A stretch of 51,852 bases of DNA from Blautia sp. (GTDB lineage Bacteria > Bacillota > Clostridia > Lachnospirales > Lachnospiraceae), in the NCBI GenBank assembly GCA_017459635.1, contig JAFUCO010000004.1, positions 1 through 51,852 of the forward strand, in the 5' to 3' direction. A model generated the notes under the pieces. It was not told the origin of the DNA, did not search any database, and saw nothing but the letters and a program-made list of their open reading frames with translations. A program made the position numbers and the translations under genes. Shown here one piece after another: positions 1 through 51,852 of the stretch; the stretch's first letter is position 1, and each line of letters begins with the position of its first letter.

Positions 1-16
1 AATATGCCAGTCTCGC

Positions 17-1060
17 TTATCTCTCTGACAGCGATACAAAGTGAGGATCTATGGTTTCTCCATAGTTGCTCATTCTCAGATTCCAGTCATCTTCTGTAAC
101 TTTCTCGGGTTCCTCACCTTCGATTCCATAATCAATAAACCAGGGATTCTCTTCGTCCTTTTCTGCGTCAATTATAAACCTGACCTGGCTTAACGGTTCG
201 GGTTCATTCGGCTGAAGATAGCTGTATGTTATCTCTGAATAAGCCGCGCCGCCTGACGCATTGTTGCAGACATATAAGGTTGAGCCTTCTGTACCCACAA
301 GGTTGTAGCTGCTGCGCTCGCCGCCTGTGAAGATATGGACCGGCTCACCGTTAACCGGCACATACATGTCATAGAAGAAAGGTGCCCCGACTGATCCGAT
401 CACCAGCTCCTTGTATCCGTCCCTATTCACATCGATAAATGCATAGCCTGTCTCATCAAGCGGGTCAGTGTCCTCAAGGTCATAGGTGTATGCGTAAACA
501 TAGGAAAAATCATCCGCTTCCAGTTCGTCCCTGTCCTTACGGTCTGTAAGATCAGCGGCAAGCCTGTCCAGGATCTCATCATATATTCCTGTTGTGTCTA
601 TCTCATCCTGCGGCACGAATACGCCTTCCCCTGCAGGTACTATCGTCAGCGCGATCTGCTCAAAATGCTCCCGCAGCATATTATAGTTCTCCGTGCTGTC
701 CTCGCTCTCCATGTCATACTGAACATCACTCGGATATACAAGAGCTATGTCGAGCTTTGAGCCATCAGAATAATCTATCTCCCCTCCCCTTTCATAGTTT
801 GGGATATCAGCATAATCCGACACATTTTCGAATGTACTGATGCTTCCGACAAATCCGCCGTCGAAGCTCTCATGGGATATCTTTTCGTAGAATGAAATGC
901 TGCTGTCATCTGTCTCAATATCACAGATATCAAGCACTTCCTGCGGTACTGTTACAGATAGCACATCATTTGATACAATGTTTCCTGCGTCCTCCGCAAA
1001 GGCACTGCCTGCTATACACATTACGGCTGAAATCACTATCGCTGCTGTTGATTTTTTCAT
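17..1060 (-). CDS. secreted protein of unknown function
   Basis: This 347-residue protein starts with a lysine-containing signal peptide (MKKSTAAIVIS, hydrophobic core, AFA-ED cleavage-like site near residue 22), so it should be exported. The remainder is acidic and rich in Tyr, Asp and Glu. I recognise no catalytic motif. A middle segment (about residues 200-290) contains phrases such as GYAFIDVNRDGYKELVIGS, which resemble the D-x-N-x-D-G calcium-binding/FG-GAP-like segments of lipoproteins that read 'stored value' fields; this is a resemblance only. The start is supported by a GGAGAAAAAG ribosome binding site about 8 bases upstream. The next gene upstream on the same strand is alanine dehydrogenase, separated by a three-unit GGGGACGG repeat, so a separate transcript is likely. 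The stop lies 17 bases from the window edge, so downstream context is missing. Certain as a gene, unknown in function. Confidence 0.85.
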   Translation of the reverse strand: MKKSTAAIVISAVMCIAGSAFAEDAGNIVSNDVLSVTVPQEVLDICDIETDDSSISFYEKISHESFDGGFVGSISTFENVSDYADIPNYERGGEIDYSDGSKLDIALVYPSDVQYDMESEDSTENYNMLREHFEQIALTIVPAGEGVFVPQDEIDTTGIYDEILDRLAADLTDRKDRDELEADDFSYVYAYTYDLEDTDPLDETGYAFIDVNRDGYKELVIGSVGAPFFYDMYVPVNGEPVHIFTGGERSSYNLVGTEGSTLYVCNNASGGAAYSEITYSYLQPNEPEPLSQVRFIIDAEKDEENPWFIDYGIEGEEPEKVTEDDWNLRMSNYGETIDPHFVSLSER

Positions 1061-1178
1061 ATGCTTTTTCTCCTCTCATCATGGCTTACTGCAAACTTCC
1101 CTGTCATTTTAACATCTTTATAAAGTCTCGCTGTAATCTCAACTTGATACGGAGCGGCATATCTTACAGGCTTTAAAT

Positions 1179-1272
1179 AAGACAGGGGACGGTTCTCTGC
1201 CTTTAATATTATAAAGGCGGAGGACGGTTCCCTGTCTTAATTTTTTAAGACAGAGAACCGTCCCCTGTCTTA
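1179..1272. repeat. GGGGACGG palindromic repeat, three units
   Basis: Three copies of the core GGGGACGG or GGAGGACGG lie in about 94 bases: a plus-oriented unit (1179-1205), a second plus-oriented unit (1213-1239) and an inverted unit (1245-1272). Arms AAGACAG and CTGTCTTA pair with each other. The array abuts the alanine dehydrogenase stop codon and could fold as a 3' hairpin. The same repeat recurs at seven other places in the window. Confidence 0.85.
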
Positions 1273-1275
1273 TTT

Positions 1276-2385
1276 TCAGATCAGTTCAGCAAGTTCAGTA
1301 TAATCATAGCCGTGCGCATCAGCTACATTCTTATTGGTGAGCTTTCCGAGATAGCAGTTGACGCCGATCGCTATCGCGGGATTCTCGCATGCCGCCTCGA
1401 GGCCCTTGTTTGCAATTTCAAGGCCATACTTAAGAGTGGCATTGGTAAGCGCGATGGTACTGGTTCTCGGTACTGCGCCCGGCATGTTGCCTACGCAGTA
1501 ATGAACGACTCCCTCTTCAATGTATACAGGATCATCGTGTGTGGTCACATGGCTGCTCTCGCCGCATCCGCCCTGGTCGATAGCCACGTCTACGAACACC
1601 GCGCCGTTCTTCATCTCGGGCAGATAGCTCTTTTTGAACAGTTTTGGAGTTGAGCCGCCGGGAATCAGAACTGAGCCGATTACCAGGTCTGCGTCCATTA
1701 CCGCTTTTTCGATATTGGAATCTGACGAATACAGCGTCTGGATATGTGCTCCGAACATATTGTCGAGCTCTTCAAGTCTTTTCAGGTTTACATCGAGTAT
1801 GGTTACATTGGCTCCCAGTCCGACAGCGATCTTGCAGGCATTCATGCCGACGGTACCGCCGCCAAGAATAACAACATTTGCCTTTGGTGTGCCGGGAACA
1901 CCTGCCAGGAGGATTCCTTCGCCGCCGAATTTCTTTTCAAGATATTTTGCGCCTTCCTCGATGGAAAGACGTCCTGCGATCTGGGACATCGGGGAGAGGC
2001 ACGGAAGCGACCTGTCGCTTTCCTGTATGGTCTCATAGGCTACGGCTTTTACTTTTCCTGCCAGAAGAGCATCCATCTGAGGCTTATCGGCTGCAAGGTG
2101 AAGATAAGTGTAAATTATCAGCCCCTCATGAAACAGCGGATACTCGCTCTCCAGCGGTTCCTTTACCTTTATCATCATATCGACCAGATGCCATACATCA
2201 GCGGCATTATCGATCAGAGAAGCCCCCGCATCAACATATTCGTTGTCTGTAAAGCCCGAACCGATCCCGGCGCCTTTTTCCATGTACACGTGATGTCCGG
2301 CGGCCACATAGGCCTTTACGTTGTCAGGTGTAAGTCCTACACGGAATTCATTGTTCTTGATTTCTTTTACGCATCCGATCTTCAT
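1276..2385 (-). CDS. ald: alanine dehydrogenase
   Basis: NAD-dependent oxidative deamination of L-alanine to pyruvate and ammonium, or the reverse reaction, in the cytoplasm. The 369-residue length matches the family. The N-terminus MKIGCVKEIKNNEFRVGLTP is the family signature, followed by the KVKEP substrate-site lysines (around residue 74), a YLHLA segment holding the conserved His (around 95), and a Rossmann loop VVILGGGTVGMNA around 168-180. An in-frame ATG ten codons upstream exists, but the family begins at MKIG, so I start there. A good promoter lies upstream (-35 TTGATA, -10 TATTAT, 17-base spacer). The gene appears monocistronic, with a GGGGACGG hairpin array at its 3' end. In an anaerobic fermenter it could serve alanine catabolism or NADH recycling; that role is inference. 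Confidence 0.97.
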   Translation of the reverse strand: MKIGCVKEIKNNEFRVGLTPDNVKAYVAAGHHVYMEKGAGIGSGFTDNEYVDAGASLIDNAADVWHLVDMMIKVKEPLESEYPLFHEGLIIYTYLHLAADKPQMDALLAGKVKAVAYETIQESDRSLPCLSPMSQIAGRLSIEEGAKYLEKKFGGEGILLAGVPGTPKANVVILGGGTVGMNACKIAVGLGANVTILDVNLKRLEELDNMFGAHIQTLYSSDSNIEKAVMDADLVIGSVLIPGGSTPKLFKKSYLPEMKNGAVFVDVAIDQGGCGESSHVTTHDDPVYIEEGVVHYCVGNMPGAVPRTSTIALTNATLKYGLEIANKGLEAACENPAIAIGVNCYLGKLTNKNVADAHGYDYTELAELI

Positions 2386-2513
2386 TGATTTAAATCCTGC
2401 CTTTCTTAAATGCATTTCATGCTGCTCACAGCATGTGGTGAAGCAATACCATAACCCTTCTCTTCCGGTTTCACAGATGCACTGCAGCCCGGAGTATGCT
2501 GTCAGTACAACAT

Positions 2514-2542
2514 ATAATAATGCAGAAACGCATATTTATCAA
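2514..2542 (-). promoter_or_regulatory. sigma-A-type promoter of ald
   Basis: On the minus strand a -35 box TTGATA (2537-2542) and a -10 box TATTAT (2514-2519) are separated by 17 bases, about 130 bases upstream of the ald start. Called from the sequence pattern only. Confidence 0.6.
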
Positions 2543-2573
2543 CAGAAAACTTTCCTTCCGGGCCGTATTACTG

Positions 2574-3977
2574 TTACTCTTTTGCCAGTACATCCCTGAC
2601 GATCCAGTTCCCATACAGGTCCATGATCCCTGAATAGACTCCTCTTCTGGCATACCATGTTCCGTTTACAAAAGCAGATATATACTGGTTTTCGTTATTA
2701 TACACAGGGTTCCCGTCATTATCGTAGATCGTCCTGCCCGCCTGCCAGTAATACTTTCCTTCCTCCACTTTATCATTCATGGCGATTCCGCTGCTTCCAA
2801 GCGAAACACATTGTGTCGGATATTCATTATATCTGGCAAAAATGCTTCCGTCCCTGACTTTATATACATCTGTGCCTTCATTGAATTCAAATACACAATA
2901 GGCAGACGAGATGCCGAGCGGTTTCCCGTGTCCCTGAATGGTGATGAGTTCTCCATCCTTCAATATTAAAAACGCGTCGTCCTTACATGCATAAGGGATA
3001 TAGTCATGTTTATCAACATCCAGCACAAAGCCTTCACATATATTTCCTGCCAGCTCCGGATAGGCAATGCCGCTGAAATATCCTCCTGCGGATCTGTTTT
3101 TCAGATATTCACCGTTGACCTCGCCGACAAGCTGCAGCTTTTCGGGTACAAACACATCATACCCGGATGTTCCGGTTCTGTATACTGCGGAAACAGAATT
3201 GTAAAGGTTTATCATTTCATCATAAAAAACAGCATCGTATTCCTGCTCCGGCCTTATTGGGGATATAGTGCCTTCCAGATCGTCCATAAGCACAAGGCCT
3301 TCACGGGTCACAACGGCTCCATATTTAATTGAACTGCCAGAATAGGGAATGAAAGCAAAAAATTCCCCGAAAGCGTACATCGACATGTTATCGTCCTGAA
3401 CCCATTTCAGAAGCTCGGGATTAGTTTCGATATAAGCTGTCTTCTCCTCGGGTTTCACCCAGACGTAAAATTCAGAATCAGAAATCTGAATTCTTATAAA
3501 ATAATCCTTTCCGGTCTCGTATACATCAGCATACAAATAATTCTCCAGACTGTCTGATATTTCGCCGGGAAGGGAGATGTCCCCGATGATCTCTGCATTT
3601 TCGTTATAAAACGTAACGTCTCTTCTCTGTTTATCAAGAATAAGATAAACTTTTGAACTGATCTTTCTTGCAATCTGACCCGGCCCGGTTTCTGCTATGA
3701 CCTTAAGGTTCCCGGCGTGTATAAATTTTGGCATCGGGTCATCCGTGAGCATGACAGTATCCTTGCCGATAAGCTTCGCACGGATTCCCCAGCCGCTCCC
3801 GGGAAGACGTCCTATACGGTTGCCGGCCTCATCATAGACATAGTAGGAGATCGTTTCGTGCCCGGTTATGGGTAAAAGCAGAGCCTTGTTCTCATATCCA
3901 AATGATTCTCCTGAAGCAAAGGATGCACATAAGAGGATCCCGGACAGTATCAGAATCGCCGTTAGTTTCCTGATCAT
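2574..3977 (-). CDS. secreted WG-repeat-like protein
   Basis: A 467-residue exported protein. From MIRKL the signal peptide is clear (hydrophobic core TAILILSGILLCASFA, SG-ES junction). Choosing this ATG removes an overlap with the upstream gene and leaves 4 bases between its stop and this start, so the two genes are almost certainly cotranscribed. Recurrent phrases, such as YDEAGNRIGRL near the N-terminus, YDNDGNPVYNN, and GIMDLYGNWIVRD at the C-terminus, resemble WG (KWG) beta-propeller repeats, here strongly degenerated. No catalytic residues are recognisable. Being paired with a PstS-like binding protein suggests an extracytoplasmic ligand-sensing or scaffold role. That is inference, and the propeller assignment is moderate. 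Confidence 0.8.
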   Translation of the reverse strand: MIRKLTAILILSGILLCASFASGESFGYENKALLLPITGHETISYYVYDEAGNRIGRLPGSGWGIRAKLIGKDTVMLTDDPMPKFIHAGNLKVIAETGPGQIARKISSKVYLILDKQRRDVTFYNENAEIIGDISLPGEISDSLENYLYADVYETGKDYFIRIQISDSEFYVWVKPEEKTAYIETNPELLKWVQDDNMSMYAFGEFFAFIPYSGSSIKYGAVVTREGLVLMDDLEGTISPIRPEQEYDAVFYDEMINLYNSVSAVYRTGTSGYDVFVPEKLQLVGEVNGEYLKNRSAGGYFSGIAYPELAGNICEGFVLDVDKHDYIPYACKDDAFLILKDGELITIQGHGKPLGISSAYCVFEFNEGTDVYKVRDGSIFARYNEYPTQCVSLGSSGIAMNDKVEEGKYYWQAGRTIYDNDGNPVYNNENQYISAFVNGTWYARRGVYSGIMDLYGNWIVRDVLAKE

Positions 3978-3981
3978 CTTT

Positions 3982-4875
3982 CTATTTCGCCCGAACATAG
4001 CCGCATTCCTCCACAAAGCCCTGTCCCTCATCTGTCAGCAGCCAGTCACGTATTTCCAGCGCTTTTTCAGAGGACTGTTCATTAGTCACCACAAAGAAAG
4101 GATTTACAAGAGGATACTCACCGGAGGATATAGTCTCATTTGAGGGCGAAATACCTTCAACGCTGATGAGCCTGACACCCGGTATGTTATGCATGCTGGA
4201 TGCATAATAGTATACCGAATAGCCGAGAGCGTTGCTGTCATTTTCGTATTCCTTCAGTTCATCTATCATTCCTTCCATGGATGGAATGACATCGATCTGT
4301 CCCTCAACAAGCTCGGCGTCCCCGAGTATCAGCTTACGCATAAGCGTCTGGCTCCCGCTGGTCTCCGGGCGGAGGAAGGCCTTTATTTCGGCATCGTTTC
4401 CGCCAACCTCGCTCCAGTTGGTTATTTTGCCCGTGTATATGTCATATACCTGATCTATAGTAAGACTCTGAACGGGATTGTTTTCATTAACCAGAAAAAC
4501 CAGGGCGTCCTTCCCAAGCTCACGTATGTCAAGAGGGTCATACTTTTTAAGCTGTTCTTTTGTCTCTTCAGCCGCTTCATATACAAGAAGAATATCCCTG
4601 TTTCCTTCAGCAAGTTGCAGATAGCAGGGATTAGTATTTGTAAAATCCTCAAGCACTGCCTCGGCCTGTATATCCGTACATCCGGTAACCATTTTTGCAA
4701 GTGTTTCTATCATGGGAACACAGGCAAGCGAACCATCGATGCGGGGGAACTCCTCATACGACATCTGTGGTATCCCCGCTGCCGCGCTGCCTTCACCGTC
4801 CGCAAAAGAAACCGCCGGCAGACAAACCAGCGCTGCGGCTGCAAGAAATATAGTTTTAAGCATTTTGTGATTCAT
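3982..4875 (-). CDS. orphan PstS-like periplasmic-type binding protein
   Basis: A 297-residue exported solute-binding protein of the PBP-like-2 (phosphate/PstS-like) superfamily. It has a signal peptide (MLKTIFLAAAALVCLPAVSFA). Segments typical of the family are visible: the IDGSLACVP ligand loop (about residue 46), DALVFLVNENNPVQSLT, a YTGKITNWSEVGG strand-turn (about 150) and RPETSGSQTLMRKLI (about 170), the usual R-x-x-S-G-T anion-binding loop in altered form. The start has GGGAGGTG nearby and a promoter upstream. No pstC, pstA, pstB or phoU neighbour is present; its partner is the WG-like secreted protein 4 bases downstream. It may therefore bind an anion or other ligand for sensing rather than transport. 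The ligand is unknown, since the GSST-type phosphate loop is not exact. Confidence 0.88.
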   Translation of the reverse strand: MNHKMLKTIFLAAAALVCLPAVSFADGEGSAAAGIPQMSYEEFPRIDGSLACVPMIETLAKMVTGCTDIQAEAVLEDFTNTNPCYLQLAEGNRDILLVYEAAEETKEQLKKYDPLDIRELGKDALVFLVNENNPVQSLTIDQVYDIYTGKITNWSEVGGNDAEIKAFLRPETSGSQTLMRKLILGDAELVEGQIDVIPSMEGMIDELKEYENDSNALGYSVYYYASSMHNIPGVRLISVEGISPSNETISSGEYPLVNPFFVVTNEQSSEKALEIRDWLLTDEGQGFVEECGYVRAK

Positions 4876-4951
4876 AAATACACCTCCCTCTCAAGGCCTG
4901 ATAATCAGGTGATTACATAAGCAGCAAAAAACTCTTTGGCATCATGATTTA

Positions 4952-4980
4952 AGTATAACGCCTGACGGAGCTATTGGCAA
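4952..4980 (-). promoter_or_regulatory. promoter of the PstS-like/WG operon
   Basis: Minus-strand -35 TTGCCA (4975-4980) and -10 TATACT (4952-4957) with a 17-base spacer, about 75 bases upstream of the PstS-like start. Pattern match only. Confidence 0.6.
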
Positions 4981-4981
4981 G

Positions 4982-5032
4982 ATAAGACAGGGGACGGTTC
5001 TCTGTCTTATCGAGAACCGTCCCCTGTCTTAT
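4982..5032. repeat. GGGGACGG palindromic repeat pair
   Basis: Two inverted GGGGACGG units form a near-perfect palindrome (ATAAGACAGGGGACGGTTCT arm and its complement). It ends 8 bases from the alpha/beta hydrolase stop codon and could act as a 3' hairpin for that gene. Confidence 0.85.
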
Positions 5033-5039
5033 TTTGCTG

Positions 5040-6014
5040 TCAGATATATTTCCGGCAGAATTCTTCAAAGTGTTTTTCGTATTCTTCGGGGGCCACTGTG
5101 TATGAGCACACATGTGCGGCTCCTTCTACCAGGAACTGTTCCTTTGGTGATGTGCATTCTTCGTAGAGGTGCTGTCCCATGCTGCATGGAACAAAATCAT
5201 CCCCTGTTCCGTGTATGAAAAGTATCGGTATGAGCGCATGTTTTACCGAATCTATCGGTGATGCTTCATACAGTTTAAAACCGTCGGCTGCTGTAGTCAG
5301 GATGCTCATGCAGCTGACCATCAGCTTCCGGAGCCAGTCGGCCTTGATGCTTGATGAGAAAACGTAATCTGCTTCATTTGCGAAATTGTCATAAGGACAG
5401 TCAGCGACGCAGCACTTTACATTTGCGGGCAGTGTACTTGCTCCGGACATCATGAGCACCGTGGCTCCTCCCATGGAAAGCCCATGAATCACTATCTGCA
5501 CATCGTCGCCATAGATGTCGATGATCTTACGTGCCCAGCGGATGCCGTCCTGATGCTCCTTTACGCCGAACGTTATGTATTTACCGTCAGAGAATTCATG
5601 CGCACGCTGTGATATGATCAGGAAATCATAGCCCTGCCGTTCATACATATTAACAAAACGCGCCATGTCATTCACACCGCTGGCATGAAAGCCATGGAAT
5701 GCAATGACCACTTTTTTATTGTAATCCTTTACATGATACAGCCTGCCGCGCAGAGTAATCCCATCCGAAGATACGATCTCCAGTTTATCCATCGGAAGGC
5801 TGTTAAGCTTCGGCAGCGCTTCTCTCTTCTGCTTATGGTAATGCCGGTAGTGCTCTGCTGTTTTGGGATCAGTCTCCTCGTTGGGATCAGGATCCTTGCG
5901 CAGGAAGGTATCACGGAAGATTTTGATCATGAACGCAGCAAAAACCCCGCAGACAGCAGCAACCGCCGAAAATGTGATTAGCAAAATGCGGCGCAGCCTT
6001 TTTATTTTATCCAT
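5040..6014 (-). CDS. membrane-anchored alpha/beta hydrolase
   Basis: A 324-residue protein with an N-terminal hydrophobic anchor (about residues 9-30, LLITFSAVAAVCGVFAAFMI) and then an alpha/beta-hydrolase fold. The nucleophile elbow is GLSMGG (Ser about residue 185). The acid is probably the Asp in HGTGDDFVP (about 271) and the base the His in GAAHVCSY (about 300). The oxyanion segment VIAFHGFHASG (about 103) is also visible. This is the BAAT/YqkD-like subfamily often found in Clostridia; the substrate is unknown. The start follows a GGGGAG site. It has its own promoter (TTGCGC, GATAAT) and a GGGGACGG hairpin immediately after the stop, so it is likely monocistronic. Fold assignment is firm; specific ester or peptide substrate is not. 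Confidence 0.92.
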   Translation of the reverse strand: MDKIKRLRRILLITFSAVAAVCGVFAAFMIKIFRDTFLRKDPDPNEETDPKTAEHYRHYHKQKREALPKLNSLPMDKLEIVSSDGITLRGRLYHVKDYNKKVVIAFHGFHASGVNDMARFVNMYERQGYDFLIISQRAHEFSDGKYITFGVKEHQDGIRWARKIIDIYGDDVQIVIHGLSMGGATVLMMSGASTLPANVKCCVADCPYDNFANEADYVFSSSIKADWLRKLMVSCMSILTTAADGFKLYEASPIDSVKHALIPILFIHGTGDDFVPCSMGQHLYEECTSPKEQFLVEGAAHVCSYTVAPEEYEKHFEEFCRKYI

Positions 6015-6045
6015 ATACGACTCCCCTTTCCAAATATCTGTTTAT

Positions 6046-6074
6046 ATTATCCATTAAAAACAATAAATGCGCAA
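6046..6074 (-). promoter_or_regulatory. probable promoter of the alpha/beta hydrolase
   Basis: Minus-strand -35 TTGCGC (6069-6074) and -10 GATAAT (6046-6051) separated by 17 bases, about 30 bases before the start codon. The -35 box sits 9 bases from the end of a mobile inverted-repeat element, so the element lies directly upstream of the promoter. Confidence 0.5.
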
Positions 6075-6083
6075 GGACTTTTT

Positions 6084-6275
6084 GTTACTATTCACGGCCG
6101 TAAGGAAATATACTCTGCTCTGCCATGCTTGCATGAGCAGAGCAGAGTATATTTCCTTACAGGGTCTGAGCCCTTCATGAGGAATCTTTTACGTGAAACG
6201 GCGATGAAGCCCGTAAGGGCGAGATTCCGAATGGAGGGCTCAGACCCAGCCGCTTGCGGCTGGGCCGTGAATAAC
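6084..6275. mobile_element. cloverleaf-like MITE, copy 1
   Basis: About 192 bases bounded by the inverted termini ATTCACGGCC and GGCCGTGAAT. Inside are three arms: a 24-bp hairpin (GTAAGGAAATATACTC... and complement, 6100-6160), a branched GGGTCTGAGCCCT arm (about 6162-6246) and a short AGCCGC-TTGC-GGCT hairpin (about 6248-6261). A second full copy, inverted, is at 26589-26782. No transposase is encoded and no clear target duplication is seen for this copy; its right end lacks two bases of the terminus seen in copy 2. Confidence 0.8.
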
Positions 6276-6288
6276 TAAAGGATGGATA

Positions 6289-6327
6289 GGGGCTGTGAAA
6301 AAAGTCACTTACTTTTTTCACAGCCCC
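6289..6327 (-). terminator. 17-bp perfect hairpin after the Pro/Thr-linker protein gene
   Basis: GGGGCTGTGAAAAAAGT pairs perfectly with its complement across a 5-base loop, 13 bases after the stop codon at 6340. It has no T-run outside the stem, but the A6/T6 block inside the stem would give a U-run in the RNA. The stem sequence is almost the same as the 20-bp terminus of the element at 16848-17055, so it may be a solo relic of that element now used as a 3' hairpin. Confidence 0.55.
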
Positions 6328-6339
6328 TGTATTCGTGCC

Positions 6340-8316
6340 TTACTCCTGCTCGACTGTTATATCTTCTATATCTTCGGAAACTTCATCCGTATCTGTGTCT
6401 ATCGGAAGCGGCACTTCTTCGTAAAATCCATCATCATCCGGGACTTCATCATCCGGTACATCATCATAATCATCATCCGGCACATCATCTTCATCTGTGC
6501 TGCCGCCTTCTATCGTAACATCGCCAGTCGGAGGTGCTTCTCCCGTCACAGCGCTGCCATCTTCACCCATCCAGACGTAATCACCCATGTAGGTGTATGC
6601 GACATAACGGAAATCTCTCCAGACTCCGTCGGTGAACTCACGCAGTGTGGTCTGCAGGCCTGTATCCCATGTCACATCCACAGCATTTCCTGTACGGCGG
6701 AGTTCATACGGATAAGCGAACAGATAGTAAGGAGCTCCGGTTGAATCATACCAGATATACCCTTTCTCGACACCGTCACCCTGTACATACGGCCTCTGCT
6801 CCGCATCATACCAGACAGTGTTTGTATACTCGAATATAGCTATGCCGTCAGAAGAATGATCCGCATATACTGTTGCTTCCCAGCCGGTACGTTCGCCGCG
6901 CGGGTCGGACGGGGTCGGGGTCGGCTCCGGAGTCGGAGTCGGGGTCGGTTCTGCCGGTATCGGTTCAACCGGGTCTGTGCCATATCTGAGTACCTGCACG
7001 CTCTGGATGGCAAGCCTGACCGGATCCAGATCCTCTTTCTGCTTTACTCCGCCTGTTGCTATATAGACATCCTCCGGCGTGGAATAATATGCCTGATAAG
7101 CAGCCACATAGCTCTTGTCAGCGATCAGAACAGGAGCAAACTGCTCACCGTTCACAAGGTGTGAAAGCTCCATACGGCTTGTCCCGTTGGAGAATGCCGC
7201 AAGATGTTTTTCATCCTCGACCGCTTTCCAGGAAAAATCGGGAAGCTCGATAGAGAGAACTCCGTTGCCGGTGATAAATGTCCTTGGGCCATCGTACAGG
7301 TAGGATTCCATCTCAAGGATATCCACATCCATAAATTCACCTGTCAGGGTTCCGGTTTCCTCAGAAGGAGCTGCTTCTCCGCCCTCTTCTCCTTCGGTAT
7401 CCTCAGACCAGTTGACATTCTTTTCTGTATGGATACCTGCTATATACAGACGTCCTTTCTGGTCAGATGAAGCATTCTTATCCCTGCAGAACAGCAGATA
7501 GTTTTCTCCCTCGGTTTCATCTGTTCCAAGAAGGACTACAGGATCAAGGGCAGCGCCATTGTAGCTTTCTGATGCAAGCCTGAATGCCTCCGCCGCCTTT
7601 TCCGGCAGAACTGCCTTCTGCTCAGCAGGCGCAGCCGCATCGCCGCCTGATGTTTCCCCGCCGCCATCCCCGGCAGATGATCTTTCGGGCACTGTCCATG
7701 CCCCGGCAAAAGAATAAGCTCCGTCATTATCAGACGCATCAGTCCCCTTGGGCATTACTCTCAGATCGTTGAGCCTCAGATCCCTGACAGATGTGAGTTT
7801 TGCATTGCCCTCCAGATCCTCATATACAACTGCTATGAACCATACTGGCTTATAGTCCGTGATCGGGACCATCCTGCACAGATAGGCGTAATTGATCCCG
7901 GCTACAAGCTGGGTGCCAAGAAGGGTTACCGGCTGATATATTTCACCATAAAGCCCTGAGCTGGCATTAATGAACCTCTGACGGTCCTCTTCTGAAAGGT
8001 CATCTGCAACCTCCCCGGAATAAACCTCCCAGTTTACGTCAATATGCTTTTTTTCTTTCGTTTCTTCCGAAGTGTCCTCTGTCTCTTCAGGAACATATTC
8101 CGACTCGTCAGGCATGTACTCTGCCTCATCAGGAATGTAATATTCCCCTTCATCCGGTTCATATTCCACTGAACCGTCTCCCCCGTCGTAATAGTATTCC
8201 TCCGTTACCACCGGCTCAAATCCCGTGTCCTCTGCATATACCGGTAATGTGCCGGCAAGGACCGAAGCAGAAAGGGCCAATGTAAATAAGGTCACGGCCG
8301 TTTTTCTTTTCTTCAT
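6340..8316 (-). CDS. secreted multidomain protein with Pro/Thr linker
   Basis: A 658-residue exported protein of unknown function. The signal peptide starts at MKKRKTAVTLFTLALSASVLA and ends near VYAED. Residues about 30-90 are an acidic, Tyr/Glu/Pro-rich stretch with repeated PDE(A/S)EY units. Two similar beta-rich segments follow, each containing an 'Y-x-P-V-x-L-L-G-T' phrase (YQPVTLLGTQ and LDPVVLLGTDE), so the region looks internally duplicated. A linker of alternating Pro and Thr (PTPTPTPEPTPTP) near residue 470 separates a C-terminal beta-rich domain and a very acidic tail (D/E about half). I chose the ATG at MKKRK because it gives a typical signal peptide and has GAGGGG upstream. The architecture suggests a wall-associated or secreted protein. 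It is transcribed divergently from the glycosyltransferase operon. Confidence 0.82.
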   Translation of the reverse strand: MKKRKTAVTLFTLALSASVLAGTLPVYAEDTGFEPVVTEEYYYDGGDGSVEYEPDEGEYYIPDEAEYMPDESEYVPEETEDTSEETKEKKHIDVNWEVYSGEVADDLSEEDRQRFINASSGLYGEIYQPVTLLGTQLVAGINYAYLCRMVPITDYKPVWFIAVVYEDLEGNAKLTSVRDLRLNDLRVMPKGTDASDNDGAYSFAGAWTVPERSSAGDGGGETSGGDAAAPAEQKAVLPEKAAEAFRLASESYNGAALDPVVLLGTDETEGENYLLFCRDKNASSDQKGRLYIAGIHTEKNVNWSEDTEGEEGGEAAPSEETGTLTGEFMDVDILEMESYLYDGPRTFITGNGVLSIELPDFSWKAVEDEKHLAAFSNGTSRMELSHLVNGEQFAPVLIADKSYVAAYQAYYSTPEDVYIATGGVKQKEDLDPVRLAIQSVQVLRYGTDPVEPIPAEPTPTPTPEPTPTPSDPRGERTGWEATVYADHSSDGIAIFEYTNTVWYDAEQRPYVQGDGVEKGYIWYDSTGAPYYLFAYPYELRRTGNAVDVTWDTGLQTTLREFTDGVWRDFRYVAYTYMGDYVWMGEDGSAVTGEAPPTGDVTIEGGSTDEDDVPDDDYDDVPDDEVPDDDGFYEEVPLPIDTDTDEVSEDIEDITVEQE

Positions 8317-8371
8317 AGTTTCATCCCCTCCATTTAAATACTGGAATGCACTCATTCCATATTACTGGTTC

Positions 8372-8400
8372 ATTATACATGACATTTTATTTTACCGCAA
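8372..8400 (-). promoter_or_regulatory. promoter of the Pro/Thr-linker protein gene
   Basis: Minus-strand -35 TTGCGG (8395-8400), 17-base spacer, -10 TATAAT (8372-8377), about 56 bases upstream of the start. Confidence 0.65.
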
Positions 8401-8421
8401 GAGAAAGGCAGTTTTGTAAGG

Positions 8422-8450
8422 TTGATTTTCGCCTGTTTTTGAGATACACT
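8422..8450 (+). promoter_or_regulatory. promoter of the glycosyltransferase/YfhO/phosphatase operon
   Basis: Plus-strand -35 TTGATT (8422-8427), 17-base spacer, -10 TACACT (8445-8450). The following 200-base leader up to the start at 8668 contains GC-rich inverted segments (GCCCGGCAGGCCGG near 8516 and GCGCCGGCTCCGGGC near 8544) that could form a leader structure. No known riboswitch motif was recognised in the 351-base intergenic region (8317-8667), which otherwise holds only this promoter and the divergent one. Confidence 0.55.
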
Positions 8451-8667
8451 TATGTTAATCAGAAACCGTGCCGGACAGTTACGGTTTATTCCTTAACTCT
8501 TAAAGCCTGTGCAGCCCGGCAGGCCGGACCTTTAGAAGGCTGCGCGCCGGCTCCGGGCAGCAGTTTCTTCTGTGCAGCGCCTGCTGCTCTGACATTTACC
8601 AGCAAATGCAATAAGACCCTGTCAGCTCCAGGAACTGACAATTACCCGAAAAATAAGGAGAAGTCCC

Positions 8668-9582
8668 ATGTCATTGCTATCAATTATCCTGCCGGCATAC
8701 AATGAAGAAGCCATGCTTCCACGCACCATAGAGGCACTCAGGAGCATTCTGACGGATTCCGGGATTTCATTTGAACTCATTTTTGTCGATGACGGCTCCG
8801 CTGATGCCACATGGCAGCTGATAAGCGATGCCGCCTCCGCAGACGGACGCATACACGGCGTTCATTTTTCACGCAATTTTGGAAAGGAAGCGGCGGTTTT
8901 CGCAGGGCTTGCCTCAGCATCCGGCGACTGTGCTGCCGTAATGGACTGCGACCTTCAGCATCCTCCCGCTGCCCTGATTGAAATGTACCGGCTCTGGGAA
9001 GAAGGCTATGAGGTCATCGAAGGCGTCAAACGCTCCCGGGGCAAGGAATCATTCCTGCATAAAAGCTCTGCCGGCACATTCTACAGTATCATGACAAAAG
9101 CTACCGGCATAGACATGAGCAGGGCCTCTGATTTTAAGCTGCTGGACCGCAAGGCAGTCGATGCGCTCCTTGATATCTCAGAACGCAACAGTTTTTTCCG
9201 CGCCCAGTCATCATGGATAGGCTTCCGTACAGCTTCGGTAGAATTTGACGTACAGGAGCGTGAAGCAGGCGAATCAAAGTGGTCCACCCGGTCACTTATC
9301 CGCTATGCCATTTCAAATATAGTCGGCTATTCATCCTTACCAATGCAGATGGTCACAACTGCCGGAGTGGTGTTCCTGCTTCTTTCCATAATACTTGGAA
9401 TCCAGACCCTTGTGAGGTATGTCTCAGGTCATGCGGTCGAAGGCTTTACTACAGTTATCCTCCTTCTTCTGATCATCGGGAGCATCCTCATGATCTCACT
9501 CGGGATTATTGGATATTATATTTCAAGGATCTTCCAGGAGGTACAGGGGCGGCCCAAATATATAATATCCAAAAAAATCTGA
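8668..9582 (+). CDS. polyprenyl-phosphate glycosyltransferase, GT2 family
   Basis: A 304-residue membrane glycosyltransferase of the DPM1/GtrB/CsbB type, which moves a sugar from a nucleotide donor to undecaprenyl phosphate on the inner membrane face. Visible motifs: SIILPAYNEEAMLPRTIEAL at the N-terminus, FVDDGSAD (about residue 40), the DxD-type AAVMDCDLQHPP (about 93-100), and a QSSWIGFR acceptor-site segment (about 183). Two hydrophobic helices lie at about 230-252 and 262-290, followed by the SRIFQEVQGRPKYI tail that typifies the family. The start is fixed by AAGGAG 8 bases upstream. It is followed 55 bases later by a YfhO-type gene. The CsbB/YfhO pair of Bacillus glycosylates lipoteichoic acid, so this operon probably decorates a wall or membrane polymer. 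The sugar is unknown. Confidence 0.94.
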   Translation: MSLLSIILPAYNEEAMLPRTIEALRSILTDSGISFELIFVDDGSADATWQLISDAASADGRIHGVHFSRNFGKEAAVFAGLASASGDCAAVMDCDLQHPPAALIEMYRLWEEGYEVIEGVKRSRGKESFLHKSSAGTFYSIMTKATGIDMSRASDFKLLDRKAVDALLDISERNSFFRAQSSWIGFRTASVEFDVQEREAGESKWSTRSLIRYAISNIVGYSSLPMQMVTTAGVVFLLLSIILGIQTLVRYVSGHAVEGFTTVILLLLIIGSILMISLGIIGYYISRIFQEVQGRPKYIISKKI

Positions 9583-9637
9583 ATTGCAGCCTTCCCGGCG
9601 GCTGCTGATTATGAATTAAGGAAGGAAACATGTTCAC

Positions 9638-12358
9638 ATGCCTGAACGATTCTTACAGCATTTAAAAAGATGCCGCTTTATCTACGCGGCCTTTTTCATA
9701 AGCGCGATAATTTTCGGCGGAGTATGCGCAGCCAGGAACCTGTGGCCCTTCGGCGGCGCCTCCATATTAAAAGTAGACCTTTTTCACCAGTATGCACCTT
9801 TCCTTGAGGAATTCAGGAGCCGCATCGTCACGGGAAAAAGCCTTGTGTACAGCTGGGAGACAGGTCTCGGCAAGGATTTCCTGTCACAGTCGGCCTACTA
9901 TGCAACATCACCCCTTAATCTTCTTTATTTCCTGTTCCCGCGGCATCTGATCTCAGAAGCCATCGCAGTAATCATCATGCTGAAGATAAGCCTCTCGTGC
10001 TCATCCTTCGCATATTATCTGCGGGAGCATTTCGGCAGGAACGATGTGACTATCCTTATATTCGGCCTGCTTTACGGCTTCTGTGCCTTTGTCACATGCT
10101 ATTACTGGAATATAATGTGGCTCGATACAGTCGCTCTTTTCCCGCTGGTCGCTCTTGGCGCCGAACGCCTTATAAAGGAAAACCGCATAGTTCTCTATTA
10201 CGCATCCCTTCTCCTTACCATGATAGTCAATTTCTATCTGGCGGTGCTGGTATGCGTGCTTATTTCACTCTACTATGTGGTATTTACGCTGAGCAATATG
10301 TCACTGCGGAAGGATTTCAGGGCCATAGCCCGTAATACAGGGCGGTTTATACTGGTTTCCGTACTGTGCGCGATGTCCGCCCTGGTCATCCTGGCACCTG
10401 TTGCCTCTGCTCTTTCGAACACAGAAGTCAGCAACTTCGTATTCCCCGAGTTCAAGGTCTACCCCGGCGCCTGGCAGCTTATAAGCGCCCATTTCCTTGG
10501 AGCCCGGGCATCCGTGCTCTCACGTAACGAGGATATGCCCAACATCTACACAGGTGTTCTGACCCTCATGCTGCTGCCCTTCTTTTATGGCAGCAAAAAG
10601 ACGGCCAGGAAGGAAAAGGTATTCTATTCGCTGCTGCTTGTTTTCATGCTGCTCTGTTCGTGCATCCAGCCGCTGGACTTCCTTATCCACGGCTTTCATT
10701 TTCCTGCCAATCTTCCGCACCGTTTCACCTTTGTGTACAGCTTCATCCTTCTGTTCCTCGCATACAGGGGTCTTCAGGAGGCCGAAGAGGGAGGGAAGAT
10801 CAGGTACAGCTGCATTGTGGCATGCGTTTCAGCCGCCGCCATTCTGGCATACGAATTTGTTTTACTGAAGCATGTCGATGAAATTGACCATGTTCTCTCA
10901 AATACAGATATTATTCTGAACATAGGCCTGATGGCTGTATATCTGCTGATAATTGCTTTAATATCCCGCGGAAAGGCGGTGCGTGCACTCAGGATACCGC
11001 TTCTTGGCCTGGTCATTTTTGAGTGCGCCTTTACCATGTACGGCAACATGGATGATACCGGAAACCGTGATGAATATGTAGCTTACCTTAAGGATACTGA
11101 CAGAGCTGTAGATTATATGAATGAGCAGCAGAAGGACAGCTTCTACCGTACTGAATTCCGCCGCTTCGCAACTATCAACAGCGGGGCTCTTTATCACTAC
11201 AACGGATTCTCGCAGTTCTCGTCCCTCGCCCCGGGCGGTATATCCGCGCTCATGGAGCATCTGGGGGTGGCCGCTACCGGCAACAGTTACCGGTATTATG
11301 ATCCCACCGTGCTTATCGATGCACTGTTTGATGTTCGTTACGTAATGAATATGGACGGAGAATTTCCTCCGGCCGCCATGGCATTCAAATACGCCTTTGA
11401 CAAACAGTTTGATTCGATATGGGTTTACCGCAATGACCGGGTATTTCCTCTTGGATTCCTGGCAGATGAAGGCATTGTCGACTGGGCAACCACAGATACA
11501 CAGCCTTTCGATGTCCAGAACCGGTTCATTCATACAGCTGCCGGGATAGATAAGGATATGTTCACCCTGATAGATCCGTATATTTTCACCACCGAATACA
11601 TGGATGTGACCGAAAACACCGGCATCAACGACATTACCTATACCCTTCCCGAGCCCGGCAACCTTTCAAAGGAGCCGGCGGTGCACGCCGAATTTGTTTC
11701 CGATAAAGAGCAGTACGTATATCTTTACGTAAATGCGGACAACGCAATGCGGTTCATCTACGCGGACAACACCGTCAAGGAGGACAGGGAGCTTTCGGCC
11801 GGAAGGAGCCTTATAGATGTCGGGCATGTTTCACCCGGAGAAAAGATCATAATCGATTTCAAGCTGACAAGACGTGGCGAATTCGAGAAGAAATACCGTG
11901 ATGTCGGTACAGTACAGCTATATGCCGCAAGCTACGATGATGCAGTTTTCCAGGAGGCTTACGATATTCTGAATTCAGAGCCGCTTGAGATAACCTCATT
12001 CACCGAAACCCGTATTGAAGGAACAGTAAGTGCAGACGACAGCAGGATGCTTTTCACTTCGATACCCTACGCACCAGGCTGGAGCGCCTCCCTTGACGGC
12101 GAAGAAGCCGAAACCTTCGGGCTTGGCGACGGCGGTGTCCTTGGCATCAGAGTACCGGCAGGAGAACACAGTATCGTCCTTAAGTACCGGTCTCCCAATA
12201 TGATTCCCGCGATATTCGGAACACTGGCAGGAATTCTTCTGTTTTATGGATATTGCCGTATCCGGAGTAATCCTTTCAGGAAAGCTGCCCTGAGAAAAAG
12301 ATCCCCTGAAAAAGGCCGCAGAAAACACAGCCGCAAAAAAAGAGGAACGGCCAGATGA
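9638..12358 (+). CDS. YfhO-family polytopic membrane protein (GT-C-like)
   Basis: A 906-residue membrane protein of the YfhO family, thought to take a polyprenyl-linked sugar at the outer membrane face and transfer it to a polymer such as lipoteichoic acid. The N-terminal half carries about a dozen hydrophobic helices. Helix 1 is followed by VDLFHQYAPFLEEF (about residue 52), an acidic loop conserved in the family, and YYATSPLNLLYFLFP (about 90). After about residue 470 a long extracytoplasmic beta-rich domain runs to about 865 (YAPGWSASLDGE is a typical YfhO C-terminal phrase), followed by a last helix (MIPAIFGTLAGILLFYG) and a very basic tail (KKRGTAR). An AAGGAAGG site lies 11 bases upstream. 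The stop overlaps the next start as ATGA, so it is translationally coupled to the phosphatase. Confidence 0.93.
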   Translation: MPERFLQHLKRCRFIYAAFFISAIIFGGVCAARNLWPFGGASILKVDLFHQYAPFLEEFRSRIVTGKSLVYSWETGLGKDFLSQSAYYATSPLNLLYFLFPRHLISEAIAVIIMLKISLSCSSFAYYLREHFGRNDVTILIFGLLYGFCAFVTCYYWNIMWLDTVALFPLVALGAERLIKENRIVLYYASLLLTMIVNFYLAVLVCVLISLYYVVFTLSNMSLRKDFRAIARNTGRFILVSVLCAMSALVILAPVASALSNTEVSNFVFPEFKVYPGAWQLISAHFLGARASVLSRNEDMPNIYTGVLTLMLLPFFYGSKKTARKEKVFYSLLLVFMLLCSCIQPLDFLIHGFHFPANLPHRFTFVYSFILLFLAYRGLQEAEEGGKIRYSCIVACVSAAAILAYEFVLLKHVDEIDHVLSNTDIILNIGLMAVYLLIIALISRGKAVRALRIPLLGLVIFECAFTMYGNMDDTGNRDEYVAYLKDTDRAVDYMNEQQKDSFYRTEFRRFATINSGALYHYNGFSQFSSLAPGGISALMEHLGVAATGNSYRYYDPTVLIDALFDVRYVMNMDGEFPPAAMAFKYAFDKQFDSIWVYRNDRVFPLGFLADEGIVDWATTDTQPFDVQNRFIHTAAGIDKDMFTLIDPYIFTTEYMDVTENTGINDITYTLPEPGNLSKEPAVHAEFVSDKEQYVYLYVNADNAMRFIYADNTVKEDRELSAGRSLIDVGHVSPGEKIIIDFKLTRRGEFEKKYRDVGTVQLYAASYDDAVFQEAYDILNSEPLEITSFTETRIEGTVSADDSRMLFTSIPYAPGWSASLDGEEAETFGLGDGGVLGIRVPAGEHSIVLKYRSPNMIPAIFGTLAGILLFYGYCRIRSNPFRKAALRKRSPEKGRRKHSRKKRGTAR

Positions 12359-14124
12359 AAAAAACAAGGCGTCTAAAGAAAAACCGAAAGCTCCTGTTCC
12401 AGGTAGGTTCAGCCATAATCCTGTTTTCCTTCCTGATAGCGTTTGCGATCAGCCGGCTGGTCACCATATCAGCCTTTTCGACCTCACTTGCCGGCATTGC
12501 CTTTACCAACGGAGGGCATATTGATGAATATATAGATGCCCTTTCCAATATAGAAGTAGTTCCCTGGCTTCTGAACTACTGGGGAGATAACAGGGACACT
12601 CTGGAATACGTTTATTCTACGGAAGAAATGCAGGATCTGGAGACTTACTTCCATGAAAAATACGATGCAGAGGACCTGACACTATTGCCGCTGGATACTC
12701 TGAGCAGCATGGATGCTGAAGATAAGGAGCAGTATGCTTACTTATGGTATCTCTATCTGAAATATGACATGGAGTTATATGCCAATGAATACTCCATGAA
12801 TGAGCTTTTAATGATCATACCGGAACCGGGAACCAGGGACGCCTATGTCCTTATAGATTCAAGGATCCGTGATGGAGATGTCTGTGACCTTTCAGCTACA
12901 ATAAGCCTTGAAGAGCTCGAAAGTATTTGGAACCGTTTTGATTCTCTTCTTTCAGGAGGCATGGTAAATCTGGTAAAAAGTTTTCCTTCACCTGACAGCA
13001 GGCTGGGCTTCAGCCAGCCGCTGATCCTTAAGGATGTAGATACCAATGTGCTGATCTGCAATACCTTTAATGTGAAGGATGTATATGATACCATGGAGTT
13101 CGTTACATACGTCCGGCGTAATATCATCTCTTTGCTGCTGATCGGAGTGGTTTTTATCCTTCTTCTGCTTTACTGCATCGTGCTCCGCCCCCTTTCCCAG
13201 ATGGAAAAGTGTATGAACGAGTACGAAAAGGATAAGGATACGGGCAAGGTAGTGGAGCGCCTTAGCCAGATACGCTCACGCAATGAGATCGGTGTCTTTG
13301 CAGATAACTTCTCACAGCTTGCGCGTGAGATGGAGCATTATACAGATGAAGCTGCCAGGCTTGCTGGAGAATCGGAAAAGGTGGCAACCGAACTGAACGT
13401 TGCCGCCAAGATACAGCTTGACATGCTTCCGGCCGTCTTCCCTGACCGTAAGGATTTCAGTCTCTATGCCGTAATGGATCCCGCCAGGGAGGTAGGCGGT
13501 GATTTCTATGACTTTTATATGAGAGATCCTGATCATCTTGTAATGACCATCGCCGATGTGTCCGGAAAGGGGGTGCCTGCCGCACTGTTCATGGCAGTTT
13601 CAAAAGCCATCCTCAAGAACCGTACACTCCTGGGCGGCACACCGGCCGATATACTCGCGGATGCCAACAACCAGCTCTGCGAGGGCAATGATGCCGACCT
13701 GTTTGTGACCGTATGGCTGGGAATCCTCACAATATCGACCGGAGAGCTCATAAGCGCCAATGCCGGCCACGAATATCCCGTCATGCGCACGGGCAGTGAG
13801 CCCTTCCATCTGATCAAAAGCAGGCACGGAATGGCTCTCGGCGCAATGGAGGGACTCAGGTACCGGAATGAGACCTGCACGATCTCCCCCGGAGACTTCA
13901 TCTTCGTCTACACCGACGGAGTCCCCGAAGCTACCGCCCAGGACGAAAGCATGTTCGGCACAGAACGTCTTGAAAATATCCTGAGAAGCATCCCTGACGA
14001 AGAATCGCCAGGCACAGTCCTCAAAACCGTGCACAAAGCAGTTTATGATTTCGTAGGCGAAGCCCCCCAGTTCGACGACCTGACAATGCTGGGCCTCAAC
14101 TACCACGGACCAGATACAGAATGA
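12355..14124 (+). CDS. membrane sensor PP2C (SpoIIE/RsbU-type) phosphatase
   Basis: A 589-residue integral membrane serine phosphatase. TM1 is about residues 14-38, an extracytoplasmic sensor domain spans about 40-255, TM2 about 256-280 (SLLLIGVVFILLLLYCIVL), a HAMP-like linker about 280-340 (RSRNEIGVFADNF) and a SpoIIE-type PP2C domain about 370-585. Metal and catalytic motifs are intact: VGGDFYDF, IADVSGKGVPAALFMA, NAGHEYPVM, YTDGVPEA and FDDLTMLGL. Such proteins usually dephosphorylate an anti-sigma-factor antagonist (STAS protein), yet no STAS or RsbW-like gene is near. Its start overlaps the YfhO stop (ATGA), which ties its synthesis to the glycan-modifying pair. Its sensor may monitor the envelope. 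Target unknown. Confidence 0.94.
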   Translation: MKKTRRLKKNRKLLFQVGSAIILFSFLIAFAISRLVTISAFSTSLAGIAFTNGGHIDEYIDALSNIEVVPWLLNYWGDNRDTLEYVYSTEEMQDLETYFHEKYDAEDLTLLPLDTLSSMDAEDKEQYAYLWYLYLKYDMELYANEYSMNELLMIIPEPGTRDAYVLIDSRIRDGDVCDLSATISLEELESIWNRFDSLLSGGMVNLVKSFPSPDSRLGFSQPLILKDVDTNVLICNTFNVKDVYDTMEFVTYVRRNIISLLLIGVVFILLLLYCIVLRPLSQMEKCMNEYEKDKDTGKVVERLSQIRSRNEIGVFADNFSQLAREMEHYTDEAARLAGESEKVATELNVAAKIQLDMLPAVFPDRKDFSLYAVMDPAREVGGDFYDFYMRDPDHLVMTIADVSGKGVPAALFMAVSKAILKNRTLLGGTPADILADANNQLCEGNDADLFVTVWLGILTISTGELISANAGHEYPVMRTGSEPFHLIKSRHGMALGAMEGLRYRNETCTISPGDFIFVYTDGVPEATAQDESMFGTERLENILRSIPDEESPGTVLKTVHKAVYDFVGEAPQFDDLTMLGLNYHGPDTE

Positions 14125-14182
14125 ACACAGGAGACGGCTCTCTGTGCTGACAAGTCAGCACAGGGAGCCGTCTCCTGTGTTC
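14125..14182. terminator. 58-bp near-perfect palindrome between convergent genes
   Basis: Starts right after the phosphatase stop and ends 10 bases before the stop of the converging P-loop/CYTH gene. Two 29-base arms (GAACACAGGAGACGGCTCTC... and complement) surround a 2-base loop. It is the 'CACAG' arm version of the GGGGACGG repeat (core here GGAGACGG) and is placed to act as a bidirectional terminator. Confidence 0.7.
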
Positions 14183-14192
14183 ATCCCTATAT

Positions 14193-15284
14193 TCATTCTT
14201 TCCTTGCCAGCGCCGCATTTTTATAAGCGGGATCATCGGTCACTTCTTTTAGCACTTTTATTTCTTTTGGAAAACGTATATCTGCATTTTCATCCCGCAG
14301 TTCTATCTCCAGGATCGCTTTATCATCCCAGAAGGGATAAATGTCTATCTCAAAATACTGGGTATCGTAGGTAAGGCAGTAGCGTTTTTTGTGAATGGTA
14401 CGGCAGGCGGGATCTGCATTTTTGAGGAGTCTCCGGTACTCCGGACGGCTGAGGCGTTTTTCCGTGCTCATCCTCTTCATACCGCCGAAAGGTCTTTTAT
14501 GGGTCTCATAATAGATATAATTGCCGTTTTCACCGCGGCGGCGCACGCGGATCTCTTCGCCGTCACAGGACTTTAGATATGTCTGGTCTATATCCACTCT
14601 GTGGCACAGCGGATTGCTTTCAAGCCACTCGATATCCGGATATTCTATCAGGTACTTGCGTTCCATTTCGTAAGGATGCTCTTCGCCAAGGAACACGGCT
14701 ATCTCTGTCGCAAGCCGGCGCATTTTTTCTTCAAACCCGGTGGAATTGTCTATTATCCGGAGATGCCTGTGTCCTGTCCAGGCCGCTATCAGGCGGTCAT
14801 CCAGGGCTATTGCTTCCTCAACAGACTCATACCTCGCGGCATTATTCGCATCCGTATAGTACTTTTCTGCCCCATTTGCAGCAGTCACCAGATGGAATAC
14901 CGCATCATAGCTGTCACGCCAGGCAACCTCCTCACCATGGAGCGCTTTAAGCACCTCGTCAAATTCCTCTCTGCTCATATATGCCCTGTTATCCATGACA
15001 CCTCTGTCACAGACGACCAGTATCTTTTCGTCCGGCATTGTTTCGGCAGCCTGAAGATAAAGCCTTTCCTTGGTCAGCTGCATCTCTACCTGGCACTTCT
15101 GATACTCGACATTGCTGGCGCATGTCCAGGGAGCGACGCCTCCGGTGATCAGCTCCGTGGCCGTTTCAGACACGAAAAGCACATTATAGCCCTTCTGCCG
15201 GAACGCGTTTCGTATCCAGCTCATAGCTGTCGATTTTCCCGCACACGGACCACCGGTGATCACGATCTTTGTGATTTTTTTCAT
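14193..15284 (-). CDS. P-loop NTPase/kinase fused to a CYTH domain
   Basis: A 363-residue cytoplasmic two-domain protein. The N-terminal part is an AAA_28-type P-loop NTPase (Walker A GGPCAGKSTAMS at about residues 9-20; VVCDRGVMDNRAYMS as Walker B-like segment about 100). The C-terminal part (about 180-350) is a CYTH/triphosphate tunnel metalloenzyme domain, with the EMERKYLI variant of the E-x-E-x-K signature, then EIRVRRRG, YYETHKR, FEIDIYPF and AILEIEL strands whose alternating charged residues line the tunnel. A comparable domain order occurs in Ttd14-like eukaryotic proteins. The reaction is unknown; a nucleoside-triphosphate or polyphosphate ligand is likely. I start at MKKITK because GGAGGG lies 8 bases before it. 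It converges on the phosphatase operon and is probably monocistronic. Confidence 0.88.
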   Translation of the reverse strand: MKKITKIVITGGPCAGKSTAMSWIRNAFRQKGYNVLFVSETATELITGGVAPWTCASNVEYQKCQVEMQLTKERLYLQAAETMPDEKILVVCDRGVMDNRAYMSREEFDEVLKALHGEEVAWRDSYDAVFHLVTAANGAEKYYTDANNAARYESVEEAIALDDRLIAAWTGHRHLRIIDNSTGFEEKMRRLATEIAVFLGEEHPYEMERKYLIEYPDIEWLESNPLCHRVDIDQTYLKSCDGEEIRVRRRGENGNYIYYETHKRPFGGMKRMSTEKRLSRPEYRRLLKNADPACRTIHKKRYCLTYDTQYFEIDIYPFWDDKAILEIELRDENADIRFPKEIKVLKEVTDDPAYKNAALARKE

Positions 15285-15481
15285 GGGCATAGCCCTCCTC
15301 TCCATTTTCCTGAATCCAGGTCCGGCTTGCCGGATCTGCTCTGTCCTGTACATCAGCTGCGCTGATATCTTCCCCTGTAAATCCCCGGCATCCTCCGGAA
15401 GCTGCAGCCTTGAGGAGGATCACCCCCTCCCCGGGAGATCTTGTTCTTCCACTCTTTCAGAGGAGAGGAACGCTCTCCTTT

Positions 15482-16060
15482 TCAGAATGCCTTCCTGCGG
15501 TTAAACATATATCCCGCCGTACCGCCGACTATTCCGCCCACAATATGCGAAAGGTTTGAAACATTGTCATCGATCATTATCCCGTCAAAGATCTGCTGCC
15601 CAAGATAGATCACAGCGACCAGAATGAATGTAAGCGGTATCTCCCCTTCCTTAAAGCTGGTAAAGGAAGTAAGGAGTATGAACGCGAACGCGATGCCGCT
15701 GGCTCCGCATAGAGCGGTATTTCCGAAGAACAGGCTGTTTATGACTCCGGTTACAAACGCGCAGACAGCCATAACAAGCACAAGCTTCCTGCTGCCGTAC
15801 TTTTCTTCCAGCCCGGGCCCGAGCAGAAGGATATAGGACATATTCCCAACCAGATGCGCCCAGCTTACATGTCCGAACACATGCGTGAAAAACCGCAGCC
15901 ATGTAAAAAATGAAGCCAGTGAGCTGCGATAAGTAGAAAACAGAACGCTGTTTGCAGCTCCTCCTGTGATAAAATTCGCAATTACAGCAATAAGGCAGAT
16001 CATTGAAAAGCCGAGTATCAACGGCGAATTAAACGTCACTTTGGGCAGCTTCTTTTTCAT
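15482..16060 (-). CDS. rhomboid-family intramembrane serine protease
   Basis: A 192-residue, six-helix membrane protein. The catalytic dyad is present: Ser121 in LCGASGIAFA and His172 in NLSHIVGGIVGG. The HxxxN oxyanion motif is H69-LVG-N73 (WAHLVGNMSY). This is the short bacterial rhomboid form without extra domains. The start has an exact AAGGAGG site. Genes on both sides are on the same strand but separated by about 90 and 200 bases, so it may have its own promoter. Between its stop and the P-loop/CYTH start (15285-15481) is an intergenic stretch with a GGAGAGCG-TT-CCTCTCC hairpin near 15463-15480 that could be its 3' hairpin, though no T-run follows. Substrate unknown. Confidence 0.95.
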   Translation of the reverse strand: MKKKLPKVTFNSPLILGFSMICLIAVIANFITGGAANSVLFSTYRSSLASFFTWLRFFTHVFGHVSWAHLVGNMSYILLLGPGLEEKYGSRKLVLVMAVCAFVTGVINSLFFGNTALCGASGIAFAFILLTSFTSFKEGEIPLTFILVAVIYLGQQIFDGIMIDDNVSNLSHIVGGIVGGTAGYMFNRRKAF

Positions 16061-16148
16061 AGAATAAACCTCCTTTTCCCCTTTCAGGAATTGCCTGCAT
16101 ATACCAGGATAATTGCTGTTATTCTCATCCCGGCCTCAAACTGCTGAG

Positions 16149-16808
16149 TCAGCTTTTCTTTCCATAAAGGAACGGGCGTGCTATATGCACATTGAAGAAT
16201 TCAATCAGCGGCCCCATGAAGAATGCGGTGATTATCGTTCCTATCCCCACCACTTCAGGGAGTGTCTTAAGCGGATTGCCGGCCAGCAGGTACAGAGCTG
16301 AACCGAGAAGAACGCATACAAGATCACTGATGATCCTGCACCAGCGGAATTCTATCTTATGCCAGGTATTCGCGATTATCAGCGAAACCGCATCATAGGT
16401 TGACACTCCAAGATCCGCTGTAAAGTAAAATGCTGATGCAAGGCACATTGTCACTATCCCGATCAGGAGCAGCACAAATCTGCCGGCCGCAGAAAGATCC
16501 GGGAATACCCTGAGAAGCAGCTCATGTACAAACTGGGCAATGTAACCCAGAAACAGAAGATTGATTATAGTAGCAAGCCCGATATAGTGCCTGTCCGCAA
16601 ACAATGCAAAAAACAGTAGTGCCAGGGTTGCGATCACATACAACGTCCCATACCCGATAGGAAGCAGTGCATCCAGTCCGCTCATCAGAGACTGATAAGG
16701 ATCCACCCCAAACGCTGCCCTCTTAAAAAAGCCCACACTGACCCCGCACACAACAACACCGATTACGCTCATAAGAATGCGCTTCTGTAAATTCTCTTTT
16801 TCTTTCAT
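16149..16808 (-). CDS. YitT/YczE-like membrane protein
   Basis: A 219-residue protein with five or six hydrophobic helices (about residues 11-30, 45-70, 78-98, 108-130, 160-178 and 185-205) and a basic, cytoplasmic C-terminal tail. Characteristic phrases are FFKRAAFGVDPYQSLMSGLD near the N-terminus and ADLGVSTYDAVSLIIA about residue 140; this GxxPxx / GxSxxDA pair marks the YczE/YyaS/YitT (DUF6198) family. The function of the family is not established; export of small molecules has been suggested. The start has AAGGAA upstream. A truncated GGGGACGG unit and a 208-bp inverted-repeat element sit directly upstream of it, between it and the next gene, so its promoter must lie in or beyond the element. 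Confidence 0.85.
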   Translation of the reverse strand: MKEKENLQKRILMSVIGVVVCGVSVGFFKRAAFGVDPYQSLMSGLDALLPIGYGTLYVIATLALLFFALFADRHYIGLATIINLLFLGYIAQFVHELLLRVFPDLSAAGRFVLLLIGIVTMCLASAFYFTADLGVSTYDAVSLIIANTWHKIEFRWCRIISDLVCVLLGSALYLLAGNPLKTLPEVVGIGTIITAFFMGPLIEFFNVHIARPFLYGKKS

Positions 16809-16825
16809 ATCAATTCCTTAATTCT

Positions 16826-16847
16826 GTAAGACAGGGGACGGTTCTCT
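16826..16847. repeat. GGGGACGG half-repeat interrupted by an inserted element
   Basis: One plus-oriented unit (TAAGACAGGGGACGGTTCTCT). In other copies the arm continues as GTCTTA; here it breaks exactly where the 208-bp element begins at 16848, as if the element inserted into the repeat. Confidence 0.7.
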
Positions 16848-17055
16848 AAGGGGATGTGAAAAAAGTCTTGCTTTTTCATAGCCCCTTGTTTCTATGGTTA
16901 CCAAAAAAGAGCGTGCCCGGGGAAAGGGGGGTGTGGGGGAAAACGTCGGGCTTCGCAACTCTGAGAGCGTTTTCCCCCCACGCCTTTCGGAGAGACACCC
17001 CCGCTGTATAGCAATAGGTCTATAGTCTGAAAAAAGACTTTTTTCACATCCCCTT
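16848..17055. mobile_element. 208-bp MITE-like element with 20-bp perfect terminal inverted repeats
   Basis: The termini AAGGGGATGTGAAAAAAGTC (16848-16867) and its exact complement (17036-17055) bound a GC-rich centre that itself forms hairpins: GGGGGAAAACG near 16932 pairs with CGTTTTCCCCC near 16967, and GGGGGTGT with ACACCCCC. Any reading frame inside is a by-product of the palindrome. No transposase. A solo copy of the terminus, as a hairpin, is at 6289-6327. Confidence 0.75.
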
Positions 17056-17061
17056 ATTTTG

Positions 17062-17685
17062 TTACTCAAGTATAAGCTCTGCTGCGCAAGGAAGCTGCTC
17101 TATCCATCTGCGGAATTCGTGCCACTCGTCAAGCTTATGGCCTTTTCTCTGACGGTATATCGACAGCGCATTTTCATAGTTCATTGATACGGTGCGCTTC
17201 TGATTATATGAAGTCGGAAGCAGCTGTATCATGTCCCACCAGTCCTGTTTGTCCTTTGTCTCAAGATAATTATCCCTGAGGCTGTTCAGAGTTGCTATAA
17301 GCGATTCCATTGCGGCCAGACCTGATTTGCTCAGATGGTCATGTGAAAAGTCGTCTAGTTCGAATGGCTTGTAGGTAAGCTTATGCATTGTGCTGCAGCT
17401 GTTTGCAGTTGTCCCTACTTTGTACGTATCAAATTCCTTCCACCAGTAAAACGGAGCGGTAATGTCCGTCCAGATCATTATCTGCCGCATATATTTGCGA
17501 TGTTCATTTCCGGCCCTGACCAGACGCACCATCAGATCCCGGTCATTATCTCCCAGGCGGAATACCTTCTTTCCGTCTTCCAGGACAAAACCCGAATCAC
17601 TCCTGTTCCAGGAATTCATAGGGTTCCTGGCTCCCCTTATGGCAGCTTCAAATCCAAATACCTCAGTATTCTCAAGTTTAATCAT
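17062..17685 (-). CDS. conserved hypothetical protein, possibly ThyX-like fold
   Basis: A 207-residue soluble protein. I recognise it as a conserved family of Clostridia and phages but cannot give it a function. The most distinctive part is residues about 72-110: GNEHRKYMRQIMIWTDITAP followed by WWKEFDTYKVG and NSCSTMHK. The His-Arg-rich helix followed by a W-W-K-E-F-D-T segment weakly recalls the core of flavin-dependent thymidylate synthase (ThyX), but the RHRxxS signature is absent, so thymidylate synthase activity should not be assumed. A long helical C-terminal region contains LLPTSYNQKRTVSMNYENAL. The start follows GAAGGTGGG. The stop is 6 bases from the 208-bp inverted-repeat element. 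Confidence 0.8.
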   Translation of the reverse strand: MIKLENTEVFGFEAAIRGARNPMNSWNRSDSGFVLEDGKKVFRLGDNDRDLMVRLVRAGNEHRKYMRQIMIWTDITAPFYWWKEFDTYKVGTTANSCSTMHKLTYKPFELDDFSHDHLSKSGLAAMESLIATLNSLRDNYLETKDKQDWWDMIQLLPTSYNQKRTVSMNYENALSIYRQRKGHKLDEWHEFRRWIEQLPCAAELILE

Positions 17686-17738
17686 TCTGTGCCCACCTTC
17701 TGTTTGTATGCCTTTTGAGATGCTTAAGAAGTGAAACG

Positions 17739-17788
17739 AGACAGGGGACGGTTCTCTGTCTTAAGACAGAGAACCGTCCCCTGTCTTA
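17739..17788. repeat. GGGGACGG palindromic repeat pair
   Basis: Two inverted units joined head to head (GAGACAGGGGACGGTTCTCT and complement) form a hairpin of about 24 bp whose right end touches the aldo/keto reductase stop codon at 17790. Likely serves as its 3' hairpin. Confidence 0.85.
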
Positions 17789-17789
17789 T

Positions 17790-18800
17790 TTATAACACGC
17801 CGCTTATTTTATCGATCTGTCTCAGTTCATCTTCACTAAAGCCTGCGGCTCCCACAATCCCCAGGTTCTCTATCACCTGTTCCGGACGGCTGGCGCCTAT
17901 AAGTACGCTTGTAATCTCCGGATCCTTGAGTACCCAGGATAGTGCCATCTGGGCAAGAGTCTGCCCCCTCTGCAAGGCAATCTCGTTCAGTGCCCTTATC
18001 TGGCCAAGCTTCTGCTCTGTCACATCAGATTCATGAAGAAATCTGCCGTCCCTGCGGATACGGCTGTCTTCAGGTATACCGTTCAGATATTTGTCCGAAA
18101 GCATGCCCTGAGCCAGGGGGCTGAAGCAGATAACACCCATTCCTGTATCCTTCGCAGCTTCCTTCAGCCCGTTTTTCTCGATAGTCCGGTCGAAGATCGA
18201 ATAGCGGTTCTGATTAATGATCAGCGGAAGATGCAGCTCATCCGCGATTCTTTTTGCCTCGCGGGCTTTTTCTCCCGTATAGTTGGAGATTCCTGCATAG
18301 AGCGCTTTTCCGCTCTTTACTATCTGGTCCAGCGCGCCGATGGTCTCTTCAAGCGGTGTCTCGGGATCCATGCGGTGATGATAGAAAATATCAACATAGT
18401 CGAGCCGCATCCTTTTAAGCGACGCATCCAGGCTTGCGATCAGATATTTGCGGGAACCCCAGTCTCCATAAGGCCCGTCCCACATATCGTACCCTGCTTT
18501 TGTGGAGATGATAAGTTCATCCCTGTAAGGCATCAGATGATCACTCATGATACGGCCGAAGTTTTCCTCTGCACTGCCGTAGATCGGCCCGTAATTATTC
18601 GCCAGGTCGAAATGTGTGATGCCATGGTCAAATGACGTGAAAAGCATCTGCTTCATATTGTCATAGTTGTCCTTCGAGCCGAAATTGTGCCACAGCCCCA
18701 GCGAAACTGCCGGAAGCTTAAGCCCGCTCCTGCCGCAGCGGTTATACTTTGCCCCGTTATAACGGGTTGCAGACGCCTGATATTCATTGTGAACCAGCAT
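17790..18800 (-). CDS. aldo/keto reductase (YghZ/Kv-beta-like)
   Basis: A 336-residue NADPH-dependent (beta/alpha)8 oxidoreductase of the AKR14/YghZ group, which reduces aldehydes such as L-glyceraldehyde 3-phosphate or methylglyoxal. The catalytic tetrad is visible: Asp and Tyr in FDLANNYG (about residues 65-71), Lys in ISTKAGYD (about 99) and His in FYHHRMD (about 133). The cofactor loop FSPLAQGMLSDKYL (about 226) and the GASRPEQV segment (about 295) are typical. The N-terminus carries a short non-family extension of about 15 residues before YNRCGRSGLKLP. The start has AGGAGG 7 bases upstream. The gene lies 150 bases after a PfkB-type kinase on the same strand; a cotranscribed sugar-metabolism role is plausible but not shown. 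Confidence 0.95.
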   Translation of the reverse strand: MLVHNEYQASATRYNGAKYNRCGRSGLKLPAVSLGLWHNFGSKDNYDNMKQMLFTSFDHGITHFDLANNYGPIYGSAEENFGRIMSDHLMPYRDELIISTKAGYDMWDGPYGDWGSRKYLIASLDASLKRMRLDYVDIFYHHRMDPETPLEETIGALDQIVKSGKALYAGISNYTGEKAREAKRIADELHLPLIINQNRYSIFDRTIEKNGLKEAAKDTGMGVICFSPLAQGMLSDKYLNGIPEDSRIRRDGRFLHESDVTEQKLGQIRALNEIALQRGQTLAQMALSWVLKDPEITSVLIGASRPEQVIENLGIVGAAGFSEDELRQIDKISGVL

Positions 18801-18851
18801 GATTAATCCTCCTGTTTTTTTAACTAAATCGAATTATCTTTCAGCACCCGT

Positions 18852-18947
18852 CACTGCGATATCCGCAAACTGGTCTGCCAGTATGACAGCAATATCTGCA
18901 AGCGAGTCTGCCTGTTCGTTGCTTTTCCTTATCCTGCAGTCTGACTC
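18852..18947 (-). repeat. 33-bp tandem repeat just after the PfkB-kinase stop
   Basis: After the stop at 18948-18950, the same frame stays open for 37 codons and includes two 11-codon units, ADSLADIAVI and ADQFADIAVT (period 33 bases between the GCxATATCxGC cores at 18889 and 18856). The encoded phrase is hydrophobic and has no counterpart inside the kinase, so this case is weaker than the other post-stop repeats in the window. Confidence 0.5.
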
Positions 18948-19901
18948 TCAGCTTTGCTCTTCCTGCTCCTTCAAAAACTGCAGCACCTGTTCCCTGTTCT
19001 TCAGCGCAGTAACTGCCCCAACCGCGGTCGTACATATCGCTCCGCAGGCATTTGCAAATTTCAGTGCCTCCTCATGTGATGCGCCTCTCAGGATCTCCGT
19101 TGTGAAACCAGCAGCAAGATTATCACCCGCCCCGGTTGCATCAACTGCCTCGATGCGGCACACTGGCAGCCGATAGCATTCCCCGCTGGCATTTTTAAAA
19201 AAGCATCCATTCTTTCCAAGCTTGATGATTATATTTTTAATTCCATAGGAAAGAAAAACATCTGCCATCTCTTCCGGCTCTGTCTTTCCGGTGTAATACC
19301 TGGCCTCATCCTCATTTGGAGTAATATAATCAATAAGCGGCAGCACATCCTTAAGGTCATCAAGGCTCAGCTTACGGAAGTTGGGAAGCTTGGTATCAGC
19401 GACAATGATCTGGCCCGCTGCCTTTGCAGCCCTGAGAACCGCTCCGATTATCTCCGGATCGTCAAACGGAGCGCGGAACAATGAACCAAGTATTATCGCA
19501 CGGGCTTTTGTAAACCGTGACGGATCCTTCTCCGGATGGAAATTGTACCTGTGGGATTCATTGGTGATCGAGGACCTTGATCCATCATCCTTCACGAACA
19601 TGGTTGTTACCGGTGTAGGATGCTCCTCGCTGCGAAGTACAAGGCCTGTCTCCACACCGTTTCTTTCAAGGGTCTGCATGACCATATCCCCTGCACTGTC
19701 ACATCCGAGAGAACAGAGAATTCCTGTCTTCATGCCAAGCTTTGATGCTGTAACTGCTTCATTGACCGCCTCTCCTCCTACATTCAGAGAACCCGATGCC
19801 GCCCGGTAACCTGAAGCAGAAACCGGGTTCGGATCAAAACCCCTGATTATAGAATCGACCAGTGCCGTACCTATGCATATTATGTCAAGATCCTGCCTCA
19901 C
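18948..19901 (-). CDS. PfkB-family carbohydrate kinase
   Basis: A 317-residue ribokinase-fold sugar or nucleoside kinase. Family features are clear: DIICIGTALVDSI at the N-terminus, GGEAVNEAVTASKLG (about residue 42), TPNEDEARYYTG (about 188) and the ATP/anion-hole signature AVDATGAGDNLAAGF (about 248-262), with Asp256 the probable base. I begin at a GTG because GGAGGG lies six bases before it and homologues begin at this point; a longer reading frame with an ATG 26 codons earlier has no good ribosome binding site. Substrate is not predictable from the motifs. The stop is followed by an in-frame, repetitive, still-open reading frame, described separately. Confidence 0.93.
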   Translation of the reverse strand: MRQDLDIICIGTALVDSIIRGFDPNPVSASGYRAASGSLNVGGEAVNEAVTASKLGMKTGILCSLGCDSAGDMVMQTLERNGVETGLVLRSEEHPTPVTTMFVKDDGSRSSITNESHRYNFHPEKDPSRFTKARAIILGSLFRAPFDDPEIIGAVLRAAKAAGQIIVADTKLPNFRKLSLDDLKDVLPLIDYITPNEDEARYYTGKTEPEEMADVFLSYGIKNIIIKLGKNGCFFKNASGECYRLPVCRIEAVDATGAGDNLAAGFTTEILRGASHEEALKFANACGAICTTAVGAVTALKNREQVLQFLKEQEEQS

Positions 19902-19997
19902 TTTTATCCCTCCCTGATTACTTCCGAAACTGTATCTGACTCCTTTTGAAAGATCCATGTCGCTCTTTCTTTGGTTCACTAAGCAGTTTCCATGTCA

Positions 19998-20167
19998 GTC
20001 TTTAATAGTCCACAAAGCTCTTCACAAATCTGTCTTTATTAGTCCATAAAGCTCTTCACAGGTCTGTTTTTATTAGTCCATATAGTTCTTCACAGGTCTG
20101 TCTTTATTAGTCCATAAAGCTCTTCCCATATCAGTCTTTTAATAATTCACACAGCCCTTTATATGTG
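19998..20167 (-). repeat. 34-bp tandem repeat derived from the dusB 3' end
   Basis: Four 34-bp units (starting at 19998, 20032, 20066 and 20100) lie immediately downstream of the dusB stop (20131-20133). A fifth, diverged unit (20134-20167) is the last 11 codons of dusB itself (LCELLKD). Unit consensus on the plus strand begins GTCTTTATTAGTCCATAAAG. The array is thus a tandem duplication of the gene's own end. Confidence 0.85.
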
Positions 20168-21096
20168 GTGACCTGATTTACTTCCCGGCGCAGGGATGCA
20201 CTGTGAGGCATTCCGGCGGTGTACCACGCTACATGCTTCCGCATTTCACGGATACCGGGTCCTTCGCCTCTCACTTCTGTCTGCATACGAGTGTGCCTCA
20301 GTATCATTTCACGAACTTCCGAAAAGGATGGCTTTGTAAGCTCTTCTCCTGTTCGGAAATAATGTTCAAGCTCCCTGAATATCCAGGGATTGCCGCGGCA
20401 GGCCCGTCCTATCATTACCGCGTCGCAGCCTGTTTCACGCATCATCTGCTCTGCTTTCTTCGGCGAATCCACGTCACCGTTTCCTATCACCGGAATGTCG
20501 ACCGACTTCTTTACCTTCCTTATCGCGTCCCAGTCAGCAGTTCCCGAATAATACTGCTGCCGCGTCCGTCCATGCACCGCAATTGCCGACGCACCCGCGC
20601 GGGATATCCGGCGGGCAATATCACATATGTCGACATCTGCTCCTTCAAAACCGATCCGCATCTTGACCGTTACCGGTTTTTTGCTGTGCCCGGAAACCTG
20701 ACGCACTATTTCCTCTATCAGCTCCGGATCCTTAAGAAGGGCTGAGCCCTCACCGTTGTTTACGACTTTAGGAACCGGGCAGCCCATGTTTATATCAAGT
20801 ATATCAAAATCCCTGTCATTAAGAGTTCCGGCCACCTGCCCCATAAGCTCAGGCTCACTGCCGAAAATCTGCATTGAGACCGGATGCTCCGAAGGATCTG
20901 TCTCCATAAGGGCCTCTGTATTACGGTTATGAAAGGAGATAGCTTTAGCGCTCACCATCTCCATACATATCAGCCCTGCCCCCTGCTCCTTGCACAGCTT
21001 CCGGAACGGAAGATCCGTTACCCCGGCCATCGGAGCAAGGACAAACCGGTTAGGGATCCTTACATCCCCGATCATCCACTCATTGTTATCAATCAT
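20131..21096 (-). CDS. dusB: tRNA-dihydrouridine synthase B
   Basis: A 321-residue FMN-dependent (beta/alpha)8 enzyme that reduces uridine to dihydrouridine in the D loop of tRNA. Motifs: FVLAPMAGVTDLPFRKLC (FMN phosphate loop, about residue 18), DINMGCPVPKVVNNGEGSAL with the catalytic Cys near residue 105, VKMRIGF (about 145), AVHGRTRQQYYSG (about 178), IGNGDVDSP (about 205) and MIGRACRGNPWIF (about 230). The C-terminal helical domain is normal in length. No strong ribosome binding site precedes the ATG. The last codons are copied four times downstream as a 34-bp tandem array. It lies beside the PfkB-kinase gene on the same strand but 230 bases apart. Confidence 0.97.
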   Translation of the reverse strand: MIDNNEWMIGDVRIPNRFVLAPMAGVTDLPFRKLCKEQGAGLICMEMVSAKAISFHNRNTEALMETDPSEHPVSMQIFGSEPELMGQVAGTLNDRDFDILDINMGCPVPKVVNNGEGSALLKDPELIEEIVRQVSGHSKKPVTVKMRIGFEGADVDICDIARRISRAGASAIAVHGRTRQQYYSGTADWDAIRKVKKSVDIPVIGNGDVDSPKKAEQMMRETGCDAVMIGRACRGNPWIFRELEHYFRTGEELTKPSFSEVREMILRHTRMQTEVRGEGPGIREMRKHVAWYTAGMPHSASLRREVNQVTTYKGLCELLKD

Positions 21097-21334
21097 TTTT
21101 ATATGTCCATAAATTCAGCTGCAATAAATCGTTGCGACAGCCTGTATTCAATGAATCCTCAGAACACAGACCGCCTGAAAAGAGTCAGGGGGCCGCTCTT
21201 TTTTACCCAATGTGCACTAAACACTTAAGGCACCTGCTCATCCTCCTGACTCCATTTTTTCTATTATTCACTGCTTACCGGGAAATAAGTTTTATCCCGC
21301 TCCTGCGGGAATGACAGAACTCAGTCCTTACCAC

Positions 21335-21661
21335 TTATTCTTCACCGAGGAAAAACACTTTATAATATGTTTCCAGAGATTCCAGCAGTTCTCTCTTCTC
21401 ATTCCTCAGCTGCTTTATCCGAAGGACGGAACCGATGTCGTCGTACCAGCCATCTGCCTCCATCGCCTCGGTGCGGAACTGCAGCGTTCCTTCTTCATCA
21501 TATTCCAGGATCAGTACACCGCCTATCTCCTCGGTAAAGAGCACGCACATTGCCTGAAGCTCCTGCTTTACCGCCTCAGGGAGAGTGTCAAAATCCTGAT
21601 TGAAATAATATTTCTGCTCATAGGCACTGGCGCCGCAGAGCACTATAGTCTCCTGATACAT
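21335..21661 (-). CDS. DUF6145-like small protein
   Basis: A 108-residue acidic cytoplasmic protein. Homologues that I recall from Lachnospiraceae (DUF6145) have the same layout: MYQETIVLCGASAYEQKYYF at the start, a Leu/Glu-rich helix (LPEAVKQELQAMCVLFTEEI), a beta strand GVLILEYDEEGTLQF, and a C-terminal helix. Function unknown. An in-frame ATG nine codons earlier exists, but the chosen ATG has GGAG five bases upstream. The stop-to-start distance from ornithine carbamoyltransferase is 40 bases and both are on the minus strand, so cotranscription is likely. The gene end faces a stretch of about 240 bases with no obvious gene before dusB. Confidence 0.8.
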   Translation of the reverse strand: MYQETIVLCGASAYEQKYYFNQDFDTLPEAVKQELQAMCVLFTEEIGGVLILEYDEEGTLQFRTEAMEADGWYDDIGSVLRIKQLRNEKRELLESLETYYKVFFLGEE

Positions 21662-21701
21662 AATCACTCCAGATACATAGTCTCTCAAGATACATTATTT
21701 C

Positions 21702-22706
21702 TTAAGACCGGCTTTCGGGTTCGCCCAGCGTTGCAACCATCACTGCTTTGATCGTGTGCATACGGTTTTCCGCCTCATCAAACACCTTGGATGCAGGCGA
21801 CTCAAACACTTCATCCGTTACTTCCATATCGGTAAAACCGTACTTCTCGCCCTTCTCTTTTCCTATCTTCGTCTTCAGATCGTGGAATGCGGGAAGACAA
21901 TGCAAGAAGATTGCTTTTTCGCCTGCGTTCTCCATGATCTCTTTAGTGACCTTGTAGGGCGAAAGCGTCTGAATGCGTTCCTCCCAAACATCATCGGATT
22001 CTCCCATCGAGACCCACACGTCAGTATACACAACATCGACATCCTTTGTTCCGCTCATGGCATCCTCTGTGAGAGTAACGCTCCCGCCAGACTGCTCCGC
22101 ATAGCCGCGGCACTCCGCCACCAGCTTCTCATCCGGGAAATAAGCTTTGTTCGTGCATGCAGTAAAATGCATTCCAAGCTTCGAGCAGACGATCATCAGT
22201 GAATTGCCCATATTGTAGCGGGCGTCTCCCATGTAGACAAGCCTGATACCTTTAAGCCGTCCAAAGTGTTCCCTGATAGTCAGCATGTCGGCAAGCATCT
22301 GGGTAGGATGGTACTCATTGGTAAGCCCGTTCCATACCGGAACTCCTGCATACTTCGCCAGCTCTTCAACGATCTCCTGGCCATAGCCGCGGTACTCGAT
22401 ACCTTCATACATGCGTCCCAGAACTCTCGCTGTATCCGCAATGCTCTCCTTTTTTCCTATCTGTGAACCGGTGGGATCCAGATAAGTTGTGCCCATCCCA
22501 AGGTCATGCGCTGCCACCTCAAAGGAGCAGCGCGTCCTTGTGCTTGTTTTTTCAAATATCAGCGCAATATTGCACCCTTTGTAATACTCATGCAGCTCCC
22601 CGGCCTTCTTCTTTGCCTTTAAGTCTGCTGCCAGATCGATCATATACAGGATCTCTTCCGGCGTAAAATCCTTTAGTGTGAGAAAATTTCTGCCTTTTAA
22701 ATTCAT
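21702..22706 (-). CDS. argF: ornithine carbamoyltransferase
   Basis: A 334-residue transferase that makes citrulline from ornithine and carbamoyl phosphate, in arginine synthesis or, in the reverse direction, the arginine deiminase pathway. All signatures are present: the carbamoyl-phosphate loop [13 protein letters not shown] (about residues 52-64), [34 protein letters not shown] (about 133), and the ornithine-binding HCLPAFHD (about 270). The anabolic and catabolic forms cannot be told apart confidently here. No other arg or arc gene is next to it; the DUF6145 gene follows. GGAG lies 7 bases before the ATG. A terminator for the preceding stomatin gene lies 30 bases upstream, so argF should have its own promoter in the short gap or inside the inverted-repeat element. 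I could not see a clear one. Confidence 0.97.
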
Positions 22707-22734
22707 TCAAGTCTCCAATTCTCGGAAGCTGTTC

Positions 22735-22773
22735 AAAAATCACCTGTGTATTATTTAAAAATGCACAGGTGAT
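22735..22773 (-). terminator. rho-independent terminator downstream of the SPFH gene
   Basis: On the minus strand ATCACCTGTG pairs with CACAGGTGAT across a 15-base AT-rich loop and is followed by TTTTTG. It lies 160 bases after the SPFH stop because a 132-bp element has inserted between gene and terminator. Confidence 0.75.
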
Positions 22774-22803
22774 CCGAAACAACTTTATTTATTACGCATC
22801 ATT

Positions 22804-22935
22804 GTATCTGTTCAGAACCTGAACAGATACGGGCAAAAATCCATGCAAATCGCCTTTGGCGATGGGATTTTTGCCTGTTGAATCATGTTCATACGCCTTC
22901 AGCAGCAAGTGCTTCAGGCTGTTCTGAACAGTTAC
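22804..22935. mobile_element. 132-bp MITE with 8-bp target duplication (copy A)
   Basis: Terminal inverted repeats are GTATCTGTTCAGAAC and GTTCTGAACAGTTAC. Flanking 8-mers GCATCATT (22796-22803) and GCATCCTT (22936-22943) are a target-site duplication with one change. The interior has a 12-bp hairpin (GGGCAAAAATCC ... GGGATTTTTGCC) and the conserved phrase CAGCAGCAAGTGCTTC. A second copy at 28321-28454 keeps the pairing but with different bases. No coding capacity. Confidence 0.85.
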
Positions 22936-23858
22936 GCATCCTTCACTATTTCCTTGATTCCTGTAGCAAGTCCTGCAATGCTCTGCAGCTCTGACGGAAT
23001 GATGATCTTGGTCGACTGTCCGTCAGCCACCTTCGCCAGAGTTTCAAGGCTCTTCATGGTAAGCACTGCCTGATCGGCACCTGCTTCACGGATCATCCTG
23101 ATACCTTCGGCATTAGCCTGCTGAACTTTGAGGACTGCCTCAGCCTGGCCTTCCGCCTCGCGGATCATCTTTTCCTTCTGCGCCTCTGCCCTCAGGATAG
23201 CTGCCTGCTTCTCAGCCTCAGCATCGAGGATTGCCGACTCTTTTTTACCTTCCGCGACAAGGATGGTCGAACGTTTTTTACCTTCTGCTATAAGGATAGC
23301 TTCACGGCGTTCACGCTCTGCCTTCATCTGCTTCTCCATCGCATCCTGGATGGCTGCCGGCGGAATGATGTTCTTCAGCTCAACACGGTTGACCTTGATG
23401 CCCCACGGGTCTGTGGCGACGTCCAGAGACGCGCGCATCTTTGTATTGATAACTTCCCTTGAGGTAAGGGTCTCGTCAAGTTCCATATCACCAATGATGT
23501 TACGGAGCGTTGTTGCTGAAAGATTTTCGATGGCCATGATCGGATTTTCCACACCGTAAGCGTAAAGCTTCGGGTCTGTTATCTGGAAGAACACGACCGT
23601 GTCGATCTGCATTGTAACGTTATCCTTTGTGATAACAGGCTGGGGTGGGAAGTCAACGACCTGCTCCTTGAGGTTGACCCTCCTTGCCACTCTCTCTATG
23701 AACGGCATCTTAAAATGAATGCCGGTTCCCCATGTCGACCTGTATGCGCCAAGGCGCTCAAGAACGACCGCATAAGCCTGCGGCACCACTTTGATGCAGG
23801 ATGCCAGTATCCATACAACTACAAGAATGATTACGAGTAAGAAAATAGCACCTGTCAT
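22932..23858 (-). CDS. SPFH/band-7 (stomatin-like) membrane protein
   Basis: A 308-residue membrane-associated protein of the slipin/QmcA type. It has an N-terminal hydrophobic helix (about residues 3-22, IFLLVIILVVVWILASC), the SPFH domain (about 25-190, with VVPQAYAVVLERLGAYRSTW and DNVTMQIDTVVFFQITDP), then a charged coiled coil with repeated AEGKK(R/E)S(T/A)IL and AEAEKQAAILRAEAQKE units, and a C-terminal IIIPSELQSIAGLA segment. These proteins oligomerise into ring- or cage-like membrane microdomains and are classically paired with NfeD-type proteins, as here (the NfeD gene is upstream, 227 bases away). Its last codon and stop overlap the end of an inserted 132-bp element; the insertion recreated an identical Ala-stop ending. 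Confidence 0.95.
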   Translation of the reverse strand: MTGAIFLLVIILVVVWILASCIKVVPQAYAVVLERLGAYRSTWGTGIHFKMPFIERVARRVNLKEQVVDFPPQPVITKDNVTMQIDTVVFFQITDPKLYAYGVENPIMAIENLSATTLRNIIGDMELDETLTSREVINTKMRASLDVATDPWGIKVNRVELKNIIPPAAIQDAMEKQMKAERERREAILIAEGKKRSTILVAEGKKESAILDAEAEKQAAILRAEAQKEKMIREAEGQAEAVLKVQQANAEGIRMIREAGADQAVLTMKSLETLAKVADGQSTKIIIPSELQSIAGLATGIKEIVKDA

Positions 23859-24085
23859 TTTTCTCCTCCCTTTTTATGGTTTCATTATTTTAAGCATATA
23901 TACACTCAGGTATACAGTTATAAAGCTTCTTTACAGGCTGCCGAAAAACTGATAAAGCATTATTTGATCAGTCTGTTCAGGCAGCAGCCTTTTTATAAGT
24001 TCCTGATCGCTCAGAAAACTGCCTCCATATAAGTTACAGGTTCACTCAGTCATAAGCCTTCTTATCTTATGCCGGAAGGTTTATC

Positions 24086-24532
24086 TCAGACAGCGGTCTG
24101 ATCCCGGGATTCCTTAACTATAAGATGCGCTCCTCTGACTTCCTCGATCTTTACCACCGCACCCTTTGAAATATGTACAGTATCTGAAGTAGTCCTTGCC
24201 ATCCAGTCGACATCATTGATCAGGACCTTGCCTGTCTGTGCCAGGTTGTCAATATCCTCAGTGACAACTGCCGTCCTGCCTATAAGGCTGTCAACGTTGG
24301 TCTTCACATTGTTCTTCTTCATGAACTTTATGCACAGCGGCCTTGTGATCAGAAGAAGCACAAGCGACACTGCAAGGAAGATCAGCATCTGAGGGATAAC
24401 TCCTGCATGCAGATACGCAGCTATTGCCGCAGCGAGAGCGCCGCCGGCAAACCAGATCGTGACAAGATTGATCGTAGTCGCTTCTGTAAACAGCAAAAAA
24501 ACCATAACTGCAAGCCAGATCACCATCTGCAT
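24086..24532 (-). CDS. NfeD-like membrane protein
   Basis: A 148-residue protein with three closely spaced hydrophobic helices in the first 75 residues (VIWLAVMVFLLFTEA, LVTIWFAGGALAAAIAAYL, PQMLIFLAVSLVLLLIT) and a C-terminal OB-fold domain (SLIGRTAVVTEDIDNLAQTG ... VLINDVDWMARTTSD ... GAVVKIEEVRGAHLIVKE), the standard short NfeD form without the serine-protease part. NfeD proteins accompany SPFH proteins and probably help their assembly. I use the ATG at MQMVIW because GAAGGGGGTGG lies just upstream; an upstream in-frame ATG has no such site. Transcription probably continues into the SPFH gene. The 220-base gap between them contains an imperfect AGGCTGC/GCAGCCT hairpin (23936-23994) of unknown role. 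Confidence 0.93.
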   Translation of the reverse strand: MQMVIWLAVMVFLLFTEATTINLVTIWFAGGALAAAIAAYLHAGVIPQMLIFLAVSLVLLLITRPLCIKFMKKNNVKTNVDSLIGRTAVVTEDIDNLAQTGKVLINDVDWMARTTSDTVHISKGAVVKIEEVRGAHLIVKESRDQTAV

Positions 24533-24646
24533 AGTACCACCCCCTTCAAAAAAAGAATGAATAAAATGCTGCATCTCCTACCACCTCTTATTCAAACCCT
24601 TTATATACTGAACCTGCACCATACTGCAGCTGCTGCGCTGCCGGTT

Positions 24647-25447
24647 TCACATGCATCTCCGCTGCCGTGCTGCTTCATACATCAGTATACCGGCTGCCAT
24701 TGCGGCATTCAGCGACTCCACGCTGCCCTGCATCGGAATGCGTATCAGCGTATCTGCCATCCCGGCCGCCTCATCAGAAAGCCCGTTTCCCTCATTTCCT
24801 ATCAGGAATGCAGTACCGCCGCTGAAATCAGCCCTGTCATAATCACAGCTGCCCTTGAGGTGAGCCGCATATGATCTGATTCCTTTTTGTTTCATTTTTA
24901 CAAGAAGCTCTGACAGAGTCCTGACGTAAACTACCGGAACACGATAGACCGATCCCATCGTAGCCCGTATGACCTTCGGGTTGGTGATATCCACGCTCCC
25001 ATGGGTAAGAAAGACTCCATCAGCTCCGGCCCCTTCAGCTGTGCGGATTATCGTACCTGCGTTGCCAGGATCCTGAAGATCCTCCAGAACAATGATAAGC
25101 GGGTCTTTTTTGTCAAGTATCTGCGCCGCGCTGAAATCCGGTTTTTTTACTACCGTGAGCACTCCCTGCGGGGTCTGCGTGCTGCTCATGCGGGCAAATA
25201 TGCGGTCTGACACGATTTCGTCAGACAGTCCCTCTGCAGTTATCTTTCCCTGCACAAGGTCATTTCCTGCCGCAGACTCTGACACATACACTTTTTCCAC
25301 CAGATTCACAGGAGCTTCCATAAACATCTTGATCCCTTCCGCAATGAAAACGCCCTCCTCCTGCCGCTTTTTTGCCTTCTGGCAAAGCTGCATGACACGT
25401 TTCACCTGCGGATTTGATTCACTGGTGATAATATCCTTATTTTTCAT
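24647..25447 (-). CDS. SpoU/TrmH-family 23S rRNA 2'-O-methyltransferase
   Basis: A 266-residue SPOUT-class RNA ribose methyltransferase. The N-terminal substrate-binding domain (ITSESNPQVKRVMQLCQKAK, about residues 6-25, then EGVFIAEGIKMFMEA) is followed by the knotted catalytic domain with all three motifs: VLEDLQDPGNAGTIIRTAEG with the catalytic Asn and Arg (about 122-140), FLIGNEGNGLSDEA (about 215) and IPMQGSVESLNAAMAAGIL (about 240). SAM-dependent methylation of rRNA or tRNA is the expected reaction; the exact nucleotide is unknown. The coding region overlaps the end of pfkA by 11 bases (15 if the ATG two codons earlier is used), so the two are translationally coupled. A Shine-Dalgarno sequence is weak, which fits coupling. 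Confidence 0.93.
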   Translation of the reverse strand: MKNKDIITSESNPQVKRVMQLCQKAKKRQEEGVFIAEGIKMFMEAPVNLVEKVYVSESAAGNDLVQGKITAEGLSDEIVSDRIFARMSSTQTPQGVLTVVKKPDFSAAQILDKKDPLIIVLEDLQDPGNAGTIIRTAEGAGADGVFLTHGSVDITNPKVIRATMGSVYRVPVVYVRTLSELLVKMKQKGIRSYAAHLKGSCDYDRADFSGGTAFLIGNEGNGLSDEAAGMADTLIRIPMQGSVESLNAAMAAGILMYEAARQRRCM

Positions 25448-26465
25448 CAGCATCCGGATTCCAGGCTGCTAGTGTATTTTTTGAATAGTTCTTCGAAAGT
25501 GACTGGCAGACCTCCCACATGTAATCAGAAACGCTCTTCTTCATTGCAAGCGCTTCGTTGATGTCAAAGTCAACAAACTCGCCGTGACGGTATCCAACAA
25601 CACGGCAGGACTTGCCCTGCACCAGCAGGTCGACTGCGAGGGCGCCCATCATGGATGCATACACCCTGTCCTTGCAGGTCGGATTACCGCCGCGCTGCAT
25701 GTGGCCAAGAATGGTAGCCCTGGTCTCGATACCGGTAGCTGCTTCCAGACGCTTTGCCATAGCTTCGGAATGTCCGATGCCTTCTGCATTGATGATAATG
25801 TGGTGCTTTTTGCCCTTCTTACGGCTTTCGATAATATTGTTGATCAGCTTCTGCTCATCATAATCATATTTTTCGGGGATAAGGACATCCTCTGCGCCGT
25901 TTGCGATACCGCACCACATTGCAAGGTAGCCCGCGCCGCGTCCCATGACCTCGATGATACTGCATCTTTCATGTGAAGTAGAAGTATCCCTGACCTTGTC
26001 GATGGCTTCCATGGCTGTATTGACTGCCGTATCAAACCCTATTGTATACTCTGTACATGCAATGTCCAGGTCGATGGTCCCCGGCACGCCAATTGTATTG
26101 ATGCCAAGGTTGGCAAGCTTCTGGGCACCTGCGAAAGAACCGTCGCCGCCTATGACTACCAGGCCTTCAATGCCATGCTTGCGGCATATTTCAGCGCCTC
26201 TCTGCTGACCGTCCTCAGTACGGAATTCCGCGCATCTGGCTGTGTAAAGGATAGTACCGCCGCGCTCAATAGTGTCGGAAACATCCTTCCCTGTCATATC
26301 GATGATCTCCTCGTTCAGAAGGCCGTTATATCCTTTATATATACCCTTTACATTAAGGCCATACGTAAGGGCTCTCCTTACAACTGAACGGATCGCAGCA
26401 TTCATACCCGGCGCATCCCCGCCGCTGGTAAGCACACCTATAGTTTTAATTTTATTGCCTTCCAT
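25437..26465 (-). CDS. pfkA: ATP-dependent 6-phosphofructokinase
   Basis: A 342-residue glycolytic enzyme that phosphorylates fructose 6-phosphate. Motifs: IGVLTSGGDAPGMNAAIRSV (about residue 10), VVIGGDGSFAGAQKL with GGDGS indicating an ATP-type site (about 102), the catalytic segment PGTIDLDIACTEYTIGFDTA (about 125-144), and EVMGRGAGYLAMW (about 172). The usual TIDND is TIDLD here; the Asp that acts as base is kept, and I believe this variant is common in Lachnospiraceae. I start at MEGNK because GGAGG lies 8 bases before it. A promoter is upstream (TTGCTA, TAAAAT). The 3' end overlaps the rRNA methylase start. Confidence 0.97.
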   Translation of the reverse strand: MEGNKIKTIGVLTSGGDAPGMNAAIRSVVRRALTYGLNVKGIYKGYNGLLNEEIIDMTGKDVSDTIERGGTILYTARCAEFRTEDGQQRGAEICRKHGIEGLVVIGGDGSFAGAQKLANLGINTIGVPGTIDLDIACTEYTIGFDTAVNTAMEAIDKVRDTSTSHERCSIIEVMGRGAGYLAMWCGIANGAEDVLIPEKYDYDEQKLINNIIESRKKGKKHHIIINAEGIGHSEAMAKRLEAATGIETRATILGHMQRGGNPTCKDRVYASMMGALAVDLLVQGKSCRVVGYRHGEFVDFDINEALAMKKSVSDYMWEVCQSLSKNYSKNTLAAWNPDADEK

Positions 26466-26532
26466 ACGCATACCCTCCGTATAAAATTGCCGGGTGTTTA
26501 TACACCACGGATGTATCTTCTTTATGCCTGTA

Positions 26533-26561
26533 ATTTTACTTCATATCGGGAAATTTAGCAA
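26533..26561 (-). promoter_or_regulatory. promoter of pfkA
   Basis: Minus-strand -35 TTGCTA (26556-26561), 17-base spacer, -10 TAAAAT (26533-26538), about 68 bases upstream of the pfkA start, and just downstream of the inserted cloverleaf-like element. Confidence 0.65.
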
Positions 26562-26588
26562 TATGTTTTATTTATAAAAGAAAAGCCG

Positions 26589-26782
26589 GTTACTATTCAC
26601 GGCCCAGCCGCAAGCGGCTGGGTCTGAGCCCTCCATTCGGAATCTCGCCCTTACGGGCTTCACCGCCGTTTCACGGCTGGATTCCTCATGAAGGGCTCAG
26701 ACCCTGTAAGGAAATATACTCTGCTCTGCTCATGCAAGCATGGCAGAGCAGAGTATATGTCCTTACGGCCGTGAATAGTAAC
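26589..26782. mobile_element. cloverleaf-like MITE, copy 2, with 8-bp target duplication
   Basis: The same element as at 6084-6275 but inverted. Perfect 16-bp termini GTTACTATTCACGGCC and complement enclose the short GC hairpin, the branched GGGTCTGAGCCC arm and the long GTAAGG-A-ATATACTC hairpin. Flanking 8-mers AAAAGCCG (26581-26588 and 26783-26790) are an exact target-site duplication. The target was the T-run side of the TROVE gene terminator. Partial ends of the family are at 31754-31767 and 44312-44352. Confidence 0.85.
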
Positions 26783-26785
26783 AAA

Positions 26786-26825
26786 AGCCGGTTCTCTTCG
26801 CTTAGAAAAGCTCAGAGAACCGGCT
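26786..26825 (-). terminator. rho-independent terminator of the TROVE gene
   Basis: On the minus strand AGCCGGTTCTCT pairs with AGAGAACCGGCT (12 bp) and is followed by TTTTGTT. It lies 8 bases after the TROVE stop. The 3' arm is part of the 8-bp target site of the inserted element. Confidence 0.75.
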
Positions 26826-26832
26826 CTGATGT

Positions 26833-28287
26833 TTAGCCTGCCTTGATCATACCGTACCTTTCGGTGCCGATGATGCTCATCATGTTGGTGTAGGGATCCA
26901 TCTCTCCGCTCATCACCTGTGAGAATATCCTTGGGGTGCAGCCCGATACCAGGCATACACCCTGCTCGTTCATCCTCACGGGCTGCTGCCGGCTGCGTGA
27001 CTGGACATTCCAGAACACGACGCGCGGCAGCCTGTAGCCGGCGCGGTGGTACATCAACTTTGCCATCTCAAAGTTGCTCAGGGATGCATCTGCTGTACAG
27101 CGATCTAACTCCATATCCGATACAATGTACAGTGTGGACGGCATATCCTTCTGCCTTACATGGTTCTCCACTGCCGCCCTCAGTATCAATTCGAAGACCG
27201 CCTGAAGGTTGGTGTTTGCGCACTCATTGAAAGTGCGGCAGTAGTTGACCTTCTCTACTATATCCTTTCCCTTGATCTCGACAAGCTGAGGAGTTCTTGA
27301 AAAAGTAATAAAGTGGTTATGGAACATGCCATGGTTCCGCTCTGCAAAGTAAATTGCAAGAGACTGGGCCACAGCCGCCGGCAGCGGATCTCCGCCCCAG
27401 TACATTGAGCCTGAGCCGTCAGCCACAACAAGCGCGTTTTCATCATTGGTAAAGTCTTCAAGTGCCTTCCAGGTTATATCAAGGGTTTCCCTCTCATCTT
27501 CGTTCCTGCGATATGCCTTCGTTACGATTTCGTACGGCATCAGTGCACCGGTATGAAGAGTCGCTTCGCCGGTCTTTACCTTCGTCATAAATGTCTGATA
27601 ACGTTCCGTGTCGTTTCTCATAAAAGCGCGGCGGTACTTGAACATTGCCCTGGAAGGTTGTGCAGCATAATCAAAGGTGTAGTCACGGGTACGAAGGCTG
27701 TTCTCGATGATACGTATCTTAGCCCTGAGGGCAGACAGCGCCTTGCGGTACTGCGCATCATTCATATCAAATGCACGGGCCAGCTTCTTAGCCATCCTGA
27801 CCGTTTCCATATTGGAAGCGTTCACCGACGGGAGCCACTTGCCGAGAAGAGAAACCTGCTCTCCTTCCTCAAGTGCCCTGCAGTCCTTTATGAACTGCTG
27901 GCGAAGCACTTCCACCGCTTCCTGCTGCACAGGCGTATCAAGAAGGACAAGAATGTCATCCCAGCGGCCGAACTCCGCGATAAAAGGGAGGTTTCGTATA
28001 AGTGACATCTTCTCGTTCTGTGCAAGCCACCTGAGTATGGTACGGAATACTGACCTCTCACCAAGTCCGCCCCGGACATCACGCGCATAGAAGAGAATCT
28101 TCATGGCCAGATCCGGATCTTCCGCAAAAGCCCTGAGGAAACGGGTTTCGATCTCAGCATCTTCTGCGGCACGAAGCGCACCAACAGTCGCAAACAGGTC
28201 AAGGCACTCAGAGCCTGTGGTGCGCGGTGTCACTGCGCCATTCTCAGTATAAGCCCTGTTTACCAGCTTCTTAAGAAAATTCAGCAT
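26833..28287 (-). CDS. TROVE/DUF2828-like RNA-binding protein with vWA domain
   Basis: A 484-residue Ro60-like protein. The N-terminal two-thirds is a HEAT-like helical array typical of TROVE/DUF2828 proteins (TENGAVTPRTTGSECLDLFA, then KILFYARDVRGGLGERSVFR about residues 62-81). The C-terminal part is a von Willebrand A domain with an intact MIDAS (VVADGSGSMYWGG about 288; TLYIVSDMELD about 380). Ro-type proteins bind Y RNAs and misfolded RNAs through the ring centre and assist RNA decay or repair. I begin at MLNFLKK because AAGGAG lies 8 bases before that ATG. Upstream on the same strand are a 134-bp element, a candidate structured RNA, tRNA-Lys and two WYL regulators, which suggests an RNA-quality-control module. 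Exact family name (TROVE or DUF2828) is uncertain. Confidence 0.88.
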   Translation of the reverse strand: MLNFLKKLVNRAYTENGAVTPRTTGSECLDLFATVGALRAAEDAEIETRFLRAFAEDPDLAMKILFYARDVRGGLGERSVFRTILRWLAQNEKMSLIRNLPFIAEFGRWDDILVLLDTPVQQEAVEVLRQQFIKDCRALEEGEQVSLLGKWLPSVNASNMETVRMAKKLARAFDMNDAQYRKALSALRAKIRIIENSLRTRDYTFDYAAQPSRAMFKYRRAFMRNDTERYQTFMTKVKTGEATLHTGALMPYEIVTKAYRRNEDERETLDITWKALEDFTNDENALVVADGSGSMYWGGDPLPAAVAQSLAIYFAERNHGMFHNHFITFSRTPQLVEIKGKDIVEKVNYCRTFNECANTNLQAVFELILRAAVENHVRQKDMPSTLYIVSDMELDRCTADASLSNFEMAKLMYHRAGYRLPRVVFWNVQSRSRQQPVRMNEQGVCLVSGCTPRIFSQVMSGEMDPYTNMMSIIGTERYGMIKAG

Positions 28288-28320
28288 GATCATCTCTCCT
28301 TTCTCATTTTTTGAATTTCC

Positions 28321-28454
28321 GTATCTGTTCAGAACCCGTCCTGAACAGATACGCAACGGGCGATGCTCCGCATGCAAAATCGCCCGTTGCCTGCTAAAAC
28401 TACGTTTTCGTACGCCCTCAGCAGCAAGTGCTTCGGGCTGTTCTGAACAGTTAC
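28321..28454. mobile_element. 134-bp MITE with exact 8-bp target duplication (copy B)
   Basis: Same termini as copy A (GTATCTGTTCAGAAC ... GTTCTGAACAGTTAC), flanked by an exact 8-bp duplication GAATTTCC (28313-28320 and 28455-28462). The internal hairpin is GCAACGGGCGAT / ATCGCCCGTTGC, unrelated in sequence to that of copy A but equally paired. It lies in the 5' leader of the TROVE gene, 33 bases upstream of the start. A solo right end is at 51085-51103. Confidence 0.85.
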
Positions 28455-28483
28455 GAATTTCCTTCCTCTTTATCAGAGGAAAC

Positions 28484-28566
28484 AAGGCACGTTTGGCTGC
28501 TATCAGGATACAGTCTGCCTGACAATACTTAAAAGGTATTTGCATGGTGATTGCTGTACGTGCCTT
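28484..28566 (-). ncRNA. candidate Y-like structured RNA downstream of tRNA-Lys
   Basis: Starting 3 bases after the tRNA-Lys 3' end, the minus-strand RNA can close with a perfect 9-bp stem (AAGGCACGT with ACGTGCCTT). Inside are three small hairpins: GCA/TGC, AATAC/GTATT with a pyrimidine-rich loop CTTTTAA, and TCAGG/CCTGA. Length about 83 bases. A closed terminal stem with a pyrimidine-rich inner loop next to a TROVE gene is the layout expected of a Y RNA, but I do not see the conserved Ro-binding bulged helix. Called by eye only; it could be tRNA trailer or TROVE leader. Confidence 0.35.
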
Positions 28567-28569
28567 TAG

Positions 28570-28642
28570 TGCATCTGGCAGGCTTTGAACCTGCACCTCA
28601 CGGTTTAAGAGACCGTTACTCTGCCAGTTGAGTTACAGATGC
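28570..28642 (-). tRNA. tRNA-Lys (anticodon CTT)
   Basis: The complement reads as a 73-base cloverleaf: 7-bp acceptor GCATCTG/CAGATGC, D arm ACTC-AACTGGCA-GAGT with the GG pair, anticodon arm ACGGT-CTCTTAA-ACCGT giving anticodon CTT (Lys, AAG codons), 5-base variable loop, T arm GCAGG-TTCAAAG-CCTGC, and discriminator A. CCA is not encoded. All conserved tertiary positions (T8, GG in D loop, T33, TTCAA T loop) are present, so it looks like a functional tRNA. The tRNA is the only one in the window and stands between the WYL pair and the TROVE gene. Confidence 0.95.
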
Positions 28643-28756
28643 ATTTCGAAATTGTGAGATCATTCGTGACAGCTCAACTATTGCTTATTGATCTCTGTCA
28701 TTTCGTTTCTATGTGCATACTTTAACATTCCCTGCTTACAGTTTCCCGGAAAAAAA

Positions 28757-28788
28757 GTTGCGACAGTGTTTTTTACACTGTCGCAAAC
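28757..28788 (-). terminator. terminator overlapping the WYL stop codon
   Basis: On the minus strand GTTTGCGACAGTGT pairs with ACACTGTCGCAAC across a short A-rich loop and is followed by seven T. The 5' arm is the last five codons of the WYL gene (LFATV) and the TAA stop is at the loop, so coding end and terminator are the same DNA. Confidence 0.85.
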
Positions 28789-29681
28789 AATTCCTTCTGT
28801 CTTTCTATTCTTTCTTTTATTAGAGAAGCAAACCTTTCAGGCTCTGTCACCCTGATCACCGGGCCGAAGGAAAGAATACGGATCACCATCTCGGTCTCAT
28901 CCTGGCGGTCATATTTAAGTGTAACACGGTACTTTTTGTCATCCATCCTTTTTGTTTCTTTCTCAAGATGAGAAAAATGCAGGAGGACCCGTTCAAGCGC
29001 ATTGCGGCGGTCTTCAAGCTCAAACGTAACATAGTCGGTTACAGCTTCTTTCATTTTCATTGGCTGATCATAATAGGCAAAAGCGCACTCTCTGATACGG
29101 GACAGATTGATGGCCCAACGGCGTCTCTTTCCCGCAGCTATCAGCCTGAAGCGGTTATCCTTCTCAGAGTATTCCAGATAATAAGGGGTTACGACGATAC
29201 CAGGCTTCGAGTTGTGACCTGTCTCAAAGCTTACAAAGAGGTTCCTTTTCTCACGCAGTGCCTGCAGTATTGTGCGAAAATGCTCTATATATTCCGTATC
29301 CTGATAATCATCTCCATCCGTGTAGCGATCATAATAGACCACCATATCCGGTGTGAAAAGCGGCCTGATGTCCTCCAGCCCCGTCATGTCCGGTTGGAAA
29401 AGCTGTATCCTCTCATCCAGCAGGAGCGATTTCAGCCAGCGCTTCTCGAGAAGCGTCACTGGCATTGAAGGCTCCTCAGAAAACGGCACGGAAAGATCCT
29501 TATGCATCAGCCGCCACTTTTCGCCTTTCAAACCATCCGGGATAGTCATAAAGCTCTCCCCGAATGCCTGCTCCTGCACAAGCCGGTTCAATTCTCTGCC
29601 TGTAAGATTTCCGGACAGTGCTTCTTTCAGGATTAATGACACTGTGCGGAAATAACTTCCATATATCTCATGGAACAGCAT
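28773..29681 (-). CDS. WYL-domain regulatory protein, second of a pair
   Basis: A 302-residue protein. The N-terminal 120 residues are helical without an obvious HTH. The WYL-type ligand/nucleotide-binding domain spans about residues 140-225 (NLFVSFETGHNSKPGIVVTP, then YYLEYSEKDNRFRLIAAG and RRWAINLSRIREC), with the usual W-x-L replaced by YYLEYS / RFRLIA phrases. A C-terminal WCX-like extension follows (VTLKYDRQDETEMVIRILSFG). WYL proteins are regulators whose domain senses nucleic acid or nucleotide ligands and are frequent in RNA-repair and phage-defence loci. It starts 16 bases after the stop of the other WYL gene, so the two are an operon ended by a terminator that overlaps its own stop codon. 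Confidence 0.88.
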   Translation of the reverse strand: MLFHEIYGSYFRTVSLILKEALSGNLTGRELNRLVQEQAFGESFMTIPDGLKGEKWRLMHKDLSVPFSEEPSMPVTLLEKRWLKSLLLDERIQLFQPDMTGLEDIRPLFTPDMVVYYDRYTDGDDYQDTEYIEHFRTILQALREKRNLFVSFETGHNSKPGIVVTPYYLEYSEKDNRFRLIAAGKRRRWAINLSRIRECAFAYYDQPMKMKEAVTDYVTFELEDRRNALERVLLHFSHLEKETKRMDDKKYRVTLKYDRQDETEMVIRILSFGPVIRVTEPERFASLIKERIERQKELFATV

Positions 29682-29697
29682 CTACAATCACCCCTCC

Positions 29698-30963
29698 TCA
29701 GCACAGACAGCCGTCCCCTGTATACTTGCCCTCGTCGAGCGCAGGACAGGCATATGGGCCATCCCCTGTGCATTTGTCCAGATCATCAAAGAACCGGCTT
29801 ATCACCAGCTTGTCCGTGCACCTGAGGTCTGTTATCCGGCCAATAAATGTCCTCAGCCACGGCAGCATTTCAATAGCATTGTAAACATCGGCTGTGAAAC
29901 GCCAGTGGGTTTCATCGATCTGTTCCACCGTTCCGCAGCGTTTTTCACGCATGAGCCTTCCGGGAATAAAATTTTCTTCGGGTCCGGCATATATGGTCAT
30001 TTCAATATGCTCCAGATGCATGCTGTTATTTCCCGTCACCCCCCAGAGATGTGAACAGAAGTCATTCAGCTGGTTTTTCATGTCATCATCTGTTTCGTAG
30101 ATCTTACCTGTTTTTATACTGTCAATAAGATCGACCCTGTAGAAGGAAAAGCGCCCGCTTCCGGGAGACATGCCCAGAAGATATTGCCGCCCTGTCTGAG
30201 TGCCTATATATATCTTCAAAGGCAGTACATGTATCTTCTGTTTATGTGCAGTAAACGTAATCAGGCGTTGTTCCCCGATAGCTTCGAACAGTTCATACAG
30301 TATCTCACTGTCAAGAGCATTGAGAATATAATGGTGTTTGAAGCGAAAGTATGTGAACCTCTCAGGCAGTCGATCCTGAATAAAGGAACCGATTACTCCA
30401 AGCGGTGATGCTTCCGAATAAAAAGCTGTGGCAGCATCCCAAACGCTTAAGTCTACATTGTCCTCACTATGTATATAGACAGTCTCACGACCTCGTTTCT
30501 TCTTTTCTACAAGCCCCAGAGAAACATACTCTTTGAGCTTATTCCTGACCGTTGACTCATCCGGCAGATCATCCTTTTCAAACTCCGAAAGCCTGTCCGT
30601 CAGTTCATCCATTATTTCATTTATGGAAAAGCCGTCGTCCGCCTTCAGTATATCCATAAGGTGAAAATGCAGTGTAATATCTGTGTCCGTGAAGCTTTTT
30701 GTCCGGAATGCCCGGTACAGAGGATTCTCCGGAACTGCCCTGCTGTCCACCGAAAGAAACACTCTCCGTCCTTCCTTATCCTGCCCGAAGGACATGTAAT
30801 CCCCCAGCCAACTCTCCACCCGGCGCCGCTCATTATCATAGCTCCGCGCACTCTTCTGTGTAAACTCACTGCGGTGTTGAAAGCCATAAACATAGAATGA
30901 ACGAAGATAGGTGCGGATACGGTTAAAATTTTTAATCAGTTCACTGTAGGCCAGAAAGATCAC
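29698..30963 (-). CDS. WYL-domain regulator with N-terminal winged-helix segment
   Basis: A 421-residue protein. After about 90 residues of unclear fold comes a winged-helix-like segment (FSINEIMDELTDRLSEFEKD, STVRNKLKEYVSLGLVEKKK, about 112-160), then a WYL domain (about 235-310: QRLITFTAHKQKIHVLPLKI and QYLLGMSPGSGRFSFYRVDLIDSI) and a WCX domain to the end. It probably acts as the DNA-binding partner of the neighbouring WYL protein. Start choice is unusual: the only ATG/GTG/TTG candidate is a GTG (30961-30963) that lies inside an exact 10-base match to the anti-Shine-Dalgarno (GGAGGTGATC). A CTG at 30952-30954 has correct 8-base spacing and could be the real start. A rough promoter (TTGTTT, TATGGT) lies in the preceding 130 bases. 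Confidence 0.87.
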   Translation of the reverse strand: MIFLAYSELIKNFNRIRTYLRSFYVYGFQHRSEFTQKSARSYDNERRRVESWLGDYMSFGQDKEGRRVFLSVDSRAVPENPLYRAFRTKSFTDTDITLHFHLMDILKADDGFSINEIMDELTDRLSEFEKDDLPDESTVRNKLKEYVSLGLVEKKKRGRETVYIHSEDNVDLSVWDAATAFYSEASPLGVIGSFIQDRLPERFTYFRFKHHYILNALDSEILYELFEAIGEQRLITFTAHKQKIHVLPLKIYIGTQTGRQYLLGMSPGSGRFSFYRVDLIDSIKTGKIYETDDDMKNQLNDFCSHLWGVTGNNSMHLEHIEMTIYAGPEENFIPGRLMREKRCGTVEQIDETHWRFTADVYNAIEMLPWLRTFIGRITDLRCTDKLVISRFFDDLDKCTGDGPYACPALDEGKYTGDGCLC

Positions 30964-31093
30964 CTCCTCCCTGAAATCACTTTTCAGGTGCTCGACTTAC
31001 TGGTGCCCGCAAGGCACCATACTTTGTCTATTTTTCAAAACAAGTAAGCGGATAGTTTCAATGTCATTATGGTTCCTTTCGCATATCTCAGCC

Positions 31094-31696
31094 TCACTGC
31101 CTGTTCCTGACCGCAAGCAGCCAGGCAGCAACATGTACCGCCTGCTGGAATTCTCCCTTCACGATCAGGTCTTCTATTTCCTGAGGAGAATGCTTTTCCA
31201 CATTCAGAAATTCTGTTTCATCAAGACTCTGCCCTGAAACTTTCCTGCAGTTTTCTGCCATAAGCAGGTATGCATAATTATCCGCAATAGTCGCGTTTGA
31301 CGGAACTGTAAGAAGATGCTTCCATTCATCTGATACACAGCCTGTTTCCTCCAGAAGTTCCCTTTTGGCGGCCTCCAGGATATCTTCGGAGGCATTATCA
31401 CCTGCCTCTCCGTATTCTCTGCCGTCTTTCCTTTCTATCCCTCCTGCGGGGAATTCAGTAGTCACCTGCTTAATACCCTGACGGAACTGGCGGACACAAA
31501 GAACCATCCCCTCCGTATCAAAAGCAACTATCACAACATAATCCCTTCGGCTATATGAATAATAAGGTTCAAACTCTCTGCCGTCCGGAAAACGATAAGC
31601 CGATCTTCTGAAGTCTATCCACTCATCCTGTACAATATGCTCTGTACGGATCTCCTCCCACTCAAGTCTGTTAATACTCTTCTTCTCAGTAACCAT
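31094..31696 (-). CDS. NUDIX hydrolase, ADP-ribose pyrophosphatase-like
   Basis: A 200-residue cytoplasmic pyrophosphohydrolase that cleaves X-linked nucleoside diphosphates, most like the ADP-ribose/ADP-sugar group. The NUDIX box is visible: GG(IERK...) followed by AAKRELLEETGCVSDEW, giving G-x5-E-x7-REUxEExG with an insertion of acidic residues (EYGEAGDNASEDI) between the first Gly and the REL helix. The N-terminus has the beta strands VVIVAFDTEGMVLCVRQFRQ typical of ADP-ribose pyrophosphatases. I start at MVTEKK because GGAG is 7 bases before it; the longer frame would include a partial inverted-repeat element (ACGGCCGTGAATAA). Followed by a small DUF6472 gene upstream on the same strand. 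Confidence 0.92.
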   Translation of the reverse strand: MVTEKKSINRLEWEEIRTEHIVQDEWIDFRRSAYRFPDGREFEPYYSYSRRDYVVIVAFDTEGMVLCVRQFRQGIKQVTTEFPAGGIERKDGREYGEAGDNASEDILEAAKRELLEETGCVSDEWKHLLTVPSNATIADNYAYLLMAENCRKVSGQSLDETEFLNVEKHSPQEIEDLIVKGEFQQAVHVAAWLLAVRNRQ

Positions 31697-31752
31697 ATTA
31701 ATCTCCATTCCGCTGTTTTCGACCGACAGCGCAAACACTGTTACTCCATTCC

Positions 31753-31768
31753 TACGGCCGTGAATAAC
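31753..31768. repeat. solo end of the cloverleaf-like MITE
   Basis: ACGGCCGTGAATAACC matches the terminus of the elements at 6084 and 26589. Only the end remains, lying in the gap upstream of the NUDIX gene; the rest of the element is missing. Confidence 0.5.
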
Positions 31769-31796
31769 CAAATACTCACGAAAAACCGTCTATGTG

Positions 31797-31973
31797 CTAA
31801 ATCTGTTTTCTTACAATGAGATACTCATCTCCGTTTCTGTAATAAGGACACTTTTTATAATCTTCCTGGCTTACCCGCCAGAAATCGTCCTCATCCATCC
31901 TGCAGTCACAGAAATACTCTTCATATTCCTCATCATAAACGTAATAAGCACATGTGCCGCATAAACTATCCAA
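31797..31973 (-). CDS. small Cys-containing DUF6472 protein
   Basis: A 58-residue protein of the DUF6472 type, a tiny family frequent in Lachnospiraceae. Four Cys fit a metal or zinc-binding site: CGTC near the N-terminus, CDC in the middle (YFCDCRMDEDD) and KKCPYY near the C-terminus, which ends GDEYLIVRKQI as I recall for relatives. Start: a TTG with AAGGAG nine bases before it gives exactly the usual family length. A longer frame starting at an ATG 21 codons earlier lacks a ribosome site and adds residues unlike the family. Function unknown. It lies between the NUDIX and LOG-family genes, all on the minus strand. Confidence 0.75.
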   Translation of the reverse strand: MDSLCGTCAYYVYDEEYEEYFCDCRMDEDDFWRVSQEDYKKCPYYRNGDEYLIVRKQI

Positions 31974-32041
31974 TATGGGTTTCTCCTTTTCATAACTGTT
32001 AGAGACAAGTATACCAAAACAAGCGCAATATAGCAATCAGC

Positions 32042-32104
32042 GAACACAGGGGACAGTTCTGTGTGCTGATTTTTCAGCACACAGAGCCGTCCCCTGCTAT
32101 GTTC
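32042..32104. repeat. GGGGACGG repeat pair with CACAG arms
   Basis: Inverted pair with arms GAACACAGGGGACAGTTCTG and complement around a TGATTTTTCA centre, with a small insertion in one arm (CCCCTGCTATGTTC). It overlaps the 3' end of the LOG-family gene (stop at 32074), so part of the repeat encodes the protein's last residues. Confidence 0.8.
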
Positions 32105-32628
32105 ACAGCATCTTTGATTTCTTCCAGACTCCCGGCAAATATGACCTTATCCAGCATTTCCCCGGAAGCCAGTTTCATACCAACCATATGGGAAAGGAGA
32201 TTTTTGAGTCCTTCATAATATCCATAAAGGTTGTACACAATACACGGAGCCTTAAGATGGCTGAGGCAGATCTTCGATATCACCTCCGAAATCTCCTCCA
32301 GAGTTCCTGTTCCGCCCGGGAATGCGATAAAGGCATCACCAAGCTCTATCATTTTTGCTTTTCGCTCCGACATATCCTTTGTCACGATGAGTTCGGTAAT
32401 TTCGTTGTACTCAAACCCCGCATCGATAAAAAACTGCGGCTCAACTCCTGTGACCCTGCCTCCGGCCATAAGAACACTTTCTGCCAGTTCACCCATCAAT
32501 CCACATTTTGACCCCCCGTAGATAAGACGGTGCCCATTAGAACCGATCCACGAACCAAGCTCCCTCACGGCAGAGGCAAGACGCTGATCCCCAGGATCTC
32601 TTGCGCCAAGATATACTGTGATATTCAT
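32074..32628 (-). CDS. LOG-family (TIGR00725-like) protein
   Basis: A 184-residue Rossmann-like protein of the LOG/lysine-decarboxylase-motif family, whose members often hydrolyse nucleoside 5'-monophosphates to free base and ribose phosphate. The signature PGGTGTLEEI is present (about residues 105-114). Upstream segments IYGGSKCGLMGELAESVL (about 37) and ITELIVTKDMSERKAKMIEL (about 78) also match. The last ten codons (about KDAVNIAGDGSVC) run into a GGGGACGG repeat, so the C-terminus may have been altered by repeat insertion. The start ATG is preceded by GGGAGAAAAAC. Cotranscription with neighbours is possible. Confidence 0.93.
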   Translation of the reverse strand: MNITVYLGARDPGDQRLASAVRELGSWIGSNGHRLIYGGSKCGLMGELAESVLMAGGRVTGVEPQFFIDAGFEYNEITELIVTKDMSERKAKMIELGDAFIAFPGGTGTLEEISEVISKICLSHLKAPCIVYNLYGYYEGLKNLLSHMVGMKLASGEMLDKVIFAGSLEEIKDAVNIAGDGSVC

Positions 32629-32705
32629 GTTTTTCTCCCGATATCAGGTTATTTATGTAATTATCGAAAGACTGGTAACAACCCTGCACTATTTAGTAAA
32701 AGGTC

Positions 32706-32765
32706 TTAATCTATTATTCTCTTTATAACTACTACAGCAATAATTATAAGAATTATAAGAATCAT
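32706..32765 (-). CDS. candidate 19-residue hydrophobic peptide
   Basis: ATG at 32763-32765 opens a 19-codon frame with sequence MILIILIIIAVVVIKRIID, a single membrane-spanning helix followed by a basic end. GGGGAGGG lies 7 bases upstream. An overlapping ATG five bases earlier reads ATG-TAA, giving the arrangement ATGTAATG. The frame lies 39 bases after the end of the second DUF4230 gene, same strand. It could be a small membrane protein, a type I toxin or chance. No homologue recognised. Confidence 0.4.
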   Translation of the reverse strand: MILIILIIIAVVVIKRIID

Positions 32766-32804
32766 TACATTACCCTCCCCTATCAATTCTCATATTATGA
32801 ATAT

Positions 32805-33467
32805 TTATAACGGTTTTTTTATCCATTTTACAGAATATTCTACACCCATTTCCTTTCCGGTATTAATAATATACTGTTCAAGAATTAGCTTAGCGTTATT
32901 TTTTGCTCTGTCCAACAGTTCTTGATCATTCTCGGCTTCCTGCCGCATAACACTTTGTGCCGTTGCAAACGCTTCCGCCTCTTCTTCTCCTGAAATCGTT
33001 GTAAATAATCCCTTCTCAGATATCGGTTCTGATAATGAAGATTCGTCAGCATAAACACTTAGTATTTGAGCATCCGGAACAAATACTTCAACAACCCCGT
33101 CAGCACTTGGGCTATTTATTTGAATCTCCCCCGCTTTGATCCCGGCCTCAACTATACCGCTATATTCTATCCACAATTGTTTATACCCAGTTTTGATAAA
33201 TCCACCAAACGGCCAGGCGATTACATCATTAAAGAACTTGGCACCTCCTCCAGGTTCTTCTGTATACATTGCTACATTATGATAAAATCCTCTGAGTGTT
33301 GCTAATTCACAAATAGCATTTACAGAAGAATACTCCGACAGGTCAACCTGTTTTGTAGTTTTTTTATTATTCGGAAGCAAAAGAATACCCATTACAATAA
33401 CAATTGTTATAATTCCTATTATACTTCCCGGAGTATTCTTTTTAATCAACTGACCGATTTTTTTCAT
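32805..33467 (-). CDS. DUF4230-domain membrane-anchored protein, paralogue 2
   Basis: A 220-residue protein with an N-terminal hydrophobic helix (about residues 15-33, SIIGIITIVIVMGILLLP) preceded by Lys residues and then an extracytoplasmic DUF4230 domain: SEYSSVNAICELATLRGFYHN, GYKQLWIEYSGIVEAGI, QINSPSADGVVEVFVPDAQIL, then a helix of AEAFATAQSVMRQEAENDQE type and a C-terminal strand VEYSVKWIKKPL. The gene lies 31 bases after the related gene at 33499, same strand, so it is a tandem duplicate in one operon. The function of DUF4230 is not established. The DNA here is visibly AT-rich compared with flanking genes, a sign of an accessory segment. Confidence 0.88.
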   Translation of the reverse strand: MKKIGQLIKKNTPGSIIGIITIVIVMGILLLPNNKKTTKQVDLSEYSSVNAICELATLRGFYHNVAMYTEEPGGGAKFFNDVIAWPFGGFIKTGYKQLWIEYSGIVEAGIKAGEIQINSPSADGVVEVFVPDAQILSVYADESSLSEPISEKGLFTTISGEEEAEAFATAQSVMRQEAENDQELLDRAKNNAKLILEQYIINTGKEMGVEYSVKWIKKPL

Positions 33468-33498
33468 TTAATTGCACATCCCATATCTATAATAAATA

Positions 33499-34065
33499 CT
33501 ATTTCCAGACCAGAGAATAACCTTCTGCTTTCAGAATCGGAAACATCAAACCTTGAATTGTTTCTTTTAAATTATCCTGAGCTGTTGCGAACAGTTCTTT
33601 AGAATTCTTTGCCTCAGTTTCAGCATCTTCTTTGCAGCACTTTAACATATCCTCTATTCCCACTTTCGCATCTGACGGTAAAATAGCCATTGAATCCTCA
33701 TCAATTATTGTTACCTTAATATCTATATCAGGTAAAACTGCTGTAACCTGCTTATTATCTGTATCTACATCCAGTTTTACGTTCTCCATATCTATGCCTG
33801 CTTTGACAATAGAATTATAGCATATTCTGCACAGGAGTTTAGTTTTTTCCTCATTTTTATAAACCTCAGCAATCCCTCTATAACGAAATTCAGCTGTCGA
33901 CAATTCGGCTATATTAATAACATCCATAAGGTTTGATGAAGTTTCAATACTTACAACAGCCGGCTTGTCAAGTATAACGAAGCGAAATACGCAAGCCAAA
34001 ACTATAAAAACAATACTAATAACTATACTCGGCAGATACTTAAATCTTAATTGTTGTTTTGTCAT
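33499..34065 (-). CDS. DUF4230-domain membrane-anchored protein, paralogue 1
   Basis: A 188-residue protein with one N-terminal hydrophobic helix (about 11-30, IVISIVFIVLACVFRFVI) and a DUF4230-like domain outside the membrane: VINIAELSTAEFRYRGIAEV, CYNSIVKAGIDMENVKLDVD, VTAVLPDIDIKVTIIDEDSM and a helix with SKELFATAQDNLKETIQGL, ending GYSLVWK. The order of elements matches the downstream paralogue (E-L-A-T-L-R / E-L-S-T-A-E and AFATAQ / LFATAQ), so the two probably arose by duplication. They differ enough that they may form a heteromer. Function unknown. Confidence 0.87.
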   Translation of the reverse strand: MTKQQLRFKYLPSIVISIVFIVLACVFRFVILDKPAVVSIETSSNLMDVINIAELSTAEFRYRGIAEVYKNEEKTKLLCRICYNSIVKAGIDMENVKLDVDTDNKQVTAVLPDIDIKVTIIDEDSMAILPSDAKVGIEDMLKCCKEDAETEAKNSKELFATAQDNLKETIQGLMFPILKAEGYSLVWK

Positions 34066-34233
34066 AAAAGCCTCATTAAATATCGATTCTCAGGTCTAAC
34101 TATTATATATTCATCGAATCTTATTTTTATACGTAAAAATATTCATGATCCGAATTCACTGAGATTTAATGAATATAACAGTTAACCCGACACTTCAGCG
34201 GAAACATAAGCATGGCAGTCTTTAATAGTGTCT

Positions 34234-35181
34234 TTACAGTGCCCACGGTCTTGAATCTTCCGGGTCAGAATCATCGTCCAAAAAGTTTTGAGCGTAAGCC
34301 GGGGTAAGGTCATACCGACGGATAATGTTCTCCTTAATCTTATCTTCCGGAAGAGCAATCGACCGAAATGCAATGATATCACCTTTAATTCTCTCAGTCC
34401 TCTCAGACGTCATTTTTACGTACTCCGGGCTAAACATTGTCATCATTATCTTTTCCACCTCCGGTCTGTGCAATTTAAGATACTCTTTAAGATATCCTTC
34501 CTGAATGCACATATCAATCGTTAACATAACAGCTTGCTGCTTTTCCTCTGGCGTATTCGCTTTCACTACAAATGCATCCCAGATACGACAAAAGCCCATG
34601 TACTCCTCGATAATGCCACCTTTATACTCTCCATGGATAATTCTCGCTTTAAACTCTGGTTTGTCCGGATTTCCTCCAAAAAATTCCTTGTTCAGCGAAA
34701 GGACATCCTTTTCAATCTTTTTTTTACCAGTGTAGATTACAAAGGCTTCTACATCAGGCACATCCACTTTAACAGAACTATGCAGATCCGCCTTTCTGAC
34801 TTTCAGGTAGCTCATAGCCGAATCAAAATAGTAATCCGCAAGTCGAAAAATAATATTCACGCTCCACGTAGATTGCGCTTCGGCAAGAACAATCAACTTA
34901 TCTCTGGCGAGAAGGCCAAGGTCGTTATAAGGATGGATTGTAAGCACATTATCGAGAGTCACAAGCTCCAAATCTTCTTCAGTGATTGTCGTATCCTGCG
35001 GAAAGAGTTCCTTGTACAATCGAAGTTGATACTCTTTGCGCATAAACAGGTTGAGAAACACAGAATTTTTCGCCTGTCGGTTTACACGATCCTGTTTCAT
35101 TACATCCAGCTCATGCTTATACGCATCACGTTCTGCCACTACCTCTTTATACGTCTGTTTTTTTTCAGCCACTGCACTCAC
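34234..35181 (-). CDS. Rpn/PD-(D/E)XK-family nuclease-like protein
   Basis: A 315-residue protein of the Rpn (recombination-promoting)/PD-(D/E)XK transposase-like family. The N-terminal part has KNSVFLNLFMRKEYQLRLYK and the nuclease-type core LARDKLIVLAEAQSTWSVNI (about residues 89-108), with a D ... E-x-Q active-site pattern rather than E-x-K. Then EAFVIYTGKK (about 148) and FVVKANTPEEKQQAVMLTID follow, and a helical C-terminus ends in a run of Asp/Glu. These proteins move or recombine poorly understood loci and are usually mobile. Start is a GTG; a second GTG three codons later fits the ribosome site (AGGGG) slightly better. The gene has no partner here. Confidence 0.85.
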   Translation of the reverse strand: MSAVAEKKQTYKEVVAERDAYKHELDVMKQDRVNRQAKNSVFLNLFMRKEYQLRLYKELFPQDTTITEEDLELVTLDNVLTIHPYNDLGLLARDKLIVLAEAQSTWSVNIIFRLADYYFDSAMSYLKVRKADLHSSVKVDVPDVEAFVIYTGKKKIEKDVLSLNKEFFGGNPDKPEFKARIIHGEYKGGIIEEYMGFCRIWDAFVVKANTPEEKQQAVMLTIDMCIQEGYLKEYLKLHRPEVEKIMMTMFSPEYVKMTSERTERIKGDIIAFRSIALPEDKIKENIIRRYDLTPAYAQNFLDDDSDPEDSRPWAL

Positions 35182-35492
35182 CCCCTGCCCGCAAACAATA
35201 CATATTATTCCTCAACGGTTCAAATATCAATCACTCTTTCTTTAATACAATATAACATGAATCCTATTTATCTTCAATCCGCTTATATAGGTAATTGAAA
35301 CCGAATCAGCAGTTTCAAAAGCCGTACCCGTCTCGTGCCAAAAGCAGGAAGCCACCCAGCGGGTTTTGAGACTCTCTGCTAAAGCGTCTCAGAAGGCATA
35401 GGTTTTGATACTTTCTCAGCAGCTAAATAGACTATATTTATCCATCAGGACAAAAATATGTCCCTCTGTGTTTATTCATACAGACGCAGTTC
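35182..35492 (-). other. 311-base intergenic stretch with an unexplained structured segment
   Basis: Contains no convincing gene. From about 35300 to 35420 several complementary blocks occur (ACCCG/CGGGT, GAGAC/GTCTC, TTTTGA repeats) that could fold as an RNA on either strand; on the minus strand it would lie in the leader of the Rpn-like gene. I recognise no known riboswitch. Confidence 0.3.
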
Positions 35493-36002
35493 TTACGGCA
35501 TTACTATGGTTTTCTTCATATAATCTATAATATCTATATATCTATCATGCTCTTCTGCAGGATATTCAAGATAAAATGAGCAATCGATACTACCCAGCTT
35601 ATTATAACAGAATATTTCTGTTTCCCCGTCTCTCTTATAATAACTCACTGAATTATCTGTTGTATTCTTTTCAAAATCAGCATCATTATTATAGGATAAT
35701 TCAAGCTCATATAAATCTTCAATACTGTCATACATGTTATGGCTTCCGGAAATTGTCAGGTTTGCGCCTTCACCTTCCAGCCAGATTCCATCATTATTTC
35801 CCGGAAGTTCTCCTTTCTGTCCGAAGTAGTTCGGGAAGGAGACATAATAATTAAATCGTGTATTATGGTAGACATTGTAATTAATGGAACTCATTGACTG
35901 GGGCGATAGATATATGGCATCCATTTGACTGAAATCTGAAGCCTGTACCGTAATGCCAGAGAACAGGCAGCCCAGAGCTATCAGCATAATAATTCTTTTC
36001 AT
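35493..36002 (-). CDS. small secreted protein of unknown function
   Basis: A 169-residue exported protein with a typical signal peptide (MKRIIMLIALGCLFSGITVQA, cleavage near residue 21). The mature part begins SDFSQMDAIYLSPQSM and is Tyr/Asn/Asp-rich with alternating strands (NTRFNYYVSFPNYFGQKG, ANLTISGSHNMYDS, IFCYNKLGSIDCSFYLEY) and two Cys that could make a disulfide. It resembles the lipoprotein-like 'eukaryotic-style' small domains seen in Lachnospiraceae, but I recognise no family. The start follows AAGGAG. Its neighbours on the same strand are AlkD (49 bases upstream) and the intergenic stretch before the Rpn-like gene. Confidence 0.75.
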   Translation of the reverse strand: MKRIIMLIALGCLFSGITVQASDFSQMDAIYLSPQSMSSINYNVYHNTRFNYYVSFPNYFGQKGELPGNNDGIWLEGEGANLTISGSHNMYDSIEDLYELELSYNNDADFEKNTTDNSVSYYKRDGETEIFCYNKLGSIDCSFYLEYPAEEHDRYIDIIDYMKKTIVMP

Positions 36003-36050
36003 TTTTATCTCCTTTACTTTGATGGTTTTATTGTTACAGACAATTTCCTC

Positions 36051-36740
36051 TCACTTTATTTTCAGCCGTTTCAGATACTCCTTCTGTTCGGGGCTGATGC
36101 GGCAGCTTTCTACTGCTTTCTGGATAGTTTTGTTATGTGTCCAGGTGTCAAGACGGCGCTCTTCTATGTACGGCAGTACTGCTTCATACTGCTTTGCCAG
36201 GGCAGTTGCGAAATACCAGGCTGTCATCATATTGACGTAGTATTCTTCTGATCTTATCCCGGATACCATTTCTGTGTAATGAAGATCAAAATCCTCATCA
36301 AGGAAATGCTCCATCAGCATTTTTATGCCGAACCGTATCTTGTACGTTCTGCCGGAAGCCAGCCAGCGTCTGACGGCCTCCGGCAGCTCCTTCCTGTGTT
36401 TCCTGAAAATCTTTGGCGACATCTGGTCACAGGTCGCCCAGTTATCGATATATGGCAGAAAGCTCTCCACTCTCTCTATGCAGGACGAATAGTCCTTAAG
36501 TTCCGAGATCACAAAGGAATGGAGCTGATTTTCGTCAAAATATGTATGAGGCAGAGCATCCAGAAAAGTGCCGATATCCTCCCTCTTGCCCAGCTGTTTT
36601 GCCAGTTTTCGAAGATCAGGCGTTCTTACACCAATAAAAGCTCCGGGATCGACTCCTGGTATCAGTCTGCTCTGAAAATCCCGGTATTTTACATCCTGCA
36701 GTCTGAAAAGCTCCTCTCTGATTTCATCTATCCTGTCCAA
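36051..36740 (-). CDS. DNA alkylation repair protein, AlkD-like
   Basis: A 229-residue HEAT-repeat protein of the AlkD family, a DNA glycosylase that removes alkylated bases without flipping them. Family segments are visible: FQSRLIPGVDPGAFIGVRTP, LRKLAKQLGK, FLPYIDNWATCD (about residue 115), RFGIKMLMEHFLDEDF (about 150) and VNMMTAWYFATALAKQYEAV with the Trp near the substrate (about 183). Start: a TTG with AAGGAG eight bases before is better than the longer frame opened by a GTG that overlaps the ribosome site. It is downstream of a PP2C gene with a tandem repeat between them and could be the last gene of the kinase/phosphatase island, or a bystander. Confidence 0.92.
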   Translation of the reverse strand: MDRIDEIREELFRLQDVKYRDFQSRLIPGVDPGAFIGVRTPDLRKLAKQLGKREDIGTFLDALPHTYFDENQLHSFVISELKDYSSCIERVESFLPYIDNWATCDQMSPKIFRKHRKELPEAVRRWLASGRTYKIRFGIKMLMEHFLDEDFDLHYTEMVSGIRSEEYYVNMMTAWYFATALAKQYEAVLPYIEERRLDTWTHNKTIQKAVESCRISPEQKEYLKRLKIK

Positions 36741-36771
36741 AAACCTCACTCCTTATCAGCGTCAACTATGA

Positions 36772-36898
36772 GCATGCAGATCCACACCATTGTCATTCGC
36801 AGTCCCGCATACAATTCTACACCGCTGTCATTCGCAGTCCCGCATGCAATTCTACACCGCCGTCATTCGCAGTCCCGCATGCAGACCAGCACCGCTGT
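36772..36898 (-). repeat. 35-bp tandem repeat derived from the PP2C 3' end
   Basis: Three full 35-bp units start at 36794, 36829 and 36864 with a partial unit before them (36772-36793). The unit at 36864-36898 is the last codons and stop of the PP2C gene (encoding TAVLVCMRDCE). Unit consensus on the plus strand begins CATTCGCAGTCCCGCATGCA. The array lies wholly between the PP2C and AlkD genes. Confidence 0.85.
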
Positions 36899-37669
36899 CA
36901 TATCATCTGTAGAGCCGGCATCAAGGGCTGCCTCTTTTAAGGCAATGCATTTTTCACTATTCGGGATATCTAAATTCAGGATATCTTCAAGTTCATCAAT
37001 GCTCACATATTCATGTATCCCGTCACTTGTCAGCAGTAGTGTTTTTACTGTTTTTGCTGACTGAATATGCAGCTTGCTGAGAAGCTTTTCATCTCCGCCC
37101 CCAAAGCAGCTTGTTATCTCATTTTTACTGCAGGCTTCTGCTTCTTCCGTTCTGCCAAGACTTCTTAAAAAGTTCACCACCGTATGATCAGATGTAAGCT
37201 GTTTAAGATAATGCCCCTGCATCGCATATACCCGGGTATTCCCCACGTGTATGACCTTCAGCTCTTTGTCCTTTATGTACACACCGGACAATGTAGTCGC
37301 CATATGAGCCAGTTTGCTGTCCTTTTTGCTCATGGTGATCAGCCGCCTGTTGATGTCTATTAGTCTGTTCCTCATAACACTGTCATCGGTCCATGATTCG
37401 TCATATGCCAATGAACCCTCATCCCTCAATGAATCTTCATCTGTCAATGAACTGTCATCGATCCATCTATGGCATGTCAGGGCTTCCAGTACAAATGATG
37501 AAGCCACTTCTCCGGCATTATTTCCGCCCACTCCATCTGCAATGCATATAAACCCTTCATCAGGGATTTCCACTGTATCCGTCACATTAGTATACAGCTT
37601 TTTTCCTACGAGTACCGTATCTTCACTTATATCCCTGCCATGTCCGGCCTGAGTCATAATATAGATCAT
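36863..37669 (-). CDS. PP2C-type Ser/Thr phosphatase of the island
   Basis: A 268-residue soluble metal-dependent protein phosphatase. Signature segments: GHGRDISED near residue 10 (the usual RxxNED with S for N), ADGVGGNNAG (about 44-53, metal-binding Asp45-Gly46), MATTLSGVYIKD (about 123), HVGNTRVYAM (about 140), LLTSDGIHEY (about 215) and STDDMTAVLV at the C-terminus (about 252). Between residues 70 and 97 there is an insertion of short acidic units (SLTDED, SLRDEG, SLAYDE, SWTDD) not usual for the family. It is the expected opposite number of the kinase encoded 5 kb upstream. The 3' end is duplicated downstream. Confidence 0.93.
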   Translation of the reverse strand: MIYIMTQAGHGRDISEDTVLVGKKLYTNVTDTVEIPDEGFICIADGVGGNNAGEVASSFVLEALTCHRWIDDSSLTDEDSLRDEGSLAYDESWTDDSVMRNRLIDINRRLITMSKKDSKLAHMATTLSGVYIKDKELKVIHVGNTRVYAMQGHYLKQLTSDHTVVNFLRSLGRTEEAEACSKNEITSCFGGGDEKLLSKLHIQSAKTVKTLLLTSDGIHEYVSIDELEDILNLDIPNSEKCIALKEAALDAGSTDDMTAVLVCMRDCE

Positions 37670-37690
37670 GCATCTGCCTCATTAATAAAT

Positions 37691-37911
37691 ACACTCAAGT
37701 TCAAAAGACGCTTCCAATTCTACCCATAGTCAGTCACGCCGCTGCAACTCATGTACACACTCAAGTTCAAAAGACACTTCCAATTTTGCCCATAGTCAGG
37801 CATACCGCCATAACTCATGAGCACACTCAGGCTCTGGAGACGCATCCGGTTCTGTTCAGCTCTGTTTTTACTGTTGCACCTCGAAAGCGCACTCGAGCTC
37901 AAAGGGTGCAT
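37691..37911 (-). repeat. 66-bp in-frame tandem repeat derived from the AAA+ gene 3' end
   Basis: Units with the core ACACTCAAGTTCAAAAGAC begin at 37691, 37757 and 37823 (exact 66-bp steps) and the fourth, GCACTCGAGCTCAAAGGGTG at 37889, is the coding end of the AAA+ gene. Because 66 is 22 codons, every copy keeps the gene's frame and spells an alternative tail (for example SFELECVHELQRRD) that ends in its own stop. Confidence 0.85.
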
Positions 37912-39748
37912 TCTCCGTGTCGATATCACATATAGTGAGCTGTCCGTCGCTTTTCACGTCTTCATCGAACATGTATCTGGACAGCGGGTTGATCAGGAGG
38001 CTTTCTACGATATTTCCTATGCCTCTTCCGCCGTTTTCGAGATTTTCCAGAGTCTTCGACCTCAGTTTTTCATATGCCTTGTCAGAGATAACCAGCCTGA
38101 TCCTCTTCTCTGTCTCCAGATTTGTTACGATCCTGTCGATCTGTGAACGAAGGATCTGTTCCGCAACATCCGGGCGGATGAAATCAAAAACCACTATATT
38201 TTCACCAATACGGTTCAGTATCTCAGGCCTTCCAAGCTCCAGCTTAAAATAATCCTCTATCGCCCGGCGCACCTTTTTCTGCACTTCCGGATATTCCATA
38301 TCAGGTGTTACATTCGGTTCACGTATCCCGGCCTGGTTTCTGGTATAAATGCCAAGATTGCTTGTAAAAATGATTATGCACTCAGAAAAATAAACCGTGT
38401 TTCCCTGCCCGTCCGTCATGCGTCCGTCTTCCAGGATCTGAAGAAATTTATCGAAGATCGTCGGATGCGCCTTTTCTATCTCATCAAACAACAGGATAGA
38501 AAACGGATTATTCTTAACCGCGTTAGTCAGCTGTCCTCCTGCCTCATAGCCCACATATCCTGGAGGAGCTCCAAGAAGCTTCTGGTCGCTGTGGCTCTGA
38601 CTGTACTCGCTCATGTCAAAACGTATACAGCATCTCTCATCTCCAAACAGTTTCTCCGCAAGGGTCTTTGCCGTCTCCGTCTTTCCGGTTCCTGTAGGTC
38701 CTGCAAAAAACAGGATCCCCTTAGGCTTCCCATGCGCCGTTCCGGACAGACCCGCCATCCCTGTGACTGCCCTCTTTATCACATCAAGAGTCTTTACTAT
38801 TGCAGGATCCTGCCCTTTAACGCGTTTCCGGAAATCTTCCTTTGCTGTTTTAAGCTCATTTACATTAAGTAAATCCCAGGGATTATCCTTCACGCCGTAA
38901 CGGTACAGGTCGATCACTGAGGACATACTGCGTATATGGGTTCTCTCGTTTTTGCAAAGCCGCCTGAGTCCATTTATCTCAGTAAAACTAAACCCTTCCG
39001 TCAGGCCTGTAAATTTATCCTGTACCTTTTCAAGTTCGTCCGGGTGCTGCTCATAATACCTGATATCCTCATCATAAATATCTGCAGCAAAGAAGCTGGC
39101 GAAGTTCTCGCCCTTTACCAATGCCTCTCTTTCTTCCTTTGACGGAGTATTGATGGTTACCGTTTTTACATTGGGATTATCCAGATAAAACCATGCCGGA
39201 ACATCGTTGACCTTGTTGACGATCATGACCATCAGATTCTTCAGCATTCCTTTTTCTGTACGCACATCCTTTGCTTCAAGGGATGCCAGGAGCAGGTTTG
39301 TAAAGCTGTCCACCTCTGCCTGATCTACATTGTCCGGAGAAACGATATATCTTGACGCCAGATTCAGGATGATCGCCGTAGAGACCTGATTCTGGCTGAC
39401 TGCAGATCTTACTATCGATGCAGCGTTATTCTGCTTTCCCTTAAAATCGCAGCGGATATATCCGCCCTCCTGACCGGCCCCCGTGACACCGGCAAACCTC
39501 TCAATATGACCGTCTTCGCATGAATTGTAAAAGCCCTGCATACTGTCATAGAACACAATGTTCTGATATCCAAGATCCGTAAAATAATAATGGAGGTATT
39601 CCGGCAGGCGAAGGATGCTCCCCTTTGAGATGCTTCCTTCCGTCGGATACTGATACACATCAAGCACATTTCCCTCCACAATGATCAGGGGCTTTATTCT
39701 GCAGAATATCTCCAGCTCCCTGTGCCATTTTGAAATATAATCACCCAT
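37868..39748 (-). CDS. ClpB-like AAA+ unfoldase with degenerate N-terminal AAA
   Basis: A 626-residue ATPase. Residues 1-290 look like an AAA-type domain that has lost its Walker A (IKPLIIVEGNVLDVY, TAIILNLASRYIVSPDNV, LKNLMVMIVNKVNDVPAWFY). Residues about 310-610 are a ClpB/HslU D2-type AAA+ domain with Walker A FFAGPTGTGKTETAKTLA (about 345), pore loop GAPPGYVGYEAGG (about 385), Walker B SILLFDEIEKAH (about 405), sensor 1 IIIFTSN, Arg finger RPEILNRIGENI and sensor 2 GGRGIGNIVES. It should thread or remodel a protein substrate in the cytoplasm. No N-terminal Clp domain or M-domain is present, so adaptor binding must use the degenerate half. It begins 122 bases after the radical-SAM gene. 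GTGATAAA precedes the ATG. The C-terminal tail is tandemly duplicated downstream. Confidence 0.92.
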   Translation of the reverse strand: MGDYISKWHRELEIFCRIKPLIIVEGNVLDVYQYPTEGSISKGSILRLPEYLHYYFTDLGYQNIVFYDSMQGFYNSCEDGHIERFAGVTGAGQEGGYIRCDFKGKQNNAASIVRSAVSQNQVSTAIILNLASRYIVSPDNVDQAEVDSFTNLLLASLEAKDVRTEKGMLKNLMVMIVNKVNDVPAWFYLDNPNVKTVTINTPSKEEREALVKGENFASFFAADIYDEDIRYYEQHPDELEKVQDKFTGLTEGFSFTEINGLRRLCKNERTHIRSMSSVIDLYRYGVKDNPWDLLNVNELKTAKEDFRKRVKGQDPAIVKTLDVIKRAVTGMAGLSGTAHGKPKGILFFAGPTGTGKTETAKTLAEKLFGDERCCIRFDMSEYSQSHSDQKLLGAPPGYVGYEAGGQLTNAVKNNPFSILLFDEIEKAHPTIFDKFLQILEDGRMTDGQGNTVYFSECIIIFTSNLGIYTRNQAGIREPNVTPDMEYPEVQKKVRRAIEDYFKLELGRPEILNRIGENIVVFDFIRPDVAEQILRSQIDRIVTNLETEKRIRLVISDKAYEKLRSKTLENLENGGRGIGNIVESLLINPLSRYMFDEDVKSDGQLTICDIDTENAPFELECAFEVQQ

Positions 39749-39870
39749 ATTTTATCACCTGCCAATCTGACGAATAAATGCCGGTTTCCGGCCTGCAGCA
39801 CTTGTGCCCGATGCGCAAAAGCCTGTCTGCCATCCTCCAGCACAGCCATATAACCACCGTAGACCGCTCT

Positions 39871-40434
39871 TCAGAATCCTTTTCTGTGTATCCCTACCGA
39901 GACCACTCCGTCTGCAGTGGTAAAATTCTGTATCTGGTTATGCGCTGTTTCTAAATACGCTCTGTATTTGCCGCCAAAGTCTTCCTTCAGGATATGGATC
40001 CTTTGATTCTCTGATCCCCTGAGCAGTACATTAGTGTTCTCTTCTTCCCTGTACTCCCCGTCTATCAGTACTGCTGCCTGGTCAAGCACCTGCACAGCGT
40101 CGCTTCGTTTCCGCAGTTCTTCTATGCGGTATCCTGTATAGATCAGTATATCCTCAGAAACAGGCTTAAGTACAGAAAGGAGCCTCGAAAGTTCAGCCGC
40201 CTGATCCATGGGTTCTCCACCGCTGATGGTAAATCCGTCTATTTTATGACTCTGCGTAATTCTTTTTATCAATCCTGAGATGTCCTCTATGCTGACTTCA
40301 TATTCCGGGCGCTGTTCCCACAGTTCGGGATTACTGCATCCTTTACATCTCCTGCCGCAGCCGCACACCCAGATTCCTGCACGCTTTCCCGGGCCAAGCA
40401 CCTCCACCGGGCAGAGTATTCTGGCCACATTCAT
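39871..40434 (-). CDS. radical-SAM activase-like (4Fe-4S, NrdG/PflA-like) protein
   Basis: A 187-residue short radical-SAM protein of the NrdG type, which activates a glycyl-radical enzyme using SAM and a [4Fe-4S] cluster. The cluster motif is C26-x3-C30-x2-C33 (WVCGCGRRCKGCSNPELW), with an extra Cys24. ISGGEPMDQA (about residues 70-80) is the SAM-binding GGEP motif and ILIYTGYRIEEL (about 97) is typical. The length matches NrdG. No glycyl-radical enzyme such as NrdD is visible in the window, so the target is unknown; it may modify another island protein. The start overlaps the FHA gene's stop as ATGA, so expression is coupled to that of the FHA gene. Confidence 0.9.
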   Translation of the reverse strand: MNVARILCPVEVLGPGKRAGIWVCGCGRRCKGCSNPELWEQRPEYEVSIEDISGLIKRITQSHKIDGFTISGGEPMDQAAELSRLLSVLKPVSEDILIYTGYRIEELRKRSDAVQVLDQAAVLIDGEYREEENTNVLLRGSENQRIHILKEDFGGKYRAYLETAHNQIQNFTTADGVVSVGIHRKGF

Positions 40435-41063
40435 AGCTTTGCCCTGAACAGAAAATAAGCAGCGTCCTTCTGTCTCTCCCCGTTTATCTCCATTCCTCCA
40501 AGTCCTATCTCATCTCCGTCTTTAAGCCGTGTCGGCTCCGTTGACGAAATCATAACATTATTTATGAATGTTCTGTTCGTATTGCTAAGATTTTCTATCA
40601 ACACTTTACCCGCAGCGATCGTGAGCTTCGCATGCTGCCTGCTGACATACATCCTGCTTCCGAGATATTCCTTCAGTTCCGCCTCACGCCCTATGATGCT
40701 TACAGGCCTGTCGATAGTTACAGCGTAGTCATCACCAACAGCCTTAAGCTCATATGCAAACGGCTTTTCTTTCTGAAGTACAGCAGTCGGAATGATATCC
40801 GAGATGTCCTCACCGCATTCTCTGCATTTTCTGGCCTGAGGCAGATTATGCGCGCCGCATTCGCAGATCCGTACAAGCACCGGAGCGCTGCCTCCGGATG
40901 AAGTGTCCGGCTGACGCTCCCTCTCCTTTTCTGCCTGCTGTTCACTTGTGCTGTCCATTACTCTTACCCCGGTCAGGTCAGTTTCACATTTCCTGCATTC
41001 CATCAGGGTAGGCGCATTGTGTTCTCCGCATGACGGACAGATCTTATATTTTGCTGAAGCCAT
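40431..41063 (-). CDS. zinc-ribbon/FHA-domain protein
   Basis: A 210-residue cytoplasmic adaptor. Two zinc ribbons open the protein: CPSC ... CRKC (Cys9/12/23/26) and CECG ... CREC (Cys67/69/80/83). A flexible charged linker separates them (SEQQAEKERERQPD). The C-terminal FHA domain (about 100-208) has the phosphothreonine-binding residues: IIGRE (Arg126), VSRQHAKL (Ser141, His144), and ENLSNTNRTFINN (Asn161/163). FHA domains bind phosphothreonine peptides, so a kinase product encoded by the same cluster is the natural ligand. I begin at the second Met (GGGAG seven bases before). The stop of the MSGPK protein overlaps the start and the stop overlaps the radical-SAM start, so three genes are chained by translational coupling. 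Confidence 0.93.
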   Translation of the reverse strand: MASAKYKICPSCGEHNAPTLMECRKCETDLTGVRVMDSTSEQQAEKERERQPDTSSGGSAPVLVRICECGAHNLPQARKCRECGEDISDIIPTAVLQKEKPFAYELKAVGDDYAVTIDRPVSIIGREAELKEYLGSRMYVSRQHAKLTIAAGKVLIENLSNTNRTFINNVMISSTEPTRLKDGDEIGLGGMEINGERQKDAAYFLFRAKL

Positions 41064-42514
41064 CATTCATCTCCCATATGTATGTGCTTTGTGCCTGCTG
41101 CCTTCTTACGTTTTCCGGTCACACTCATCTCTGTGATAAGCGTATCGTTCTCTGTCTCATAATCATTGACATTGATGATTGCCGCATGTTCAGCCGCAGG
41201 AGGCATGAGCGCTATCCTGCTTCCTACAATGACTCCCTTCTCCTGCATGCGCTTCTCAAATTCCGCAAATTCTCCGCAGAAGCTCTCCATCTCCGCTGTC
41301 AGAACTTCGGTTTCTTCGGGTGTAGGAACGCGGTCTTCTTTGGCTATCCCGCCAAGCTCCATCGCTATCTGCCCTTCCGAAGAATATGTGATATTGACGG
41401 CCGTTCCCTCTCCAAACCGGTACAGTTCATTCTTAAAGTGCCTGCCGCTCTTTTTATGTACCTCCCGTCTTCCGATCAGATCATACCCCATATCCGCCAT
41501 GACCTCATCGACACAGTCCGCAATATAGGCCTGCTCTTTTTGTTCGACAACGATCTTCTCCATCTCTGCCGCAGCTTTATCAAGTTCATCTTTATCCGTA
41601 AAGGTGCGGTCCCGCTCATCCTCCCTGCCGGCCATATCGCAAAGTATCTGATAGCGGATGACCGCTTCGGCAAATTCCGCTTCTTTCTTCTCGCACTCCA
41701 TCCGGTATGCCTTCAGATCCCTGTGCAGCTTCTTAACGGTTATGCTTTCAAAGGTTGAAAGATTTTCCATCCGCGTGATACTGTCAAGGCGGCTGAGTGC
41801 GCCGCGGATCTCGCATGTCAGTTCCTTTGTAAGATCCTGTTTCAGGAATTCCATCAGCTCATCCCTGACCGCCTTTTTCCTGTACTCAAAACCTGTATTT
41901 TCCTTCTCTGCATCTACATTTGCATCAGTATCATCAAACGATAGTATTCCTCCCAGATCTTCACCTATGCGGGTTTTAAGTTCCGAAAGATCCATGCCCT
42001 CAAGAGCACCCGGCGCATCATCCTTCCCATCCGTCAGGTACTCTGCTATGGTCTGCTGAGCCTGTCTCCGCTCTTCCTTCTCCGCCTCTTTCCCGATATT
42101 GACCGCCCTGTCCAGCTTATCCTTCAAAGCCTGTGCCCTGGTTTTAATAGCTGCAAGCTTTTCCTGCTGCTGTTTATCCTTATCCCGTTCTTCATCAGTA
42201 TTTATAAATCTAAGTGAAGCTTTGGGTTTATTGTGGTTAAACTCGGTCTGTATCCTTTTTATCTCCTCATCCACACTTTTCTGCAGGGATCTCAGCTCTT
42301 CAATTTTCCCTTCCTGTCCGCCCTTTTTTTCCTGCTGCAGTTCAAGCATTGCAAGCGATCTGTCCAGCTCACTTCTCTCACTTTTACATGCAGATAAAAG
42401 AGCGCTTATCTGCTCTCCGTACAGCCTGCAGTTCTGGTCATAATGTATATGATTCAACACATATGCAGCAGCAAATCCTGCAAGATAATAAGTACTTATT
42501 TTAGGTCCGCTCAT
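41063..42514 (-). CDS. MSGPK-type coiled-coil protein
   Basis: A 483-residue cytoplasmic protein starting MSGPKISTYYLAG, an N-terminus I recall from bacterial coiled-coil proteins of unknown function (MSGPK family). After a short hydrophobic segment it is mainly long charged coiled coil: about residues 38-145 (SERSELDRSLAMLELQQEKK and further E/K-rich helices) and 215-320. The last 150 residues form a globular domain (VDEVMADMGYDLIGRREVHK, LYRFGEGTAVNITYSSEGQI) with a basic tail (TGKRKKAAGTKHIHMGD). The chosen ATG has GGAGG eight bases upstream, and it sits in a GGGGACGG repeat. It may be a structural or substrate-presenting partner of the unfoldase or nuclease; this is inference from context. 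Confidence 0.85.
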   Translation of the reverse strand: MSGPKISTYYLAGFAAAYVLNHIHYDQNCRLYGEQISALLSACKSERSELDRSLAMLELQQEKKGGQEGKIEELRSLQKSVDEEIKRIQTEFNHNKPKASLRFINTDEERDKDKQQQEKLAAIKTRAQALKDKLDRAVNIGKEAEKEERRQAQQTIAEYLTDGKDDAPGALEGMDLSELKTRIGEDLGGILSFDDTDANVDAEKENTGFEYRKKAVRDELMEFLKQDLTKELTCEIRGALSRLDSITRMENLSTFESITVKKLHRDLKAYRMECEKKEAEFAEAVIRYQILCDMAGREDERDRTFTDKDELDKAAAEMEKIVVEQKEQAYIADCVDEVMADMGYDLIGRREVHKKSGRHFKNELYRFGEGTAVNITYSSEGQIAMELGGIAKEDRVPTPEETEVLTAEMESFCGEFAEFEKRMQEKGVIVGSRIALMPPAAEHAAIINVNDYETENDTLITEMSVTGKRKKAAGTKHIHMGDE

Positions 42515-42528
42515 ATAACTCGCCTCCA

Positions 42529-42568
42529 TAAGACAGGGTTCGTAAGACAGGGACGGTTCTCTGTCTTA
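42529..42568. repeat. GGGGACGG repeat, truncated, in the kinase/MSGPK gap
   Basis: AAGACAGGG-TTC-GTAAGACAGGGACGGTTCTC-TGTCTTAC. The 56 bases between the kinase stop (42571) and the MSGPK start (42514) are mostly this repeat, so the only space for transcription or translation signals is the repeat itself. One core lacks a G (GGGACGG). Confidence 0.75.
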
Positions 42569-42570
42569 CT

Positions 42571-44295
42571 CTAATTAAGAGAAGCCCTCCACTCCTCGAT
42601 TTCCTTTTGTTTCCCTATTGCTATCAGCCAGGTTTCAAGCTGAAGGTCCAGATTTCCGTCATAATCTACCAGGTTGTGGCACAGGGCCTCAAATCTTTCC
42701 AGCGACTCATCCAGAACCCTCCTCATGTAATTGGCAAGTTCACCGACAGTGCGGAACTGCTCGCCATTGAGAAGAAACAGTTTCTGGCCGGAAAGAGTGT
42801 ACGCCATCAGATAAAATGTCCTCCTCAGATCCGTACCATTGACGAGTTCCAGCTCATAGGAATACTCTATCGCTTCCGCTGCCTTCCTGAGTTTTTCATT
42901 CTTTGGCGCTGCCTGATTCACATATGCAGACAGCACCTTCTCTGACAGAATGCTCTCATAATATCGAAACTGTGACTCGTCCTTATCCCACAGCTTCTCC
43001 AGTATATCGCGCCCGAAAGCGGCAATGCTTTCAAAGGTCTGCCCCTTCCAGTAAAATCCTCTCAGTCCGGGATCGATCTGATACAGGAGTTTCCAGTAGA
43101 TAATGTCATCTTTTCCATTTTCCCGTCCAGCTTCCTCTTCGGCCGCCTGGCATTTTCTTGCGGTCTCCTGATTAAATGTCCTGAAGTACGAAGTCACATG
43201 TCCTCGAAACAGCTGTTTTTTCCCCTCTTCCCAGTTTCTGGCAAAGGCCTTCACCAATGCAGCCGGATCTGTATAGGATTCTTCAAGGAACCGGAATTCA
43301 GGCATATTTCCTTTACCGGAATTTACAGTTCCCTCTCCCGGAATGATAAGCGGCTCACCATCCAGCCACATCCTGACCTCTTCATACGTCCACCGTCTGT
43401 TAGGATTATCCTTGTTCTTCCGGTAACTTATATCTACATAGGTAAGTGCAGAGATAAGGTCCTGCAGCTGCGCCGGCATATCTTCCGGAAACGGTATCCT
43501 CTGCACGGACACATACTGCTCGATCTCCTCCGGCTGCATGTTCGCGTAAGGAGTATAACCGCAAAACAGCTCGAACAGCGTGATACCGAATGAGTAATAG
43601 TCCGAGCCTTCATAGAATATATTCTTAAAGGTCTCAGGAGCGGAATACTCGGGTGTCATTCCGGTCTTAGTCACGAGGATCGCATTATCCCCGTCCACCA
43701 CGGAGCTTATTCCGAAATCAATAATGGAAACGGTCTTCCCGTCCGGATTCAGCATTATATTGGAAGGCTTTAAGTCCTTATGAATGATTCCCGTATCATG
43801 GATCACCTTAAGCCCCTCATTGATATTCGGGATGATGCTCTTCATCAGTTCATCCAGGGTGTAAGTCTTTCCCTGCAGGCTTCCGTTTTCATAATACGGC
43901 AGTATCTCTACCGGAAGGCCGCCTTGTGTCCCTGTCTCATACAGCTTTGCAACATACGGTGAGTCGATAGTCATCAGCTTATCGACCACTTCCTGCTTTA
44001 TCGCAAACTGCCGCTTATATACTTTTGCCACGTACTCCGACCCGTCATACGAGCACAGATACAGATCCGCCTCTCCCGCATTCACCTCAAGCTGCCTGAG
44101 CACCTTATATTTTCCGCAGATTTCCTCCCCCTCGGCAATAATATGACCTTCATTTGTTTCTGTTCCGTCCCGGAGGTCGTACTGCCCGAGGATCTCACTG
44201 TTTATCACAGTTGCAGAAAGCTCCCTGAGGTCTGGATTTATCTGTGTCACTGCCGGTTCCTGCAAAGCCGGGTTGATCACTGTCTGATCTGCCAT
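42571..44295 (-). CDS. Ser/Thr protein kinase of the island
   Basis: A 574-residue cytoplasmic Hanks-type kinase. Kinase domain about residues 58-300: ATP Lys91 in YVAKVYK, catalytic loop HKDLKPSN (H172, D174, N179; HKD not HRD, so an atypical but plausibly active 'non-RD' loop), DFG at 193-195 and SAPE at 218-221, activation segment between them with Thr sites. The glycine loop (QLEVNAGEADLYL) has only one Gly, which is unusual. Before the kinase the first 40 residues hold three 'T-x-I-N' motifs (TVINP, TQINP, TVINS), candidate phosphothreonine docking sites for the neighbouring FHA protein. Residues about 330-574 are a helical C-terminal domain of unknown fold with no membrane helix. The start has GGAG ten bases upstream. 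Confidence 0.92.
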   Translation of the reverse strand: MADQTVINPALQEPAVTQINPDLRELSATVINSEILGQYDLRDGTETNEGHIIAEGEEICGKYKVLRQLEVNAGEADLYLCSYDGSEYVAKVYKRQFAIKQEVVDKLMTIDSPYVAKLYETGTQGGLPVEILPYYENGSLQGKTYTLDELMKSIIPNINEGLKVIHDTGIIHKDLKPSNIMLNPDGKTVSIIDFGISSVVDGDNAILVTKTGMTPEYSAPETFKNIFYEGSDYYSFGITLFELFCGYTPYANMQPEEIEQYVSVQRIPFPEDMPAQLQDLISALTYVDISYRKNKDNPNRRWTYEEVRMWLDGEPLIIPGEGTVNSGKGNMPEFRFLEESYTDPAALVKAFARNWEEGKKQLFRGHVTSYFRTFNQETARKCQAAEEEAGRENGKDDIIYWKLLYQIDPGLRGFYWKGQTFESIAAFGRDILEKLWDKDESQFRYYESILSEKVLSAYVNQAAPKNEKLRKAAEAIEYSYELELVNGTDLRRTFYLMAYTLSGQKLFLLNGEQFRTVGELANYMRRVLDESLERFEALCHNLVDYDGNLDLQLETWLIAIGKQKEIEEWRASLN

Positions 44296-44311
44296 ATAAC
44301 CATCGCTCCAA

Positions 44312-44352
44312 TTCTTTGTTATTCACGGCCCGGCCGCAAACAGCCGGGGCTC
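44312..44352. repeat. partial cloverleaf-like MITE end at the helicase stop
   Basis: GTTATTCACGGCCCGGCCGC and the following GGGGCTCAG match the left end and arms of the element at 26589. The fragment overlaps the helicase stop codon (44351-44353), which falls in the GGGGCTCAG part, so the last codon of the helicase may derive from the element. Confidence 0.55.
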
Positions 44353-47300
44353 AGTCTTCCTGCTGTTTTTCCGTTTTGGTCTCTTCCAGGGCTGCTTCAG
44401 ATCTGCCGGCCGAGGCCGAAATGGACTTTTCTATAAATTCTATCAGCTTTTTACCTTCTGCTTCAGGATTCCGGTACCACTCGGTGGACCATACACGGTA
44501 CAGGTTCCATCCCATTTTTCTAAGGACGGATGCCCTCAGGCGGTCGCGGTCCCGCGCTGTCCTGGTATTTACATACGACAGGCCGTCGCACTCGATGCCC
44601 GCCGCATATTCATCCTTCTTTTCCGGATGCTCCACCGCAATGTCTATACGATAGCCGGAACAGCCGACATACTGCTTTGCCTTATAGCCCTTGTCACAGA
44701 TGAACTTGTATATCGCACCGGCAAAATCATCCGGCACTCTTCTTTGTCCGGAAACAGCAGATGAAACACCTCCGCTCATTGCAAACTCGATGTATGAGCG
44801 GATCATCCTTATCCCCTCGGAAGTTGTTCTTGAAAGATCAATGTCCGACGGCAATATCGAGCTTACAAGCTTTATATTTATCTTAGCCCTGGTAATGGCC
44901 ACATTCAGGCGCCGTTCACCGCCCGCCTTCATCACAGGTCCAAAGTTAAGTGTCATAGGCTTGTTGTTCGCTATCTGATCCTTTGTCCTGGCATAGCATA
45001 TACTCAGGATAATGGTGTCTCTCTCGTCACCCTGAACATTTTCAAGGTTTTTTACGAAGAACGCTTCCTCCTTATCCTCCAGGAAAAACTCCTCACATTC
45101 AGGGTTTTCTTCTCTGAATTTCTGTATCTCGTTCAATATGGTCCGCTGCTGGGCTTCACTGAACGCAATAATCCCAAGGGATCTTTCAGGATATTTTTTA
45201 ATATGATCCGCAACAAGCTCTACGCATCTTTTTGCTTCCAGAATATTGTTTCGTCTGGCACCCCGGTCGTAATACCCTCCCTCTACAAATGAGAATTCCA
45301 CACCGGTATCCGGGCTGCTTTCATTGCTGCCGGGAAATGTTATGAGTTCATTTTTATAGATCTCCCGGTTTGAAAACGCTATCAGATCCTCGTGCCTGCT
45401 TCTGTAGTGCCACAGCAGCGTCCTGTTTGGAAGTACACTTGCAGTCTCCTCCAGGATAGAATCATATACCTCCTCTTCAAAGCCTTCCTCGCTGCCGTCA
45501 TCGTAATCATCATTTCCGCCCATGCCCGACGAAAAGAAATCCGTCGGAGGCAGCTGCCTTGTGTCTCCTGCAATGACGACCTGGTCAGCCCTGAATATGG
45601 CTCCGATGGCATCCTGTGGAAAGATCTGCGAAGCCTCATCAAAAATGACCATATCAAAATGATAATCCCCGGCATTCAGAAAATACGCTACAGACAAGGG
45701 AGACATCATCAGACACGGCTTTAACGTAAGCAGCAGGTCCGGGATCTCATGAAACAGCCTTCTGAGAGGCATTATCCTCCGCTTCTTTTCCATTTCGTGA
45801 AGCAGTATCCCCATCTGGGATTTTGGTTTTGTCACTCCGTCCCTGCTCGGAAAACTGCTGATGATGCGGTCTCTGATCCTGTCTCTGGATATCTCAAACT
45901 GCTTCTCATCCAGCCTGACAAACCTGCCCAGCCTCTGCTCGTGCACCCTTCGCCTGAATGTCTGCACGGAAGGAACATCATTTATCGCGAGGCTCAGCCA
46001 TTGTGTATAAAACCCTCTCTCAAATGCCTTTCTCACATCCCTTATGGCATTATTCCTTTTGACTATCTCGCCGGTAAAATCTTCAAGTCCTCTTTCGTCA
46101 CATTCTTTCTTTGTCTCGACAAAATCCAGCCACTTATTAAGCTCATCAAACCCGTCCAGGCAGGCATTGTATTTATCCACAACCTCCTGCATTGCCGCTC
46201 CTCGCATCTTTAAGGACGGGAACAGCTTGTCAAAATAGTCAAAGCCGTTTTCGCCTGCATCCATTACCTCGCGGATCAGGCGGACAGTTTCCGCTGCCTG
46301 TGCTTTTTTAACGGCATCATTGGAAACAGACTCCAGAAATCCGTCCATACCTTCCAGCGCACCTTTATCTGCAGCACGGGATATCTCATCTATATCATCC
46401 ACGATGCCCTGCCAGTCAGTGTCAAGCCCGGTATAGCGGTCCCCGAACAGATCCTTCAGCTCATCCGACAATACATAGGTTGTTTCTCCGGAATATCTCC
46501 TAAGTATTGAAAATGCAAGATCCGTAAGCTGATCCACCCGTCTGTCAGATGCCGCTTCATCTTCAAGCTGCCCGGTATTATCTGCAAACCACTGCAACTC
46601 ACGCCCAAGAGCATCTATCGTGTCTGTCAGTCCCTTCAGATCCTTCCAGTAAACATTCCCTGCCTTTTTTGAAGAATCCAGACGCCTGATATATCCCCCC
46701 AGTCTTTCCTCATTATTCCTTGCCTCGCCAAGCCCTGTCAGCAGTCTGTTACTGATGGATTCATGCAGAGGTTCTGCAGTGAGGGCAAGTGCCTTCCGTA
46801 CTGCTTCTTCGCAATTCATCACATGATTCTTCGTCAGCACATCAGACAGCCTGCGTATCTCCGGCATTTTATCCGGATTCTCCACGATCCTTATCACTGC
46901 CCGGACCGTCTCTTCGGGAATATCCTTCCCGTGGATCTGACCTGCTGCAAGCGCAGCTGCACGAATTCCGCTAATCACTTTATCCCAGTCAGTATCCAGC
47001 CCCTCATAATTTGCTTTGAATACGGTTTTCAGTCTCGCGTCATTATGGCTGTACCACTCCCGCTCCATGTTGACATCATTTATGGCAATAAGCAGCTCTG
47101 CCGCGATATCTGCAGAGACCTCCTCTCCAATACGCTTTGAAAAGCCGGTCAGATAATAAATGTCCTTCTTATAAAGCTCGTTTGCCGTCCGGTAGGTTCC
47201 GGTGTATTCCTCACGGAAGCGCCTGAGGATTTCCGCTTCATCTGTATCAAGTACTTCCTTTTCCCATTTTTCGAGGATAATTCCTGTCTTTTCCTTAAAT

Positions 47301-50209
47301 TCCGCCTGATGTTTTTTTGCCTCATCTATGGTCTTTTGTACTTCTCTTTTCAGACGTTCCTTGTCCTCTTCATGTAAATATATGGGAAATTGCGCCCTGA
47401 TCCTCTCTTCATTGTCAACGAACCACTGCTTTTCCCGCCTGATCTCATCCAGAGTCTGGAGCAGCGCAATGACCTGAGCCTCCTCAGGCTTTGTCCCCAC
47501 GGATCTGTAAAGCAGCTTCAGCTGCTGCATATCATTTTTATAGGATGCCTTCAGCTTATGCAGCCATCCAGTATACTCTGTTCTAAAACGGTTAAGCATT
47601 CCGGATGCATCAATATTAAGGACCTCCGCCTCCCAGGAGGTCAGTACCTGCCCGGTAAGCTGCTTAATTTTTTCCTGATGGATGCCTGCCTCCTCCATAA
47701 GTCTCTGTATGGTAAGACATGCATTTTCCAGGTCTGTATCGATCCCCTGATACAGAGACGGCATCATTTCTTTTAATCTGGAATTATTTTCCTCAAACCA
47801 TGTTTTCTCAGACCTGATCGTCGCCAGCGTCTGCAGCATATCTATTATTTCGCTGTCCTCTATATCTTCGCCGATGGATCTGTGCATTATCCTGAGCTGT
47901 TCCAGATCTTTATCAATTCTCTCTTTTGTACTGTAAAAATCCGGGGTGTATCTTGTCCTGAACCGGGTGAGCATCTCATCGATATTAATGTCAAGCACGG
48001 ATCTGTCCCAGCATTCCAGTATCTTCTGTTTTTTCAGGATATAGCCTTCTCTGTGCTTTCCTGCTTCTTCCGCCGCAGTCAGGTATTCAGGATTCCTGTG
48101 CAGATCAAACCATGCTGCATCCATGACCGGAGCATTTTGCGCTGCGCTGAGGATCTTTGCCACAGAGATAATGTCAGAAAATGTGTCTCCCTCCGGCAGC
48201 GCCATAAGCGCCGCTGCTTCTCTGTAGTCTTTTGTGAGGGATACGGTTTCAGCATACGTGGTGTCAATAAAAGACAATATCCTTTCATTAGCCTCGGACA
48301 AGGGCCTGCTCCCGGCTGTATCTTCGTACTGCTTCTCACCTGCGATCTGCTTCAGGTCTTCTTCCTTCAGGCTCAGTCCATATAAAGTCCACTCTGACTG
48401 TACATGCTCAAGCAGTCCCCGCACGATATCTGTATGTGCCAGTGCATCGCTGTCTTTGATTTTTTCACTGAAGGCTCTGCTCCTCAGGCTGCTTCTTACG
48501 TTCCTGTCTCTCCATTCTGCCGGAAACAGCGGCAGCGGGAAGACTGCTTCATATCCTGATAATTTTTCCCTTATGTCATCCCACACAGGCTTCAGATCGC
48601 ATCCGTAATACCGGTCAAGCAATTCGACCTGCCTCTGCAGTTCTTTAAGCCGCTCTGCCAGTCCGTCGGTTGCATTCATCATCTCTGTCTTGAACACCTG
48701 ACCGGAGGCCGTTGCAGTGGTGCCTGCCCACGGATTATCTGTAAGCCCTCCCTCCATATTGCCAAGGGCCTTTTCAAAGGCATCTGTCAGATACAAAAGC
48801 GAAGCATACTCTCCCTTAGTGATCTTTGTCGGATCCCGGAATTTAAATTCTACAGCAGTTGCATCCGAAAGCTTTGCAAGCTTTCCAAACACTTCGTAAA
48901 CGCTCTCGCCGAATGGTTCGATCTTCTTATGCAGCTCCCCGGCATATTCATTCAGGTAAAGCCTGTCATGAAAAAGCTCCGTCAGTTCTTCCATCACGGA
49001 ACTGTCAACGTATTCCCTGCTAAGACTAAGATTCGCACCAATATTATCAATGATCTCTTTTTTATTGGCCTTATAGTTGTGAAGTGAGAGGCAAAAATCG
49101 TCAAGCCTGGCTTCCGTCAGTCGTTTCAGGACGACCTGCAGAGCTGCTGACTTTTCAGAGACAAACAGGACCTTTTTACCATCTCCAAGCGCTTCTGCAA
49201 TTATGTTTGTGATAGTCTGGCTCTTGCCTGTTCCGGGAGGCCCCTGCATCACAAAGCTGACTCCAAGCTTTGAAAGCAGTATCGCCTCTTCCTGGCTGGA
49301 GTCAGAATCCACCACCTCATGCCACTCTGCCGGCTGCGTTTTATCAAAATTGAAATCGCCGGCCTCTGCAGGCAGCTCTCCCAGGGCATGTCTGTCACCT
49401 GTAATTGCCCTGATGACAGGATTATTGATCATCTGCTCACGATTATTGTTAAGGTCGTGATACATACTGATCTTAAGGAAAGACAGAAGTCCAAGGCTTA
49501 CCTCCCTGACAAGCTTCCATCCCTTTTTATCAATTATCTGTTCTATCTGTTCCAGATAATCTTCAAAGGAGTCCTTGTTCTTCAGCTCAAACGTGGGCAG
49601 ATCAATACCATAATTCTGATTAAACACATAGTCTAATGTCGGGTTGACCTCGATCTCATCATCGTATTTGCTGATCGTATACTGCGCATTAAGCGACTTG
49701 CGTTCCAGCCGTACCGGCATCATCAGAAGCGGAGACTTGAGCCACTGTGAACTGCTTTTGTTGTTTTCCCGCCACAGGATAAACCCAAATGACAGGTACA
49801 GAATATTGGTGCCCTGTTCTTCCTGCGCAAGTCTTGTGCTGGACCGGAGATTCTTCAGAGTCTTCTCCCGCTCTGCGACAGTACCTTCGGCTTTTATATC
49901 CCCTATCTGCACAGGCATTGAATAAGACAGCGTTTCAAGCAGTGCCAGCATGGAATATGTCCTGAAATCAGAGTCCCTGCTGACCGGTCTTTGGAAGGTC
50001 AGAGTTTTTTCGCTCACCGCAAGCTTATTGAACAGTTCCGCCGCGCCTGGTTCCAGGATCTTCAGGGTCTGCCTCCTGGACTCACGGTAATTGATCATCC
50101 TGTTCCTTTTGCCGGTGTCCAGGAGCTCCTTCTTCCACCGGTCCATCTTCCGTTCCAGTGCCGCCTGAGCCCGGTCATTGTCATAATTATCAACTGTCAT
50201 TTCTGCCAT
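44351..50209 (-). CDS. giant DUF4011-type SF1 helicase with Vsr/MTES nuclease domain
   Basis: A 1,952-residue multidomain protein. About residues 20-270: DUF4011-like N-terminal region (WKKELLDTGKRNRMINYRES, ILYLSFGFILWRE, SPLLMMPVRLE). About 310-480: first half of the SF1 helicase with Walker A MQGPPGTGKSQTITNII (about 322). A long helical middle (about 480-1500) contains three tandem repeats of about 125 residues. The second half follows: DEASQIFPQDAI (about 1522), VIAGDTRQLPPTDFF (about 1551), LLWHYRSRHEDLI (about 1604), VQGDERDTIILS (about 1727) and RLNVAITRAK (about 1770). The last 120 residues (YRIDIAV ... GIECDGLSY ... GWNLYRVWSTEWYRNP) are a Vsr-like MTES-type endonuclease with D and E-x-D active-site residues. 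The DUF4011-helicase-Vsr order has been associated with phage defence. ATG with GGAG six bases upstream. Confidence 0.93.
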   Translation of the reverse strand: MAEMTVDNYDNDRAQAALERKMDRWKKELLDTGKRNRMINYRESRRQTLKILEPGAAELFNKLAVSEKTLTFQRPVSRDSDFRTYSMLALLETLSYSMPVQIGDIKAEGTVAEREKTLKNLRSSTRLAQEEQGTNILYLSFGFILWRENNKSSSQWLKSPLLMMPVRLERKSLNAQYTISKYDDEIEVNPTLDYVFNQNYGIDLPTFELKNKDSFEDYLEQIEQIIDKKGWKLVREVSLGLLSFLKISMYHDLNNNREQMINNPVIRAITGDRHALGELPAEAGDFNFDKTQPAEWHEVVDSDSSQEEAILLSKLGVSFVMQGPPGTGKSQTITNIIAEALGDGKKVLFVSEKSAALQVVLKRLTEARLDDFCLSLHNYKANKKEIIDNIGANLSLSREYVDSSVMEELTELFHDRLYLNEYAGELHKKIEPFGESVYEVFGKLAKLSDATAVEFKFRDPTKITKGEYASLLYLTDAFEKALGNMEGGLTDNPWAGTTATASGQVFKTEMMNATDGLAERLKELQRQVELLDRYYGCDLKPVWDDIREKLSGYEAVFPLPLFPAEWRDRNVRSSLRSRAFSEKIKDSDALAHTDIVRGLLEHVQSEWTLYGLSLKEEDLKQIAGEKQYEDTAGSRPLSEANERILSFIDTTYAETVSLTKDYREAAALMALPEGDTFSDIISVAKILSAAQNAPVMDAAWFDLHRNPEYLTAAEEAGKHREGYILKKQKILECWDRSVLDINIDEMLTRFRTRYTPDFYSTKERIDKDLEQLRIMHRSIGEDIEDSEIIDMLQTLATIRSEKTWFEENNSRLKEMMPSLYQGIDTDLENACLTIQRLMEEAGIHQEKIKQLTGQVLTSWEAEVLNIDASGMLNRFRTEYTGWLHKLKASYKNDMQQLKLLYRSVGTKPEEAQVIALLQTLDEIRREKQWFVDNEERIRAQFPIYLHEEDKERLKREVQKTIDEAKKHQAEFKEKTGIILEKWEKEVLDTDEAEILRRFREEYTGTYRTANELYKKDIYYLTGFSKRIGEEVSADIAAELLIAINDVNMEREWYSHNDARLKTVFKANYEGLDTDWDKVISGIRAAALAAGQIHGKDIPEETVRAVIRIVENPDKMPEIRRLSDVLTKNHVMNCEEAVRKALALTAEPLHESISNRLLTGLGEARNNEERLGGYIRRLDSSKKAGNVYWKDLKGLTDTIDALGRELQWFADNTGQLEDEAASDRRVDQLTDLAFSILRRYSGETTYVLSDELKDLFGDRYTGLDTDWQGIVDDIDEISRAADKGALEGMDGFLESVSNDAVKKAQAAETVRLIREVMDAGENGFDYFDKLFPSLKMRGAAMQEVVDKYNACLDGFDELNKWLDFVETKKECDERGLEDFTGEIVKRNNAIRDVRKAFERGFYTQWLSLAINDVPSVQTFRRRVHEQRLGRFVRLDEKQFEISRDRIRDRIISSFPSRDGVTKPKSQMGILLHEMEKKRRIMPLRRLFHEIPDLLLTLKPCLMMSPLSVAYFLNAGDYHFDMVIFDEASQIFPQDAIGAIFRADQVVIAGDTRQLPPTDFFSSGMGGNDDYDDGSEEGFEEEVYDSILEETASVLPNRTLLWHYRSRHEDLIAFSNREIYKNELITFPGSNESSPDTGVEFSFVEGGYYDRGARRNNILEAKRCVELVADHIKKYPERSLGIIAFSEAQQRTILNEIQKFREENPECEEFFLEDKEEAFFVKNLENVQGDERDTIILSICYARTKDQIANNKPMTLNFGPVMKAGGERRLNVAITRAKINIKLVSSILPSDIDLSRTTSEGIRMIRSYIEFAMSGGVSSAVSGQRRVPDDFAGAIYKFICDKGYKAKQYVGCSGYRIDIAVEHPEKKDEYAAGIECDGLSYVNTRTARDRDRLRASVLRKMGWNLYRVWSTEWYRNPEAEGKKLIEFIEKSISASAGRSEAALEETKTEKQQED

Positions 50210-50254
50210 CATTTTCTCCGTAAATGCTGGTCGCCGCCAGTATCATATTATCCG

Positions 50255-50824
50255 CTATTGCCGGTCACAGTCCGGATCATATTTTCTGATACACTCATCC
50301 AGGATCTTTTCCGCATCTGCTCCGTCAATGTCCAGCCCAACGGCTTTTATCAGCTCAACATCCTTTATGCCATAAAAATTCTGAGCCAGCGCTTTGACAT
50401 AGCCGAACCCGAATTCTTCCGGGACGTACATTCCTCCCGCTGTCATGACATAAAAAAGCTTATCTGCCCTGCACATTCCTTCCGGAAAGCCTTCTGGTGT
50501 ATACATGAAGGTTATGCCCAGTACATTTATTTGCTCAAAATACTGCTTCAGTGAAGCCGGGAAGGACAAATCCCAGTAAGGTGCGCCTATCACAATACGG
50601 TCAGCCTCCGCGAACTGCCTTGCCATTTTAAAAAGAGGCGCATCAAATTCTCCTTCCGCGATCAGCTGGTCACGTTTTTGGAGAAATGCCTCATCAACTG
50701 CAGGAAAGCTGCAGTCCTCAAGCCGTATTTCTTCCACTCTGTCATGCATCTTTGACAGGAGATGGTCTGCCAGTCTTTTTGTCCTTGAATTTTCACGTAC
50801 ACAGGCATTTATAAACAATATCAT
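50255..50824 (-). CDS. NAD(P)H-dependent FMN oxidoreductase, flavodoxin fold
   Basis: A 189-residue cytoplasmic flavodoxin-like oxidoreductase related to azoreductases and NAD(P)H:quinone oxidoreductases. Segments: ILFINACVRENSRTKRLADH (phosphate loop of FMN), ADRIVIGAPYWDLSFPASLKQY (about residue 80, FMN isoalloxazine-binding), LGITFMYTPEGFPEGM and FYVMTAGGMY (about 130). I start at MILFIN because it removes 13 non-family residues and follows GGAGG. It is upstream of the helicase gene with 45 bases between, on the same strand, so it may be cotranscribed as the first gene of the island. Whether its redox role relates to the others is unknown. A plausible promoter is at 50950-50978. Confidence 0.93.
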   Translation of the reverse strand: MILFINACVRENSRTKRLADHLLSKMHDRVEEIRLEDCSFPAVDEAFLQKRDQLIAEGEFDAPLFKMARQFAEADRIVIGAPYWDLSFPASLKQYFEQINVLGITFMYTPEGFPEGMCRADKLFYVMTAGGMYVPEEFGFGYVKALAQNFYGIKDVELIKAVGLDIDGADAEKILDECIRKYDPDCDRQ

Positions 50825-50949
50825 CAGTACATCCCTCCTTGATAGCTGAACTGAACTTTGCAAACTGCAGGACGGGCATCCGCCTGTGACAGCGGATGAT
50901 CATCACCCGACGATCTCCACGTGGACCGGATTTCCGTAATATTGCTTTT

Positions 50950-50978
50950 ATTATAGCAGAAATAATGCTTTACTAAAA
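50950..50978 (-). promoter_or_regulatory. probable promoter upstream of the oxidoreductase gene
   Basis: Minus-strand -10 TATAAT (50950-50955); the best -35 with 17-base spacing is a weak TTTTAG (50973-50978). It would also drive the island if the gene is cotranscribed with the helicase. The -35 is poor, so confidence is limited. Confidence 0.45.
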
Positions 50979-51029
50979 TATCTTATATATATAATCTTGT
51001 TACTCTATTAGCGGCCGGGGCTGAGAAAG

Positions 51030-51058
51030 TAAGACAGGGGACGGTTCTCTGTCTTACT
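51030..51058. repeat. GGGGACGG repeat single unit
   Basis: AAGACAGGGGACGGTTCTCT-GTCTTACTT, one complete palindromic unit, next to GCGGCCGGGGCTGAG, which resembles an internal arm of the cloverleaf-like MITE. A solo 3' end of the 132-bp MITE (GTTCTGAACAGTTAC at 51089-51103) is 30 bases to the right, so this region carries pieces of three element families. Confidence 0.75.
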
Positions 51059-51118
51059 TTCACTACATTTACGTTTTTCTTCGGGTTGTTCTGAACAGTT
51101 ACCATTAGAATTCAAAAA

Positions 51119-51173
51119 AAGCGCCCGGCATGTACGAAAGGTCATCCTTCATGTACTGCCCGGGCGGCTTTAA
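51119..51173 (-). terminator. strong terminator for an unseen or degraded minus-strand unit
   Basis: Minus strand: AAAGCCGCCCGGGCAGTACA ... pairs with TGTACATGCCGGGCGCTTT, then seven T. The stem is about 20 bp with small bulges. It points to a transcribed unit between 51175 and the window edge, where I find only very short frames. Confidence 0.7.
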
Positions 51174-51204
51174 ATTCTGTTCGGTTTTTAAACATTTTTA
51201 TCAT
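51142..51204 (-). CDS. candidate 20-residue peptide overlapping the terminator
   Basis: ATG at 51202-51204 gives MIKMFKNRTEFKAARAVHEG and a TGA that lies in the loop region of the terminator hairpin. A perfect AAAGGAGG lies 3 bases before this ATG and 12 before the next (third residue Lys then Met), so spacing is poor for both. Could be a leader-type peptide whose translation affects the hairpin, or a chance frame. Confidence 0.3.
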   Translation of the reverse strand: MIKMFKNRTEFKAARAVHEG

Positions 51205-51733
51205 CGGCCTCCTTTATTTAACGGGGGGTCTTTCGATTCTCTTCTGCTATCCAGTTTTCAATACCTCCACCGGCGCACGGCTCAGCAGAAATACCTGTTT
51301 CCTTTTGTTGCAGAAATTGTTCTTATCTATATCTATATGTTGATCTCTATAATAAACACAACGGCTGCTGTTTTGTATCACAGGTGCGTTGTGATCCTTC
51401 AATTTATTATTTTTTATATTTAATCTATCTATATAAACACAGCATTTTTATTATCTTGTGTAAGGCGCTGTGGTAATCTGTTTTACATATCTTTATACGC
51501 AATACAGCGGCCCTGTCCATGGATTTTTTTCTTTCTTTTCTTTCCTTTTCTTTCCTGTAAATACTGTGGGCTGGTCCGGCAGGGAGCTTTGTTTCCGATA
51601 AACAGCAGCTCCCATAACCGGATTTTTATGAGAAGCGATGTTAAATCTCCTGTTTAAAAACTGTGAGATTCCTGCATGGTGCTTTGTTCACAGGCATGAG
51701 TCCACATCAACCTTAGGCACTGTCCACAAATAA
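51175..51733. other. AT-rich intergenic region, no convincing gene
   Basis: A frame at 51221-51322 (minus strand) spells a plausible-looking phrase ending ENWIAEENRKTPR but has no ATG, GTG or TTG start, so it may be a gene remnant. A 30-base pyrimidine tract (51524-51556) and a run of TA-rich sequence follow. Nothing else recognised. Confidence 0.35.
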
Positions 51734-51852
51734 CTTCCGAAATCTGCTTGTCTAAATTCCGCCCTGACTGCGTTGTCGTCAGTCGCCGTAGCCCGCTACG
51801 CCTCCTTCCTCCGCCTTGCAGGGCGAAATTTATCCTGCGCATCTTTCGGAAG
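51734..51852. mobile_element. inverted-repeat element cut by the window edge
   Basis: CTTCCGAAATCTGC ... TAAATTCCGCCCTG on the left and CAGGGCGAAATTTA ... TCTTTCGGAAG at the edge form imperfect 33-base inverted repeats around a GC-rich centre (ACTGCGTTGTCGTCAGTCGC). No coding capacity visible; true right end is outside the window. Confidence 0.5.

Follow-up and report, generated by a model that had tools for sequence, protein, structure and literature searches.

Mokosh, a kinase-helicase defence system, carries a phospholipase-D-type nuclease and is not known to include unfoldase, radical-SAM, FHA or PP2C genes. In type VI secretion, PpkA, PppA and Fha are the writer, eraser and reader of phosphorylation, and ClpV is a ClpB-like AAA+ remodeller. 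KKP, in the accessible part of its description, is an anti-phage system of two Ser/Thr kinases, one carrying a CSD and the other an FHA domain, and a PP2C phosphatase (PMC11341870). The accessible text of Kaur et al. 2020 (PMC7159879) presents NTP-dependent conflict systems as a MoxR-vWA-based AAA+ core with variable effectors, and FtsH ternary systems as having two AAA+ domains, of which the first is inactive and the second active, some with a radical-SAM effector. BREX is defined, in the available portion of PMC12839542, by PglZ, the PglX methyltransferase and BrxC together.

We analysed a stretch of 51,852 nucleotides of Blautia sp. DNA (hereafter, the window), in which eight or nine adjacent genes had been proposed to form a candidate new defence or stress system. 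Judged from sequence, the predicted system is seven of the nine genes, at 36863–50212 on the minus strand, and these seven form one unit whose associated effector gene varies. We found no description of the system in open-access papers.

Results

All nine genes were found on the minus strand in the order originally predicted. Pfam agreed with the families named for them, apart from the MSGPK coiled-coil protein, which had no Pfam match, and the nuclease, which Pfam places in MTES_1575. Start/stop overlaps, of 4 bp, were found at just two junctions, where the FHA gene meets its neighbours on either side (MSGPK/FHA and FHA/radical-SAM, linking three genes), and the remaining intergenic gaps are 42–198 bp. 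The FMN oxidoreductase (Flavodoxin_2 by Pfam) and AlkD (DNA_alkylation) were ruled out as system parts. Neither gave a tblastn match at E ≤ 1e-3 in 54 related loci, a set that includes duplicates and some loci ending before the relevant flank, nor did either match a longer copy of the system from the same genus (L137/L138), a search in which the window served as positive control. The claim of a single system stands for the other seven genes, on order, overlaps, fusion, co-occurrence and correlated divergence, and falls for these two.

A scan with the radical-SAM protein recovered 21 loci. Four or more of the seven families were present on the same strand in 19 of them, and 17 of these 19 kept the window's order. 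Searches with the AAA+ N-domain added further strong loci (a class that excludes the window and L055 and L019, both already in the first scan), and in every one of these the radical-SAM gene belonged to the same run of genes on one strand, four of four in Clostridia and four of four in Pseudomonadota. Among 391 Clostridia genomes, MSGPK and AAA+ were each found in six, five of which were common to both (Fisher P = 4.8e-10; 2.3e-7 without G165). The two genes lie on different contigs in G165. The MSGPK model used in this genome search (A4) contained rows from G293, G306 and G438; model A7, without those rows, still detected all three at 77–121 bits, and detected G165 at 401 bits and G159 at 100 bits. 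Pairwise distances among the seven genes were correlated (r 0.72–0.95, 8–17 loci). In Rhizobium and Caballeronia, a zinc-ribbon/kinase/DUF4011/helicase/MTES_1575 fusion lies beside the AAA+ and radical-SAM genes, and the Rhizobium kinase-helicase-nuclease fusion is on plasmids. In the neighbourhood comparison that had been proposed, MSGPK, AAA+ and radical-SAM recurred across Clostridia together with the kinase, FHA and PP2C genes. Independent scattering of the homologues, named beforehand as evidence against a system, was not seen for the AAA+/radical-SAM pair; the exceptions were L074, L082 and L083, where a weak AAA+ match had no radical-SAM gene with it, and L013, a locus on a 6 kb contig with MSGPK, kinase and LRR genes but no radical-SAM.

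The distribution was patchy, with the system in 2 of 60 same-genus genomes, its own included. Plasmid-borne copies occur in named isolates of Aristaeella lactis (NZ_CP069422), Rhizobium, Photobacterium and Moellerella (a plasmid scan with the radical-SAM protein gave 140 records, and eight matches were looked at), and decayed copies exist. It could be argued that there is no system, and that independent defence or stress genes share a defence island by chance; chance does account for the presence of AlkD and the oxidoreductase, and DUF4011 helicases are commonly alone (39 of the 41 Clostridia genomes having one lacked MSGPK and the AAA+ N-domain). For the seven genes we rejected this as extremely improbable, given that 17 of the 21 loci keep the gene order of the window, and given the 4-bp overlaps, the kinase-helicase fusion, the co-occurrence and the helicase clade described below.

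The DUF4011–SF1 helicase–MTES_1575 nuclease (44351–50212, minus strand; 1953 aa) was identified with Pfam, PADLOC, NCBIfam and a tree. Pfam matched DUF4011 (114.8 bits), AAA_11/AAA_12 and the MTES_1575 REase domain (112.1 bits). The nuclease predicted at this gene is thus by Pfam of the MTES_1575 family; the description 'Vsr-like' comes from outside the domain search. Against PADLOC, the protein matched PDC-S37 (1278 bits at E 0, spread over five stretches with the best at 1249–1947) and Hhe (560 bits). Against NCBIfam, ProA was the nearest named family at 1192.8 bits, below its cut-off of 1500, and Hhe scored 820.3 bits, below its cut-off of 2000. PDC-S37 is a PADLOC candidate family without a shown function. 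In a tree whose comparison set was the 20 DUF4011 matches with the highest scores from other DNA, and which left out the L012, L034 and L130 helicases, the system helicases (that of the window and ten others, 11 clostridial) formed one clade with support of 100/97, and three of the 20 stand-alone relatives examined were sister to it. A helicase found alone had also been named as evidence against one system; this is how the DUF4011 family usually occurs, as counted above, but the system helicases are a separate clade. The helicase was missing from the examined DNA at 10 of the 21 radical-SAM loci. It is thus a dedicated but dispensable partner, since the 11 system helicases group apart although the core also occurs without one, and it is likely to be an effector of a subfamily tied to the system.

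We consider it unlikely that the helicase-nuclease provides defence by itself, as a single gene, and that kinase, AAA+ and radical-SAM only restrain or repair it (an immunity function). PADLOC and NCBIfam catalogue its relatives as single proteins, and stand-alone relatives exist, including the three sisters. However, the core is also seen where there is no helicase and where the effector is of another kind altogether, which makes it more than an antidote to the helicase.

Three of the core genes could act on or through phosphorylation. The Ser/Thr protein kinase (42571–44295, minus strand; 574 aa) was recognised by its Pkinase match (102.5 bits, residues 105–292), its motifs and its conserved neighbours; it has a conserved C-terminal region besides, and HxDLKxxN and DFG were kept in 18 of 18 complete homologues. 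The zinc-ribbon/FHA protein (40431–41066, minus strand; 211 aa; FHA 52.4 bits) is a predicted phosphothreonine reader. Each of its four FHA/zinc motifs was present in 16 of 18 homologues; zinc-ribbon models all scored under cut-off, and CxxC pairs are visible in the sequence. The PP2C phosphatase (36863–37669, minus strand; 268 aa; PP2C_2 32.4 bits, PP2C 29.7 bits) is a predicted eraser, with metal-site motifs kept in 10–11 of 11 homologues. A writer/reader/eraser switch would fit these conserved motifs. In a gammaproteobacterial variant, kinase, FHA and PP2C were not found with the models used, and phosphorylation is therefore not universal in the system.

The ClpB/ClpC-like AAA+ protein (37868–39748, minus strand; AAA_2 and ClpB_D2-small) is a predicted unfoldase or remodeller with a ClpB/ClpC-like D1+D2 arrangement. 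Its first AAA domain is degenerate, with no P-loop within the first 290 residues; the second is intact, with conserved catalytic motifs. Against NCBIfam ClpB it scored 256.7 bits over residues 300–606 (cut-off 1232), and is not a disaggregase by this test. The N-domain had zero matches among 50,697 phage records, in which 148 matched the whole protein, none reaching 80% query coverage. Moellerella AAA+/radical-SAM DNA matched 1472 of 5426 E. coli genomes, but in no genome did the match extend over 80% of the query, and the 20 matches listed were Clp genes.

The NrdG-like radical-SAM enzyme (39871–40434, minus strand; 187 aa; Fer4_12 106 bits, Radical_SAM 34.7 bits) is the most constant partner of the AAA+ gene. 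CxxxCxxC and GG(E/D)P occurred in 18 of 18 homologues, which places it in the superfamily; the three cluster cysteines were invariant among 24 aligned relatives, and clostridial relatives have a common C-terminal signature, NxIQNF...VSVGIH. Its best NCBIfam match was NrdG (TIGR02491; 112.7 bits, under the cut-off of 126.1), and no NrdD-like family was among the Pfam or NCBIfam matches of the unit. In its own genome (66.8% complete) the NrdG model had six matches, this one scoring highest, and a search there for a housekeeping NrdG found none above cut-off; the gene may therefore have a housekeeping NrdG role itself. The radical-SAM gene had been said to have no place in familiar defence systems. 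Radical-SAM in defence is not wholly new, given prokaryotic viperins, known defence enzymes of a different radical-SAM family; the type found here is new as far as the open-access papers searched show.

The open reading frame of the MSGPK coiled-coil protein begins at 42529, and the start used by its homologues is five codons further in, giving 41063–42514 (minus strand) with the conserved MSGPK start. No family was found for it in Pfam, PADLOC or NCBIfam. The motif was invariant across the 18 clostridial rows of alignment A7, which omits the L034 minus-strand copy, reading MSGSK. An AF2 model (pLDDT 80.9) has long helices followed by an alpha/beta domain; against the PDB it gave 411 matches at E ≤ 10 and zero at E ≤ 0.001. 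The protein is a candidate adaptor or scaffold. The A7 model missed the MSGPK-type proteins of Rhizobium and Caballeronia at E ≤ 1e-3, and their earlier model scores were circular because three of them were inside that model. A profile-profile comparison with the clostridial proteins gave 14.6%, versus 0.03–0.43% for 20 column shuffles. The N-terminus and place, with weak profile support, suggest that the Rhizobium protein is tied to the clostridial one. With hhalign, the gammaproteobacterial coiled-coil protein reached 58% against MSGPK for the full profile and 1.5% for the C-terminal piece, which is only suggestive of a relationship. The MSGPK-like gene of L081 scored 32 bits and has no MSGPK motif. 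MSGPK was considered as a glycyl-radical target; it counts against this that the gammaproteobacterial variant keeps radical-SAM without the motif and that L059 reads MSGFT.

Defence genes lie within or beside some of the related loci. Septu genes (PtuA 470 bits, PtuB 113 bits) sit between radical-SAM and AAA+ in L018, GmrSD is upstream of the kinase in L075, McrB-like (PDC-M26A, 119 bits) and DUF2357 genes precede MSGPK in L019, and AbiEii precedes the helicase in L130; PglZ and GmrSD (L012) or NADAR (L022) follow PP2C. Ordinary-looking genes precede the kinase in L020, L024 and L025. Judged by accessory genes, the case for a defence role is circumstantial. The seven-gene travelling unit recurs in other bacteria with the same partners, often beside DNA-cutting anti-virus genes, and is therefore probably a new switchable immune system.

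The core might instead be a general phospho-regulated assembly and disassembly machine of mobile elements, serving stress or complex assembly, with defence genes as frequent passengers. Its kinase, PP2C, FHA and ClpB-like AAA+ cover the four functions of PpkA/PppA/Fha/ClpV, and a Treponema radical-SAM relative adjoins an AAA gene within a contractile-injection cluster. No nuclease effector was recognised at four core loci, L056, L057, L059 and L081, among the genes searched (by eye only for L057 and L059). Passengers, however, would neither group in a single clade with distances following those of the core, as the clostridial system helicases do, nor fuse with the kinase, as in the Rhizobium-type loci. 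No secretion gene was recognised among eight genes searched flanking the unit. We regard this explanation as rather improbable.

Discussion

The explanation we favour, and hold to be reasonably probable, is that the genes make up a mobile system acting against phages (or mobile DNA), in which the control core is conserved and the effector, which attacks nucleic acids, can be exchanged. Several observations weigh against it: the core loci at which no nuclease was recognised among the genes searched, the loci with ordinary-looking genes before the kinase, the lack of AAA+ N-domain matches in the phage records, the gammaproteobacterial variant in which the models used found no kinase, FHA or PP2C, the possible housekeeping role of the radical-SAM gene, and the weak profile support for the Rhizobium MSGPK-type protein. 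At rest, PP2C would keep phosphate off the assembly, and the effector, whether the helicase-nuclease, GmrSD, McrB-like or PtuAB, would be silent. Upon infection, the kinase would phosphorylate one of its partners, with the MSGPK scaffold and the AAA+ protein as the likeliest targets, and the mark would be read by the zinc-ribbon/FHA protein. In the ClpB-like ring, the dead first ring may be a scaffold and the live second ring a motor, which would pull apart or remodel the MSGPK-effector complex and so release the nuclease, which would degrade the DNA of the invader. A probable role of the radical-SAM enzyme is to modify or license the AAA+ protein or its adaptor, by NrdG-like activation, as a redox- and SAM-dependent checkpoint.

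More tentatively, the AAA+/radical-SAM/coiled-coil trio may be an undescribed immune chassis, in which a glycyl-radical-activase-like enzyme would chemically license the unfoldase or its SGPK-tagged adaptor and the phospho-switch would time nuclease release by the unfoldase. Its proposed range takes in Bacillota and Pseudomonadota as a minimum, relatives being present in Cyanobacteriota, and its effectors would be helicase-nuclease, GmrSD, McrBC-like, Septu and PIN. If true, one phospho-regulated unfoldase core that plugs into different effectors would be a new immune architecture, a protein-directed radical-SAM reaction would enter phage defence, and the orphan MSGPK family would gain a function. 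Natural swaps, in which the same core has another effector, would open this logic to exchange experiments.

Comparison with known systems

The window resembles Mokosh in its Ser/Thr kinase and SF1 helicase; the gammaproteobacterial variant's helicase scores 310.5 bits against MkoA, and the Rhizobium fusion 156.7 bits, yet 462.5 against PDC-S37. The window helicase scores 64.0 bits against MkoA and 70.2 against MkoC versus 1278 against PDC-S37, its nuclease is MTES_1575, and no phospholipase-D match was found among the nine window proteins. Hhe, ProA and PDC-S37 are its best library matches, with the same domains, but are named as single proteins, whereas its clade is tied to a six-gene core. 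The unit has the writer, eraser, reader and remodeller functions of the type VI secretion pathway. Against TssH/ClpV, however, its AAA+ protein scores 228 bits (cut-off 885), matched in the second ring only; unlike ClpV, it has a dead first ring and no Clp N-domain, and the unit adds radical-SAM and MSGPK. PglZ, PglX and BrxC, the BREX genes named in the available portion of PMC12839542, are absent from the nine window proteins by Pfam, and PglZ occurs only at L012, after the core. Ser/Thr kinase, PP2C and FHA are common to the window and to KKP as outlined in PMC11341870, but the window has one kinase and its FHA domain is on a separate zinc-ribbon protein; the accessible part of that source gives KKP no AAA+, radical-SAM or helicase-nuclease partner. 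As in the systems outlined in the accessible text of Kaur et al., an AAA+ core occurs with variable effectors at window-type loci. Here, by contrast, the AAA+ protein is ClpB-like, no vWA or MoxR match was found among the nine window proteins by Pfam, and the radical-SAM enzyme is a constant partner.

The unit in the window and in related genomes

Nine genes follow one another on the minus strand of the window, in the order of transcription FMN oxidoreductase, DUF4011 helicase-nuclease, Ser/Thr kinase, MSGPK (a coiled-coil family called after its first residues), zinc-ribbon/FHA, NrdG-like radical-SAM, ClpB-like AAA+, PP2C and AlkD, as the original prediction had stated. The seven from helicase to PP2C (36863–50212) form the unit studied here, and six of them, without the helicase, its core. 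The window spans an entire contig of 51852 bases, ending about 1 kb past the oxidoreductase gene; the assembly it comes from totals 2.67 Mb, with a completeness of 66.8%. Adjoining the unit, at 32000–36000, G+C drops to 0.39 (0.45–0.51 elsewhere), with genes for DUF4230 and unknown products.

The clostridial seven-gene unit is almost certainly a real, recurrent system. A search of genome contigs with an alignment of two radical-SAM proteins yielded 21 loci. Conserved neighbourhoods, which the original prediction had expected of a single system, were found: four or more of the seven families lay together in 19 of the 21, a count that is partly circular since the profile models were mostly built from the same loci; blastp with the window and L012 proteins gave the same picture for most of them. 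Seventeen of the 19 kept the window's order; AAA+ precedes radical-SAM in L019, and the kinase comes last in L027. L016, a 4.7 kb contig, held three families, and L033 a radical-SAM gene and a weak AAA+ match, with nothing more of the seven. The helicase lay directly 5' of the kinase in 10 of the 21 loci and, in L034, within a second unit of inverted orientation; ten loci showed no helicase, some of them because the contig ends.

Among 150 family-level genomes, MSGPK occurred in three, the window's own included. L012 (genome G023; L028 duplicates this contig, matching at 100% across 14917 bp, and is represented by L012 in the profile table) carries all six core genes in the window's order, preceded by the end of a helicase that matches the helicase model weakly and whose tail we take to be DUF3320-type. 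L013 (G128) is a 6 kb contig encoding a kinase relative, an LRR protein and MSGPK, from which radical-SAM was absent by profile models. Within the genus the unit was present in 2 of 60 genomes, the window's own and G959, to which L022 belongs (100% over 16472 bp). It is an accessory set, patchy and often plasmid-borne. Two related genomes (L024, L025 and L075, L076) each hold two copies of the core: a decayed one, whose FHA gene is broken and in which AAA+ and PP2C were not seen, and another at a different place that retains all six core genes.

Small, variable proteins that seem to have membrane helices lie between kinase and MSGPK at L021:6812–8056, L024:7249–8448, L026:6476–7995 and L032:6902–8071. 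Just 5' of the core in a Clostridia genome, L059:4943–6817 encodes a protein resembling by eye a VirD4/TraG-type coupling ATPase of conjugation, a possible sign of an integrative element.

Co-occurrence of AAA+, radical-SAM and MSGPK

An alignment of the AAA+ N-domain matched 6 of 391 Clostridia genomes, counting the window's own, and 8 of 398 genomes of Pseudomonadota, the phylum of L019. Radical-SAM was in the same-strand gene run of AAA+ at all six Clostridia loci (adjoining it in five and lying at the run's far end in L056) and at all five strong Pseudomonadota loci (E below 1e-40). L055 is L016's contig, and both L055 and L019 were already in the radical-SAM scan; leaving out these two and the window, the link held at 4/4 Clostridia and 4/4 Pseudomonadota loci. 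Three weaker Pseudomonadota matches (L074, L082, L083; E 1e-28 to 1e-9) had no radical-SAM, L074 being only 1.7 kb long.

MSGPK matched six of the same 391 Clostridia genomes, five of them in common with AAA+ (Fisher p 4.8e-10; 2.3e-7 without G165, where the two genes are on different contigs); the MSGPK model included rows from three of these genomes, and still detects them without those rows. In G280, which has AAA+ without MSGPK, the contig is 4.7 kb and extends only as far as FHA. Pairwise distances of the seven genes correlated at 0.72–0.95 (8–17 loci, p ≤0.002), values inflated by near-copies (L024/L025) and shared ancestry.

A system-specific helicase clade

The original prediction had named a helicase occurring alone as evidence against one system. 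That was seen for the DUF4011 family, present in 41 of 391 Clostridia genomes, 39 of which lacked both MSGPK and the AAA+ N-domain, but not for the system subfamily. In a midpoint-rooted tree of the C-terminal region (35 rows), the 11 clostridial system helicases included all formed one clade (100/97), separate from 20 others; three stand-alone helicases were its sister, and four Rhizobium-type fusion helicases a separate lineage. No core genes were found around the 20 best DUF4011 matches outside the window (8–20 kb of DNA per locus). In G165, which is not one of the 20, a single contig carries helicase, kinase and MSGPK, preceded by an AbiEii gene; a relaxase gene is nearby.

Variant arrangements

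The Rhizobium leguminosarum plasmid NZ_CP090092 encodes, in order, AAA+ (40% identity to the window's over 602 residues), radical-SAM (37% identity), a 2086-residue fusion of zinc-ribbon cysteines, kinase, DUF4011, SF1 helicase and MTES_1575 nuclease, and a 452-residue protein starting with MSGPK. The last is tied to clostridial MSGPK by its N-terminus and place, and profile evidence is weak, which weakens the case for sequence homology; the AAA+, radical-SAM, kinase and helicase links stand. The fusion arrangement recurs, complete or partial, in Caballeronia, two further Rhizobium records and three Pseudomonadota genomes (L044, L046, L048, L078–L080); L048 is 94% like L039, and L044 is 89% like L079. 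L081, from another Pseudomonadota genome, has AAA+, radical-SAM and kinase, with weaker matches for PP2C, FHA and MSGPK-like genes; a helicase was absent by profile models.

A second variant, on Photobacterium, Moellerella and Acinetobacter plasmids, consists of an SF1 helicase, a further gene (encoding a PIN domain on the plasmids), a coiled-coil protein, AAA+ and radical-SAM; it also occurs in one Clostridia genome (L058), near a phage integrase gene. Because this variant keeps AAA+ and radical-SAM while kinase, FHA and PP2C had no match to profile models, these two are the constant pair. The AAA+ N-domain was found in 18 plasmid records, with radical-SAM in the same run in 8 of 9 inspected and about 9 kb away in the ninth, a Geminocystis plasmid (L036/L047).

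Genes for a dGTPase and an anti-phage dCTP deaminase are also present in the Geminocystis region. After the Acinetobacter variant come one more small AAA ATPase gene and an additional radical-SAM gene, larger than the first (L045:14721–16703). In plasmid records L040, L041, L042 and L037, relatives of the radical-SAM gene lie near AAA ATPase genes of other types: within a contractile-injection cluster of Treponema, alongside DUF1257/DUF2997 in Paenibacillus (an Arthrobacter set is laid out similarly) and alongside Hsp70/TPR genes in Calothrix. The pairing of radical-SAM with AAA may be general.

Motifs and predicted structures

Motif counts mostly leave out incomplete ORFs. Kinase and radical-SAM motifs were intact in 18/18 homologues each, phosphatase motifs in 10–11 of 11, and FHA and zinc motifs each in 16/18. 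Walker motifs of the second AAA+ ring were present in 15/16, the exception, L030, being a fragment; a P-loop in the first 290 residues was found in none of the 16. The AlphaFold2 model of AAA+ (pLDDT 78.2, pTM 0.51) aligns over about residues 4–626 with D1+D2 of ClpB, ClpC and ClpA, and the modelled protein reads as a dead first ring and a live second ring with no Clp N-domain. The IG(F/L) motif, through which ClpP is contacted, was not found in it. MSGPK was modelled (pLDDT 80.9) as long helices followed by an alpha/beta domain, for which there was no PDB match at E ≤0.001; such an architecture is in keeping with a scaffold that a remodelling ring acts on. A phosphorylation-gated unfoldase is a tentative mechanism, somewhat less probable than even. 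The radical-SAM protein may serve the host as NrdG: no other protein of the window's incomplete genome matches NrdG better, although its own score is below the cut-off.

Accessory genes and the link to defence

The system is probably immune in function. Accessory genes point to defence, an association that is descriptive. L018 has the Septu genes PtuA and PtuB between radical-SAM and AAA+ on the same strand (gaps 12 and 2 bp); in L075 the kinase is preceded, at a distance of about 300 bp, by a GmrSD-DUF4268 protein; in L019 MSGPK lies downstream of a PDC-M26A gene (119 bits; no Pfam match; by eye resembling McrB) and of a DUF2357 gene. Lying 3' of PP2C are a NADAR gene in L022 and PglZ, a GmrSD-family protein and a helicase-HNH protein in L012. 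Against the link, no nuclease was recognised among the genes inspected at L056, L057, L059 and L081; other accessory genes encode MORN (L056), FGE-sulfatase (L081), LRR, DUF4236 and small membrane proteins, and ordinary-looking genes lie 5' of the kinase in L020, L024 and L025.

LRR_5-type proteins are inserted between radical-SAM and AAA+ at L021:10569–11675, L018:12782–13879 and L032:10565–12708. They have an N-terminal coiled-coil-like stretch, by eye no signal peptide, and are possible sensors.

Related ideas appear in the portions of PMC7159879, PMC11341870, PMC12839542 and PMC10250203 that we consulted, where this gene set is not described. The consulted portion of PMC10250203 mentions that DUF4011 and radical-SAM genes occur together on the right flank of a defence hotspot in Pseudomonas.
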